In this document: positions 1 through 64,000 of the stretch, one piece after another
How the letters are laid out: every line of letters begins with the position of its first letter
How positions within the stretch are numbered: the stretch's first letter is position 1
Assembly: GCA_963281255.1 (NCBI GenBank)
Contig: OY725488.1
Location: forward strand, 9,769,524 to 9,833,523
Length of the DNA stretch: 64,000 bases
Origin: Aphrocallistes beatrix
Lineage: Eukaryota; Porifera; Hexactinellida; Sceptrulophora; Aphrocallistidae
Reading direction: 5' to 3'
Notes under the pieces: model-generated
Told to the model about the DNA's origin: nothing
What the model saw: only the letters and a program-made list of their open reading frames with translations
Databases searched by the model: none
Translations under genes and position numbers: made by a program

Positions 1-178
1 CCTATTAAGCGAAGTAAATAAAACTGACATACAGTACAGTCGAACACTTCATTCTTATAACACTAATACCCAAAATATAATATTATCAATCGCCTCTACC
101 TTTTGAATCGAGGTTTATAATGTAATATCTTTCAAAAAGAATGACCGCCCCTGCATAGCCACAAAGTAAAAATGTATA

Positions 179-349
179 CAGTCGACTCCGATTAATAGGC
201 CACATCGGTCAGAAGACATTTTTCCCCGATTAAGCGGAGAACCCTATTAACCTAAAAAAATTTCCGGTCCTGCCAAAGGTGACCCGATTAAATCGACTGT
301 AATTTATTTTCTAGTTTGTTTCAGTGACCCTATTAAGCGGAGTCGACTT
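179..349. mobile_element. pogo/Tigger-like MITE, family P1
   Basis: A short non-coding element with terminal inverted repeats starting CAGTCGACTCCG and ending CGGAGTCGACT. The internal phrase about 'CCGATTAAGCGGAGAACC' recurs in the copies at 42476-42664 and 62734-62920. The other copies are flanked by TA. The TIR style and TA target fit pogo/Tigger derivatives of the Tc1/mariner superfamily; no transposase is present. Confidence 0.7.
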
Positions 350-442
350 ATAGGTAGTAGAACCTCGTCAATATAAACACCAAATAATGAACCACCGTTA
401 AAATGCAATCATAGCGGATATGTGCATATTCTCATTCTGCAG

Positions 443-694
443 GTGGACCAATCAGCTGGACAGTTCGGCGCTGGAGTAGCTCAGATCCACTCGGGTCTGT
501 CGACCATCCAGAGAGACGCCTTCGAAGTGATTCGCTCCTGCCACGCAGAGAACGGACTGCACATGGGAGAGATTCTCACCAAACTGGGCCCCCGCTACTC
601 GGAGGATCAGATACGGGCTGCCACGGAATTTCTCTGCGCAGAGGGACTGGCTTATAACTCCACAGACGATGACTACTTCAAATCCACCGAGTAA
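443..694 (+). CDS. RPA2: Replication protein A 32 kDa subunit, C-terminal exon
   Basis: This is the last exon of the gene for the middle subunit of replication protein A, the nuclear single-strand DNA-binding trimer. Eighty-three codons are visible, ending with TAA at 692-694. The reading frame enters through a pyrimidine-rich stretch and CAG at 440-442, so the exon most likely begins at 443 in phase 0; the frame has no ATG start here. The peptide is the RPA32 winged-helix domain: it contains GLSTIQRDAFEVI, then the helix AATEFLCAEGLAY, and ends in the family signature DDDYFKSTE (human RPA2 ends in a very similar DDDHFKST). That domain binds repair and checkpoint partners such as XPA, UNG2 and SMARCAL1. 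The OB-fold exons must lie upstream of the window. The exon is GC-rich compared with its surroundings, like the other housekeeping genes here. Confidence 0.88.
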   Translation: MDQSAGQFGAGVAQIHSGLSTIQRDAFEVIRSCHAENGLHMGEILTKLGPRYSEDQIRAATEFLCAEGLAYNSTDDDYFKSTE

Positions 695-1230
695 CATCTG
701 ATAGCACACAGAGTGTGACAGATTAGTTAATTAAACGCAGTGTCACTTCTAATTGTTAATTCAGATTAAAATCAGCGATTCCTTCCAAATCTCATCTGTA
801 CGCAGGGTTCTCTCTAGGATTTTCTGAAGGCGAATCGGCAGTGGCGTAGCAAAGATTTCTTGACGGGGGACACAGCATCAGATGTGGGTCTGTCTAGGGA
901 GCGCTGTAGCCCCCAGTGGGTCCAGGGGCAAAGCGCCTGGAGGTCATGGGTTTATCTAGGATTTCAAGTCCGGCACCTTTTTGAAGGTGATAGAGGTTAT
1001 ATGGCACCCAAACAGTGGTTTATTTGTAATTCCAGGAGTGGTGGAAAGCCGGCACAAAAATAGAATCACACTAAGCACCTTGGCTCCTGGACGATACCAG
1101 GCTGGCACCGATAAGTGCCCGCCGAGCACCTATATAAACCCTGCTGGAGGTTGACAACATTTATTTTGTAATATTCACAGATTCATCAAAGTTAGTATAC
1201 TATACTTCTCAGAGAGAAAATTACAAAATA
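695..1230. other. RPA2 3' flank and unclassified repeat-like sequence
   Basis: No gene seen. A GC-richer block from about 840 to 1140 starts CAGTGGCGTAGC and looks like a decayed transposon end, but I could not find its partner terminus. Confidence 0.35.
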
Positions 1231-1546
1231 CAGTACACCCTCGCTAATCCGAACAGCTTTGTTCCAATGTTCAAAAAAATCGTTCGGATTAGTGAATTTG
1301 TTCCGATTAGTGAAATAACACTAATTCAATAGGGCATTAATTATAATAAATTTGCATTGTTAAAATATTAAGGATATTATTTCGCTTTGATTGCTTATTT
1401 AACGAGGTTTCTCAATATTATTGTTATATTTAAGTTTATAAACGTTTATTCAAAGCATAGAGGCGAATAAAATTATACTTTGGGTGTTCGGATTTTAAGA
1501 AGGAAGTGTTCGGATTGGCGAGGTTCGGACTATCGAGGGTGTACTG
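1231..1546. mobile_element. pogo/Tigger-like MITE, family P2
   Basis: A 316-bp element bounded by TA on both sides (1229-1230 and 1547-1548). The left end is CAGTACACCCTCGCTAATCC and the right end is the imperfect complement, ending CGAGGGTGTACTG. The motif 'TTCGGATTAG' is repeated just inside the ends. This is a classical pogo/Tigger terminal structure. No coding capacity. Confidence 0.85.
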
Positions 1547-1895
1547 TATATGTAAATTTCTCATAAAAATTCGTACTTTAAATCCTGACCGGGGAGGCAT
1601 GTACCCCCTACCTATACTGAGTCAAATAGTCAAAAATTGGTGTCTGCAATGCTATTGCAACTGAATCTTATTCACTGATATCATTAGTATTTGCTATACT
1701 AGATACTTAATAGAGTTGTGTATTCAGATGAGATATATCCTTCCAATGGCATATCTGCTCGATACGTCATAACTACTGTGGAGAACCCTGCTTGAGCCTA
1801 TAACGTTATTTGACAGAATAAGTTTAACTGTTCTGGTGGTTCATTAGGTGCTATTCCTAACACTCTCTACATTCCTTCTCTCCCTAGCTACCGAC

Positions 1896-3029
1896 ATGCT
1901 CCCCAAGTATGTGCAGCGTGTGAGAGCGGTACAGATCTACATCGTATACACAATCATCCTCTCCGGTCTGGTCTGCGGAACCCTGCAAGCACTCATCTTC
2001 CCTCTCTCCCTCCTCTCCCACAGACTCTGGCAGTCGGCCAATCAGCGGCTGGCCTACAGTCCGCTGGCCATCATGGTGTTCTGTGCGGAGGTGCTTGGCC
2101 GCGTTCGTGTCCGCATTTTCGGAGATCACGAGAAGGTCACGAAGCTCGTGGCCGGGGAACTCGGAGACCACTTGATGGTGTCGCTTAACCACGTGGGCGA
2201 CATTGATTGGCTGATCGGGTTCTCGCTTCTGGACAGGGCGGGTCTGCTCGGGAAGATGAGAGCCCTGGCGAAGGACATGATCAAGTTCATCCCTGGTATC
2301 GGCTGGTCCTTCTACTTCTCTGATTGGATATTCGTGAAGAGAAACGCCAGTAGAGATCTGGCACACATCTCCCTTGCCACCAGGAAGCTAGCCACTTCTC
2401 CGTGCAAGTTCGTGCTCGCCATCTTCCCAGAAGGAACCCGCTTCACTCCTGAGAAGCACCTGGAGTCCAAAGCCATCGCCGCCAAGAAAGGGCTGCCCGT
2501 GTACAAGCACCACCTCACGCCTCGCACACGCGGCTTCCACGCGCTGACGGAGAGTCTCCGTGCAGACGCACGCATGCTCTACCTCGTGGACGTCACCATC
2601 CTGACTCCAGAGCTCGCCTCCGTAGGGACGGTGCTCTCGGGACAGGAGACGGAGTGTGACGTCATGCTCAGCTTCCACCCGCTCCCCTCCATCCCGCAGA
2701 CGGAGCGGGGCAGCGGGGAGTGGCTCTACCAGCTGTTCAGAGACAAGGACGAGCAGGTGGACTTCCACAGGAGACACGGGCTGTTCCCAGGAACGCCGGT
2801 GGGGGTAGAGCTGCCGAGTCGCTGCCGCTACTACTCTCTGTTCTGGATGGCTGTCTCTCTCCTGCCTCCGCTCTCCCTCGGACTCTGCCTCGCGGCTGCA
2901 GAGCTGTACTGGCTGCTGCTGGCCTGTGTCTTAGCGCTGTGGGTGGTCGGGAGGCTCTTGGACAGACTTGTCGACCTAACAAAGATACACAAAGCTTCCA
3001 AGTACGGAACAGGAAACAAGCTTAACTAA
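1896..3029 (+). CDS. 1-acyl-sn-glycerol-3-phosphate acyltransferase (AGPAT3/4-like)
   Basis: A lysophospholipid acyltransferase of the AGPAT gamma/delta/epsilon group, which in animals sits in the ER and related membranes and converts lysophosphatidic acid plus acyl-CoA to phosphatidic acid. The open frame extends to 1848, but the first ATG is at 1896 and gives 377 residues, the usual AGPAT3/4 length. An N-terminal hydrophobic segment (about 13-40) precedes the catalytic NHX4D box at N98-D104 (NHVGDID). Motif II lies around FVKRNASRD (146-154), motif III is FPEGTRF (177-183), followed by KHLESKAIAAKKGLPV and HLTPRTRGF as in AGPAT3/4. Two hydrophobic C-terminal segments end the protein. All catalytic residues are intact. 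The gene is a single exon, unlike the multi-exon vertebrate orthologues, so a retrocopy origin is possible. It is strongly GC-rich and CpG-rich against AT-rich flanks. AATAAA lies at 3236. It is the parent type of four truncated copies further along. Confidence 0.88.
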   Translation: MLPKYVQRVRAVQIYIVYTIILSGLVCGTLQALIFPLSLLSHRLWQSANQRLAYSPLAIMVFCAEVLGRVRVRIFGDHEKVTKLVAGELGDHLMVSLNHVGDIDWLIGFSLLDRAGLLGKMRALAKDMIKFIPGIGWSFYFSDWIFVKRNASRDLAHISLATRKLATSPCKFVLAIFPEGTRFTPEKHLESKAIAAKKGLPVYKHHLTPRTRGFHALTESLRADARMLYLVDVTILTPELASVGTVLSGQETECDVMLSFHPLPSIPQTERGSGEWLYQLFRDKDEQVDFHRRHGLFPGTPVGVELPSRCRYYSLFWMAVSLLPPLSLGLCLAAAELYWLLLACVLALWVVGRLLDRLVDLTKIHKASKYGTGNKLN

Positions 3030-3959
3030 TTCCATCTGTTTTATCTGAGTTGTAAAGTATTCTATTTTTATGCGATAGCTTTACTGAAGAGTTTTGTTGT
3101 TATATTTTGCGCTTTCTATTAATTATATCGAATACGTTATTATATTCCAAATTTGAAGACTCAAATTCAGACATCTAACAACATAATGTGAGTGGTCGGC
3201 TAGAATAGATGTGTTATACATTTCATTTGTTATTAAATAAAGAAGCGTACGAGTTCTCAGCAAATGAATGGAATCACAAAACAATGCATAATCAATATTA
3301 GCCATTCAATTTTGTAAAATAGAAAATTGTTTATTTAGATCTTCACGCTTCGTGTCTTTTTCTTCACAAATAAATCTTGTGCATAGACCTCTAGGTTTGG
3401 ATTGTTAAACCCTTTGGACTAGAACCTGAATTGGCAAATCATATTATGGTTAATGGAATATTATTGGCCTTCGAGAAATCGTTGGTAGACTCATAATATT
3501 ATATCTAACTGCTGGCCAGAAGGAAGCATTACGGCAGATACAGCATTATCACTTTTCCATAGCATTTATATTACGTACTGGTTTTAAAACCACAATTTTG
3601 CATTTTTAGTTTTTCGAATATTTTATATAATTAAACCACTTTTAGTTTGCTCATTTCGACCCTGAAATAAGATAAAATTTTAGTTCAGAGAGGAAAATAA
3701 CTATTTTTATGGTAATCAAAATAAGATGCCAGTAACCGATTTGATGGATAAAATTATTGAGCAAACGTATAATCCCAAATTCCTATATAGAATCTCCTCT
3801 ATTTTTAGAATTAAACTAATCACATGTGTGTTCCCATCTCACTCCACTGCATGTGGTAACTTTCAAGATAGAAACATTTAATGTGAATGGAATTAAATAG
3901 AATTGAAAGTTATTTTGCAATTATTCATCTGAATAGGACAAATACAATTAATCTTCCTT
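3030..3959. other. Duplicated LPAAT 3' flank and NHL distal upstream region
   Basis: No gene seen. The first ~280 bp recurs downstream of the LPAAT fragments at 13.8, 19.4, 29.7 and 34.1 kb. The part from about 3590 is almost the same as 34310-34680 before the sixth NHL copy. The stretch therefore belongs to the amplified unit. Confidence 0.6.
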
Positions 3960-4159
3960 TCTAAAACTGAAACTTTACTCAGAAACAAGGAAACACAAGA
4001 CACAACAACTTCCATACTCACATCCTCCTAACCACTTCACACTTTCACTTCCAATACCACATCTCATTCCAATACTGATACATCCAGATCTCAACTCACA
4101 TAAATACACTCTCATCAACTTGTGTTCTATCTAACAAAACGACACAATCCTAACACGTA
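3960..4159 (+). promoter_or_regulatory. Conserved NHL-family promoter, copy A
   Basis: About 200 bp immediately before the ATG is nearly identical at all six NHL loci (also 7090-7290, 10720-10921, 14850-15051, 30275-30477 and 34674-34874). It contains AAAACTGAAACT at 3963-3974, CACTTTCACTTCC at 4040-4052 (complement GGAAGTGAAAGTG) and an ATAAATA TATA-like box at 4100-4106, about 54 bp before the start codon. The first two sites fit the IRF core AANNGAAA. Regulation by an IRF-type factor is inference. Confidence 0.6.
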
Positions 4160-5334
4160 ATGGCGACAAGATTCCCACAATTGAATCCGACCAACATTCC
4201 ACTGGACACATTTGCAAGAGTGGAACAAGAGATCCGAACATACTTCGACACCATCATCAGGACAGTGACCATCAGAAGAGATGAGCTGCTCCAGCAACTC
4301 AACCATCTGAAGCAGGACTACCTGAGCAAGGAGGATCTGAGGAAGAAACAGGTCCAAGAGTTGGAGCAGATGATCGGACAGCTTGACAATATGAGTGTTC
4401 ATCAAAATCCAAATTTGAAATTCCACGAAGATCATATCAAGAAAACAGAAGAAGAACTGGAAAAGGCTGAACAACCAACTCCCCTCCCTGTCCCTCAGTT
4501 CAGGTCAGAAGATCTCCAATCTCTCTTGCAACATCTGGAGAGGATAGGAACTGTTCAGGAAGTGAAAAGACTCTACTCTGGTAAACTGGAACCTGTCAGG
4601 AGTATCGGGAAGGAAGGAAGTAAGAAAGAAGAGTTCAAATATCCTTGTGGTATCAGAATAGAAGGAGAGAATATCTATGTCTGTGATTATAACAACAAAA
4701 GAGTTCAAGTATTTTCTGACGACGGCAAATTCCTGACAGAATTCGGTAAGGGACAGCTAAGTAATCCTCACGATATAGCTATTTGTGATAAATGCGCTTT
4801 TATAAGCGATTGGGATCGAAATAAAGTCTTCAAATTCCAAATATCTAATTTTAAGTTAATGAATAAGAGTGTAGAAGGAGTGCTTACGTTTCCTAGAGGT
4901 CTAACAGTAGATAAGAATGAAGTGTTAGTTGCAGATTATTATAATAACAGAATAGCAGTTCTAAATTTAGATTAGACTATTTAAGAGAGATAGGAGAAGG
5001 AATGCTTAAATATCCATATGATGTAAAAACTGATTCGAACAAAATATTCGTAGTTGATGGAAATAGGTCTCATAGTGTGCATGTATTCTCAAAATCTGCT
5101 GATCTGTTGTATAGTGATAAGTGTGAAAAGTGATGCATTGTCAGATGTGTTTCTGTGTTTAGATCAGTTTAGTAATATTATAATTAGCAATTCAGAGATA
5201 AATCAATACAAATATTTACGTCAGAAGGAGAGTTAATACATTCCATTCAGTGTGGAAGATCTCCTCGAGGAATAGCAGTAACTAATAATAATACTATTGT
5301 GTGTGTTGTTGATAATTCAGTTGAATTCTATTAA
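4160..5334 (+). pseudogene. Coiled-coil/NHL protein, copy A (frameshifted)
   Basis: First of six copies of the family. The frame is open for 271 codons: coiled coil at about residues 18-105, proline-rich linker PTPLPVPQF, then NHL blades 1-3. Near 4970 the intact copies read GATTTACAC but this one has lost a base and changed another, giving GATTAGAC and a TAG stop. Further losses follow: two bases near 5115 (TATAGTGATAAG against TACAGTATGATAAG) and one near 5198 (TCAGAGATAAA against TCAGAAGATAAA). Blades 4-6 remain recognisable up to the ancestral stop at 5332-5334. The promoter is still well conserved, so a truncated three-blade product cannot be excluded. A pseudogene is the simplest reading. 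Confidence 0.85.
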
Positions 5335-5375
5335 TATTGATTGTGAACATTTTCTTATAATTCTTAAATTAAGAG

Positions 5376-5765
5376 GATTACTTCTAAACGGTATGGGATA
5401 CAGCTAATCGGATTCCAGATTCGAATAATACGCATTCAAATTAGTCACAGGTTAATTTTTCTAATTAATCATTCATTCCTAACTCTTTGTAATTATCAAT
5501 CAGTGCCACCTTATGCCACATACACCCATTTTGACCACTATACATGATGGCAATGAATTACCTATGGTGGCTCAGGCTGATAAGATTGTTCATTGAGTTG
5601 AGTAATTTATTAGTTATGTTCAACTATGACTAATTCGAATGTGTAGATTTCGAATCTGAAATCAGATTTTTAGTATCTCTTTGAATTTGAACGTATTGCC
5701 TTTCATGAAATAATCCGATTTAGTATTATTTGTATGCGAAAGAATCAAGTGTTGAAATACTTTTG
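5376..5765. repeat. Interspersed repeat R1, copy 1
   Basis: Starts about TTCTAAACGGTATGGGATAC. The same ~390 bp recurs at 53612-54005 and a shorter version at 61911-62110. I saw no inverted termini and no coding frame. It could be a non-autonomous element of unknown class. Confidence 0.65.
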
Positions 5766-5808
5766 TTATATATATACAAACATGAATCGTTTTAATTAAT
5801 AGTAAGGA
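5763..5808 (-). mobile_element. Solo 5' end of Helitron-like family H2
   Basis: On the minus strand this reads TCCTTACTATTAATTAAAAC, the H2 5' terminus, with T (5809) as the flanking base. Only about 45 bp is present. Confidence 0.5.
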
Positions 5809-6195
5809 TATTCCGCAATTCAAGAACTCCTTTCTAAAACACGTCATTCTTGTTTGTCCAGTCGGTCAGTATGCGAAAAACAGGACATAGACTCGGGATG
5901 AGGATTATTAGTAAACTTGGACGAGAATTCAGGATTTGTAAGCCGATTTCTTGAAATTTGTATTATGAGAAATAAAAGACGGTTATTTTCGCCGAGTTAT
6001 TTATAGATCAACAGCCTTCCTACTTAGATCATAATTTAGCTACCCTTAACTTTCTATTGTTACCGAATCTAATTTCAGAATTTCTTCACTAACGTTGAAC
6101 TCGGCTTGGTTGCTTCAGTTACGGTACTAAATTCTAATTACGAATTTTAGGTCTTTAAAATTTTATAAATGCCAAAGTAAAAAATAAAATCACTG

Positions 6196-6631
6196 AGCTT
6201 AGAACTTTGAAGGTCAATTCTCAGCGAAAACTCTGCGGATTCAAACCTGAAAAGCGGAAACACAAGAATGCAATTTTGAAAGCGAAACTGAAGAAACTGA
6301 GATCTTCTGTCCCACTCCTCAGCTGGACATGTCTGAGTGGGACGGACTGTCTCTGTCTTCTCAGCTGACCGCCGCGTTGAGGGATCTCGGGTTCTCCTCT
6401 CCCACTCCCACCCAGCGGCTCTGCATCCCAGCGGAGAGGGCAAGGAACGTGATGGGGTCTGCGGAGACGCTGGCCTTCGGACTCCCCGTCCTGTCCCGCC
6501 TCCTCGCCGAGGAGCCTGCGAGGGAGGGAGGGGACACTGGGTGTGTCGGGTGGGTAGACGACATCCCAGACGCTATGTTCCAGAAAATGCTTTCCGCCCC
6601 CCGACAAGAAATATCGCCTCTCCACCCCTGA
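6196..6631 (+). pseudogene. DDX24-like DEAD-box helicase fragment lacking Walker A
   Basis: A piece of the N-terminal half of a DEAD-box RNA helicase. From about 6215 the frame gives an acidic stretch, then SEWDGLSLSSQL, LGFSSPTPTQ (the Q-motif region, normally PTPIQ), IPAERARNVMGSAET and LAFGLPVLSRLL. In DDX24-type helicases AET is followed by GSGKT and then LAFG. Here AET runs straight into LAFG, so exactly five codons, the Walker A lysine included, are gone. The frame continues through GWVDDIPDAMFQKML to a stop at 6629-6631. No later helicase motifs follow, so it cannot be an ATPase. The same 5' boundary recurs at 28.9 and 32.8 kb. GC content is high and unlike the flanks. Confidence 0.75.
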
Positions 6632-7089
6632 TACATTCCTCTTTTACTAATTTAAATTTATCCTAATTGAATTACGCCTGCCGACCCTCAAATGAGAACG
6701 AAATTGTTTTCCATTGAGAAGAAAATAATTATTCTGTGGTAGTCAGATACATGATGGCAGCAACCGATTTGATAAATAAATTTAAGTGGGGCAAAGAAAA
6801 CGTAATGATAAATGCTCAACAGACCAACTACTTTAAACCGTGTAAAATGTTTGGCACGAACAAACCTTTTGCAACCTATTGGATTTTTATTTTTGATGAA
6901 CGAACTCTGAGAAATGTGAAACTCCAAATTCCTAATATGGAGTTTCCTCTAATATTAATATGAAACTAATCACACGTGTGTTCCTGCTTTACTTCACTTA
7001 TATGGTAACGTTCAAGATCATATGAATGGAATTAAATAGAAATGAAAGTCATTCAGTCATCTGAAAGGGACAAATACAATTAATTTCCT

Positions 7090-7290
7090 TTCTAAAACTG
7101 AAACTTTACTCAGAAACAAGGAAACACAAGACACAACAACTTCCATACTCACATCCTCCTAACCACTTCACACTTTCACTTCCAATACCACATCTCATTC
7201 CAATACAGATACACCCAGATCTCAACTCACATAAATACACTCTCATCAACTTGTGTTCTATCTAACAAAACGACACAATTCTAACACGTA
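7090..7290 (+). promoter_or_regulatory. Conserved NHL-family promoter, copy B
   Basis: Same block as copy A: AAAACTGAAACT at 7094-7105, CACTTTCACTTCC at 7171-7183, and a TATA-like ATAAATA about 54 bp before the ATG. Confidence 0.6.
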
Positions 7291-8466
7291 ATGGCGACAA
7301 GATTCCCACAATTAAATCCGATCAACATTCCACTCGACACATTTGCAAGAGTGGAACAGGAGATCCGAACATACTTTGACACCATCATCAGGACAGTGAC
7401 CATCAGAAGAGATGAGCTGCTCCAGAAACTCAACGATCTGAAGCAGGACTACCTGAGCAAGGAGGATCTGAGGAAGAAACAGGTCCAAGAGTTGGAGCAG
7501 ATGATCGGGCAGCTTGACGAAATGAGTGTTCATCAAAATCCAAATTTGAAATTCCACGAAGATCATATCAAGAAAACAGAAGAAGAACTAGTAAAGGCAG
7601 AGCAACCAACTCCCGTCCCTGTCCCTTATTTCAGCCCAGGAGATCTTCAATCTCTCCTGCAACAGCTGGAGAGGATAGGAACTGTTCAGGAAGTGAGAAG
7701 ACTCTACTCTGAAAGACTGGAACCTGTCAGGAGTATCGGCAAAGAAGGAAGCAAGAAAGGAGAGTTCAACTATCCTCATGGTATCAGAATAGAAGGAGAA
7801 AAGATCTATGTCTGTGATTCAAACAACAGAAGAGTTCAAGTATTTTCAAACGACGGCAAATCCTTAACAGAATTCGGTAAGGGACAGCTAGATTATCCTT
7901 ATGATATAGCACTTTGTGATAAATGGGCGTTTGTAAGCGATTGGGATCGAGATAAAGTCTTAAAATTCCAAATATATAATTTTAAACTAATGAATAAGAG
8001 TGTAGGAGTGCTTAGTCACCCTAGTGGTCTAACAGTGGATAAGAATGAAGTGTTAGTTGCAGATTTTTCTAATCACAGAATAGCAGTTCTAAATTTAGAT
8101 TTACACTATTTAAGAGAGATAGGAAAAGGAATACTTTCATTTCCATGTGATGTAAAAACTGATTCAAACAAAATATTTGTAGTTGATAGAAACAACTCTC
8201 ATAATGTGCATGTATTCTCAAAATCAGCTAATCTGTTGTACAGTATGATAAGTGTGAAAAGTGATGCATTCTCAGATATGTTTCTGTGTTTGGACCAGTT
8301 TAGTAATATTATAATTAGCAATAAATATGATAAATCAATACAAATATTTACGCCAGAAGGAGAGTTATTACATTCCATTCAGTGTGGAGGATCTCCTAGA
8401 GGAATAGCAGTAACTAATAATAATACAATTGTGTGTGTTGTTGATGATTCAGTTAAATTCTATTAA
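7291..8466 (+). CDS. Coiled-coil/NHL-repeat protein, copy B
   Basis: Intact single-exon gene for 391 residues. Residues 1-17 (MATRFPQL and following) lead into a charged helical segment at about 18-105 that should form a coiled coil (RVEQEIRTYFDTI, DELLQKLNDLKQDYLSKEDL). A linker PTPVPVPYF follows, then six NHL blades from about 150 to 391. Blade signatures include GEFNYPHGIRIEGEKIYVCD, LTVDKNEVLVADFSNHRIAV and FPCDVKTDSNKIFVVD. Six NHL blades make a closed propeller as in TRIM2/3, Brat and LIN-41, but there is no RING, B-box or signal peptide. It should therefore be cytosolic and oligomeric, with the propeller as the binding face for protein, RNA or another ligand. The ligand is unknown. It is closest to copy E (30.5 kb), sharing PYFSPGDLQSLLQ and the ADFSNHR blade, and the 3' flanks of B and E are nearly identical, so B and E come from a recent duplication. 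Confidence 0.85.
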   Translation: MATRFPQLNPINIPLDTFARVEQEIRTYFDTIIRTVTIRRDELLQKLNDLKQDYLSKEDLRKKQVQELEQMIGQLDEMSVHQNPNLKFHEDHIKKTEEELVKAEQPTPVPVPYFSPGDLQSLLQQLERIGTVQEVRRLYSERLEPVRSIGKEGSKKGEFNYPHGIRIEGEKIYVCDSNNRRVQVFSNDGKSLTEFGKGQLDYPYDIALCDKWAFVSDWDRDKVLKFQIYNFKLMNKSVGVLSHPSGLTVDKNEVLVADFSNHRIAVLNLDLHYLREIGKGILSFPCDVKTDSNKIFVVDRNNSHNVHVFSKSANLLYSMISVKSDAFSDMFLCLDQFSNIIISNKYDKSIQIFTPEGELLHSIQCGGSPRGIAVTNNNTIVCVVDDSVKFY

Positions 8467-8516
8467 TATTAATATAGTTTCATTCGTATACTCGTATTTC
8501 TTAAACATTTTTCTCA

Positions 8517-8547
<31 letters not shown>

Positions 8548-10450
8548 TGTGAGTGTCAATTAAACTATTTTATAATATTTGCTGCTTCTTTTCGTAAACA
8601 CTCTTGACCTGAAGAGAATTTTTGAGAATAGATTGCTAGCATTTGAATAATTTCTATTCTCACTCATATCACACTTAAGTATTCCACGATTCCAGTTAAC
8701 AACTGAGAATTCCTTGCTAATACTAACATGTCGTCCTTGTTGTACGATCAATCCAATACTGAACATAAGAGTATAGACTAGGGATGAAGATTTCTAGAAC
8801 TTTGGACGAGAACTCAGGAGTTGTACCATGAGTTTTTATGGTTAATGGAATATTATTCGCCTTTGTGAAATTGTTGGTATACCCAAAATATTTTTCTAAT
8901 ACTTTTGCCAGTTCAATCATGGTAAATCTAAATGCTGGCCCAAAGGAAGCGGTACGGCAGATACAGCATTAGCACTTTTCCATAGAATTTGTATTATTGG
9001 TTTCAGTACCATAATTTTGCAATTTACTTTTTAAAAAAGATTCGCTTATACATTTTGAAAACTTTTTACAAAAGGTGTCAAAATGTATTAGCGAATCAGA
9101 ATCCAGGGTTGAACATTGCAGATGGCTTTCATTTTATTGACGAATAAGGATTATACCAATTACTCCTTAAACTTGAAATATGTTTGGTTGAGATGAAGAA
9201 AATTGTTTTACTTAATGGAGCTGCACTATCAGTCTGTCGAATGATATTTTTTAGTTGCTTTGTTGGTCAGCTAGCCGTGTACCGCAATGCAAATGAAACC
9301 AGTATTTAACTGGTCACTTGGGATGTATGCAATAGGAACAACGTGAATGAAACGAATTAACCAATTACCTTAAGCCGTTCTTTAAAATACATGCTTGGGA
9401 GTCACGGCCTATCAACCATGCCAGAGCGCGAGAACCCATAGAATATGTGAAAAACTTATTCTTATCAAATCTAAAACTTCTAACTTTATTTTAGAAACAC
9501 AGATTGTCACCCATTGATGACTCAATGGTTATCCACTTTATCTAACCACCTGATATACTAAGTTAACTAATTCATGAATTAATGAATAATTCGAATAATT
9601 CATAATTCCTGAATTATGAATTAATGAAAAATTCGAATAATTCATAATTCCTGAATTATGAATTATTCGAATTATTCATAATTCTTTGCCATCTTTTAAT
9701 AAATTAACTTAGCTGATATGTGATATGATCATTCCACAGGATGTTATTGGTTACTCTGCAAACTACCGTGGAGTAAGGGAATTTTCTGTGGTTATACATC
9801 ACCTTAGTTTCACCTTAGTAATTTTATGGAATGTAGTATCATTACTGTTGCATCTGTGCTAGCTGAGATGGAGATTAGTGAGTTTGGATCAAAGTTGTAT
9901 GAGACATTGCAAATCTAAGAAATATATGAACCAAATCGATATTTCTTGTTTATCGGTTTGTTTACTCTAATTAGCACGTTTTTGCTTGAGAGAATAATTT
10001 GCGTTGTCTTGGTAGTTAATTTAATGCTTGAATATTAGCAGTCAGTCTCATTAAATTCTTGTATTTATTTAGAAAGAATATTAACAATAAGTTACTGAGA
10101 TGGCAGAATTTTGATTTTAGTATTTCTAACCAAAGGCTATTGCCATTTTAAGACGGAATTTTCAAAATTAAGCATATTTCTCAGAATTGAATGAAAAAAG
10201 TGGTGAATAGTGGATTTTACCTCCAATAGGAATCCTCTTTCTATCCCGTCTTCAATACGAATAGAAACAGGAATGATACGAATCAATCAATTCCCTTTCA
10301 TTGTTTTATCCATCTAAATGTCTGACACGAACAAACCTCATGAAACTTGGATTTCCATACTTGTGATAGATCAGCAAACTCTGAGAAACGTTTAACTCTA
10401 AAATCTGAACAAACAGAGTTTCCTCTTTTTTTAGTGTGAAACTAATCACG
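8467..10450. other. Gene-free 3' flank of NHL copy B
   Basis: Holds a TTA microsatellite (8521-8548) and the array-wide flank whose CCTTGCTAA/TACTAACATG (8712-8730) is the empty site of the Helitron-like insertion at 36.07 kb. It also holds a palindromic AATTC/GAATT cluster (about 9565-9690). Otherwise I see no gene. Confidence 0.55.
9565..9690. repeat. AT-rich palindrome cluster
   Basis: Repeated, alternately oriented copies of GAATTATGAATTAATGAA and ATTCGAATAATTCATAATTC give several overlapping hairpins. No function seen. Confidence 0.6.
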
Positions 10451-10585
10451 CAGAGGCGTCTAGGCCGCAACTTCAAAGGCTGTGCACACTAAAATTTCAC
10501 AAATTGGCATTGTGTCTGTGTGCCGTAAACCTCTCCGAATAGATTGGAATTGCCGTACCCTAAAATTGTGCTGGCTACGCCTTTG
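10451..10585. mobile_element. Small hAT-like MITE in copy C upstream region
   Basis: Present only at NHL copy C. The other loci read straight through AATCACACGTGTGTTCC. The element begins CAGAGGCGTCTAGG and ends GGCTACGCCTTTG, with ATCACG / ATCACACG on either side, which fits a decayed 8-bp duplication. 135 bp, non-coding. Confidence 0.65.
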
Positions 10586-10719
10586 ATCACACGTGTGTTC
10601 CTCCTTCACTCCACTAGATATATGGTAACATTCAAGACAGAAAGATTTTATGTTAATGGAATTAAATAGAAATGAAAGTCATTATGTCATCTGAATAAAA
10701 TAAAAACAATTAATCTTCC

Positions 10720-10921
10720 TTTCTAAAACTGAAACTTTACTCACAAGCAAGGAAACACAAGACACAACAACTTCCATACTCACATCCTCCTAACCACTTC
10801 ACACTTTCACTTCCAATACCACATCTCGTTCCAATACTGATACATCCAGATCTCAACTCACATAAATACACTCTCATCAACTTGTGTTCTATCTAACAAA
10901 ACGACACAATTATAACACGTA
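10720..10921 (+). promoter_or_regulatory. Conserved NHL-family promoter, copy C
   Basis: AAAACTGAAACT at 10725-10736 and CACTTTCACTTCC at 10802-10814, with the same TATA-like box and leader as the other copies. Confidence 0.6.
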
Positions 10922-12097
10922 ATGGCGACAAGATTCCCACAATTAAATCCGACCAACATTCCACTGGACACATTTGCAAGAGTGGAACAAGAGATCCGAA
11001 CATACTTCGACACCATCATCAGGACAGTGACCATCAGAAGAGATGAGCTGCTCCAGCAACTCAACGATCTGAAGCAGGACTACCTGAGCAAGGAGGATCT
11101 GAGGAAGAAACAGGTCCAAGAGTTGGAGCAGATGATCGGGCAGCTTGATGATATGAGTGTTCACCAAAATCCAAATTTGAAATTCCACGAAGATCATATC
11201 AAGAAAACAGAAAAAGAACTGAAAAAGGCTGAACAACCAACTCCCGTCCCTGTCCCTGGTTTCAGCTCAGAAGATCTCCAATCTCTCCTGCAACAGCTGG
11301 GGAGGATAGGAACTGTTCAGGAAGTGAGAAGACTCTACTCTGGAAAACTGGAACCTGTCAGGAGTATCGGGAAGGAAGGAAGTAAGAAAGGAGAGTTCAA
11401 CTATCCTCATGGTATCAGAATAGAAGGAGAGAATATCTATGTCTGTGATTATAACAACAAAAGTGTTAAAGTATTTTCTGACGACGGCAAATTCCTGACA
11501 GAATTCGGTAAGGGACAGCTAAGTAATCCTCACGATATAGCTATTTGTGATAAATGGGCTTTTGTAAGCGATTGGGATCGAAATAAAGTCTTCAAATTCC
11601 AAATATCTAATTTTAAGTTAATGAATAAGAGTTTAGGAGTGCTTAGTGTCCCTAGTGGTCTAACAGTGGATAAGAATGAAGTGTTAGTTGCAGATTGGTG
11701 GAATCACAGAATATCAGTTCTAAATTTAGATTTACACTATTTAAGAGAGATAGGAAAAGGTACACTGTCATTTCCATGTGATGTAAAGACTGATTCGAAC
11801 AGAATATTTGTAGTTGATAGAAATAGTTCTCATAATGTTAATGTATTCTCAAAATCAGCTGATCTGTTGTACAGTGTGATAAGTGTGAAAAGTGAACCAT
11901 TCTCAGATACGTTTATGTGTTTGGATCAGTTCAGTAATATTATACTTAGCAATTCAGAAGATAAATCAATACAAATATTTACTTCAGAAGGAGAGTTTAT
12001 ACATTCCATTCAGTGTGGAGGATCTCCTAGAGGAATAGCAGTAACTAATAATAATACTATTGTGTGTGCTGTTGATAATTCAGTTAAATTCTATTAA
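10922..12097 (+). CDS. Coiled-coil/NHL-repeat protein, copy C
   Basis: Intact 391-residue paralogue with the same layout as copy B: coiled coil about 18-105, linker PTPVPVPGF, and six NHL blades from about 150. The N-terminal ~100 residues are almost invariant against the other copies. The propeller differs at exposed loop positions: CDYNNKSVKVFS, SDWDRNKVFKFQ, VADWWNHRISV and SNSEDKSIQIFT replace the versions in B and E. The last blade (FIHSIQCGGSPRGIAV) is conserved. No RING or B-box, so ubiquitin-ligase activity is not expected. Single exon. The upstream region carries a private MITE at 10451-10585, but the proximal promoter is untouched. Confidence 0.85.
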   Translation: MATRFPQLNPTNIPLDTFARVEQEIRTYFDTIIRTVTIRRDELLQQLNDLKQDYLSKEDLRKKQVQELEQMIGQLDDMSVHQNPNLKFHEDHIKKTEKELKKAEQPTPVPVPGFSSEDLQSLLQQLGRIGTVQEVRRLYSGKLEPVRSIGKEGSKKGEFNYPHGIRIEGENIYVCDYNNKSVKVFSDDGKFLTEFGKGQLSNPHDIAICDKWAFVSDWDRNKVFKFQISNFKLMNKSLGVLSVPSGLTVDKNEVLVADWWNHRISVLNLDLHYLREIGKGTLSFPCDVKTDSNRIFVVDRNSSHNVNVFSKSADLLYSVISVKSEPFSDTFMCLDQFSNIILSNSEDKSIQIFTSEGEFIHSIQCGGSPRGIAVTNNNTIVCAVDNSVKFY

Positions 12098-13292
12098 TAT
12101 TGATATAGTTTTTCGTATACTGGTATATCTTAAACTTTCTTCTCAATTTGTTATTATAATTTTGTGTGGGTGTCAATTCAACTATTTCATCATATTCGTA
12201 AACACTCTTAAACTGAAGGGAATTTTTGAGAATAGATTGCTAGCATTTTAATAATTTCTATTCTCACTCATATTACTCTTATAATTATTCCACGATTCCA
12301 GTTAGCAGCAGAGAACTCATTACTAATACTAACATGTCGTCCTTGCTGTACGATCAATCCAATCCTGAACATAAGAGTATAGACTAGTGATGAAGATTAG
12401 AAAGACTTAGACTGAACTCAGGATTTGTAGGCACATTTCGTGAAATTTGTACTATGAGTTTAGAAGATATTTGCTTTCTGAAATTTATTTAGAGAGTCAC
12501 TGTTTATCAACCATTCCAGTGCCCACGTCCATGGATCTTAATTTAGCTACCTTCATCCATGAAATATTTGAAAATTTATTCTTCCTGGATCTAATTTCAG
12601 AATTCCTTTACAACGTTGAAAGTTAAGTTTGTTTGCACAGTGCGGAATTCACTTATTAGCAATATTGTTGCATTAGTCTACAATTTTTTAAGTCTCAAAT
12701 ATGATTTTCTAGCAATTTTATCCTTATTAGCAACCATTTTGTGAGCTGGACCCAAAGATGCTAATATGTCACTTCCACTCAAGGAATTATCTAGGAGCGC
12801 GAGACGCTCCTTTAGGCGTATGATTTTAACCCGCAAATAGTTTAGGAGCGTAAAAATTCCGAAAAATACCCAATTTACCCAATATTATAATGTTATTTAG
12901 CGATTTAGGCGTATGAAATTTTAAAAATTTTAGATTAGGAGCGTATCTCTGGAAGGCTGTATAATACCATGCTTCCACTGTATAATGTTATTTGGTGAAT
13001 TTCATACAAACGAGCTACCTTTAAAGCAGAGCATGCCTATGAGCTGAATTCTGCATAGAGTGACGTCATGCGGTGAAGATAGTGCATGAGAGTTGGTGTA
13101 AAGGTGTCCTGGTGTCGAGTTGCACGAGTGGCTATGTCTCAGTGACATTTATTGAATTCTTTCAACCCGAATCTGTTGTTATGACAGACGAGTTGAATAC
13201 TGACCAATCAGACGACTTGAAATTCTCCACTGATGGCTTCATCTACAGATTATCACTGTGGATGATGATAAGGATTGCACACGTACAAGCTA
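12098..13292. other. NHL copy C flank with hairpin-rich patch
   Basis: Array-wide flank up to about 12700. From 12790 to 12955 the motif AGGAGCG / CGCTCC occurs several times, including the hairpin AGGAGCGCGAGACGCTCCT. From 13060 to 13292 a unique GC-neutral stretch is open in the frame of the following LPAAT fragment, but I do not recognise it. Confidence 0.4.
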
Positions 13293-13816
13293 CGAGCACA
13301 CTCACGCCTCGCACACGCGGCTTCCACGCGCTGACGGCGAGTCTCCGTGCAGACGCACGCATGCTCTACCTCGTGGACATCACCATCCTGACTCCAGAGC
13401 TCGCCTCCGTAGGGACGGTGCTCTCGGGACAGGAGACGGAGTGTGACGTCATGCTCAGCTTCCACCCGCTCCCCTCCATCCCGCAGACGGAGCGGGGCAG
13501 CGGGGAGTGGCTCTACCAGCTGTTCAGAGACAAGGACGAGCAGGTGGACTTCCACAGGAGACACGGCCTCTTCCCAGGAACGCCGGTGGGGGTAGAGCTG
13601 CCGAGTCGCTGCCGCTACTACTCTCTGTTCTGGATGGCTGTCTCTCTCCTGCCTCCGCTCTCCCTCTGACTCTGCCTCGCGGCTGCAGAGCTGTACTGGC
13701 TGCTGCTGGCCTGCGTCTTGGCGCTGTGGGTGGTCGGGAGGCTCTTGGACAGACTTGTCGACCTAACAAAGATACACAAGGCTTCCAAGTACGGAACAGG
13801 AAACAAGCTTAACTAA
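13293..13816 (+). pseudogene. LPAAT 3' fragment 1 (premature stop)
   Basis: A partial copy of the acyltransferase at 1.9 kb, starting inside HLTPRTRGF and running to the normal C-terminus and stop at 13814-13816. It lacks the NHX4D and FPEGTRF motifs. A G-to-T change turns CTCGGACTC into CTCTGACTC (near 13668), an in-frame TGA within the C-terminal hydrophobic region. Upstream it is fused in frame to about 75 unrelated codons, so a 198-codon chimeric frame exists. The same TGA is present in the 33.4-kb fragment. Non-functional as an acyltransferase. Confidence 0.85.
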
Positions 13817-14849
13817 TTCCATCTGCTTTATCTGAGTTGTAAAATATTCTATTTTTATGCGATAGCTTTACTGAAGAGTTGTGTTTTATATTTTGCGCTT
13901 TCTATTAATGATATTGAATACGTCATTTTATTCAAATTTGAAAACTCAAAATTAAACATCTAATAATTTAGTGTGACTGATGGACTAGAGCTGTGGATAG
14001 ATGAGTCATACATACATTTCATTTATTATTTGATTAAGACGCGTATGCGTTCTCAGCAAAAGAATGGAATCACAAACAATGCATAATCAATGTTAATCAT
14101 TCAATTTTGCAAGATAGAAAATTGTTTATTTAGATCCCAGCATTGCCAGATGAGTTGTTCAGCATGTTCATGCTACATACCTTCAAATGTTCATGCCAAG
14201 TTCATGGTTCATGCCACAACTCAAATCATAAAAATGCTCAAATCTATGAACTTCTTCACAAATGAATCTGGGACATAGACTCTAGATGAGGATTGTTAGG
14301 ACCTTTGGACTAAGACCAGAATTGATGGAGGACCAATTTAATGGAATATTAGGTATACCCATAATATTTTGAAATACTTTTGTCAGTTCAATCATGGTAT
14401 ATCTAAGTAAATGCTTGGCCCGAAGGAAGCGATACGGCAGATACAGCATTTAGCACTTTTCCATAGCATTTGTATTACTGGTTTTAAAACTATAATTTTT
14501 GCATTTTTACGACTTTTTCAAATATTTTTCATAATTAAACCACTTTTAGTTTGCTAATTTCGACCCTAAATATGAACAAAATTTAGTTTAGAGAGGAAAA
14601 TAAGTATTTTGTGGTAATCAAAATAAGATGTCAGTAACCGATTTGATAATTAAATTTCAACAGAAACGTGTAACAAATTCCAAACAACAGAGATTCCCCT
14701 AATATTAGTACGAAACTAATCACACGTGTGTTCCTCCTCACTCCACTAGATATATGGTAACTTTCAAGATAGAAACATTTCATGTGAATGGAATTAAATA
14801 GAAATGAAAGTCATTCAGTCATCTGAATAGGACAAATACAATTAATTTC
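13817..14849. other. LPAAT 3' flank and NHL copy D distal upstream
   Basis: Duplicated flank as at 3030-3959, with a private insertion of GTTCATGC-rich sequence around 14140-14250. No gene seen. Confidence 0.5.
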
Positions 14850-15051
14850 TTTCTAAAACTGAAATTTTACTCACTCACAAGGAAACACAAGACACAACAA
14901 CTTCCATACTCACATCCTCCTAACCACTTCACACTTTCACTTCCAATACCACATCTCATTCCAATACTGATACATCCAGATCTCAACTCACATAAATACA
15001 CTCTCATCAACTTGTGTTCTATCTAACAAAACGACACAATTCTAACACGTA
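14850..15051 (+). promoter_or_regulatory. Conserved NHL-family promoter, copy D
   Basis: CACTTTCACTTCC at 14932-14944 is intact. The distal site reads AAAACTGAAATT (14855-14866), still an AANNGAAA match. Confidence 0.55.
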
Positions 15052-16230
15052 ATGGCGACAAGATTCCCACAATTAAAACCAACCAACATTCCACTGGACA
15101 CATTTGCAAGAGTGGAACAAGAGATCCGAACATACTTTGACACCATCATCATGACAGTGACCGTCAGAAGAGATGAGCTGCTCCAGCAACTCAACGATCT
15201 GAAGCAGGACTACCTGAGCAAGGAGGATCTGAGGAAGAAACAGGTCCAAGAGTTGGAGCAGATGATCGGACAGCTTGACGATATGAGTGTTCACCAAATT
15301 CCAAATTTGAAATTCCACGAAGATCATATCAAGAAAACAAAAGAAGAACTGGAAAAGGCTGAACAACCAACTCCCCTCCCTGTCCCTCAGTTCAGGTCAG
15401 AAGATCTCCAATCTCTCCTGCAATATCTGGAGAGGATTGGAATTGTAGAGGAAATGAGTAGTCTCTACTCTTACAAATTGAAACCTGTATGGAATATTGG
15501 GAAGAAAGGAAACAAGAAAGGAGAGTTCGACTATCCTCATGGTATTAGAATAGAGGAAGAGAAGATCTATGTCTGTGATTCAAACAACAAAAGAGTTCAA
15601 GTATTCTCCAACGACGGTGCATTCTTAACAGAATTCGGTAAGAGACAGCTAATTTCTCCTTATGATATAGCACTTTGTGATAAATGGGCATTTGTAAGCG
15701 ATTCGATACCAAATGCAATCTTGAAATTCCTATTATCTAATTTTAAGTTAATGAGTAAGAGTGTAGAAGTGAATTACCCTAAAGGTCTGACAATGGATAA
15801 GAATGAAGTACTATTAGTTGCAGATTGTTGGAATCACAGAATAGCAGTTCTAAATTTAGATTTATACTATTTAAGAGAGATAGGAAAAGGAATGCTTAAA
15901 TATCCATGGGATGTAAAAACAGATTCAAACAAAATATTCGTAGTTGATAAAAAAGGCACTCATAATGTGCACGTATTCTCAAAATCAGCTGATTTGTTGT
16001 ACAGCATGATTAGTGTGAAAAGTGATGCAATGTCAGATGTGTTTCTGTGTTTGGATCAGTTTAGTAATATTATAATTAGCAATTCAAAAGATGAATCAAT
16101 ACAAATATTTACGTCAGGAGGAGAGTTATTAATACATTCCATTCAATGTGGAAGATCACCTATTGGAATTGCAGTAACTAATAATAATACTATTTTGTGT
16201 GCTGTTGATAATTCAGTTAAATTCTATTAA
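15052..16230 (+). CDS. Coiled-coil/NHL-repeat protein, copy D (most divergent)
   Basis: Intact single-exon gene for 392 residues. The first ~115 residues match the other copies closely (MATRFPQLKPTNIPLDTFAR, KEDLRKKQVQELEQMIGQL), ending in PTPLPVPQF. From residue ~125 it diverges: IGIVEEMSSLYSYKLKPVWN, SDSIPNAILKFLLSNF, KSVEVNYPKGLTMDKNEV and ADCWNHRIAVLN. A codon insertion gives LLIHSIQCGRSPIGIAV. All six NHL blades keep their hydrophobic pattern and the D-N-R/H turn, so the fold should be intact. Conserved coil, changed propeller and no stop codons suggest retained function with an altered binding surface. The 3' flank holds a Helitron-like insertion starting at 16388. Confidence 0.85.
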   Translation: MATRFPQLKPTNIPLDTFARVEQEIRTYFDTIIMTVTVRRDELLQQLNDLKQDYLSKEDLRKKQVQELEQMIGQLDDMSVHQIPNLKFHEDHIKKTKEELEKAEQPTPLPVPQFRSEDLQSLLQYLERIGIVEEMSSLYSYKLKPVWNIGKKGNKKGEFDYPHGIRIEEEKIYVCDSNNKRVQVFSNDGAFLTEFGKRQLISPYDIALCDKWAFVSDSIPNAILKFLLSNFKLMSKSVEVNYPKGLTMDKNEVLLVADCWNHRIAVLNLDLYYLREIGKGMLKYPWDVKTDSNKIFVVDKKGTHNVHVFSKSADLLYSMISVKSDAMSDVFLCLDQFSNIIISNSKDESIQIFTSGGELLIHSIQCGRSPIGIAVTNNNTILCAVDNSVKFY

Positions 16231-16387
16231 TATTATTAGTAAACATTTTAATATATTTCTTAATTTTCTTTTCAAATTCGTTATTATTTTTATTTATGAG
16301 TGTCAATTAATCTACTTAATCGTATTTGTCACTTCTTTTTGTAAACACTCTTGACGTGAAGAAACTTTATGAGAATAGATTGCTGCA

Positions 16388-17748
16388 TCTTATTAATTAA
16401 AACGACAGGATTTTTTTTTGTGTTTGTCCGAATTGATTGATGAATTGGCAAGTTGTAGAGATATGAAAATTGGCATGTAGGTGTCAAATGATATGACTAC
16501 GATTAATTTCTAAGATCTAAGCGAAATTTTCACACCTTTTCTATACAAAATAATTGACTACACTATCAAAATAGAAACCATTGTACGACACTACAATAGA
16601 TCGTCATTGTTATTAATATTTAAAAGCCACAACTTATGTTTGATATCAAAATGTATTATAGTGTTTGGCAATAAAAATATTATCTGCATATTTTCACACC
16701 TTTATATACATATTTTCACACCATTTGATGAATTTTGACATGGGGTTTTTAGGGGTGTAGATTTCGAATATCGTATTTTCAGATCTATATGCTAAATTCA
16801 TTTTTTACTTTTGTTTACATTAGATACACAAGCGCGCTTCGCTTGCTTGCGCTGCGCGGCTGACGGACACTTTGTGTCCGCCGGATGCTCCCTTCGGTTG
16901 CCTGGGGTCACATTGGTTAATTATAAGGGAGTTAACACCTCTAAATATGTCTGTCCTGCTGTTTCTAATCGATATCGTACGAAAAATCACCAAAAATATC
17001 CATTTTTAAAATTTTGATGAGTAATGATGACGTCATAACAAAGTGATGAGTCATCATTTTTTTGATGATAGTTGCATCATATGTGAGGTATGTTAGTATA
17101 CATATTCTATTAAAATTTCAGCCTTCTATCTCCTATAATGACTGAGTTAAGCTCGAATAACTGTATTGCTTAACTTTTAAAAATGTAACAATGACGTCAT
17201 AATTCCATGATGAGTCGACATTTTGCTCTGAGCTCAGAACTTACTGGAGCCATAGCCAAAAGACTCCCACATGCTAAAAATTAGCTTTCTGTGACCGGCA
17301 GTTTCTTCAATCAATTCATTTCAGATATGGGACGCCGGAATTAGACCAACGCTTTTTTAAAGTTAGGAACAAGACCAACGCAGAGGTAGGATATGCTAGA
17401 ATCTCGCTTTCAACGGTTGACATGGGGTTTTCAGGGTGAGTAAATTTGATGATCAATTTGTTTACTTTTGTTTACAATAGATACATAAAGTAAACAAATT
17501 ACAAAAATGGGATAGAGACTAGCTTCCAATGGTTGACATGTTTTTAGTGCTGTACGTAGATCTCGAATATTATATTTTCGGATCCATATGAGAAATCTTT
17601 CGTTGATCTTTGTTTATAATATTTATAATTATATAAAGGAAAAATTCCCAAAATATTTTAGATTGAGTAACTCCAGGCGCCCGCAGGGTGACTCTGCGGA
17701 CATACAGTGTCCGCAAGCCGCGCAGCGCAAGCAAGCGAGGCATGCTTG
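16388..17748 (+). mobile_element. Helitron-like element, family H1, with nested H2 copy
   Basis: The 5' end TCTTATTAATTAAAACGACA follows host ...GATTGCTGCA. The 3' end ...GCATGCTTG is followed by host TCTGAATATTTTCC. The related flank of other NHL copies reads GATTGCTAGCATTTGAATAA, so the insertion lies between A and T with no target duplication. Near the 3' end lie GC-rich inverted motifs and AAGCG...CGCTT-type hairpins. A reverse-oriented H2 copy starts at 16829 (CAAGCGCGCTTCGCTTGC) and is truncated about 17340-17390. Non-autonomous: no Rep/helicase. Confidence 0.75.
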
Positions 17749-18984
17749 TCTGAATATTTTCCTAATGTCACTCATATCACGCATAATTATTCCACGATTC
17801 CAGTTAACAGGTGGGAACTCCTTTCTAATACTAATATGTCGTCCTTGTTCTCTGATTGGTTGGTATACGGAACACAGGCATAGACTCGGAATGAAGATTT
17901 GTAAGACTTTGGACGATAACTCAGGATTTGAGGGTTCATTTCGTGAAATTGGTGTTATGAGTGATATAACATAGCAATATTCTCCAAATTATTTAGAGAG
18001 TCACAACCTATCAACCATACCAGAGTCTTCTTCGTCCATGGATCTTATTTTAGCTAATAAATAATGAAAATTTGTTCCTACCAAATCTAATTTCAGGTTT
18101 TCATTTACTAACTTTAAACTCAGTTTGATTAGCATCTATTTTTATCCAACAAATTTCTCACGTGCAACAGGAGTGCCGCCAGGTCTAGACGTGAAGTCAT
18201 AGTAACAGTCATTTCAAAAGTTTCGTTGATGGAATGAATGGTCCTTGAATTTCCACAAATAATAATCGCACACTTATATTCGCTCATACGTTTTTGAAAG
18301 CTAGGACAGCAATGGGATGCAGATAATGCTGCAAATTTAGAATGGGACGGAATGCTTCGGAGCGTTCCTTCACTTTTAGACTTAGGAGTATACTCCTGAA
18401 TGGCAGTAATTGAGAAGGTGTGAGTTAAAATATAGTTTTAACCTAAGACTACTGAAATGTACTTTATGGCTTCTTTCTCATTGAAAATGGCTGGAGACAT
18501 CCGCGATATCACGACTTTTCGATAATCTAGGGTTAAAGCGGATTAACGCAGGAATCCTTGCTATTTGCAGAGGTTACATTATTAACAATTTTCTGGAATG
18601 GCAAATCCGCGAACGGTGAGACTATTGGTTAGAAAATCCTGGGGTTAGGTCCCTAGTATTCTAAAAGGTCCATTGAATGCTTATATTCGCTAATCCAGTA
18701 TTGTTTTACTTGTAGTATAGTATTAGATTTACTCAAAGCAGCCCCGGCCCTACGGTATTAGAAGTGGTCAGGTTTTTGCTTAACCAAACGGACCACTTTT
18801 GAAAAGTGGTCTGGTTAAAACCGGACCAGTGGCGCCGGCCCTGCATAGTCATATTTTTACTATAATGAAATCTTCCCGTTCAATCCACCTCAGCAATATT
18901 CATTTTATTGGAATAAGGTAAATCGCGTATAAAATCTTAGAGGAAATGTGCATTGTGTACGGAGATGACTGACCTTCCAGGCCA
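17749..18984. other. Gene-free stretch between Helitron and mariner remnants
   Basis: Begins with the array flank, then unique sequence. A ~105-bp GC-rich patch at 18740-18843 starting CAGCCCCGGCCC and ending GCCGGCCCTG looks like a tiny hAT-type MITE without a visible duplication. No gene seen. Confidence 0.4.
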
Positions 18985-19265
18985 ACTATTCATAAATGGA
19001 TTGAGCGATTTGAAGATGGATGTGACACCGTTGAGAACGATATCCGTACAGACCGTCCAAATCATCAAGCATCCGCACTAACATTGAGCTGATGGAGAGT
19101 ACTGATGAGGATAGACGTGGTACTGTCAGACAGTTAGAAGAGAGGACTGGGTTCTCAAAATCAACCATTCATAGGATTATCAGGGATGAACTAGAAATGA
19201 CAAGAAGGGTTGAGCAAGATGGGTGCCGGCTTTTAGTTACTTTGCTGGTCAGCTGGTTTTGTACC
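18985..19265 (+). pseudogene. Mariner transposase N-terminal fragment
   Basis: Encodes parts of the DNA-binding half of a mariner-type transposase. One frame from 18997 gives WIERFEDGCDTVENDIRTDR, matching the W-x-x-RF-x-x-G...VED...R-x-GRP pattern. After a frameshift, a second frame from 19092 gives ESTDEDRRGTVRQLEERTGF and SKSTIHRIIRDELEM, the second helix-turn-helix. The catalytic DDE/D domain is absent. The fragment joins directly to the LPAAT tail at about 19288. Confidence 0.8.
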
Positions 19266-19287
19266 AAAAATGCTGGCCATGGGCGCT

Positions 19288-19379
19288 GCTGGGTGGTCGG
19301 GAGGCTCTTGGACAGACTTGTCGACCTAACAAAGATACACAAGGCTTCCAAGTACGGAACAGGAAACAAGCTTAACTAA
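19288..19379 (+). pseudogene. LPAAT 3' fragment 2 (last 30 codons)
   Basis: Only the C-terminal end of the acyltransferase remains, from WVVGRLLDRLVDLTKIHKAS to the normal stop, followed by the duplicated 3' flank. It is in frame with the mariner helix-turn-helix, giving a 95-codon chimeric frame from 19092. Confidence 0.85.
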
Positions 19380-19569
19380 TTCCATCTGCTTTATCTGAGT
19401 TGTGGAATATTCTATTTTTATGCGATAGCTTTACTGGAGGTTTGTGTTTTTATGTTTTTTCACTCTCTATGAGTTGTATTGAATACGTATGTAAAACTCG
19501 ACACCTTAAAAAGTTAAACATCAAATAACTTCGTTGTCATGTCGTTGCAGTTGTAATTAGAATTAAGTG

Positions 19570-21235
19570 TTATAATGTCCTGTACTGATCCCTAGCGTGC
19601 GCTGAGGAACTACTGGTGGCTTTCAGCTCGAGGTTCCTCATGAGTAGTATCGTTTCCCCAGGAACAGGAATATTCGTCGGGTAATTAGGTAGGGGTAGAC
19701 AACTCAAGTAATCTGCATTGCCAATTTCCCCACCAGGTCTGTACACAATCTTGTAATCGTATGCGCCAAGAATAAGGGCCCATCTCTGTAGCCTTGCAGA
19801 TGCTAAAGGTGGGACTGGATGCGTGTGTCCAAAGATGTATTGTAGTGGCTTGTGGTCAGACTTGATCAAGAAGGGGCGTCCATAAAGAAATTGGTGGAAT
19901 CTTTTAACTGCAAAGATAATTGCCAAACCCTCCTTATCGAACTGTGAGTATTTCTTCTCCGCGATGGCAAGTGAGCGCGAAGCGTAATAGATAGGCCTCT
20001 CTGTGCCATCTTCTAAAACATGCGACAGTACGGCTCCAACTCCATATGGTGACGCGTCACAGATGACAACGAGGTCTTTATCGGGCTGAAAGTGAACGAG
20101 TATCTGGGATGATGATGATATCACCCCCTTTGCCTTCCGGAAGGCGTTCTCCTGGGCTCTACCCCAATCCCACTTGGCATGTTTCTGTAACAACCAGTGT
20201 AATGGAGCCATCAAGGTTGAGAGATTGGAAATGAACTTCCCATAATAATTCATAAGGCCTAGGAATGACCGTAATTCAGAGGTGGTCTTTGGGGTGGGCG
20301 CGTTCTGTATTGCTTGAGTCTTCTTGCCACTTAGTCTGAGGCCTTCAGCATCAATGACATGTCCCAGATATTCAATTGATGGGAGTAAAAATGCACATTT
20401 GTGTCGTTTGAGACGAAAACCAGCTTGCTTGAGACGCGATAGCACTGCCTTAAGGTTGTGAAGGTGATCTTCTTCATTAACGCCCGTTATAAGTATATCG
20501 TCAAGGTAAATGCAAACGCGTGGCAACTCTCGTAGGATGCTCTCCATAGTCCTCTGGAAGATCGCTGGTGCGGCCGATAAGCCAAACGGAAGGCGATTGT
20601 ATTGGAATAACCCCCTCTGTGTGTTTATGGTAGTGTATTTCTTCGACCGTTCTTCCAGGGGAATTTGCAAGTAGGCGTGGGCTAAATCCAGCTTGGTAAA
20701 TGATTTGCCTCCTGATAACGACGCTAGAAGGTCATCAATCCGTGGTAGCGGATAAGTATCTACTAATGCAAAGGCATTTGCGGTTACTTTATAGTCCCCA
20801 CAGATACGTACCGATCCGTCCCCTTTAACAATGGGTACTATTGGCGCTGCCCATTCCGCAAATCGTACAGGCTCAATGACGCCCTGACTCTGTAGCCGAT
20901 CAAGCTCCCTCTCCACTCTCCCGCGTAAGGCAAACGGTACCACCCTAGGGCGAAAAAGTTTTGGAAGAGCGTTGGGATCGCGACACAAATCTTTGCGCGA
21001 ATATCCCCCACACAACCAAGTTCATCTTGGAATAGAGGCGAGTAAAAATCCAAGATCCTCGTCAGCTCACTCGAGTGCGAATCTGATGAAGCTGGGACCA
21101 ATTCAATTCTATCTTCCTTAACCAATCACGTCCAAGCAGGCTGGGGCCATTTCCTTCTACCACTAGCAAGTTCAACATTTCTTCCTGCCCGTTAAGTTTT
21201 ACATCTACTTCAAGATTGCCCATTACCTTGATCTC
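19570..21235 (-). pseudogene. Ty3/Gypsy retrotransposon pol fragment (PR-RT-RNase H)
   Basis: Reading on the minus strand from about 21235: a protease C-terminal stretch with GPSLLGRDWL, then after frameshifts the linker FYSPLFQDELGCVGDI, then a long frame (21015-19570) holding reverse transcriptase and RNase H. RT motifs are VRICGDYK, KLDLAHAYLQIPL (first catalytic Asp), RLPFGLSAAP and IYLDDILI (catalytic YLDD). RNase H shows CDASPYGVGAVL, YSQFDKEGLAI and SDHKPLQYIF. It ends after YLSCLPLP, before integrase. No LTRs, primer-binding site or gag were found. At least two frameshifts (near 21100 and 20990) separate PR from RT. A dead, truncated element. Confidence 0.9.
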
Positions 21236-21256
21236 TTCGCCAGTATAGGTCCTCAG

Positions 21257-21378
21257 CTCTGGGGTGTGAATCTATATGACGATATCTACATGTGTACAAG
21301 ACCCTGCACTGGAGCATGGAAAAAGATTGCTGGTAAACTGAAACAAGTTGATGCGGAGGGAGGGGCGACAAAAATGTA
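21257..21378 (+). pseudogene. Tectonin-lectin repeat fragment
   Basis: About 35 codons, LWGVNLYDDIYMCTRPCTGA followed by WKKIAGKLKQVDA, closely match repeat 1-2 of the intact lectin at 25.6 kb (YLWGVNIHNSIFMCARPCTG). It abuts the Gypsy remnant and ends in a stop soon after. A stray duplicated exon piece, not a gene. Confidence 0.75.
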
Positions 21379-21483
21379 GCGAGCAACCAAATGGGGTCAA
21401 ATGGGGGCAAGCCTTCCGAAAAAGTTCAGAAATTGAAAGTAAATGATTTTGAGAACTATCAAATCAATTCATCTGGCATAAGT

Positions 21484-21691
21484 CATACAAGCCAACCTGA
21501 GCCATGATAAAAAGCTGGACGCGGTGTTGAGTTTCGCGGGACGCAATAGAAAAGTATTATACATAGAAATAAAAATAGCGGGACATAATAGGGAAATTTC
21601 ATGTAAAAATGGGACACTTATGAAAATTAGCTCAGTAAAAGAGTTAAAAATGCGGGAGGTCCCGCCAAAGATGGGATGGTTGGCATGTATG
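21484..21691. mobile_element. MITE family M1, copy 1
   Basis: Ends CATACAAGCCAACC and GGTTGGCATGTATG form inverted repeats. The interior holds GCGGGAC and AAAATGGGACAC motifs. Other copies: 28549-28750, 32426-32628 and 50807-51025. Superfamily uncertain. Confidence 0.65.
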
Positions 21692-23979
21692 ATAAGTGCA
21701 TAAGACATAATTACACCAGGAACATTATAAGATTAAGGTGGTACTAGATGAAGCTGCACGCTTTCTTTGGGAAGTTTGACCAGATGGCTCTTTTTGCCCA
21801 CACCCTATTATTTTGGCGAACTAATGTCTAGTTTTTGTGTGTGTCCAGGCTAATGTATGGTATCCAGTTCAATTTCAGGTTTTTGATTATAACTCAGCTA
21901 TTTTAGGTGATAGAAGGCTGAGATTTTAAGAGAATGTCTATATTAATATATATCACATATGATACAACTCTCATCAAAAATGATTACTCATCACTCTGCT
22001 ATGACGTCATCATTCGCATCAAAATTTTAAAAATTGCAAATTTGGTGATTTTCAGTGCGATATTGATTATAACAGTTAGACAGACGTATTTAGAGATGTT
22101 ATCTCCCTTATAATTAATCCATGTGAGCCTAAGCACGTAAAGGGAAGACAAAAAGTCCAGGAATATTCCGATCTCCAAATTTGAAGCAACCATATCGCGT
22201 AACCCCTTGTTGTTTAGCTGGGTTCAGCGAAACGAATATGCTAATTAAAACGCTCTAATACATATATTAAAAGGTTTTACCACATTCCACTGCCACTATG
22301 AGATACCACAAAACCTTCATATAAAATTATTATAATTTCCATAATTGTATATATAACTTATACTATATACAATTAAGGAAATTATAATCATTCAAAATGT
22401 GTCCAAAAGTGGCAGTTTGGAAGGCCGATTTCGGCGGTGATGGAGATATCTAAATATTTCTCTTAGGATGTGTTCCAAACTATCCACCAAAATTCATCCA
22501 TTTATCATAAAAGGTACAATTTCTCCATAATAACTCACTAAGCTGCTAGACTACTATAACACCTTGCCACCAATTCACAATAAAGAACAATCTTCCACGC
22601 ATTAGTTTTGTTTCAAAATATTCGAGAAAAAGGTTATTTATACCCAAAAATTACAAAAAAGTAGTGATGGATAATTAATGTTCATATTCGGTAAAATGGG
22701 TCGATTTGAAACTTTCCAAAAATATTTGTTTTGGGTAAAGAACCGCCAATCCTTCGCGGCAGCATAACTAAGCGAGATTTTATGCTATCCTTATTCCTTA
22801 TAATAAAGTTAAACACAAGTTGTGGCTTCGAAGTATTAATAACAATGATAGTTTATTGTAGTGTCGTACAATGATTAGGTCAAAATTTCGCTTAGATCTT
22901 AGAACTTAAACGTAGTCACATCATTTGACACTAACATGCCAATTTTCATATCTCTACGACTTACCATTTCTTTAATCATTTCGGACAAACACAAAAAATC
23001 TAGCATTTTAATATATAAGATTTACGATGTTGTGATAATTTTCAAAGTAATCCATAATAATGTATATGAATAATACTAAATTAACGTGGATATCATGGTA
23101 AAATATACTACAAGTAAAAGTAATCTAACATCATTTTGTCATAGGAGATGACAAAATATGGTTGGGCACAATATCTAGTCACTGACTCACCTGCAATCTA
23201 GTAATTAAATAAGCAAGACTATTTATGATTATGACTAATTGTTAAATATTGAAGTCATTAAATTTATTGCATTACTGTGCTTTAGTAGTATTCACCATTA
23301 GAATGTAGTGATAATTTTCAAAGTAATCCATAATGTATATGAATAATAATTTTTGCAAACTTGGGTAATGTCTAGTTTTTCGTGCGTGTTCAGGCAAAAA
23401 TTCCTGCAAATTTATGGTGTCCAGTTTTCTGTACATGTATTTTTTATAGAATGTACGGGAAAGTCCAGTATTTTTCGGAAAAAAATGTAACTGTCTTACC
23501 ACTGACATAACATTTAGGTCTGGGGTGGCACGCTACCCCTGCCACCCCTGGAGTTACGCCTATGTCATGGGAGTAAGAAGTACTCAAAGAATGAGGCAAT
23601 ATGGTGGGAGGCATCACAAGAATATGAACACAAAGCGAGCAATGGTAGGGAGAGAGGGAGGTCTGAGGGGTTTGCCTCTTGAAAGAAAAAATTGGGAATC
23701 TTAGGTGTTCAAACATCGTCGTGCTGATATCCTGGAACCTATGTCGCTAATACTTTCATAGAACATAAGTGATATATGACAAGAAATTACCGTTACCTTA
23801 TCAAAAGGTACATGTCAAAATCGGGAGTGGGACGATATCTTGCGGGAATAAGGTATTTTACCCGATCTTTCTGAGTCTATACAAAAATCATAACTAAAAG
23901 TATATGAAGAGGGGTACATAATTCCGTATGTTTTAGTCACTCTCTTGTAAATATACACAAAAAAAGTTAATACTTACAT
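21692..23979. other. Repeat-rich gene-free stretch
   Basis: Contains an H2 Helitron-like fragment (about 21880-22200: the GACGTCATCATT block), the 5' part of an H1 element in reverse orientation ending at 23020 (ATATATAAGA followed by host T), and simple AT-rich sequence. No gene seen. Confidence 0.5.
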
Positions 23980-24162
23980 CAGGGTTGGGTTCAATTATAA
24001 TTGTAATTAATTAATTACAATTAATTACGTTTTGTAGATAATTGTAATTGTAATTGTAATTGATCATTGAAAAATTTTGTAATTGTAATTGTAATTGTCA
24101 TTCAAAAAAATTGACATACGTAATTGTAATTGAATATAAAAATATAATTGAACCCAACCCTG
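23980..24162. mobile_element. hAT-like MITE with ACTTACAT duplication
   Basis: Perfect 8-bp duplication ACTTACAT at 23972-23979 and 24163-24170. Termini CAGGGTTGGGTTCAATTA and TAATTGAACCCAACCCTG. The interior is tandem AATTGTAATT. Confidence 0.9.
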
Positions 24163-24184
24163 ACTTACATGTACCATTTATACT

Positions 24185-24723
24185 TGGGGTGTCGACGAAT
24201 CCTCGAATTCTAATACCCGGTTCTCGAATCCTTTGCCAAGCTAATACCTGGTACTCGGGTAAGTTTATAGAATACTTTTCAATATTATTTTAATAAATGG
24301 TAAGATCATTGTATAGACATTGAATCATGGATTTTTCAGTTTATGTAAGAAAGACTCGTTTGCAAATTAACATAAATGACTCTATTTGTTGAATATACGA
24401 TAGCAAATTAAACATGTGAGAAATAACAAAGAAATATTGTTGATAAGAAAATCTTCTAACTACTACTAAATGAAATTATTCTAAAATAATCTGAAATGTC
24501 ACTAATATACGTATGTTACTGTTTACTTTTGAAATATCCTTTGAGAAATAAGTTTGCAGTTTGCACTTGTATTGTAAGTATTCCATATATTTTTAAAACA
24601 CCATGTGATGATTTTTAGCGCTGTTATAGCGTAATCCAATGCCTTTTTATATAATGCGCAATACCCGGGTATTCGGATTTAATTACCGAGTATCAAATTT
24701 TTGGAACCGGGTAACACCCCTAA
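24185..24723. mobile_element. hAT-like MITE with TTTATACT duplication
   Basis: Perfect 8-bp duplication TTTATACT at 24177-24184 and 24724-24731. Left end TGGGGTGTCGACGAATCC. The right end GGGTAACACCCCTAA is an imperfect complement. ACCCGG and CTCGAAT motifs lie near both ends. 539 bp, non-coding. Confidence 0.8.
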
Positions 24724-25495
24724 TTTATACTCGAATAATCTCCTAAATTGAATCCCAAAGAAGAAAAAGGAGAGGCTGATTATTTTGTTGGCTGCATAGC
24801 ATAATAGTATACAGCAAATTAATACAGTATTTTTTAGGTTCAATCATATTTCTCTTTGTTTTGTTTAAATAGATGCATACGGTAAACAAATTGCAGGATC
24901 CTCCAATAATTACTTTTCCCGAAAGAATCTCTTCAAAGTAGTACTAGTGTACACAGTAATATAAATGAAGAAAATTAGAATCATTACTTCAGAAAATTGA
25001 ATCAGCACCCGTTATTACCAAGTAGGATGTACCAAAATATCCGGTTTTAAGGAAAGTTTTTTGTTTGGTTCTAGCATTATTAATTAATACAAAACATTTC
25101 GGTTATAATAAATCTCCAATTTTAACAAAGTAAATCGATTTCCCGATGGCTTCATTATGACGAGAGATTGCATGTAGAGATTACACTATAAGAAAATCAG
25201 TAAAAGTATAGTAAGCTACGTATATGATGTAATAGGAGATGGAAAAATACTGATACACTTGAACAATATATGTACCTTGCTTCTAATTGTGTAGAATAAT
25301 ATGATTAATAACAGAAATATGATTCATAGTTTAGTATTGAAGCCCAATCCAGCCTTATTAAACTATATACTATGTACACTAAAGTTGAAATTGATATTCA
25401 ATCATCTTCTTGTCACTTGTCACGAGAGAAGAATGAAAGGAATTTGTAATGTATATGAATAATCAGCTAACTATCAAGACATAACACATTTTAAG
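24724..25495. other. Gene-free AT-rich stretch upstream of the lectin
   Basis: No gene or repeat recognised. Confidence 0.4.
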
Positions 25496-25504
25496 TATAA
25501 AAAG
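25496..25504 (+). promoter_or_regulatory. TATA box of the lectin gene
   Basis: TATAAAAAG 65 bp before the ATG at 25569, in an otherwise low-information AT-rich leader. Confidence 0.5.
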
Positions 25505-25568
25505 ATGTGTTGTTTAAAAAAAACAGAAAAACATAAACATAAAATTTAAACAGAGAAGAAAGCTAGAG

Positions 25569-26318
25569 ATGAATACTACTAGATGTATGAAATTAGTATT
25601 CTTACTGATTTGCAATTTCACCATTTTCAGTACAACTATAAACGCATCTTATTCAGATTGGAGGGGAATACCAGGAGGCCTCAAGCACGTGACAGCCTCA
25701 GTAAACTACCTCTGGGGTGTGAATATACATAACAGTATCTTCATGTGTGCAAGGCCCTGCACTGGAGCATGGAGACAGATTCCCGGATATAAGAAACAAG
25801 TAGATGCTAGTGATGAAGAAGTATGGGGCGTCAATAATGTAGATCGCATTTGGAAGAGGTCAGTAGATGGAACTGGTGATTGGAAGTATATAGGAGGAAG
25901 GTTGAAACATGTCAGCGCATCAGGAAATGGCTACGTATGGGGAGTGAACTCAAATGATGATATTTACAAGTGTAAAAAGCCATGCAACGGAGCGTGGGTT
26001 CATGTAGCAGGCAAACTTAAACAGATTGATGGAGGCCAGGATTTCGTATATGGCGTAAATAGTAGGAATGACATCTTTTCTAGACCTGTAGATGGGAGTG
26101 GCTCATGGCGACACATTCCTGGAAAAATGAAACACGTGACAGCTTCCGGTAGTCATGAAGTATTCGGTGTGGATGTTAATGACAATGTGTGGCGATGCCA
26201 AAAACCCTGCGTGGGAAATTGGGTGAGAATGAGTGCAAAGCTGAGTCAAATCGATGCAACTAACAAAGAATTAGTTGGAGTATCCTATTATAACTCCATT
26301 CAAGCCCATGACCTATAA
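25569..26318 (+). CDS. Secreted tectonin-repeat lectin (tachylectin-1 / fish-egg-lectin type)
   Basis: Intact single-exon gene for 249 residues. Residues 1-27 are a signal peptide (basic start, then LVFLLICNFTIFSTT). The mature part is six tectonin repeats of ~36 residues, each with a W-x-x-IPG-x-LKHV-x-A-S core and a (L/V)WGVN-x-x-x-x-I turn. Repeats with an extra Cys pair (MCARPCTGAW, KCKKPCNGAW, RCQKPCVGNW) alternate with Cys-free ones (KRSVDGTGDW, SRPVDGSGSW), the alternation known from fish egg lectins. Six repeats close a beta-propeller. Family members bind LPS, GlcNAc-type glycans or phosphatidyl lipids and act in innate immunity or egg protection. The ligand here is unknown. A stray repeat fragment at 21.26 kb shows that further copies exist or existed. 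Confidence 0.88.
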   Translation: MNTTRCMKLVFLLICNFTIFSTTINASYSDWRGIPGGLKHVTASVNYLWGVNIHNSIFMCARPCTGAWRQIPGYKKQVDASDEEVWGVNNVDRIWKRSVDGTGDWKYIGGRLKHVSASGNGYVWGVNSNDDIYKCKKPCNGAWVHVAGKLKQIDGGQDFVYGVNSRNDIFSRPVDGSGSWRHIPGKMKHVTASGSHEVFGVDVNDNVWRCQKPCVGNWVRMSAKLSQIDATNKELVGVSYYNSIQAHDL

Positions 26319-26557
26319 TTTCTCCTCGCTCCTTTACTGAAGAGCCGTTACATGTGTATAAAGAGGCTATAAGTAATCCTAAGTATGTAAGATATAGGTG
26401 TTATCAGTATATTGTGTTTCTGTGTTAGTTTTACAGTTTATTTGCAACAGTTATTAGTGTTTGTGTGGTGTGTGGTAATTACTTGTGTATGAGAAATTTA
26501 TCAGTGCAAGCAATATAGGATGATGCCAGTATGGCATGTATAGTGGCTACGTACTCA

Positions 26558-26715
26558 GGGGTCCGAATGAAAGATCCCCCAGGAAAATCTGTTCATAATA
26601 GAGATACTTCATATCAAGCGAACTTGATTCAATGCAAATTCTATCTAAAAGATGAAATTGGGACCAGGAAGTTAGTTCATAATAAACGAATGTTTATATT
26701 AAGCGACCCTGACTG
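26558..26715. mobile_element. pogo-like MITE family P3, truncated copy
   Basis: The right end GCGACCCTGACTG plus TA, and the interior TTCATAATAGAGATACTTCA, match the complete P3 element at 26935-27116. The left end is degraded. Confidence 0.6.
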
Positions 26716-26934
26716 TATAAACTACTTTTCTACACTGATATACTCAGTTTCAGTTAGTCTCTCAAACTGAGGACTGCCGGAAATTTTTGGGACAAATATT
26801 TTCAACATTACAGTTGTAAATTGAGCTGGGCTTTTTCTCACAATTTCGACATAATTTTGTGAAAAAAGGTCAATGGTGGTCTGCAACGGTTCGGCAGTCT
26901 CCGAATTTAAATTTTTGATCCCAAATTTTATATA

Positions 26935-27116
26935 CAGTCAGGATCGCTTATTGTGAACCACCAGGGGACCAAAAAATATGTTCATAATAGAGATACTTCA
27001 TATTAAGCGAACTTAATTCAATACAAATCCTATCTACGGCGTAATAAATGAATTTGGGAGGTTAGTTCATAATAAACGAATGTATAAAGCGGGTTCATAA
27101 TAAGCGGCCCTGACTG
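26935..27116. mobile_element. pogo-like MITE family P3, complete copy
   Basis: TA-flanked 182-bp element. Left end CAGTCAGGATCGCTTATTG, right end AATAAGCGGCCCTGACTG. A related end fragment lies at 44045-44060. Confidence 0.85.
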
Positions 27117-27140
27117 TATATTATGTTCATTTTTGAAGGT

Positions 27141-27623
27141 CTGTTGCGTGAAATTCTGAGGCACTTATATAAAAGGAACTATGGATGTGCAACTTGCGTG
27201 AAATTATGAGGCACTTATATAACAGGAACCATGGATGTACAACTGAAATTCTGAGACATTCGCTTAGAAACCTTGGCAAGCTCTGATCTAATATTCTGCA
27301 ACTTGTAGCTTATATTACAGAATGATATTTCACAAAACATGATGATTCGGTTCTATTTTGATTCCAAATCCTATTCTATTTCTAGGATCACTGTGTATAC
27401 ACTATTGAGTTAAGTGTTAATAGCGGTAGGCAAGAATCCTAATAATTTATAACTACAAAATAAAACCAAATGTTTCGTGAAATTCATTCTGCAATAGGAA
27501 CTACAAGTTGCATAATATTAGATCAGAGCTTTCTAAGGCTTCTAAGCGAATGTCTCGGAATTTCACGCAAGTTGTACATTCATGGTTCCTTTTATATAAG
27601 TGCCTCCGTATTTCACGCAACAG
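27141..27623. repeat. Large inverted repeat with a tandemly duplicated left arm
   Basis: The left arm (27141-27340) starts CTGTTGCGTGAAATTCTGAG and contains two ~50-bp tandem copies of GCGTGAAATT...GGCACTTATATAA. The right arm (27470-27623) is the reverse complement with a single copy. The spacer is about 130 bp. It could fold into a long hairpin. Confidence 0.75.
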
Positions 27624-28548
27624 ATCAATTATTGACTCTTTCGTTTATCAATCCACTTGGAAGTATTATATTCGTTGTTCCTTTTATTATACTTAAGTAC
27701 ATGTATTTAATTTTAACCTCATTCAAAAAGGGTACATGGTGCGTGTAGAGCCGCTTCACATTTTTGAACTACTGATAAGTTGAAAATCAGGTTTTATCCG
27801 TCAATTCGTTTCTGCTTCTTAACATCAAGATTTGCCCCTTAACACTAACCTAGTAATGTTAACAGCTAAGATATTACAATCTAATAACAAATCACACATT
27901 ACTCACTATGTCACTAGTAACTAAGCTATTGTGACACCTTTCGAAGGTAGAAAACAAAACAACTGTTTGTCCCTATGCTAACCTATAGAAAAGGGCCTAA
28001 ACTAAAAACAAAACTAAGTATAGAGGTCTCGCCATCTCATCACGCCCAATACATGAGACCTTTTTCAATGAGCATAGACTAGAGATGAAGATTAGTTAGA
28101 CTTTGGGCGATAACTCAGGATTTGTACTATGAGTTTCAGAAAATATTCATTTTCTCCAAATTATTTACAGAGCCACGGCCTATCAACAATACCAGAGTCT
28201 ACGTACATTGATCTTAATTAGCTACCTTCAACCAGAAACATTTAAAAATTTATTCTTACTAAATCTAATTCCAGAATTCCTTTACTAACGTTAAACTCAG
28301 TTTGGTTAGTACAGTGGAGTCGCATATTATCATCAACTCCCTTACTACAAGAAGATATTACATTACTGTATTAGTAATATTTTTTCTATTTCCAAATGTA
28401 GATTTTATATCAATTCTGTTTCCCTGTTAGATGTGTCATTTTGGTACACAAGATAGGACACAATACAAATTAATAACTAGATAATGCTAACCATAAAAAC
28501 AACTCGATTACCAGAATAATATTAGATTATGAAAATTGTATCTTTAGA
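27624..28548. other. Gene-free stretch, array flank from about 28070
   Basis: From ~28070 the sequence matches the NHL 3' flank (GAGCATAGACTAGAGATGAAG), so a former NHL copy probably stood to the left. No gene seen. Confidence 0.45.
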
Positions 28549-28750
28549 CATACATGTCAACTGTCTCGTTTTGGGGGAAGTCCCTCTTTTTCACTCTTCT
28601 ATTCAGTTAATTATCTCGAGGGTCCCGCTTTTACAAGGAATTTCGCCATTATATTCCGGTTTTGGATTCTATATATAGTACTATTCCATTGCGTCACGGC
28701 TTGTCCCGCAAAATCGTCCCCCTTTTTTCATGGTTCAAGTTGCATGTATG
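28549..28750. mobile_element. MITE family M1, copy 2
   Basis: Ends CATACATGTCAACTG and AAGTTGCATGTATG. Lies in the block duplicated at 32.2-32.9 kb, where copy 3 occupies the same place. Confidence 0.65.
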
Positions 28751-28892
28751 ATCTTAGATCAGAAGCACTCACATCAACTTCACAAGTAAACTCCAATCAT
28801 TGTCTCTTAAATTCGGTTCAACAGAGCAGTCACAGTAGTAAATTCTAATTACGAATTTTGGTTTATAAATTTTATAAATGCTAAGTATAAAA

Positions 28893-29060
28893 AGAAAATC
28901 ACTGAGCTTAGAACTTCGAAGGTCAATTATCAGCGAAAAGGATTTAAACCTGAAAAGCGGAAACACAAAAACGACAAGAAGTCTCTCCTCTCTCTCTCTC
29001 CCCCTCCAGGCCCTGGTGCTCAGCCCCACGCGGGAGCTGTGTCTACTCCTCTGCCACCAG
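28893..29060 (+). pseudogene. DDX24-like fragment fused to LPAAT, copy 1
   Basis: Same 5' boundary as the 6.2-kb fragment (LSLELRRSIISEKDLNLKSG in frame). The sequence then runs into a pyrimidine tract ending CCCTCCAG, a splice-acceptor remnant, and an exon giving ALVLSPTRELC, DEAD-box motif Ia. This joins the LPAAT sequence at TGCCACCAGGA. The retained intron end shows that it came from genomic DNA, not a cDNA. Confidence 0.75.
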
Positions 29061-29061
29061 G

Positions 29062-29706
29062 ATGCTAGCCACTTCTCCGTGCAAGTTCGTGCTCGCCATC
29101 TTCCCAGAAGGAACCCGCTTCACTCCTGAGAAGCACCTGGAGTCCAAAGCCATCGCCGCCAAGAAAGGGCTGCCCGTGTACAAGCACCACCTCACGCCTC
29201 GCACACGCGGCTTCCACGCGCTGACGGAGAGTCTCCGTGCAGACGCACGCATGCTCTACCTCGTGGACATCACCATCCTGACTCCAGAGCTCGCCTCCGT
29301 AGGGACGGTGCTCTCGGGACAGGAGACAGAGTGTGACGTCATGCTCAGCTTCCACCCGCTCCCCTCCATCCCGCAGACGGAGCGGGGCAGCGGGGAGTGG
29401 CTCTACCAGCTGTTCAGAGACAAGGACGAGCAGGTGGACTTCCACAGGAGATACGGCCTCTTCCCAGGAACGCCGGTGGGGGTAGAGCTGCCGAGTCGCT
29501 GCCGCTACTACTCTCTGTTCTGGATGGCTGTCTCTCTCCTGCCTCCGCTCTCCCTCGGACTCTGCCTCGCGGCTGCAGAGCTGTACTGGCTGCTGCTGGC
29601 CTGCGTCTTAGCGCTGTGGGTGGTCGGGAGGCTCTTGGACAGACTTGTCGACCTAACAAAGATACACAAGGCTTCCAAGTACGGAACAGGAAACAAGCTT
29701 AACTAA
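29062..29706 (+). pseudogene. LPAAT 3' fragment 3 with intact frame and new ATG
   Basis: Covers LATSPCKFVLAIFPEGTRF to the normal C-terminus, 214 codons without a stop. An A-to-T change at the fusion point turns the AAG of the parent (ACC AGG AAG CTA) into ATG, giving a start codon. Only about two residues differ from the complete gene downstream. Motif III (FPEGTRF) is present but the catalytic NHX4D half is missing, so it cannot be an active acyltransferase alone. I call it a pseudogene, with the caveat that the frame is open. Confidence 0.7.
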
Positions 29707-30274
29707 TTCCATCTGCTTTATCTGAGTTGTGGAATATTCTATTTTTACGCGATAGCTTTACTAGAGTTGTGTTTTATATTTTGCGCTTTCTATTAATGAT
29801 ATTGAATAACGTTATTTTATTCAAATTTGAAAACTCAAAATCTAACATCTAACAACTTAGTGTGACTGATGGGCTAGAGCTGTGGATAGATGAGTTATGC
29901 ATTTCATTTATTATTTAATTAAGATGCATATGAGTTCTCAGCAAAAGAATGGTCATTTCTTTTTATCCCTTTGACCCCAAGTATTTCCCGGGATATATTA
30001 ATTAATAAAAAATGTCTGGTACGAATAAACCCCGTGAAAGCTAGTGCACTTCCATACTTATGATGGATCATCAAAATCTGAGAAACATGTAACTCCAAAT
30101 TCCGAACTACGGAGTTTCTCCTAATATTAATATGAAATTAATCACATGCGTGTTCCTCTCCACTCCACGCATGTATATGGTAACTTTCAAGAAGAATCAT
30201 TTCGATATGAATTGAATAAAGTATAACTAAAAGTCATTACCTCATCTGAATAGGAGAAATGCAATTAATCTTCC
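29707..30274. other. LPAAT 3' flank and NHL copy E distal upstream
   Basis: Shared array flank. No gene seen. Confidence 0.5.
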
Positions 30275-30477
30275 TTTCTAAAACTGAAACTTTACTCAGA
30301 AGCAAGGAACACACAAGACACAACAACTTCCATACTCACATCCTCCTAACCACTTCACACTTTCACTTCCAATACCACATCTCATTCCAATACTCATACA
30401 TCCAGATCTCAACCCACATAAATACACTCTCATCAACTTGTGTTCTATCTAACAAAACGACACAATTCTAACACGTA
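30275..30477 (+). promoter_or_regulatory. Conserved NHL-family promoter, copy E
   Basis: AAAACTGAAACT at 30280-30291 and CACTTTCACTTCC at 30358-30370, both intact. Confidence 0.6.
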
Positions 30478-31653
30478 ATGGCGACAAGATTCCCACAATT
30501 AAATCCGACCAACATTCCACTGGACACATTTGCAAGAGTGGAACAAGAGATGCGAACATACTTCGACACCATCATCAGGACAGTGACCATCAGAAGAGAT
30601 GAGCTGCTCAAGCAACTCAACGATCTGAAGCAGGACTACCTGAGCAAGGAGGATCTGAGGAAGAAACAGGTCCAAGAGTTGGAGCAGATGATCGGACAGC
30701 TTGACGATATGAGTATTCACCAAAATCCAAATTTGAAATTCCACGAAGATCATATCAAGAAAACAGAAGAAGAACTAGTAAAGGCTGAACAACCAACTCC
30801 CATCCCTGTCCCTTATTTCAGCCCAGGAGATCTTCAATCTCTCCTGCAACAGCTGGGGAGGATAGGAACTGTTCAGGAAGTGAGAAGACTCTACTCTGAA
30901 AGACTGGAACCTGTCAGGAGTATCGGCAAAGAAGGAAGCAAGAAAGGAGAGTTCAACTATCCTCATGGTATCAGAATAGAAGGAGAAAAGATCTATGTCT
31001 GTGATTCAAACAACAGAAGAGTTCAAGTATTTTCAAACGACGGCAAATTCTTAACAGAATTCGGTAAGGGACAACTAGATTATCCTTATGATATAGCACT
31101 TTGTGATAAATGGGCGTTTATAAGCGTTTGGAATCCAAGTGAAGTCTTGAAATTCCAAATATCTAATTTTAAACTAATGAATAAGAGTGTAGGAGTGCTT
31201 AGTCACCCTAGTGATCTAACAGTGGATAAGAATGAAGTGTTAGTTGCAGATTTTTCTAATCACAGAATAGCAGTTCTAAATTTAGATTTACACTATTTAA
31301 GAGAGATAGGAAAAGGAATACTTTCATTTCCATGTGATGTAAAAACTGATTCGAACAAAATATTTGTAGTTGATAGAAATAACTCTCATAATGTGCATGT
31401 ATTCTCAAAATCAACTGATCTGTTGTACAGTGTGATAAGTGTGAGAAGTGATGTATTCTCAGATATGTTTCTGTGTTTAGATCAGTTTAGTAATATTATA
31501 ATTAGTAATAAATATGATAAATCAATACAAATATTTACGTCAGAAGGAGAGTTAATGCATTCCATTCAGTGTGGAGGATCTCCTAGAGGAATAGCAGTGA
31601 CTAATAATAATACTATTTTGTGTGTTGTTGATGATTCAGTTAAATTATATTAA
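30478..31653 (+). CDS. Coiled-coil/NHL-repeat protein, copy E
   Basis: Intact 391-residue single-exon copy, nearest to copy B (shared PYFSPGDLQSLLQQL, CDSNNRRVQVFSNDGK, VADFSNHRIAV, SNKYDKSIQIFT). Coiled coil about 18-105, six NHL blades from ~150. Its private changes sit on the propeller: ISVWNPSEVLKFQ replaces VSDWDRDKVLKFQ of B, and HPSDLTVD replaces HPSGLTVD, while the coil differs by only a few residues. Like the other copies it has no RING, B-box, signal peptide or membrane segment. The ~290 bp after the stop are nearly the same as after copy B, down to TTA repeats of different length. Confidence 0.85.
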   Translation: MATRFPQLNPTNIPLDTFARVEQEMRTYFDTIIRTVTIRRDELLKQLNDLKQDYLSKEDLRKKQVQELEQMIGQLDDMSIHQNPNLKFHEDHIKKTEEELVKAEQPTPIPVPYFSPGDLQSLLQQLGRIGTVQEVRRLYSERLEPVRSIGKEGSKKGEFNYPHGIRIEGEKIYVCDSNNRRVQVFSNDGKFLTEFGKGQLDYPYDIALCDKWAFISVWNPSEVLKFQISNFKLMNKSVGVLSHPSDLTVDKNEVLVADFSNHRIAVLNLDLHYLREIGKGILSFPCDVKTDSNKIFVVDRNNSHNVHVFSKSTDLLYSVISVRSDVFSDMFLCLDQFSNIIISNKYDKSIQIFTSEGELMHSIQCGGSPRGIAVTNNNTILCVVDDSVKLY

Positions 31654-32425
31654 TATTAATATAGTTTTATTCGTATACTCGTATTTCTTAAACATTTTTC
31701 TCAATTTGTTATTATTATTATTATTTGTGATTGTCAATTAAACTATTTCTTCATATTTGCTGGTTCTTTTCGTAAACACTCTTGACCTGAAGAGAATTTT
31801 TGGGAATAGATTGCTAGCATTTGAATAATTTCTAATCTCACTCATATCACACTTAAGTATTCCACGATTCCAGTTAACAACTGAGAATTCCTTACTAGTA
31901 TTAACATGTCGTCCTTGTTGTACGATCAATCCAATACTGAACATAAGAGTATAGACTAGGGATGAAGATTAGTAGAACTTTGGGCGAGAACTCAGGATTT
32001 GTACTATGAGTTTTATAAAATATTTGTTTTCTCCAAATTATTTCTAGAGCCACGGCCTATCAACCATACCAGAGTCTACGTCGATTGATCTTAATTAGCT
32101 ACCCTCACCCAAAGATATTTGAAAAATTATTCTTACTAAATCTATTTTCAGAATTGCTTTACTAACGTTGAACTCAGTTTGGTTAGTACAGTGGAGTCGC
32201 ATATTATTATAAACCCCCTTACTACAAGAAGATATTACATTACTGTATTAGTAATATTTTTTCTATTTCCAAATGTAGATTTTATATCAATTCTGTTTCC
32301 CTATTAGATGTGTCATTTTGGTACACAAGATAGGACACAATACAAATTAATAACTAGATAATGCTAGCCATAAAAACAACTCGATTACCAGAATAATATT
32401 AGATTATGAAAATTGAATCTTTAAA
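31654..32425. other. NHL copy E 3' flank
   Basis: Array-wide flank. From ~32200 it is nearly identical to 28340-28550, marking the start of a >600-bp segmental duplication. No gene seen. Confidence 0.55.
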
Positions 32426-32628
32426 CATACATGTCAACTGTCTCGTTTTGGGGGAAGTCCCTCTTTTTTCACTCTTCTATTCAGTTAATTATCTCGAGGG
32501 TCCCGCTTTTACAAGGAATTTCGCCATTATATTCCGGTTTTGGATTCTATATATAGTACTATTCCATTGCGTCACGGCTTGTTCCGCAAAATCGTCCCCC
32601 TTTTTTCATGGTTCAAGTTGCATGTATG
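32426..32628. mobile_element. MITE family M1, copy 3
   Basis: Same position and sequence as copy 2 in the duplicated block, so it predates the duplication. Confidence 0.65.
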
Positions 32629-32774
32629 ATCTTAGATCAGAAGCACTCACATCAACTTCACAAATAAACTCCAATCATTGTCTCTTAAATTCGGTTCAAC
32701 AGAGCAGTCACAATAGTAAATTCTAATTACGAATTTTGGTTTATAAATTTTATAAATGCTAAGTATAAAAAGAA

Positions 32775-33460
32775 AATCACTGAGCTTAGAACTTTGAAGG
32801 TCAATTCCCAGCGAAAACTCAGCGGATTCAAACCTGAAAAGCGGAAACACAAAAACGCCAAGAAGTCTCTCCTCCAGGGTTGCCATCTCCTCAGTCATAA
32901 AAAAAGGACACTCAGGGATAGATCGAAGATTTAGAAAAACGATGTAAAGAGAGAGCGTAGCGAACGACAATAATGACTGTCTGGGTGCTAGCGCCCCAAG
33001 GAATTGTTTTGAATGTTTTTAGTGTGCTTCTATATCATTATATTGGATCTCTGATCCAATATAATGATATAGTAGCACAGTTCTAAAATGAGTGCTGGTG
33101 TCCGGCCGTATGTGGTGTACAGACCTGAGTTTAAGAGATATCGGTTTCAATTTTTTTGTGAAGCTGCGGACATATATGTAAATTCTCACCTAGGGTTTCG
33201 ATTTCCAAAATATGCTAAATCATCATGATAGCCATTCTAGTATATAATCTACAAGTAAAACGTAAAAGGACAAGAATGAGTTTATAAGAACAAAAAGGAC
33301 AAAAGGCGAAAAAAAGGACAAAAAGGACAGGTAGCAAAAATGAAGGACTGTCCTTTCTAAAAAAGGACGTATGGTAACCCTGCTCTCCTCTCCCTCCCGC
33401 CCCCTCCAGGCCCTGGTGCTCAGCCCACGCGGGAGCTGTGTCCACACCTCTGCCACCAGG
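32775..33460 (+). pseudogene. DDX24-like fragment fused to LPAAT, copy 2, split by a MITE
   Basis: The same chimera as at 28.89 kb, interrupted by the hAT-like element 32875-33382. After the element the acceptor remnant and ALVLSP follow. One C is missing from CAGCCCCACG, shifting the frame (SPRGSCVHT instead of SPTRELC) and putting it in line with LPAAT. Confidence 0.75.
32875..33382. mobile_element. hAT-like MITE with CTCTCCTC duplication
   Basis: Termini CAGGGTTGCCATCTC and GTATGGTAACCCTG. Perfect 8-bp duplication CTCTCCTC at 32867-32874 and 33383-33390. The paralogous site at 28.98 kb is uninterrupted and carries the target once. The interior is rich in AAAGGAC and holds a 20-bp-stem hairpin at 33030-33072. 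Confidence 0.92.
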
Positions 33461-34105
33461 AAGCTAGCCACTTCTCCGTGCAAGTTCGTGCTCGCCATCT
33501 TCCCAGAAGGAACCCGCTTCACTCCTGAGAAGCACCTGGAGTCCAAGGCCATCGCCGCCAAGAAAGGGCTGCCCGCGTACAAGCACCACCTCACGCCTCG
33601 CACACGCGGCTTCCACGCGCTGACGGCGTGTCTCCGTGCAGACGTACGCATGCTCTACATCGTGGACATCACCATCCTGACTCCAGAGCTCGCCTCCGTA
33701 GGGACGGTGCTCTCGGGACAGGAGACGGAGTGTGACGTCATGCTCAGCTTCCACCCGCTCCCCTCCATCCCGCAGACGGAGCGGGGCAGCGGGGAGTGGC
33801 TCTACCAGCTGTTCAGAGACAAGGACGAGCAGGTGGACTTCCACAGGAGACACGGCCTCTTCCCAGGAACGCCGGTGGGGGTAGAGCTGCCGAGTCGCTG
33901 CCGCTACTACTCTCTGTTCTGGATGGCTGTCTCTCTCCTGCCTCCGCTCTCCCTCTGACTCTGCCTCGCGGCTGCAGAGCTGTACTGGCTGCTGCTGGCC
34001 TGCGTCTTAGCGCTGTGGGTGGTCGGGAGGCTCTTGGACAGACTTGTCGACCTAACAAAGATACACAAGGCTTCCAAGTACGGAACAGGAAACAAGCTTA
34101 ACTAA
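33461..34105 (+). pseudogene. LPAAT 3' fragment 4 (premature stop)
   Basis: Begins at RKLATSPCKF and reaches the normal C-terminal stop at 34103-34105, but CTCGGACTC has become CTCTGACTC near 33957, the same TGA as in fragment 1. Extra changes (TACAAG to GCGTACAAG context, LRADVRMLYIVD) show that it is older than fragment 3. Motif III is present, NHX4D is absent. Confidence 0.85.
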
Positions 34106-34673
34106 TTCCATCTGCTTTATCTGAGTTGTGGAATATTCTATTTTTATGCGATAGCTTTACTGAAGAGTTGTGTTTTATATTTTGCGCTTTCTATTAATGA
34201 TTTTGAATAACGTTATTTTTCTTCAAATTTGTAAAACTTTAATTATCTAGTATCCTCGTGTAGCATGTCGGCAGGAGCTGTGGACAGATAAGTCATATTT
34301 GTGAAAAATTGTGCATTTATATTACACATATCTTCAGCTTTACATAATTAAACCACTTTTAGTTTGCTAATTTCGGCCCTGAAATAAGATAAAAATTTAG
34401 TTTAGAGAGGAAAATAACTATTTTGTGGTAATCAAATTAAGATGTCAGTAACCGATTTGATGGATGAATTTATTGAGCAAACGTATAATCCCAAATTCCT
34501 ATATAGAATCTCCTCTATTTTTAGAATTAAACTAATCACATGTGTGTTCCTATCTCACTCTACTTCATGTGGTAACTTTCAAGATAGAAACATTTAATGT
34601 GAATGGAATTAAATAGAATTGAAAGTCATTTTGCAATTATTCATCTGAATAAGACAAATACAATCAATCTTCC

Positions 34674-34874
34674 TTTCTAAAACTGAAACTTTCCTCACTA
34701 ACAAGGAACACAAGACACAACAACTTCCATACTCACATCCTCCTAACCACTTCACACTATCACTTCCAATACTACATCTCATTCCAATACTGATACATCC
34801 AGATCTCAACTCACATAAATACACTCTCATCAACTTGTGTTCTATCTAACAAAACGACACAATTCTAACACGTA
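34674..34874 (+). promoter_or_regulatory. NHL-family promoter, copy F (one site mutated)
   Basis: AAAACTGAAACT at 34679-34690 is kept. The second site reads CACTATCACTTCC (34755-34767), breaking the GAAA core. It precedes a pseudogene. Confidence 0.55.
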
Positions 34875-35844
34875 ATGGCGACAAGATTCCCACAATTGAA
34901 TCCGACCAACATTCCAGTGGACAAATTTGCAAGAGTGGAACAAGAGATCCGAACATACTTCGACACCATCATCAGGACAGTGAACTCCCCTCCCTGTCCC
35001 TCAATTCAACTCAGAAGATCTCCAATCTCTCCTGCAACAGCTGGAGAGGATAGGAACTGTTCAGGAAGCGAAAAGACTCTACTCTGAAAAACTGGAACCT
35101 GTCAGGAGTATTGGGAAGGAAGGAAAGAAGAAAGGAGAGTTCAACTATCCTCATGGTGTCAGAATAGAGGGAGAGAAGATCTATGTCTGTGATTCAAACA
35201 ACAAAAGAGTTCAAGTATTTTCTGACGATGGCAAATTCCTGACAGAATTCGGTAAGGGACAGCTAAGTTATCCTCACGATATAGCTATTTGTGATAAATG
35301 GGCTTTTGTAAGCGATTGGAATCGAAATAAAGTCTTCAAATTCCAAATATCTAATTTTAAGTTAATGAATAAGAGTGTCAGAGAAGTGCTTATTCTCCCT
35401 CTAGGTCTAACAGTGGATAAGAATGAATTGTTAGTTGCAGATTGTTTGAATCACTGAATATCAGTTCTAAATTTGGATTTACACTATTTAAGAGAGATAG
35501 GAAAAGGAATGCTCAAATATCCATGTGATGTAAAGACTGATTCGAACATAATGTTTGTAGTTGATAAAAATAGCTCTCATAATGTGCATGTATTCTCTAA
35601 ATCAGCTGATCTGTTGTACAGTATGATAAGTGTGAAAAGTGAAGCATTCTCACATATGTTTCTGTGTTTAGATCAGTTTAGTAATATTATAATTAGCAAT
35701 AAATATGAAAAATCAATACAAATATTTACGTCAGGAGGAAAGTTAATACATTCCATTCAGTGTGGAAAACCTCCTATGGGAATAGCAGTAACTAATAATA
35801 ATACAATTGTGTGTGTTGTTGATGATTCAGTTAAATTCTATTAA
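34875..35844 (+). pseudogene. Coiled-coil/NHL protein, copy F (deleted and frameshifted)
   Basis: The first 36 codons match the family. Sequence equivalent to 11031-11239 of copy C (209 bp, most of the coiled coil) is missing between CAGTGA and ACTCCCC, which shifts the frame. Near 35395 an insertion gives GTGTCAGAGAAGTG. Near 35456 AGA has become TGA (AATCACTGAATATC). Blades 4-6 remain open as a 123-codon frame (35473-35844) ending at the family stop. The loss of the coil and several lesions make this a clear pseudogene. Confidence 0.9.
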
Positions 35845-36070
35845 TATTAATATAGTTTTTCGTATACTCGTATATCTTAAACTTTCTTCTCAATTTGTTA
35901 TTATTATTTTGTGTGCTGTCAATTAAACTATTTCATCATATTCGTAAACACTCTTAAACTGAAGGGAATTTTTGAGAATAGATTGCTAGCATTTGAATAA
36001 TTTATATTCTCACTCATATCACACTTAAGTATTCCACGATTCCAGTTAACAACTGAGAATTTCTTACTAA

Positions 36071-36987
36071 CAAGCACGCTTCGCTTGCTTCCGCTTCGCG
36101 GCTTACGGACACTGCGTGTCCGCAGAGTCGCCCTGCGGGCGCCTGGAGTCACTCAATCTAACATATTTTGGAATTCTTTCCTTTATATAACTATTGTAAA
36201 CAAAGGTCGACAAATAATTTCTCATATGGATCTGAAAATATGATATTCGAAATCTACACCCCTGAAAACCCCATGTCAACCATTGGAAGCTAGTCTCTAG
36301 CCTATTTTGTAATTTGTTTACTTTATGTATCTATTGTAAACAAAGTAAACATTGATCATCAAATATACTCGAAAATATTATATTCGAAATCTACACCCCT
36401 GAAAATCCCATGTCAACCGTTGAAAGCAAGTTTCTAGCATATTTTTGAGATTTGTTTACTTTATGTATCTAATGTAAACAAAAGTAAACAAATAATTTAT
36501 CACATAAATCTGAAAATATGATATTCGAAACCCACACCCCTGAAAACCCCATGTCAACCGTTGAAAGCAAGTTTCTAGCATATTTTTCAAAATTCATCAA
36601 ATGGTGTGAAAATATGTATATAAAGGTGTGAAAATATATAGATAATTTTTTTATTGCCATACACTATAATACATTTAAGCGCTCAAACATAAGTTGTGGC
36701 TTTAAAGTATTAATAACAGTGACGATAGATTGTAGTGTTGTACTTGTATAATGATTTCTATTGTGATAGTGTAGGTCATTTATTTAGTATAGAAAAGGTG
36801 TGAAAAATTGTTTTCCATTTTTTTTGCAGAGGTGTGGAAATTTCGCTTAGATCTTAGAACTTAATCGTAGATTCATCATTTGAAACCTACATGCCAATTT
36901 TCGTATCTCTACGATTTACCAATTCTTCAAACAATTCGAACAAACAAACAAACAAACAAACAAATCCTAGCATTTTAATATATAAGA
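36071..36987 (-). mobile_element. Helitron-like element, family H1, complete copy
   Basis: On the minus strand it starts TCTTATATATTAAAATGCTA and ends AAGCGAAGCGTGCTTG. The flanks are ...TTCTTACTAA and TACTAACATATCG. The same flank after NHL copies B and C reads CTAATACTAAC without interruption, so the insertion is exactly between A and T with no duplication. Just before the 3' end are GC-rich inverted motifs (GCGGACACGCAGTGTCCG). 917 bp, no Rep/helicase gene, hence non-autonomous. Confidence 0.82.
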
Positions 36988-37768
36988 TACTAACATATCG
37001 TCCTTGTTGTACGATCAATCCAATACTGAACATAAAGGTATAGACTAGTGATGAAGATTAGTAAGACTGGGCGAAAACTCAGGATTTGTACTATGAGTTT
37101 TAGAAAATATTTGTTTTCTCCAAATTATCTAGAGAGCCACGGCCTATCAGCCTTACCAGAGCCTACGTCCATTGATCTTAATTAGCTACCCTCACTCAAA
37201 AATATTTGAAAATTTATTCTCACTAAATCTAATTTCAGAATTCCTTTACTAACAACGTTGAACTCAGTTTGGTTAATACAGTGGAGTCGCATATTAGTGC
37301 GGCATATTTTCTAAACATTCCCGGATTCTCAATATTCCGGCTGAATTGATGGATTCTACAGACAGTCCAAACCATGGTTAGAGTCATTCTATTTGTATAG
37401 CAGCTTTAGGCAACATAATAATTGTGTTTAAATATTGATATATAATCCTCCGAGCAATTCTAGACTAATTTGTATGTGCAACCTCAATGTCTGGTCCTGG
37501 AAAAAACCCAACTGAACTATCAAAATGCTAGGGACAGTGCTTCCTTCTGAAACAGCTGAAATATTTGCTCCCGGCGGATCGTATTCTACGCAAACAGATT
37601 ATTTCATGAATTAATATAATTCGTGGTTTTGTTGGCAACCAGGCTTATCTCTACATTTCATGGATGTAACCACCAGACCACCAGATCTGTCGAGCATTAT
37701 AACGTCCATGATTCCATTTCATGAAAGCAATTCTATGCACATTTGAAAGAAATTGTTGTAATTGAGGT
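36988..37768. other. Remainder of NHL copy F flank, then unique sequence
   Basis: The array flank ends at about 37295. No gene seen after that. Confidence 0.5.
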
Positions 37769-38128
37769 TAGAGTTGTACGCGGGCTGCGGGCCGACTTTC
37801 TTATCAGCCCGTGGGCCGTGTGGGCCGAATATAAAAGTTTGCGGGTTACGCGGGTCGGAAATCTTGGCAGGACTCCCCGCGATGACAACCTAGACGATGT
37901 TTTTAATTGTCACGAGGTACCAATTAAGGAAAACTTACGTAAATGGAACTTTGTTAGTTTCCACTTATTTGCGTTTGCAGAAACTCCCATAAAAGGATTC
38001 CCTAAGTGTCTCTCTATAGTTAGTAACTAACAAAGCGGGCCAAAAATATTTATGCGGGCTTCTTGCGGGCCGAATAATTTAGTTGCGGGCCGGGCCGGGT
38101 TACAAATTTCGGCCCGCGTACAACTCTG
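37769..38128. mobile_element. hAT-like MITE with ATTGAGGT duplication
   Basis: Duplication ATTGAGGT at 37761-37768 and 38129-38136. Ends TAGAGTTGTACGCGGGC and GCCCGCGTACAACTCTG. Interior rich in GCGGGCCG. A second member lies at 52915-53183. Confidence 0.9.
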
Positions 38129-38642
38129 ATTGAGGTTAATGATTTCTAAAACTGTTTGAACAAAGGAAATGAGGACTACATATACTCTTACATGTATTTA
38201 TTGGGAGTATAATAGAGATTACATATTGTTCCGAGATATCTGTTAAATTTTTAAGGGAAATTTGTATTGACATGTTACCACTATATTGTAATACAAATGC
38301 AAATATCCAAAATATAGATAAATCTGCTATTCAGCTGAAATAAACTATCCTACTACAAGTAATACACTGAGTTGTAAGGCAAAGATGCTGATTTCAAAAA
38401 GATTAGTTTAAGTTAGTTGAGTCAGTGCCATCGGGAAGTTTCAATTATACTAAATCCTGATGGTTCAATTTCCTTACTAACTTTTGATAAACAGTATCAT
38501 GACAAATCTTTCTTAGAATAAGAAATGAGCTGTAAGCACAATTCTGTTGGATGCTAACTCCACAGATATATCAGCAAAGATTTGTCTCGACTATAAAAGA
38601 ATTTGAATGCAGAGAGATGGTCAACTATAAGATTGATTTAAA

Positions 38643-39746
38643 ATGATTCGCAACTACTGGAGTACATATGAGTACATTTTCTGGGCTGTCCACATACCCC
38701 TGATTCTTGTATTACTCCTGGTTTCACTGTGTATTTGGAGGAAGAGGAGGTTACTGCAGAAGGAGCTCAAACTCGTTCCCTCTCTCACAACCTCCAAACT
38801 GGAAGCTGATCTTCATCTTAAGAACTTTCGCATAAAGTTCTGTACTATTAATCTGCTTCTATGTATTCTCCTCATTGAATTCCTGCCTAACGCGTTCGCT
38901 ATAATCTCTGAGGCAACTCTCTATTACATCCACTCTACTCTCCCTCAAACCTACAATCTCTCTAACTCGTGTATCATCGTGCATAACCCAATGCTAGCGG
39001 CTAGAGGAATGCAGGACTCAGGTCTGCTATTCCTTCCTTTTAAGCTCTCTCTGTCCTTCCACCTGCTGCTCATTCCCTCTCTATGCTTCTTGTTGAAGTT
39101 CCTTCGCAGGGCCTACCTCGGTCACAGCTATTCTCTCGTCATCACGCACTGGCTAACCTACCTCTCACTCAGGTTCACCATTCTCCTCTTCCTCATGAGT
39201 TTCCTATCCACTCAGTGGCTATTCCTCCTCTCGGAGTCAGTCCTGTATGTTGCAGACATGAGCATCTACATATCATACGCTCGTAGGTTCTATCTCGTTC
39301 TTCTCTCCAGAGCGATTGAGGCCAGAATGCATTGTGAGTACAGTGAGTCCATAACGCGGTCAAACATCCTGTATCGATACCGCATCACTATACTAGTCAT
39401 CAGCATTCCTCTAACGCTCATGGTAACACAAGTGGTGCTAGAGAATGTGATGCAGCTGTTGAATTTGGTGTTCGTGAACGGTTGCTACTTCAACCACTTC
39501 AGCTACGGACTGATTCCTACCCCTCCACTCTACCCTAATGTCACCCAGACTCTGAGAATGATTGGCCGTAAAGTTGACTTAATCTGGCTTGTCATGTCGA
39601 TTGTTCGTAAGAGTATGATAGTACTTCTGTATCTGACATTCCTGATGCTGAACTTAGTCAGTTCTCCTGCTCAGTGGAAATCGTTGAGACTCAGTTCTCT
39701 CTTCACACCGCTCTTAACTCGGAAACAAAATACGATCAGATCTTAA
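38643..39746 (+). CDS. Orphan seven-helix membrane protein
   Basis: Intact single-exon gene for 367 residues, not matching any family I can name. Hydrophobic segments lie at about 11-32 (FWAVHIPLILVLLLVSLCIW), 67-89, 134-154, 165-188, 191-214, 247-279 and 311-338. A basic turn RKRRLLQKELK follows helix 1, YARRFYLVLLSRAIEAR follows helix 5, and potential N-glycosylation sites occur at NLSNS and PNVTQ. The count and layout resemble a GPCR-like or nematode-type chemoreceptor topology, but there is no DRY, NPxxY or conserved extracellular Cys pair that I can identify. A paralogue with the same YARR(F/L)Y...SR loop is at 45.3 kb, which argues that this is a real gene family. The function is unknown; a lineage-specific receptor is a guess. 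Confidence 0.7.
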   Translation: MIRNYWSTYEYIFWAVHIPLILVLLLVSLCIWRKRRLLQKELKLVPSLTTSKLEADLHLKNFRIKFCTINLLLCILLIEFLPNAFAIISEATLYYIHSTLPQTYNLSNSCIIVHNPMLAARGMQDSGLLFLPFKLSLSFHLLLIPSLCFLLKFLRRAYLGHSYSLVITHWLTYLSLRFTILLFLMSFLSTQWLFLLSESVLYVADMSIYISYARRFYLVLLSRAIEARMHCEYSESITRSNILYRYRITILVISIPLTLMVTQVVLENVMQLLNLVFVNGCYFNHFSYGLIPTPPLYPNVTQTLRMIGRKVDLIWLVMSIVRKSMIVLLYLTFLMLNLVSSPAQWKSLRLSSLFTPLLTRKQNTIRS

Positions 39747-39964
39747 TAATTTTAATTTGCCTGATTTATGTATTTTATGATCACTTATCAACACAATTAG
39801 ATATTATAAGATATAATTTTCTCGCTGGGTTAATTATAGAATAGCTCATAAACAACTTCAACGTCTGATACTGGTGAAACCGAGAATGCCTTCTCTAGAA
39901 AATGCTTTAATTGGGAATTCTGTATTGGATAGCAAAATATAGAACAATTCTTGAGATAGAGATA

Positions 39965-40738
39965 CAGGGTGTCAATTAAGTTCTGTTACAAGCTTCATTA
40001 GGTATAAAATTTCTTATACTCAAACGATCTTAGTTATTATGGTCCTTAGAGATTGTAATTCGAATATTTTCAATGATTTTAAAAGATTTTTCGATACTAT
40101 GACTTAGAAATGTGCTTTGTATGGTGAGTTTTGAGAAAAAAAAATGTGTCTTGGCTCGCAGCGAAAATCGTGAATCAGGGCCCACTGCTTTTCAAGTTAT
40201 CTTCCCAGAGTCTTCAAATTATAGGAAAAATTAGCTCACACATTTTCCTCGAACACTCTAAATTTGTAGAGATATAAGATGTTTTGATCAGTGCATTTTG
40301 AAGACCATTTGGATCAGATTTTTTTGTGATGTGAAAAAAAGTGCCATTTTGGGGAATTTTGCAAAATGTAACCTAATTTGAACTGCGACTGAATAGCTTT
40401 TTCTCGTTTCTGATAACGAATTCAGTGGATTTATGAAATATTTCTATGTTGAATGAAAGGTCTCTGGTGCTAAATCGTCATGGGACATCGATTATGAAGA
40501 CATTTTTTACAGAAGCAGTGGGCCCTGATTCGCGATTTTCGCTGCGAGCCAGGACACATTTTTTTTTCTCAAAACTCACCATACAAAACACATTTCTAAG
40601 TCATAGAATCGAAAAATCTTTTAAAATCATTGAAAATATTCGAATTACAATCTCTAAGGACCATAATAACTAAGATCGTTTGAGTATAAGAAATTTTATA
40701 CCTAATGAAGCTTGTAACAGAACTTAATTGACACCCTG
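39965..40738. mobile_element. Foldback mariner-type MITE with 226-bp arms
   Basis: TA-flanked element starting CAGGGTGTCAATTAAGTTCT and ending in the complement. Arms 39965-40190 and 40513-40738 are the same length and nearly perfect complements, around a 322-bp core. CAGGGTG-type ends with TA target fit Tc1/mariner. No transposase. Confidence 0.88.
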
Positions 40739-40742
40739 TATA

Positions 40743-41972
40743 TCAAATCTAGACTTAAAATTATTAGATTAATTCCCTCCCATTGACCGACATAAATATG
40801 AAAATTATCTGTACAGATACCTCTGAGATAAAAATCATAACATTTAGATTTTTCTTTCTTCTCAGTGGATTTATTCAATTTCAAAATTGCTTTATCACAT
40901 TGTACGTAAATTGATTGGTTGTGAAATAGAATATTTTCTGGATAACTTATTTCGTCATCTTTCACAGATCTGATCCATTCTCCTTCTCTATAGAGAAATT
41001 CTGAACTCTGTGATTCCATTCGTCGGCTACATAAATATTCTCATTCATAGGATTAGTCGCTATACCACATGGATGATAGAGTTGATTGTCTTCACTACCT
41101 CTGTCACACAGGGCTGGGGTTGGTTAACCGATTTTAGGGTTCAGTCATTTTGGTTTCCTCCAGGGCGGTTAACCGGTTAACCGATGTCAATATAAATTAG
41201 TAAAAATATGGATTTTTGGACTAATCTTTAACCTGGTATTAATAATTTTATAATTTTCAGTGGTCTCGAAATATATTATATGATTATAAAATAGGAATTA
41301 TACTGTATTATCAAATTTTTAGAAGCAATATTCATGAATCTCCGTAGAAAAACAATGAAATTAGTGTAAATATTTATAAAATAAAGCCGATCGGTTAACC
41401 GATCGAGGATTTCCTTAACCGTTAACCGGGATTGACGGCGGTTAACCGGTTAACCGATTAACCGAATCCAGCCTTGTGTCACATTTACTCCATTTCAGCT
41501 GATACCAAGTATCTTCATTAAAAACCAGAATCTGTTGATCACAACGACACATTCTATTAATACAATCTTTCAATTCATCCATTCTCCAAGTAACTTCACA
41601 TTAGGAATATCAATATCCATTTTCTTTTGACTGTATGTATCAATAGACTCAGATATTTGTGATTTGTGGATTAGATTTAGTTCGAAATATAATCTCGATT
41701 TCCTTGGACCTTTTCTCAATTTCTTCAACCCTTTTTTGAGTTTCAGTTTTCTTTTTCTCCCTTTTAGCAATCATTTCTTTCCAAATAGTATCCAATTCGA
41801 GGATTATTTCTTCTTCTTTCTTTTCGATAAGACTTCTCATTTCTTTGCTGATTCTTCTTACTTCCAACTTCTTCCTTTCAATCACTTCTCTAAACGAGTT
41901 CACTTTATTCTGGAGTTTGTTACTCACTCCAAATAAACCAACAGGACCAGATCCTGGATCTGCTGTTGCCAT
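40743..41972 (-). pseudogene. Divergent coiled-coil/NHL gene, broken
   Basis: Starts MATADPGSGPVGLFGV at 41972 and runs into a long charged coiled coil (NKLQNKVNSFREVIERKKLE, EEEIILELDTIWKEMIAKRE) until a stop near 41649. In another frame the protein continues (DTYSQKKMDIDIPNVK, MDELKDCINRMCRCDQQI), is interrupted by a hAT-like MITE (41109-41476), and resumes with a clear NHL blade (YHPCGIATNPMNENIYVADE, WNHRVQNF). After another frameshift it continues (DDEISYPENILFHNQSIYVQ, GICTDNFHIYVGQWEG). It stops at the foldback element. The architecture is that of the tandem family but the sequence is distant. Frameshifts, a MITE and a missing end make it a pseudogene. Confidence 0.75.
41109..41476. 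mobile_element. hAT-like MITE inside the NHL-like pseudogene
   Basis: Ends CAGGGCTGGGGTTGG and CCAGCCTTG, flanked by TGTCACA on both sides (41102-41108, 41477-41483). The interior has repeated GGTTAACCGG. Confidence 0.82.
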
Positions 41973-41983
41973 TAGAGTTTTGC

Positions 41984-42475
41984 TATTATTTCAATTAAGA
42001 ACAGTTCAGCTATATAAAAGTGTATTTTGAGAATTTGTAATTCAATTCATTTAATACATTAAGCCGTGGTTGAATGATGTTATTCGTTCTTATCCATTGT
42101 GTTTCAACAATAATCTTATGCATAGTACTTCTCTCCTCATACAGGAGAATTAAATTTCGGGAAAGTCCATATTTAACTTGTCACCTATCTATTTCAGTAT
42201 ATTACATACATACTCGACTCTTTCCAGTTGTGAAAATTCGGTATGCCATATTGTCATCTGAATTGTGTGGGATCGCTGAAACTGATATAACAGATGGACT
42301 CATAACAGTGAAGAAATAGATCTTATTAATAAGTTTTTGTCTGGTATCGAAACAAATTCTCCCAAACTATGAGCGACTTTAAGGAGTTATGGCGTCTTAT
42401 ATAATCCCATTTCACTTCATGGATGAACTGTGCATTGCTGATGTGTCTCTGAGTGTGAAACTGTCTATCAAAATA
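41984..42475. other. Gene-free stretch
   Basis: No gene recognised. A TATATAAAA run at 42011-42019 lies about 40 bp upstream of the minus-strand NHL-like start. Confidence 0.35.
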
Positions 42476-42664
42476 CAGTCGACTCCGCTTAATTATGTCA
42501 CATCGGTCAGGGCGTATTTTGACCCGATTAAGCGGAGAACCCTATTAACCGAAAATATTTTTGTATTAGCCTCTATGTAAGAGAGCTATTCCGGTCCTGC
42601 CAAAAGTGACCCGATTAAGCGGCTGACCTGATTAAACAGTGACCCTATTAAGCGGAGTTGACTG
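42476..42664. mobile_element. pogo/Tigger-like MITE P1, complete copy
   Basis: TA-flanked 189 bp. Ends CAGTCGACTCCGCTTAAT and TTAAGCGGAGTTGACTG. The best-preserved member of P1. Confidence 0.88.
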
Positions 42665-42872
42665 TATATCGAATCGGTTCTTGACATATATTTGACTACC
42701 ACACAATATTTGGAGTCATTTTTTTAATCTTATTAAATATGGCAGTAATATAGTGACAGAGTACGCTGACTGTCTCAAATTGTATCTTGTTCATATATCA
42801 GGTTCTAACAGCACATGATTACAAAGGTATATTTACAATGGTTCCAGGTTTTCTGGTTTACAGTAGGGATAA

Positions 42873-43638
42873 TCTTATATATTAAAATGCTAGGATTTTT
42901 TTGTTTTTTTGTTTTTGTTTTTTGTTTTGTTTGTTTGTCCGAATTGATTGAAGAATTGGCAAGTCGTAGAGATACGAAAATTGGCATGTAGGTGTCAAAT
43001 GATTAAACTAGGATTAAGTTCGAAGATCTAAGCGAAATGTTCACACCTCGCCGAGATAGGTGACAAAATGTGCTGACCAATCAAATTCGATTATTTTATA
43101 ATGCAAATACATTGGAATAAAATAGTAGTGACTTATGCATACAATCAAAAGAACTATTTTTGATTGAAATTCATTGGTTTATGTGAACCAATCAATTATC
43201 AACCTTTTATAATGCCATTCACACGATTCTATTTCATATAAATGATTGAATACTGCTATTTTGAGTCTATAATTTGATTGTTAACAAGAATTAAAGTGTG
43301 TTATATGCTACGATCAATCAATTCGATCATATAATAACTTTTAACGACATGGACTGGAATTGATTATTTAAGTATAATAATAATCTTCAGCAATGTGAAC
43401 TTTGTGTATTCAAATTGAGCTTACATTCAGGATTAATTGACTTAATACGAAGTAAATTATATTTATCACGAAACACAATTTCTGCTACAGTTCTGATTCC
43501 AGTAATGTAACCGTAGACAAATGATAATCCAGCATACTTAGTATAAAACAAGAAAGCGACGTATTGTTTCTCTAATATCCCCAAGCGCCCACTGGGTAAA
43601 TCTGCAGACACGCAGCGCAAGCAAGCGAAGCGCGCTTG
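42873..43638 (+). mobile_element. Helitron-like element, family H1
   Basis: 5' TCTTATATATTAAAATGCTA, 3' AAGCAAGCGAAGCGCGCTTG. Flanking bases A (42872) and T (43639), no duplication. 766 bp. The terminal AAGCGAAGCGCGCTT can form a 5-bp stem with a 5-nt loop. Confidence 0.75.
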
Positions 43639-43979
43639 TATTATTAAAAATACTATGTCGAAATCATTCAATAATAAAAAATGTTCCAGAAAATGTGCCA
43701 AAATTGAAAATCAGCTAGAATTAGATTCGTTATTCATTACTCTACTGAGTCGAAATTTATCTAAAATTTTTATAGAACTTTATAAAACCATTATTCAAAT
43801 GGAATTATACCTTTTTTGATATGTTAATACAATGCAGGGGCAAATATATTTCCATTTACAAAATGATTGGGTTATAAATACGTAGCTTTAAATGAATTCA
43901 TAAGTTAATAAGAATATAAATTCAATCATGGAAACTCGTGCCAGAGCTAACTATACATTATAACCATACTCACGTTTTC

Positions 43980-44030
43980 ATTCCGCTTGTTAGCATCAGT
44001 TATCCTCATCTACTATGTTAAGACATAAAC
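43980..44030 (+). pseudogene. 7TM-family helix-1 fragment
   Basis: About 50 bp match the first helix of the 45.3-kb paralogue (CTTGTTAGCATCAGTTATCC against CTTGTTAGCATCAGTTGTCC). Nothing else of the gene is present. Confidence 0.55.
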
Positions 44031-44158
44031 TGAGCAGAAGATTAGTTCATAATAAGCCACCGTGCCCCTAAACCAAGTTTAGGTTGCGATGTATATGGAC
44101 CATTATTTCTTTGGATTTTTGACGTATTTAGGGATCCCTGAATCATTTTCAAAACAGA

Positions 44159-44644
44159 CAAGCGCGCTTCGCTTGCTTGCGCTACGCGGCTGGCGGACAC
44201 TTTGTGTCCGCCGGAGGCTCCCTTCGGTCGCCTGGGGTCACATTCGTTAATTATAAGGGAGAAAACATCTCTAAATACGTCTGTCCTACTGTTATAATCT
44301 ACATCGCACGAAAAATCACCAAATTTATCAATTTTCAAAATTTTTGATGAGTAATGATGACGTCATAACAAAGTGATGAATCATCATTTTTTGATGATAG
44401 TTGCATCATATGTGAGGTATGTTAGTATACAGATTCTATTAAAATTTCAGCCTTCTATCTCCTATAATGGCTGCGTTAATAACTGTATTGCTTAACTTTT
44501 AAAAATGTGACGATGACGTCATAATTCCATGATGAGTCGACATTTTCGTCTGAGCTCAGAACTTACTGGAGCCATAGCCAAAAGACTCCGACATGCCAAA
44601 AATCAGCTTTCTGCGCCTGGCAGTTTCTTCAATCAATTCGTTAC

Positions 44645-44686
<42 letters not shown>

Positions 44687-44709
44687 TAATCGAGTTTTAA
44701 TAGTAAGGA
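44159..44709 (-). mobile_element. Helitron-like element, family H2, complete copy
   Basis: On the minus strand 5' TCCTTACTATTAAAACTCGA, 3' AAGCAAGCGAAGCGCGCTTG. Host A at 44158 and T at 44710. It contains the GACGTCAT block, and the AT microsatellite 44648-44682 near its 5' end. 551 bp. Confidence 0.75.
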
Positions 44710-45261
44710 TTTAAATGGATATCATTTGTGCTATCTGTTATTATTATCATTCCCTTTCAAAATATATCAGTATACAGGTAATTTTAACTTCGTATATAGT
44801 TATCAAATTTTAAAGAATGATATCAAAAATTCATATTAAATTGCATAGAAAATGAATGATTATTCCGATTTATTTGACTCCATTAGAAATTTTGAGATTG
44901 TTTGGGGTTGCGTTGGAAAATATAAAATGAATGTTATTTGCAATCACATTTTTAGGCATCAATAATTACTAGAATAGATTCAAAATGGATTTTTTTGGAA
45001 ATATATTCATTTACACACAAAATCTTAAAAAACGAAGGAAAACGGATTAATATTTCATTAAACATTAGCTGTATTACATACATCTCATCTCGAATAAATA
45101 TGCTCTCTACTTATTCATTCCAACATCCAAATCTAAGGATATTTATGTCTATGTAATATGCTAAGTTACATATACATGGTATACGTAATATATAAATAGA
45201 TGTATGTATAATTATTTTTGATTGAATTCACCAAAGTTGAAATAAATGTATTAATCTGACC
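44710..45261. other. Gene-free AT-rich stretch
   Basis: No gene or repeat recognised. Confidence 0.4.
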
Positions 45262-46302
45262 ATGGATGATATACCGTTTGAACAATTTACCATTGAAGTA
45301 TACATTATCACCATACTATCCTCTTCATTCTGCTTGTTAGCATCAGTTGTCCTCATCTACTATGTTAGGAGGAGGAATCTTCTTCATTTTGAGATTAAAT
45401 CTATCCCTCAGGATGAGTTAATGTTGCAATCATTCCAGAACCATCGTAAAAACCTGAGAATTAAAGCTCATATCCAACTTCATCATCGTCATAGTCGTAG
45501 TGGAGATTGTCTATAATTTGTCTTTTTCATTCTTGTACTTCTGCTTGCCATTAAACATCGCAATTCACTTTGATATAAATTCGGTCAGAGTACTAAAAAG
45601 ATCATTTTATTTGTATTATTATTCGAATTTAATTTCGTATCAATGCCATCTTCCAATATTGTGTCTTCTCCTGAAAGTTCTGTGGTTGATATATCTCCAT
45701 TCTCCCTACAAATACACTATCATTAGGTGGACATGGTGCATAGTAGTTAGGTGTGTAGTGTCTTTCATTGGCGGCTATTTACTACTTGTTCTCAACTTGC
45801 TCCCCATTAATTGGCCTACTCCTCCATATATCATCAGCGAAGCAATACTCTCATTTGTCTATATCTCCCTGATTTCATCATTTATCTGGTGTATGCTCGT
45901 CGTCTCTACATACAACTCAAGAGCAGAGAGAAAGAAGCTAGATGGTTTAAAGACAGAGCTGAGTATCGTGCTGCTAGGTCTCTCCGTCTCCATTACAAAA
46001 TAGCCACCATTCTAGTGGCAATAGCGATGGGCAGTATCTCACTTTCTCGTTCTAAAGACAATTTTATGAATATTATACTTAATTTCGTTAGCCCTAATTT
46101 ATGCAACCTAATATTTGTTTACATCAATCTTCGCTTCACATACATCGTGTACATCTTACTGCTTAACTTGAACCACCTGTACATAGTCAGTATGATGGTG
46201 TTCCAATACTGCAAACAGAAAAGACAGCTAACCAATGTCAATAAGAAGATCAAACCTATTGTTAAGAACTACCATGATACTCTCTACTATAGAAGATTAT
46301 AG
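45262..46302 (+). pseudogene. Orphan seven-helix protein, frameshifted paralogue
   Basis: Three overlapping frames together cover a protein like the one at 38.6 kb. Frame 1 from ATG 45262 gives helix 1 (YIITILSSSFCLLASVVLIY) and the basic loop YVRRRNLLHFE. Near 45478 the frame shifts to one giving IIVIVVVEIVYNLSFSFLYF (helix 2) and further helices. Near 45890 it shifts again to YARRLYIQLKSREKEARWF and the C-terminal helices, ending at 46302. YARRLYIQLKSR matches YARRFYLVLLSR of the intact gene. Two frameshifts make it a pseudogene unless sequencing errors are involved. Confidence 0.7.
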
Positions 46303-48698
46303 AAGGTGTTGGTGCTATGTATATTTATATGATTACTGGTTAATTAAAGGACTAATATACTATATGTTCTATTCTATTTATTCTATTTCTATGGCTACAC
46401 ATAGCTTTTTCTAAGATTTGAGGATGTCAGGACTTGTATAGAGTAAGATATGAAGCATTGCATTTCATATTATGTGTCTTTGGATTTAGTAAATTAAACT
46501 ATCAATATATATATATATTAGTTAGCCTCCATCTGATGAGACCCAAGAACGAATCACAAATGGATTTGGGGTCATAAATTTCAAGTACTTAGATATCCAA
46601 ACATCCCATAAATATGCCACAATACCAAGTGAGTATAGTCTAGCACGGTAAACCGGTTGCAATGAATAATCACTGTGCTAGACTATACTCACTTGGTATT
46701 GTAGTGCATTAGTGGGATCATATAATAGCTGCCTCTGTCTGTAAATATTCTGTATCTTGTATTCAAATTTTATCTTTCACTTATGTTTTTTTCCGAAATA
46801 ACCATACTTTAAAGATAATAATATTATAGCCGCGTATTTTACGAGTAGGCCACTCTACAAAGTATAATAAGCAAATAATTGGTCGAAATTGTTGACTCTC
46901 CAGAAGACAATGAATAGAAGCATACTCTCCTATGTGCGTATAGGACTCTATCAGATGGTTAATCTCTAAGACAATACCTGCTAGACTGTGTTTATTCATG
47001 AAGCAAACTCTGAGAGATACTATTTTGAATTCTTATTCAAAATATATACATTTAAATTATTCATTTTCGTAGATTTAACGCAATTTTTCTATCCAATTTT
47101 ATGTATAAATTATCTCCTAGTGACACCAGATGTTACTCATCACCATCATGTATGTATAATGGTTAATACTAGACGTTGGTGGCACTTGATGATTATTTTA
47201 AACCTTGTGAGTCAGTAATTGACCTGATTTCTTCTAAAATGGCTAATTCGAATGATGCATAAAATTAAAATTTGACTTCAAATATAGTTTGAAAAATTTT
47301 CCAAACTGAAATGCCATTACAATGGACGAAATTCTGGTACTGGTACAGCAATCTCTAAATGAATAATGTTTTGTCCTTTTTCAGTGATTATGTAGCATTA
47401 CTCTAAATAATTTAATAAAATAAATTGTGGTAGTAGTATGCAGAATTTAATTGAATTAGAATTTCCTTCCATTTGTAAAATTAGGACTTCTGCTATATCA
47501 GGAGATTAATTCAAACGAAATAATAGACCTGGAAGATGTATATATTGAAGTATTTAGTCAGATCCAGCAGTAATAATAATATGATTCATATTACTTCAGG
47601 GTATATACTATGTATTTTACAGAGATGAATGACGTTAGAATAATGCTTTCTTAAATGAGTCATCTCGTGTAAAGTTACATTTAGATGATTCAGAGAATAT
47701 TTGGAGTCACTCAAGCTTCTTGGAGTTGTATATATGTGTAATAGAAGCATATTCACATTCATGTTAAGTGGAACTGTTGTATTTGCATTATGAATATTTT
47801 GTGAGAAAGACGCAGAAAACTTATAATATAATGTTTCGATAGTCGTACTGTAGCAACCAGAAATTGGAATGGTTAAAAATAAGTGAGAAAATTTTTGATA
47901 TATTAAATTCATCGCTTAATATGAATCACCAGGATTCCAGGATACCAAAGAATGTGTTTAGAATAGAGAGATTTCATATAACTAGTAATGGGCGCATGCA
48001 TTAGGTCGAATTCCGATGTTGTCGATAGATCGAATTTTTTTCTAAGGAGATTGGATGGAGGCAACCTGGGTTTTCTTTTAAGAAAAGGAACTGATGTATC
48101 ATGTAAGATGCTCAAAGATTAACTCGAAGGTGGAAGCCTTGGTACGGAATAGTTTTAATTAAATTACTTTGGATAGTCTAATCTGTCTAATTCTACTTCA
48201 CTTAAGGACAAAATTGATTTGAGTTTAGCTATTAGTACAAGTACGTATATGCTTTCAGCCTATTCAGTTAAAAAGAAAAGATATAGAAAGAATAATAGTA
48301 CATCACATTCCTGGTTCATTCCGTCACTTTTGAAAATAGGGTCACTCAACCACATTACTTAAATTATTCTCAAATCAACTTAACTGATATGATTATAGTA
48401 TACAGTCACTTTATCTGAACTCCAGTTTTCCAAGCTATGGTTATCCGACCATTTCAATTATCCTACCCATTTTATTCCCATCATGCTACGATAATTGACT
48501 TTCTACTATAAATCCATTCAAATAGCACACATTTTATTTTCATAACATTTAAACAAGGTTACTTATACAGAATACACTGAATTACAAACTTATTGTAAAA
48601 TAAAAGGATAAACATCAATAATTTGGGGATAAACAACACATTATATAAAAAGACAATAAAATAGCAGAAAAGAGAGGACACATTTTTGGGTACTTTGC
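46303..48698. other. Gene-free stretch with a perfect hairpin and a duplicated block
   Basis: Holds the hairpin 46619-46702. The block ~47500-47900 recurs in diverged form at ~50195-50600 (shared AACTGTTGTATTTGCATTAT). Short frames on the minus strand at 47.6-48.1 kb look like chance frames. No gene recognised. Confidence 0.45.
46619..46702. repeat. Perfect 28-bp inverted repeat (hairpin)
   Basis: Left arm 46619-46646 begins ACAATACCAAGTGAGTATAG; right arm 46675-46702 is its exact complement. The 28-nt loop contains AAACCGGTT. It could be a short foldback element or a small-RNA precursor. Confidence 0.85.
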
Positions 48699-49982
48699 TC
48701 AATTCAATGTATAGTCATAAATAATGTTGCTATTGCAACTGTAGTAAGCACAGTGTTTTTGACTGTAATGCGTACCTGGTCTAACGTAAATAGTCTGAAG
48801 ATTTGACAAGGCATCATCAGCATTATTATCGCTATCCCACACTCTGATCCTGAAATGTCTCCAATTAGATCGGCCAAAGTGAAGAGTTTGGTGCCAATTC
48901 GGGTTATGAGTTCCTTGTTCGACACGTGTTGTCCTTCTATGACCAATGCCTGAATCATCGACTGCTACGATTTCAACATATGGATCAGAATCGTTCCACC
49001 ACCCATCAGCATCCAGTAAATTACGACCGTATCTCACTTTAACAGTGAGGAGCTTGCATCCTTCAATTTCCGGTAGGAATGTACCTATAGTGATTGTACA
49101 TTGATTAAAGTGGACAATGTCAAATAACTTGTCGTTAAAAAGTGTCAATCGACAGACTACTAGTGCAGCTTCACTAAGACTCATAAAACATGAAATATAT
49201 AAACAACAGTCAACTCCGCTTAATAGGGACCAGTGCCGGATTTAGGAATGTGGGGGGCCTGTGCGAGTGCGATTGTGGGGGCCCTGGCATCTAATTTTTT
49301 TTCAAAAAATGATTATAATTATTATATAATTTTATTAAAATTTTGAAATGAAAATGAAAAATGAGATTTGCTGCATACAATATTCATATTAGTGAGAGTA
49401 TTTCATTAGAAAAACAAGTACATATAATTTATGTCAATTTGTGGGGGCCCCGAAAATGTGGGGGCCCTGTGCGGCCGCACACTCCGCACACTCCTAAATT
49501 CGCTACTGATAGGGACACCAATTAATCGGGACAACCGCTTAATTGGGACAAGTCTCCAGTTATGGAATGGTTCCGTTACATAGAAGCTAATACTAAATTC
49601 CATCGGTGAATTGGGAAACTCGCTTAATCGGGACGAAACATCCGGAACAAAAGTGTCCCAAGAGTCATCTGATAGTCTTATACATCTGGGAATATTCATT
49701 TTAGATATTTCTTAATGTGAAATTTGGAATATATATATGATAAAATATCACATAGTAATCATTGAGAACTCGTTTAATAATTATATTATTATATATATAC
49801 TGTTGATTATAGCAAATACCCCAAATCTTTTGGCGGAAATGGCGCGACAATTTCCATCGCAATCGGAGGTTAATTAATTTAATTATACATGAAAGTCTCC
49901 TATACTAGGGGCTGCACTAAAAATCAACTAACTTACTGCAAACTATTAGAAGAAGTGCGGCTGTAGCGAGTGCGATCTTCAT
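48699..49982 (-). CDS. Secreted C2-domain protein, two exons
   Basis: Exons 49982-49937 and 49084-48699 join in phase 1 to give 143 residues. Exon 1 is a signal peptide, MKIALATAALLLIVC, ending at a GTAAGT donor; exon 2 starts after TATAG. The mature protein is a single C2 domain: GCKLLTVKVRYGRNLLDADG, DSDPYVEIVAVDD, TRVEQGTHNPNWHQTLHF and FRIRVWDSDNNADDALSN. The aspartates of the Ca2+-binding loops (the DPYVE Asp and WDSD...DD) are present, so calcium-dependent lipid or protein binding outside the cell is plausible. The C-terminal QKHC...SC pair may form a disulfide. It matches the C2 domain of the astacin at 59.2 kb closely, and the exon-1 design and intron phase are the same. The intron contains nested MITEs. 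The second-exon acceptor is weak, so that boundary is less certain. Confidence 0.72.
49207..49650. mobile_element. Degraded pogo-like MITE in the C2 gene intron
   Basis: Left end CAGTCAACTCCGCTTAATAG. The interior repeats 'CGCTTAAT(C/T)GGGAC'. The right end is not clear. Split by the hAT-like MITE at 49231-49508. A decayed relative lies at 55110-55190. Confidence 0.6.
49231..49508. mobile_element. hAT-like MITE nested in a pogo-like MITE
   Basis: 8-bp duplication ATAGGGAC at 49223-49230 and 49509-49516. Ends CAGTGCCGGATTTAGGA and TCCTAAATTCGCTACTG. Interior carries GGGGGCCC. Confidence 0.88.
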
Positions 49983-51870
49983 TCTGGAAAGTTGTATTTT
50001 CTTTTGTATTTAGCTTGTTTATTATTATTATAGTTTTTCTTAACTGGTTTTGATTGTTACGGTTTACTATTTATGTAAAGCGATATTTTAACAATTAGGA
50101 CATCTCCTTTAAAAATTTATAAAATCTTTTGGAGATGATCCCTATATTAAGTTCAAAATATATAGAATTGTATTGCAGAGATGATTAATTCAATTGAAAT
50201 ATTACTAATAAACCTTGAAGATGTAACTGAAGTATTAGTCATATTCAACAGTATTAATGTTATGATTCATATTACTTGAACGTATATATTACAGATGACA
50301 GAGTAAATTCTTCAGTGAGTCATCTCGTTAATTAGACGATTCAGAGAATATTTGAAGGTATGTATCTTGAGATTGTATGTGCAATATAGAACATATTTAC
50401 ATTCTATGTTCTGCGGAACTGTTGTATTTGCATTATGAATATTTGGCCAGAATGTTGTGAAAACTTGAATTGACTGTAATTACAAGTATAATGATTTGAT
50501 AGTTTTATCTTATCTTCCAGAAATTGAAATGGTTAAAAAAAGAAAAGTGGAAAAATAGGCGAGCAATTTAACACAATACAATCAGAACCACTTGTTATAA
50601 ACCTCCAGGGCTCCAAATGTCTTTACAGAGTATGTTAATCATTTATCTGTAATTTAAATGATTAAACTTACCAATCCAAACCCTCACCTAGCAAATCTCG
50701 TAGGTAGGTTACCTATCCGAGCCCGATTCTAAATCTGGAACAGAGAAAATAGTTTAACTGTTCGTATGTGCAAATTTAGAGATCTATTGTGCCATTTCAA
50801 TTATTGCATACATACCAACTTGGCCCATGATAAAAATGGGACACGATGTTTAATTTCATGAGACATGGCGGAGCGAAATAGTAAAGTATTATAGTATAGT
50901 ACAGAATCAAAAAACAAGATATTATGGGGATATTTCATTAAAAACGGGATACTCGTAAAAATTAGCTCAATAGAAGAGCGAAAAAGCGGGACGTCTCACT
51001 AAAAACGGGACGGTTAGCATATATGTTCTCCTCATTTTCTTATATATGCTTCAGTATATGACTCGAAGAATACGAATAGTTAATATCTTATTATACTGGG
51101 ACATAATCGCATTAGAGCTCTCTAAGTGTAAATTTTTAAATCTACAAATAGTGGAACGATCCCCGTTATGAGGTGCTCTCCAATCGTAGATTTCAAATTT
51201 TTCTATTATAGGATCTCTATAGTAGCTGTAGGATTTTAAGGCTATTGAAAATATTAATAAGTTAAAATGATTCATTTATATCGGCATTATGCAGCAATGT
51301 ATACTTCGCAAATATACTAACTCGTATTTGGTGAATCGACTGAATGGTGGAACCTGGTAGATTTTTTGACAAAATGGTGGAATCTACCTAAATGTTAGAA
51401 CCTTGTGGGATCTGATTGAATTGTAGAACCTGATGGAATTTTACTGAATATTAAAAGCTGGTAAACAGTAGCAGCGAAATCCGAAAAATCTACAATTGAA
51501 AGCCTAATGGGAACAATTCAAAATTCAAACTTCGAACTTCAAACTTCTCATGTGGCACATTTATATAATTCCATACAAGGAGTTTGATTTGTTATTACTC
51601 ACTAGTTCCAGATAGAAGTATAACGATGTAGAGTATCTAGATTTTAGAATGCCGCATTGGAGGGTTGAAAGGGTTGCAAGCCAACGTTCCAGGAGGTGAA
51701 TGAACCACGCGATTGGAAAAGGAACGAATTAATTACCAATTTTACTGATTTTAGTTGTAATGATAAAATTAATTGTAGAAACTTTCGGATTTTCGCTTAG
51801 CGCCGCCATTGTTTAGCAGCTTCCAACATTCAGTCAGAAAAGTTCGATTTTGAATATAGATTAACTTATA
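49983..51870. other. Gene-free stretch upstream of the C2 gene
   Basis: Contains the diverged duplicate of the 47.5-kb block (50195-50600) and MITE M1 copy 4 (50807-51025). No gene seen. Confidence 0.45.
50807..51025. mobile_element. MITE family M1, copy 4
   Basis: Ends CATACATACCAACT and GGTTAGCATATATG, with the GGGAC-rich interior of the family. Confidence 0.6.
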
Positions 51871-51879
51871 GACTAACAC

Positions 51880-52228
51880 CTAGGGTGTAACTAAATCAAG
51901 AGATACAGTAAATTGAATCACAAGTAGTGTTTGCAAATCGTGAGATAGCACGAAAATTTGAAATTTTCATATGTTGTGTCGAGTTTACAAGCCCCTTGGT
52001 GTGTCTACTACTATGGGAGCCTGAAACACACTCGATCATCCTTCGGTGGGGTAGAGACTCAATACTCCCACACAATTCTAACGATATTTTCATCAATTTG
52101 AATGAATTTATTTAATAATGGTCTTTCAGTCTTTTGCATTTTTTGATATCTACTATATTTGAATAAAAACGATACTGTTTACAAGCAATTTAAAGCTACA
52201 AGAAAAAAGGAACCAATACAGGTACAAA
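51880..52228 (+). repeat. Astacin upstream block, partial copy U0
   Basis: Matches the TATGGGAGCCTGAAACxCAC and CCTTCGGTGGxG parts of the blocks at 56.6, 58.1 and 62.7 kb. It leads to an orphan signal exon. Confidence 0.65.
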
Positions 52229-52234
52229 GTGAAG

Positions 52235-52272
52235 ATTGTGATGCTAACTAGTGCTATTCTAATAGTTAGTGG
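52235..52272 (+). pseudogene. Orphan astacin-type signal exon
   Basis: ATGCTAACTAGTGCTATTCT and following encode a short hydrophobic peptide ending ILIVS and a GTAAGTTG donor, matching exon 1 of the 59.2-kb astacin (upstream ATG lost: GTGAAG instead of ATGGAG). No protease exon follows. Confidence 0.65.
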
Positions 52273-52872
52273 TAAGTTGAAACTTGTCTAAAACAAGATC
52301 GTTCCAATAGGTATAGCCATTCGGGCCAAAGGGGCAGTTTCCCTAACCGATTTGAAATTTGCGCGTCTATTGAAAAGATAATCTGTGCGACTGTATTCTA
52401 AGTATACTCAATTAATATGAATCATAAGACTGAATATGACTAATTACTATTAATTAAGACGTATCAGTATTTTTTAGATAGATCTGATATTGTAATTATC
52501 TCTAATAGTAGGAGAGTTCGGAGAGGTCACCGTGCATACCCTCTTAGATTTATTCTGCAATATTTCCTGAATGCAAATGAAATAATGGCCGTGGAATCAG
52601 ATAGTGTGTGAAAAATATATTTAACTAAATCATAGATCATTCAATTGCTGTCGAATTTGATGCATAAACACGATACTTAAATCAACAATTACTCCTGAAT
52701 CATCTCGTCACTTCTCACGAGATGTCTCTCACGCATTTACTCCAATGCCATGCATCTATAATACACAGTACTCAATTAATATGAATCATATGATTGGTTA
52801 ATGTTGATTATGACTCACTCCTGCAAAGACGTATTACAGACTATGAGTCATATCTTTGATTTAGAATAGTTA

Positions 52873-52914
52873 ATCCTTACTATTAAAACTCGATTAATGT
52901 TTGTGTATATACAC
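52873..52914 (+). mobile_element. 5' end of Helitron-like family H2
   Basis: TCCTTACTATTAAAACTCGA after host A. Two hAT-like MITEs then sit in it one after the other. Confidence 0.55.
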
Positions 52915-53183
52915 CAGAGTTGCACGCGGGACAACTTTTCTTATTGGCTCGCCGAGATTATGTTTTTAATTGTTACGAGGTACCAATTAAGGAATACTTA
53001 CGTAAATGGAACTTTGTTAGTTTCCACTTATTTGTGTTTGCAGAAACTCACTCCCATAAAAGGATTCCCTAAGTGTCTCTCTATAGTTAGCAACTTACAA
53101 AGCGGGCCAAAAATATTTATGCGGGCTTCTTGCGGGCCACGGGCCGGGCTGCGGTTACAAATTTCGACCCGCGTGCAACTCTG
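52915..53183. mobile_element. hAT-like MITE with ATATACAC duplication
   Basis: Duplication at 52907-52914 and 53184-53191. Ends CAGAGTTGCACGCGGG and CCCGCGTGCAACTCTG. Same family as 37769-38128 (shared interior TGTCTCTCTATAGTTAG). Confidence 0.92.
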
Positions 53184-53190
53184 ATATACA

Positions 53191-53531
53191 CAGGGTTGCC
53201 GTGGGAAAGGGAATTTCAATACCCATCCCCATCCCATTCCCACAGGATTTCTGTGGGAATACCCACAAAAACTCACAGAACCCACAGGAAACCTCACAAA
53301 AACCCATAGAAACCAACAAGAAAATTAGGCATCTTAACCCGTCCCGTCCCGGAAATTAGGCATGCCCCAAGAGAACTCACAGAAACCACCAGGAAAACCC
53401 ACAGAAACCCACAGAAAACCCACAGAACCCACATGTGGGAATACCCATAGGCCTAAAGTCATTCCCATTCCCATCCCATATGGGAATACCCATGGGAAAA
53501 CCCACAGATTCCCATTCCCACGGCAACCCTG
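53191..53531. mobile_element. hAT-like MITE with GATATACA duplication and internal minisatellite
   Basis: Duplication GATATACA at 53183-53190 and 53532-53539. Ends CAGGGTTGCCGTGGGAA and TTCCCACGGCAACCCTG. The interior consists of variable AACCCACAGAAA / CCCATTCCCA repeats. Confidence 0.9.
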
Positions 53532-53611
53532 GATATACACCAAGGGGACAAAGTATCTGAAAACTTCATTATTTTACATACAAATGTACTAAAATGGGTC
53601 TGATCATGAAC

Positions 53612-54005
53612 AGGGTTCTTTCTGAACGGTATGGGATACAGCTAATCGGATTCCAGATTCGAATAATACACATTAGCATGGGTCAGAGTTGAATTTTTCT
53701 AATTAACCATTTATTCCCAACTTTTGTAATTATAAATCAGTGCCACTTTATGCCACATACGCCCATTTTAACCACTATACATGATGGCAATGAACTACCT
53801 ACATATATGGTGGCTCAGGCTGATAAGATTGTTCATTGAGTTTAGTAATTTATTAGATATGTTCAACTATGACTAATTCGAATGTGTAGATTTCGAATTT
53901 GAAATCAGATTTTCAGTATCTCTTTCAATTTGGTGTATTACCTTGATGAAAAGATCCAATTTAGTACTATTTGTATGGGAAAGAATTAAATTTACAAATA
54001 CATAG
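53612..54005. repeat. Interspersed repeat R1, copy 2
   Basis: Near-identical to 5376-5765 over almost the whole length. Unit boundaries are similar in both. Confidence 0.65.
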
Positions 54006-54177
54006 GGCATTCCAAAAGTTCTCGTCCCAAATCTGTATCTCAAATGGTAGTGAATATAGGATATTTCCAATTTGTATATTAGTTTATTTTAAAAGGATAA
54101 TTATTGTGGTTCCTACATTATATTTTTGTGTATCGATTTAGGGTAGTGCCTTTGAACGTGATTTTTGGTTTGACTTG

Positions 54178-54343
54178 TATCTTCCGTATCAGAGTCTGGG
54201 ATAGTGATTCTAATGCTGATGATGCCATATCAGTGTCTGAGACGGTCGTCGTTACTTCTGAGCAGCATGATAATCAGAAACACTGTGATGATGCTAGCTG
54301 CTCTGGTTACTTTAGTACGATTATACAGTTGAATGAACAATGA
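54178..54343 (+). pseudogene. C2-domain C-terminal fragment
   Basis: FRIRVWDSDSNADDAISVSE and the QKHCDDASCSGY tail match the second half of the C2 domain of the astacin. The first half and the protease are missing. The frame stops after a changed C-terminus. Confidence 0.8.
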
Positions 54344-55911
54344 TACTTCTTAGTATATGATGAGTATTTTGCTTATTATTTGGTGTATTGTTCTATTTAG
54401 TTGTATCTCTATATTCAGTGTATAGGTTGTTATCTTCTTTTGTTATAAATATTGATTGTAATAATTGGACTATTTTGAATGAAATATTGCATTATTCCTA
54501 CACAAGATATTCTATTAAATGTGTAGAGAGGAGAATATAGTTTATTTGTAATGGATTGGTAGCTCAGTCACCCGACTTCATATCTCATACTTACACCTCC
54601 TCTTACCATATCAATGTAGTATCTCTTAGTGTTTAGTATTCTTTGAGATATCAACCAAGGAGAGAAAAGAATTTGAGCACATCATTAGCTCACATACAAA
54701 TTGTACTAAAATGGGCTAATTCATGAAGAGGACTTCTAAACGCTATTGAATTCAGCTAATCCGATTTCAGATTCGAATAATCCTTACTATTAAAACGATT
54801 TTTGTTTATATATACATGTAATGAATTGATTGAAGAAACTGCTAGGCAAAGAAAGCAGATTTTTGGCATGTGGGAGTCATTTGGCTATGGCTGTAATAAG
54901 TTCTGACTTCAGATGAAAATATCGACTCATTATGAAATTATGACGTCATTGTCACATTTTATAATTATACTTTTTTTATTTACTATAACTCAGTCATTTT
55001 AGATAATATATATATATATTATCGATAAAAAGCTGAAATTTTGATGATATAAGCATAATCAGGATAATTTAACATCTATACGTAGAATATCTAAGAGATA
55101 GGTAGAAATCTACTATGCAGTTAATCACGTTTAATTGAGACACCTGTTAATCGGAAATTCGCTTCATTAGGACAAATCTTCAGCAACGGAATAGTTCCTT
55201 TTGAAAGAAAAAGGGCAAAAAATCGAATTTCGATGTGTCTCAGTTTGATTTTCCAATGTAGTATTAGCTAACACAGGCTTTGTACTTTCCTGCCATAAGT
55301 GCCATAGAAAATGACTGGATTGTAGCAAATGGGAAGCGGACAGTTATAATATTTCTCACACTTCTCAGTACACTTACTAGACTGCTATTTGTCTCTTGAT
55401 CGCTTTTGGATGCCAAAAGTTCGATTTCATAGAATATAGCTGAGGATTGAAGTTTTGTTTTACAAATGTGATGGATCACTCATTGAATTTTTGTGAATAA
55501 GTAACCTTCAAGGAGGTGCCTCATTATTAATTCAATAATTATCCCAAAGTTTCTCTACAAACAGAAACAAACTACTCCAAAGTTTTTCAGAATCTAAAGA
55601 ATAATTCAATTGACCGCTATCTAATCGATCGTGTCAGAGCTATACTATTCAAAATCCAGAAAATTTCTAATTCATCGTCATAATTATCCAGAATCGACTT
55701 AACAACTAAGAAACCTCGACTTTGGATGGAAACGCGATCTTTGGTCACATGAATCTCTCTTTGAACATTTGCATCCAAACAGACATGATTTGGGACTTTT
55801 CTATCACTTAAGTTGAAGGCTGAGCTAATAAGAAAAACTTCACTGGTGATTATGAAGAGATTATAATAATGTTGTGGAGAACTTCCAATGAAATAGTAGT
55901 ATATAAATATA
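54344..55911. other. Gene-free stretch with truncated H2 element
   Basis: An H2 Helitron-like 5' end (TCCTTACTATTAAAACGATT, 54779 onward) runs into the GACGTCATTG block to about 55080 and is truncated. A 106-codon minus-strand frame at 55617-55937 is not recognised. No supported gene. Confidence 0.4.
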
Positions 55912-57399
55912 GCAAATTTAGTTGCGTAGATGTTCATGCAATTTGATTAATTCAAATGTAATTGCTAATTAAATGTAATTAATATAACGCAATTGCTATT
56001 GCAATTTAATTAATACAAATGAAGTTGCTAATGCAATTTGACAAATACAGTTACATTCAAAAATATGAAAATCCTACTTCAAAGAGATTTTTTCTGACAT
56101 TATTACTTCAGTGAATTTGAAGTGATAACATTAATTTCTTACATAATTTGCAGAAGAGAGCAATTAAGGTTTAGAATGATTGCAAAAGTTCTGATGGCAT
56201 CGGGGTTGTTACCTGAGATGAATGAACTCTGGGGCAAACATCTTGAGCAATCATTATGATACAATGATCACGGGGCTAATTCCAAATTCAGGTGTGTTTC
56301 CATAATGTAGATTTAGTGGAGTTAGGACTTCTCATAGGATTCAGTGGCGTAACGTCTCCTGCTAAGACATAATATGGAACCGATACACCTTGTGGGAGGA
56401 TTGAATAATCACTCCACTGGGAACCTGAAGGCTGAGCAAGGCCTCTAGATAAAGATGCAAGTGGCGAATCCCTCAGATTCCGCAGGAACGATTTCAATAT
56501 TTCAGCGATCCTAATTACAGATTTTCGAGACTTCTGATCCAAAAGGTCAGAGTAACGGTAACTTTGGATGTGAGATGTTTTTAACCTAACATCTGAAATG
56601 TGAATAATCGTGAGATATAGTAAATAGAATCACCAACAGTGTTTGCGAATCGTGATATAATGTGAAAAAATGGAATTTTCATATGTTGTGTTGAGCTTAC
56701 ACGTCGTAGAATGTCTACTATGGGAGCCTGAAGCGCACCCGATTGCCTTTCGGTGGAGCAGTGACCCTTCACTCCAGCAAATTAGATCGCATAATTGTAT
56801 CAATTTGTATGATTTAATTTAATAATAGTCTTTGGCTCTTTTAGAGTCTTTGATATTCCCAGCTGTTTGAACAAGAGTGCTCGTTCACTTTGTTTGTACT
56901 ATATAAATCGAGTTTTAATAAATTTATTGAATCCACAAACAAATATTAGAGCGACCTCGTTTTAAGCATTGATACAAAAAATGGAAAGGATTTAAGAAAA
57001 AGTAATTTAGCGAATATATCTTCTACCGTCTGTTCTACAGATGTCTTGATTTTGAATAAATGGATTAGATCGTGTTTTACCTCTAAGCAGAAATGTATAA
57101 GAAAGTCGCAATGGATTGGATTTCATACCGAGGATATTTTCCTGTTCACTAATAGTTTGTCAGATTGAGTTATTATTCAATTGAGATTAAAGTTACAACA
57201 AGTAAATAGAGGTGAGTTTATTAAAATAATAATGGGGGAAGTCTTATGGAAAAGAAGAAAATCGCAATGGAAACCTTGCTTTGAAACATCTTTTTTATTT
57301 AACATCTGAATGGCAGAACTCACTTCCATGGAAATTTCGTCTACGGAATATTCGTCAGTCGAATTTTGTCCCTCAGGAATTTCATACCTGGAATTTTAG
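55912..57399. repeat. Tandem unit U1 of astacin upstream sequence
   Basis: Begins at about GCGTAGATGTTCATGCAATT and is repeated directly by U2 with an offset of 1455 bp in the core (e.g. 56288 and 57743). It contains an 84-codon minus-strand frame (56288-56542) nearly identical in both units. The frame does not resemble a known protein. Confidence 0.85.
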
Positions 57400-58857
57400 C
57401 AAATATATTTGCGTAGATGTTCATGCAATTTGATTAATTCAAATGTAATTGCTAATGAAATGTAATTAATATAACGCAATTGCTACTGTAATATAATTAA
57501 TACAGTTACATTCAAAAATATGAAAATCCTACTTCAAAGAGATTTTTTCTGACATTATTACTTCAGTGAATTTGAAGTGATAACATTAATTTCTTACATA
57601 ATTTGCAGAAGAGAACAATTAAGGTTTAGAATGATTGCAAAAGTTCTGATGGCATCGGGGTTGTTACCTGAGATGAATGAACTCTGGGGCAAACATCTTG
57701 AGCAATCATTATGATACAATGATCACGGGGCTCATTCCTAATTCAGGTGTGTTCCCTTAGTGTAGATTTGGTGGAGTTAGGACTTCTCATAGGATTCAGT
57801 GGCGTAACGTCTCCTGCTAAGACATAATATGGAACCGATACACCTTGTGGGAGGATTGAATAATCACTCCACTGGGAACCTGAAGGCTGAGCAAGGCCTC
57901 TAGATAAAGATGCAAGTGGCGAATCCCTCAGATTCCGCAGGAACGATTTCAATATTTCAGTGATCCTAATTACAGATTTTCGAGACTTCTGATCCAAAAG
58001 GTCAGAGTAACGGTAACTTTGGATGTGAGATGTTTTTAACCTAACATCTGAAATGTGAATAATCGTGAGATATAGTAAATAGAATCACCAACAGTGTTTG
58101 CGAATCGTGATATAATGTGAAAAAATGGAATTTTCATATGTTGTGTTGAGCTTACACGTCGTAGAATGTCTACTATGGGAGCCTGAAACGCACCCGACTG
58201 CCTTTCGGTGGAGCAGTGACCCTTCACTCCAGCAAATTAGATCGCATAATTTTATCAATTTGTATGATTTAATTTAATAATAGTCTTTGGCTCTTTTAGA
58301 GTCGTTGATATTCCCAGCTGTTTGAACAAGAAGTGCTCGCTCACTTTGTTTGTACTATACAGATCGAGTTTCAGTTGTATAAATTTATTGAATCCGAAAC
58401 AAATATTAGAGCGACCTCGTTTTAAGCATTGATACAAAAAATGGAAAGGATTTAAGAAAAAAGTAATTTAGCGAATATATCTTCTACCGTCTGTTCTACA
58501 GATGTCTCGATTTTGAATAAATGGATTAGATCGTGTTTTACCTCTAAGCAGAAATGTATAAGAAAGTCGCAATGGATTGGGTTTCATACCGAGGATATTT
58601 TCCTGTTCACTAATGGTTTGTCAGATTAAGTTATTATTCAATTGAGATTAAGGTTACAACAAGCAAATAGAGGTGAGTTTATTAAAATAATAATGGTGAA
58701 TGTCTTATAGAAAAAAAGAAAATTGCATTGGCAAATTTGCTTTGAAACATCTTTTTTATTTGAACATCGGAATGGTAGAACTCGCTTCCATGGAAATTTC
58801 GTCCATGTAATGTTCGTCCGCCGAATTTTGTCCCTCAGGGATTTCACACCTGGAATT
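57400..58857. repeat. Tandem unit U2 of astacin upstream sequence
   Basis: Direct repeat of U1 with few differences. A third beginning (58858 onward) leads into the astacin promoter. A diverged inverted copy is at ~61240-61860 and another direct copy at 62685-63500. Confidence 0.85.
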
Positions 58858-59119
58858 TAGCAAATATATGTGCGTAAATGTTCATGCAGTTTGATTAATT
58901 CAAATGCAATTGCTAATGAAATTCGATAAATACAGTTACATACAAGAATAAGGAAATCCTGCTTCAATTATATTCTAGCTGACATGATTACTTCATTGAT
59001 GTTGAGTGCTAATATTAATTTCTCACATAATTTGCAGAAAAGAACCTGTAGTGTTGGATCAGTAGCTGACCATTATAAGAGTAACAAAGTATGAAATACC
59101 AAAAATGAAAAAAAGTCAG

Positions 59120-59127
59120 TATAAATA
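59120..59127 (+). promoter_or_regulatory. TATA box of the astacin gene
   Basis: TATAAATA within AGTCAGTATAAATA, 75 bp before the ATG. The same AGTCAGTATAAATA precedes the second astacin (63552-63560). Confidence 0.65.
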
Positions 59128-59194
59128 GCCAGAAATGATACTAAACGATACTAAAGTGAAGATACAATAAAGTTGGAACCAATACATGTACAAA

Positions 59195-60472
59195 ATGGAG
59201 ATTATGATGCTAACTACCATCATCCTAATAGTTAGCGGTAAGTTGAAACTTACTATTATAGTGAACGAATCCTAGATTCATCAAAATTTTTCTTTCATTG
59301 TAGCGGTCACCATCAGTGCACTCCCTTTGAAGCTGAATGAGGAGAACTCCAGTCTACTAGCAGAGGATGGACTGTTTGAAGGAGACCTGAAGATTCCTGA
59401 ATCCCTCATCCGTGCACACTACAACCTGAGCGAGATACACGGACAGGAACTAGACAGTAATAGGAACAGACGTGCAGCGGGACACAACATTGATCTGTGG
59501 GTGAATGGAATTGTTCCATACATCATTTCGTGCGCGTTTCCTTCAAATAATCAAGCTTTGATCCGTTTCGCAATGGATCGTTGGGAGAACACAACTTGTC
59601 TTCAATTTGTGCCTCGTAGGAGTTACCATAGCGACTACATTTACTTCCAAAATTCAAACGACGGATGCTATTCGTATGTAGGTAGGAAAGGTGGTAAACA
59701 AATCATCAATTTAGAGCGAAACTCAAAGTGTGGGAGTAGGTTTGGTACAATCCTGCATGAGATTGCACATGCTACCGGATTTTGGCATGAGCAAGCTAGA
59801 CCAGACCGTGATAACTATGTTAGAATAATTGATGAAAATATCAAAAGTGAGGGAGAAAGACAGTTCATGAAGCGAAATGATTTTGATGTTGACTATCAAG
59901 GTACATCGTATGATTATGGTTCAATAATGCATTATCCTGAAAGAGCCTTTGTGATAAATTCATGCGATGATTGCAAAACCATTGAAGTTTCCAATGAGGA
60001 GGCCTATGAAGCGCAAGGTAGTCCGAAATTGGGTCAGAGGACAGGTCTAAGTTCTTCTGATATTCAGCAAATGAATCGCCTTTATTCTTGCTCAGGGCCA
60101 GGTGTGTGTGGGATTCTCACTGTTGTAGTGAGGCATGGTAGGAATCTAGAGGAGGCCAGTGATTTTGGGATTTTCAGACCGGATCCATATGTTGAAATAA
60201 TTGCGGTCGATAATCGGGGCATTCATCATAGAAAGGTGACAAATTATGAAAGTAATACTCGAGACCCAGATTGGAATGAAATCCTCCGCTTCACTCGATC
60301 TCATTGGCAGTTTTTTCGAATCAAAGTGTGGGATAGTGATTTGGGTACTGCCGATGATCCAATGTCAATGTCTGAGACAGTTGTCGCCATACCAGGTTCT
60401 CATACCTTTCAAAAACATTGTGATGGCACGAGTTGCTCTGGGTATATCATATATAACTATAGCATTGTGTGA
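59195..60472 (+). CDS. Secreted astacin metalloprotease with C-terminal C2 domain
   Basis: Exons 59195-59237 and 59304-60472, with a 66-bp GT-AG intron in phase 1, give 403 residues. Signal peptide about 1-20. The propeptide carries the aspartate-switch motif FEGD (39-42), and a basic RNRR (68-71) probably marks maturation. The zinc-binding motif is HEIAHATGFWHEQ (H166, H170, H176, with E167 catalytic), and the Met-turn is SIMHY (221-225, M223, Tyr ligand Y225). Six Cys in the catalytic domain fit astacin disulfides. From residue 283 a C2 domain follows (GILTVVVRHGRNL, RPDPYVEIIAVD, DPDWNEILRF, FRIKVWDSD...DD) with calcium-loop aspartates. All catalytic residues are intact. Astacins usually carry MAM, EGF, CUB or ShK tails; a C2 tail is unusual and could anchor the protease to membranes or matrix through calcium. 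AATAAA at 60671. Confidence 0.9.
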
Positions 60473-61239
60473 CACAAGCGAAGCATGTTTGTTTCTTTTC
60501 ATTATTTTGTTCGTGTTGTTTTTTAATACAAGTATAATAGGCTCTTTGCTACCCTAAACCTAGATATTATATTGTATTGCTGTTTGCTATTTCAATGTAT
60601 TTAGGGTATATTTATCTTTTCTTCTTTATACTATTAGATATTTTTTGTGAAAACTGTTGAACTTTATTTGAATAAATATGTGCTCTTCTTATGCAAGAAA
60701 TTTTGTTACCTGGACCGAACGGAGTGATAGTTTATGTAAGTACGTGAAAATCATAGGAATATTTTCGAAAAAAGTTATCATTATTCGTAGGTAATATATC
60801 ATTCATCTATGATGGTGGTAATTGCAGGAATGTAAGGGTATATACTTGTAGATGAGACAACTAAATCGAAATGCAGGAGAACGTCAGTTATCCAAACACA
60901 ATGGGGGTTCAGATAAGTGAAATATTCGAATAACATTCCAAAATGTGCTACCTTGTACCATTAATGCCATAATATACAATTGTGATAACTCGTTATATAT
61001 GCCATATGCCAAGCGAATGCCGAAAATACTTGATCTCACAATATGTGTTCGTCGGAGGCATTATTCGGGTTTCAGGATCCAAAGTAAACATTCTAAGGGG
61101 TGTTTAAGCCCAAACGCAACATATAAAAGCTCTACATTTCGCGTTTAATCACGAACGCTTTGTGATTCCTTTTACCATATCTCACGATTTAGTCACATTC
61201 CAGATATTAGTTTATAAACTATTTTACGTATAATTAGGA
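60473..61239. other. Gene-free 3' flank of the astacin
   Basis: No gene seen. A pogo-like end fragment around 60885-60935 (CAGTTATCCAAACACAATGG). Confidence 0.4.
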
Positions 61240-61860
61240 AACTGTATCCATCCTGGTTAATATCTCACATCCAAAGTTATATCTAGGCATCTTATGGATC
61301 AGAAGTCTCTAAAATCTGTAGTTCGAGTCACTAAATTGTTAAAATCGTTCCCGCGCGGAATCTGAGGGATTCGCTACCTGGGTCCCCTGGATATCTAGAA
61401 GCCTTGCGCAGTCTCCAGGTTCCCGTGAATTATTGTTCTCCACTAATCTGTACTATGGGATCCATCATGATCATTGTATTATGATAATTGATCAAGTTAT
61501 TTGTCTCCGAGTTTATTCAAATAAGATAACAACGCCAACTCTATCAGAACATTTGCAACCATTCCAAACTATAATGTATTTTTCTACAAATGAAGTGATA
61601 AATTAATGTTATCACTCCATCTTCAATGAAGTAATATTGTCAGTTAAAATCTTTGAAAAAATTTTTCTCATTTTTGTATGTAATTGTATTTATCAAATTG
61701 AATTTTTTATACGCATTAATTAAAGTGCATTAAAGATGATATTGTATTCATTAAATTGCAATTACAATTACGTTTGAATTGATCAAATTGCATGAACATT
61801 AAGCAATTATATTTACATATTTAGATACTACTATTTCAAAGAAATTTCCCATATTATCAT
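61240..61860. repeat. Inverted, diverged copy of the astacin upstream unit
   Basis: Reverse complement of parts of U1/U2, e.g. ATGGATCAGAAGTCTCTAAA against ATGGATCAGAAGTCTCGAAA read from U1. The small frame seen in U1/U2 is broken by a stop here. Confidence 0.7.
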
Positions 61861-61910
61861 ACTTATACATACATCTATTAACACCAGTACTAAAATGTAT
61901 CTATTCATGA

Positions 61911-62110
61911 AAGAGGGTTAATTCTAAACGGTATGGGATACAGCTAATCGGGTTCCAGATTCGAATAATGCGCATTCAAATTAGTTACAGGTTAATTTTT
62001 CCAATTGATCATTTATTCCTAACTTTTTGTAATTATTAATCAGCGCTATTTTATGCCACATACATCCATTATGACCACTATACATGATAGCAATGAATAC
62101 TTAGGGTGGC
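61911..62110. repeat. Interspersed repeat R1, copy 3 (partial)
   Basis: First ~200 bp of R1, ending near GATAGCAATGAATAC. Confidence 0.6.
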
Positions 62111-62139
62111 TAACGGTTTGCAAAAGAGAAGATTTTTTG

Positions 62140-62498
62140 CCAGTTCTGGAATCCCTGCAGTTTTTCTACTATAGCTATAATAAGTCATTTTAAGTGATAT
62201 AAGGCTGAAATTTTAATAGAATGTGTTTATTAATATATCTCATATATGATACAAAACTCATCTAAATATGATGACTCATCACTTTGTTGTAACGTCATCA
62301 TTACGCATCAAAATTTTGAAAATTGACAAATTTTGCAATTTTTCGAGCGATATCAAATATAACAGTAAGATAGGCATATTTAGAGATGTTATCTTCAATT
62401 ATAGCTAAATAATGGTGACCACAGGCGCCCAAAGGGCGTTTCTGGCGGACGCAAAATGTCCGCTAGCCGCGCAGTGCAAGCAAGCGAACCGCGCTTTT
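62140..62498 (+). mobile_element. Helitron-like H2, 3' portion
   Basis: Carries the ACGTCATCATTACGCATC block and the GC-rich 3' end CAGTGCAAGCAAGCGAACCG. The 5' terminus is missing. A second short piece follows at 62505-62680. Confidence 0.6.
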
Positions 62499-62684
62499 GT
62501 TTTATACATATTATACAACTATCATCAAAAATGAAGACTCATCCTCTGTAATGACGTCATCAATTATGCATTAAAACACTTTTAAACTGACAATTTTGAT
62601 GGTTTTGAGTAATATCGATTATAACAGTAAGACACTTAGAGATATTATATACTTTATAATTTATCCTTGTAAGCCCAATGGATT

Positions 62685-63500
62685 TTCACTCCAGCAAATT
62701 AGATCGCATTGCTTTATCAATTTGTGTGAATTACCGTCGACTCCGCTTAATAGACTCACATCGGCCATAGGGCATTTGCCCTGATTAAGCAGAGAAGTCT
62801 ATGAACTGAAAATATTTTGTAATTAGCTTATATCTGTTTGAGCTATTTTGGCTAGCCTAAGGTGGACTGCTTAAGCAGTTGACCCGATTAAAAAGTGATT
62901 CTATTAAGCGGAGTCGTGTGTAATTTAATAAAGGTCTTTGGCTCTTTCAGAGTGTTTGAAATACCCAGGTATTTGAATAACAGGTGCTCGCTCGCTTTGA
63001 TTGTGACTATATAGATCAAGCTTTAATCGTATAAATATATTGAATTCGAAAAAAATAATTGAGCGACCACGTTCTAAGCATTAATACAAAAAATGGAAAG
63101 GATAGGAAAAACTAATTTAGCTAATATGTATCTCTTCTATCGTCTGTTCTACAGATTTCTTGATTTTGAATAAATGAATTTGATCGTGCTTTATCTCTAA
63201 ACAGAAATGTATAGGAAGGTCGCCATGGATTTAATTTCATATCGAAGATTTTTCTTGTTCTCTAATAGTTTGTCAGATTGCGTTATTATTTAAGATCAAA
63301 ATTAGATATCCCCGAATTTTAGTAAATATATTTGCGTAAATGTTCATGCAATTTAATCAATATAGCGTAATTGCAATAGCAGTTTGATATAACAGTTACA
63401 TACAGGATTAAGGAAATACTAGATTTTAGATGACATGATTACTTCATTGGTTGAATGCTAACATTAATTTCTTGTACAATTTGCAGAAAAGAAGCCGTGT
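62685..63500. repeat. Astacin upstream block, copy U3
   Basis: Direct copy of the 3' part of U1/U2, split by the P1 MITE. It leads into the second astacin promoter. Confidence 0.75.
62734..62920. mobile_element. pogo/Tigger-like MITE P1, copy 3
   Basis: Inserted in the astacin upstream block between TTTGTGTGAATTA and TAATTTAATAAAGG, where U1 and U2 read through without interruption. Ends CCGTCGACTCCGC and GCGGAGTCGTGTG. Confidence 0.75.
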
Positions 63501-63642
63501 TGTATTTCAATAGTTGACCATTACAGTAAGTAACCAACATGAAAAAGTCAGTATAAATAACGAGAAATTATACTAAACGATACTCAAGTAAAGATACAAG
63601 ACAGTGGGAACCAATACGAGTACAGATACAAAAACGAAGATT

Positions 63643-64000
63643 ATGATATTACCTGGTGCAATCATCATTCTAATAGTTAGCAGTAAGTTAAACTTATTAT
63701 TAGATTGAACCAATTCTGGATTAATTAATTATTTTTTTGTAGCTGTCACCATCAGTGCACTCCCCTTAAAACTGAATGAGGAGAACTCCAGTCTACTGAC
63801 AGAGGATGGACTGTTCGAAGGAGATCTGAAGATTCCAGAATCTCTCATCCGTGCACACTACAATCTGAGCGAGATTGAGGGACTGGAACAAGGTAGCAAC
63901 GGGTACAGGCGTGCAGCAGGATGCAATGTTAATCTGTGGGTGAATGGAATTGTTCCATACGTCATTTCGTGCGAGTTCTCTTCAATTGTGCAAACTTCGA
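63643..64000 (+). CDS. Astacin metalloprotease 2, 5' part (runs off window)
   Basis: Exon 1 (63643-63682) gives a signal peptide ending IIILIVS. Its start is two codons downstream of the paralogue's because the first ATG (ATGGAG) is ACGAAG here. The 60-bp intron is GT-AG, phase 1. Exon 2 from 63743 gives VTISALPLKLNEENSSLL, the propeptide FEGD motif, an RRAAG-like maturation site (YRRAAGCNVNLWV) and the first part of the catalytic domain to the window edge. It is open throughout. The HExxH site lies outside the window, so activity cannot be judged. TATA box at 63552-63560. Confidence 0.85.

Follow-up and report, generated by a model that had tools for sequence, protein, structure and literature searches.

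NHL propellers are familiar above all from TRIM-type proteins, in which they bind RNA and protein. The genes described here encode proteins like those of this TRIM-NHL group. The NHL repeat (PF01436) is found in all three members scanned of the clade treated below, and a search of the PDB matches Thin (5.6e-29), TRIM3 (3.4e-26), TRIM2 (1.4e-25) and TRIM71 (1.8e-23); the NHL propeller itself is read here from sequence. However, the same three members have no RING or B-box Pfam match at an E of 0.001. In addition, unlike Brat, Thin and TRIM2/3/71, the proteins are encoded by single-exon genes that are present at ~100 or more copies in this one genome, and the loops of one inferred face of the propeller diversify. 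The N-terminal 135 residues look helical, and a coiled coil is suggested by eye.

Comparable families are the finTRIM genes of fish and other diversified immune families of animals, which share with the present genes duplication, broken copies, and diversification of the C-terminal part. In contrast to finTRIM, the C-terminal part here is a propeller rather than a B30.2 domain, and the host is probably a glass sponge. A search of the literature for expanded NHL families of sponges, or for diversified NHL proteins, listed nothing on these genes. NHL, interferon and IRF are absent from the main text of a paper on the glass sponge Oopsacas (PMC10280926).

The promoters of these genes invite comparison with a different system. 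The core of an IRF site is AANNGAAA, which is also present in the PRDI, PRDIII and ISRE elements of vertebrates. The sponge promoters carry this core within GAAGTGAAAGTG, a 12-base match to PRDI of vertebrate interferon genes, and the genome also codes for IRF-type DNA-binding domains. Unlike interferon-gene promoters, however, each belongs to an NHL gene, is of the TATA type and has a single core that appears to be selected; its PRDIII-like partner shows no special conservation.

NHL genes and promoter elements in the window

The window, which is the whole stretch of 64,000 nucleotides that was analysed, contains six NHL copies (A to F) with the following features.

3954..4159, + strand: promoter and 5' leader of copy A, ~206 bp
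3963..3974, + strand: distal ISRE/PRDIII-like site of copy A, AAAACTGAAACT
starts at 7094, 10725, 30280 and 34679: distal site, other exact copies of AAAACTGAAACT
start at 14855: distal site of copy D, AAAACTGAAATT (GAAATT)
4040..4052, - strand: PRDI-like site of copy A, exact match to CACTTTCACTTCC, complement GGAAGTGAAAGTG
7171..7183, - strand: PRDI-like site of copy B, CACTTTCACTTCC exact
10802..10814, - strand: PRDI-like site of copy C, CACTTTCACTTCC exact
14932..14944, - strand: PRDI-like site of copy D, CACTTTCACTTCC exact
30358..30370, - strand: PRDI-like site of copy E, CACTTTCACTTCC exact
34755..34767, - strand: PRDI-like site, broken in pseudogene F, CACTATCACTTCC
4100..4106, + strand: TATA-like box ATAAATA of copy A
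4160..5331 (end approximate), + strand: NHL copy A, with a broken frame that stays open as far as 4975
7291..8466, + strand: NHL copy B, intact, single-exon, 391 aa
10922..12097, + strand: NHL copy C, intact, single-exon, 391 aa; PF01436 E 1.5e-19
11333..12094, + strand: NHL propeller part of copy C, codons 138-391
15052..16230, + strand: NHL copy D, intact, single-exon, 392 aa
30478..31653, + strand: NHL copy E, intact, single-exon, 391 aa
34874..35835 (end approximate), + strand: NHL copy F, pseudogene with internal deletion and stops

The layout given in the preliminary description is borne out: the first site is exact in A-E and altered in F, the distal site is present in all six copies (exact in 5/6), and 47 bases intervene between the PRDI-like site and the TATA-like box of copy A, which had been placed ~48 bp downstream. 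The box has the form CATAAATA in the six window copies and TATAAATA in C9 and some C14 copies. The promoter and leader of copy A are found in 17 copies including A itself (in C1, C9, C14, C16 and C17), with 73-100% identity over the matched part. There is no other NHL start among the listed candidates, 105 of 1,964 having been scored, and an ORF at 38637-39746 gave no match in a search of the PDB.

Conservation of the PRDI-like core

When only the six window copies are compared, the PRDI-like site is equalled or surpassed in conservation by 144 of 194 promoter windows. Conservation among these copies is not above that of the neighbourhood and carries no information on selection; their promoter and early coding region look partly homogenised. 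The check proposed in the preliminary description, for conservation in excess of the neighbouring bases, thus fails for the window alone, but the PRDI-like core passes it when diverged copies from the genome are included. In 17 aligned promoters, the core TTTCACTT (complement AAGTGAAA) shows 1 inferred change in 8 columns versus ~11 expected. The mean for 8 columns of the promoter is 10.9-11.1 changes, and third positions in codons 1-35 give an expectation of 11.2. The core lies in the slowest stretch of the promoter, where the slowest windows of 8 bp begin at 4042-4044, and it has 0 changes in 11 intact copies versus a mean of 9.3-9.4. In a set of 10 intact or nearly intact copies, 10/194 windows match or beat the PRDI-like site. 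The parsimony set of 17 promoters leaves out C17 (core broken; not among the 30 loci) and C18, whose site was misplaced by MAFFT, and the TATA window in the conservation scans lies ~1 base off.

Two diverged paralogues extend this pattern. L043 (C15), with a dS to copy C of 1.15-1.49, keeps ACTTTCACTTCC at about -126; the Markov chance of TTTCACTTCC in 300 bp is 0.0003, uncorrected over 14 paralogues. L041 (C18; dS 0.78-1.21) keeps TTTCACTTC at -74, with a chance of 0.007, likewise uncorrected over the 14. TTTCACTTC is the most constrained upstream element, lying 112-126 bp before the ATG, or 74 bp in the C18 copy. Since the leader block TGTGTTCTATC is strongly kept as well, the core is one among several conserved blocks. 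Because it lies in the slowest-evolving stretch and persists in paralogues near synonymous saturation, the 8-bp core is probably a functional binding site, albeit a putative one, and selection appears to have kept this short stretch of the promoter.

The distal site behaves differently. It has 17 changes in 12 columns, and 113/195 windows are as good or better in the 17 promoters, as are 148/195 in the six window copies and 132/195 in the 10 intact or nearly intact copies. The candidate of a PRDIII-like second selected element was therefore rejected, because the site is no better kept than its neighbours.

The statement that only the wrecked copy F has lost the first site does not hold, since five other broken or truncated genes keep the core: A, 9a, 9b and 1g, all of which are frame-broken, and 14c, which has a stop after 364 aa. 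In the fragmentary copy C17, the core is also lost.

Distribution of the site in the genome

The exact 13-mer CACTTTCACTTCC occurs 23 times in the 100.5 Mb genome, versus 4 times for the reversed control; 11 occurrences are in the NHL clade and 12 are elsewhere. Sorting by eye places four of these 12 in one dispersed repeat (L061, L065, L066, L067), one in a CACTTT-type repeat (L064), and five over opposite-strand open frames (L058, L059, L060, and L063 twice); L068 has nothing nearby. On this sorting, the candidate of a genome-wide battery defined by the 13-mer was rejected. The remaining 13-mer (L062) lies ~156 bp before an ATG, and by eye its ORF resembles a metallo-beta-lactamase fold. The pair TTTCACTTC..N19-49..ATAAATA gives 37 genome matches (12 for the reversed control), of which 13 belong to the NHL clade. 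Neither genome scan, for the 13-mer or for the TTTCACTTC-TATA pair, revealed a wider promoter battery outside the clade.

The NHL family is indeed expanded, as had been proposed, but the site is not a family-wide feature: among the 14 more diverged paralogues that were read, it is present in 2 and absent from 12, the latter including the intact relative L045 and the L049-type group. The PRDI-like element marks one clade only, with ~19 single-exon members of which several are broken. No NF-kB consensus is present within 250 bp in any of the 18 clade promoters read.

Variation of the propeller loops

Intact copies differ in the propeller chiefly at two loop positions of each blade, where amino-acid change far exceeds that elsewhere in the propeller. 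Relative to P162, P203, P244 and P285, variability is on average highest at phases -2, -1, +1 and +15..+18. These seven phases were picked by eye in the C1 and C14 copies, without phases -4 and +19, at which variability is raised as well. The variable loops are inferred to form one face of the propeller, a placing for which we assume the usual NHL strand order.

In three groups of genes, the pN/pS ratios of the variable loops are 1.34, 1.76 and 2.21, and those of the opposite loops are 0.22, 0.13 and 0.35, the all-pairs ratios pooling pairs that are not independent. Because the phases came from C1 and C14 copies, only the L049-type group provides an independent test. This group lacks the IRF-like site, yet it has the strongest loop excess, with a variable-loop ratio of 2.21 for all pairs and 3.71 for disjoint pairs. 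The excess over neutrality has a p of 0.003 in L049-type pairs and 0.004 in a pool of 7 disjoint pairs, and it is not significant in C1 pairs (0.61) or C14 pairs (0.19) alone. The pair L046-L048 has no loop change and is uninformative.

Candidate factors and alternative explanations

Likeness to an IRF site was judged by the core AANNGAAA, present here as AAGTGAAA. The genome has two matches to the IRF-type DNA-binding domain (PF00605): a full one in C11 (6.4e-31) and one in C4 (2.9e-22) that covers positions 1-83 of 105 and contains a stop, perhaps where an exon ends. In the C11 gene (L009), RCALN, in the helix that contacts GAAA, aligns to RCALN of IRF4. The IRF-association domain (PF10401) was not found in a genome search run without a positive control. 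In another sponge, Amphimedon, IRF enters the nucleus of amoebocytes with engulfed symbionts, according to PMC13372038. Other factors could, however, use the same bases. An ETS site or an ETS-IRF composite element would fit GGAANNGAAA, the EICE of immunoglobulin light-chain enhancers; it is present at the site in 14/18 clade promoters read, and there are six ETS domain matches in the genome. However, GGAANNGAAA is not kept as a unit. A C to T change after TTTCACTTC in the intact genes 14e (where the site reads AGAAGTGAAAGTG) and C18 and in the broken 1g removes GGAA and leaves AAGTGAAA in place, which favours IRF (or PRDM1) over ETS and makes the ETS reading improbable. A repressor of the PRDM1/BLIMP1 type, with AGTGAAAG as the selected bases, would keep the clade silent until released. 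In vertebrates PRDI is common to IRF and PRDM1, and the PRDM1/BLIMP1 consensus AG[CT]GAAAG is found in 16/18 clade promoters, missing only in pseudogene F and C18. The intact C18 gene, however, has GAAAA in place of GAAAG and still keeps AAGTGAAA, and we consider such a repressor unlikely, though slightly less so than an ETS factor.

Two further explanations would dispense with a function for the site or for the loops. Recent duplication and gene conversion alone could keep the promoters alike around a functionless motif. The uniform conservation of the promoter in the six window copies agrees with this, as do the low promoter K among B, C, D and E (0.025-0.040) and a synonymous change that is lower in codons 1-90 than in codons 91-391 (p<0.05, uncorrected, in 4/11 pairs: D-E 0.003, C-D 0.017, 14a-14b 0.034 and 14b-14e 0.045). 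Conversion, however, acts on tracts rather than on 8 bases, and promoters that have diverged along their whole length (L043, 14f and C16, with 49%, 69% and 72% identity to A) each keep 12/13 bases of the site; this explanation, already disfavoured, has little chance of being correct. Relaxed constraint on surface loops, in genes that have no recognition role, might likewise account for the loop variability: variation is common in surface loops, several copies are broken, and in the C1 and C14 pairs the excess falls short of significance. Nevertheless, the opposite-side loops of the same blades stay at a pN/pS of 0.13-0.35 while the L049-type variable loops reach 2.21 (all pairs) to 3.71 (disjoint pairs), and we regard relaxed constraint as rather doubtful, if the least improbable of these alternatives.

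A proposed IRF-controlled recognition set

In the explanation that we prefer, the clade genes, each of which pairs an N-terminal, helical-looking part with an NHL propeller, share a TATA-type promoter containing TTTCACTTC. A factor of the IRF family would bind the core (AANNGAAA as AAGTGAAA) and could switch on the whole clade together upon microbial signals. The variable face of the propeller might then contact diverse ligands, either microbial or self molecules, and the clade may act as a diversified set for recognition or for effector functions. Judged from the sequence, the joint proposal, that an IRF-type core drives the clade and that its diversified propeller face serves recognition or effector use, has about an even chance of being right. 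The shared promoter site hints at an old immune control circuit.

A broader and more tentative proposal, to which we give perhaps half that credence, concerns glass sponges in general. They may possess an inherited immune repertoire of NHL-propeller proteins, encoded by ~100 or more single-exon genes, with one face diversified by selection and with clades wired to different immune factors: IRF through the PRDI-like site, and for another clade (35 promoter matches) possibly STAT through TTCNNNGAA. Interferon is not known from this animal lineage. If the repertoire reading is true, a battery for recognition or effector functions would have been under IRF control before there was interferon. If IRF drives the clade, its control of an expanded battery would be visible in such a lineage, and pre-interferon targets of IRF would become directly testable. 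A diversified propeller face would also add NHL propellers to the scaffolds of animal recognition repertoires.

Mitochondrial traits of the host

The cox1 gene of C28 contains 16 AGA codons. By eye, in an alignment to 8ugh, these face Ser at 6 positions, Ala at 4, Gly at 3, Asn at 2, Lys at 1 and Arg at 0. Mitochondrial AGR is thus read in this gene as serine rather than arginine, as in glass sponges. PMC2267718 reports that AGR encodes Ser in the three glass sponge species then known and in some bilaterians, but not in demosponges. In C28 a nad3-like frame adjoins cox1 (by eye), an arrangement that the same paper reports for Aphrocallistes.

NHL genes of the window

Four of the six NHL copies (B, C, D and E) are intact single-exon genes encoding 391-392 aa; the other two, A and F, are broken. 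NHL is found by Pfam in all three copies scanned (C, D and E), and the same scans give no match to RING or B-box. The family is large, since a protein search yields at least 106 matches from the best 105 of 1,964 first-look candidates, a few matches being pieces of one gene. A literature search on NHL expansion in sponges and NHL diversification found no account of this NHL family. The array also contains an acyltransferase gene and three partial duplicates of its end, scattered among the NHL copies; therefore, the duplication unit probably takes in the end of that gene. The other features in and around the array, in window coordinates, are listed with these.

1848-3029: acyltransferase gene, first copy (PF01553; only this copy scanned)
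13064-13669, 28954-29706 and 33344-33958: partial copies of the acyltransferase end
19570-21021, minus strand: reverse transcriptase/RNase H frame of a retrotransposon, probably Ty3-like, between NHL copies
25566-26318, plus strand: tectonin-domain protein of ~250 aa inside the NHL array (PF19193, 3.6e-43), possibly a secreted lectin
38637-39746, plus strand: open frame of 369 aa, judged by eye to be hydrophobic and membrane-like, with neither a Pfam nor a PDB match
39959-40190 and 40513-40744: inverted repeat (arms of 232 nt, 98% complementary, spacing 322 nt), possibly a foldback element

Conservation of the promoter sites

The promoter sites reported for the window copies, a proximal 13-bp PRDI-like site (4040 in copy A; 8-bp core TTTCACTT) and a distal 12-bp PRDIII/ISRE-like site (3963), are all present in the sequence, as is the TATA-like box ATAAATA downstream of the proximal one. 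The preliminary description also proposed a test of whether the two sites are more conserved than neighbouring bases. Among the six copies they are not: only 17 of 206 promoter columns vary, and in number of deviations the PRDI-like site is equalled or bettered by 144 of 194 13-bp windows and the distal site by 148 of 195 12-bp windows, an outcome that the description itself named as counting against its reading. Promoter distances among B, C, D and E are 0.025-0.040, compared with 0.08-0.29 just upstream, and synonymous change is lower in codons 1-90 than in codons 91-391 in 4 of 11 pairs (C-D, D-E, and 14a-14b and 14b-14e among relatives elsewhere; p<0.05, uncorrected). Both observations fit a partial homogenisation of the promoter and gene start among copies.

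When the 207-bp promoter of copy A is used as query, 17 copies are recovered on five contigs (73-100% identity over the matched part); across these, the PRDI-like window ranks within the top 18 of 194 and the distal site stands at 79 of 195. A second set of 17 promoters, used for tree and parsimony, consists of A-F and the relatives 14a-14f, C16, 1g, 9a, 9b and C15, without C17 (a fragmentary copy in which the core is lost) and C18 (misaligned). Here an excess of conservation holds for the proximal core, which has changed once (in F; promoter mean 10.9-11.1) and not at all in the 11 intact copies (mean 9.3-9.4). It does not extend to the distal site, with 17 changes over 12 columns and 113 of 195 windows equal or better. 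The slowest 8-bp promoter windows start at 4042, 4043 and 4044. Poisson figures for the core are 1.9e-4 and 8e-5, values that ignore rate variation and window choice. Since the leader block TGTGTTCTATC is likewise slow-evolving, the core is one among several conserved blocks. A function for the proximal site is very probable.

Two of 14 diverged NHL paralogues examined retain related sequence. L043 (C15), whose synonymous divergence from copy C is 1.15-1.49, has TTTCACTTCC at -126 in a promoter with just 49% overall identity to that of A, and L041 (C18) has TTTCACTTC at -74; the chance of such a match in 300 bp under a first-order Markov model is 0.0003 and 0.007, respectively, before correction for the 14 paralogues. 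In the other 12 (L045, L046, L048-L057), TTTCACTT is absent within 300 bp. The AAAACGAAAC string of L043 aligns by eye to a neighbouring block, not to the distal site.

Candidate binding factor

Intact copies all share TTTCACTTC (complement GAAGTGAAA) as the invariant part of the proximal site. The IRF domain has two matches in the genome, a partial one on contig C4 and one on C11 that matches IRF4 at 1.5e-30 and carries RCALN in the recognition helix. An ETS site (core GGAA) is a rival reading, and with six ETS domain matches in the genome such a factor was available; however, in 14e, 1g and C18 the next C is T, so that GGAA is lost while AAGTGAAA stays. A PRDM1 site remains a rival as well, its pattern fitting 16 of 18 clade promoters. 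Most likely, the proximal site is an IRF-type site belonging to one NHL clade. Passages of a report on Amphimedon describe activation of IRF, NF-kB and STAT during symbiont uptake (PMC13372038).

Genome-wide occurrence

The exact 13-mer occurs 23 times in the genome (reversed control, 4), 11 times in the clade; the 12 other places are mostly repeats or open frames. The pattern of TTTCACTTC with ATAAATA 19-49 bases further on has 37 places (control, 12). Of these, 13 are the clade, 10 start TTTCACTTCAACATTCC and are part of a dispersed repeat, and the remaining 14, compared by eye, do not coincide with any NHL start among the matches listed. Neither scan reveals a wider promoter battery across the genome.

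Four non-clade 13-mer loci (L061, L065, L066 and L067) lie in a dispersed repeat bearing CACTTTCACTTCCAACTTGGGGATTAAA; another dispersed repeat bears TTTCACTTCAACATTCC, and copy 9b has an insertion of a related CACTTT-rich piece upstream. Of the exact 13-mers outside the clade, only the one in L062 (~2000) has a promoter-like position, ~156 bp before an ATG; the frame that this ATG opens (344 aa) is metallo-beta-lactamase-like by eye.

A second NHL clade (L049, L051, L052, L054, L055 and L057) has its own promoter, with 35 genome matches. All six promoters read, which are from close relatives, contain TTCNNNGAA, which we take to be a STAT/GAS-like palindrome, at ~-170 from the ATG. CTTCNNGGAA then TATAAATA occurs at 25 places versus 31 in the reversed control; 19 of the 25 are within the 35 promoter matches.

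Variability of the propeller

Variability among eight young intact copies is highest at phases -2, -1 and +1 about the blade proline and, beyond it, at +15 to +18; these are means over four blades, and the peaks do not appear at every position of every blade. Given the usual NHL strand order, the peaks presumably correspond to the D-A and B-C loops, on one face. Known RNA contacts of NHL domains are on the top face and proteins may use either, according to parts of two papers (PMC9070667, PMC8251876).

For the 28 variable-loop codons, uncorrected pN/pS is 1.34 in the C1 copies, 1.76 in the C14 copies and 2.21 in the L049-type group, which played no part in choosing the loop phases. The corresponding values are 0.22, 0.13 and 0.35 for 32 opposite-loop codons, and 0.29, 0.51 and 0.71 for the rest of propeller codons 150-325. 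No random phase set reaches the observed variability (0/20,000 in each group). Tested on disjoint pairs, each of the three groups shows a significant contrast between variable loops and the rest of the propeller. The loop excess over neutrality is significant in the L049-type group (ratio 3.71, p 0.003) and in seven pooled pairs (2.07, p 0.004), and not significant in C1 (1.14, p 0.61) or C14 (1.74, p 0.19); the near-identical pair L046-L048 has zero loop change and is uninformative. Judged from these codon contrasts and pair tests, a putative binding face is probably, but not certainly, under diversifying selection. Loop diversification belongs to the wider NHL family and is independent of the IRF-like site. 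An immune battery under the proximal site would be a reasonable hypothesis, strengthened because the propellers are diversified.

Genome and mitochondrial contig

The genome, probably that of a glass sponge, comprises 100,537,919 bases in 28 contigs, and the window occupies C1:9769524-9833523. The figures published for Aphrocallistes vastus are 80.32 Mb, 19,578 genes and, among its transcripts, 12,409 with a single exon (PMC10282587). Contig C28 (17,996 bases) is mitochondrial. The 16 AGA codons of its cox1 fall, in an alignment with the best PDB match read by eye, opposite serine (6), alanine (4), glycine (3), asparagine (2), lysine (1) and arginine (0). Passages of PMC2267718 describe AGR as serine in the three glass sponges then known and in some bilaterians, not in demosponges, and place nad3 next to cox1 in Aphrocallistes mtDNA. 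On C28, a nad3-looking frame immediately precedes cox1.
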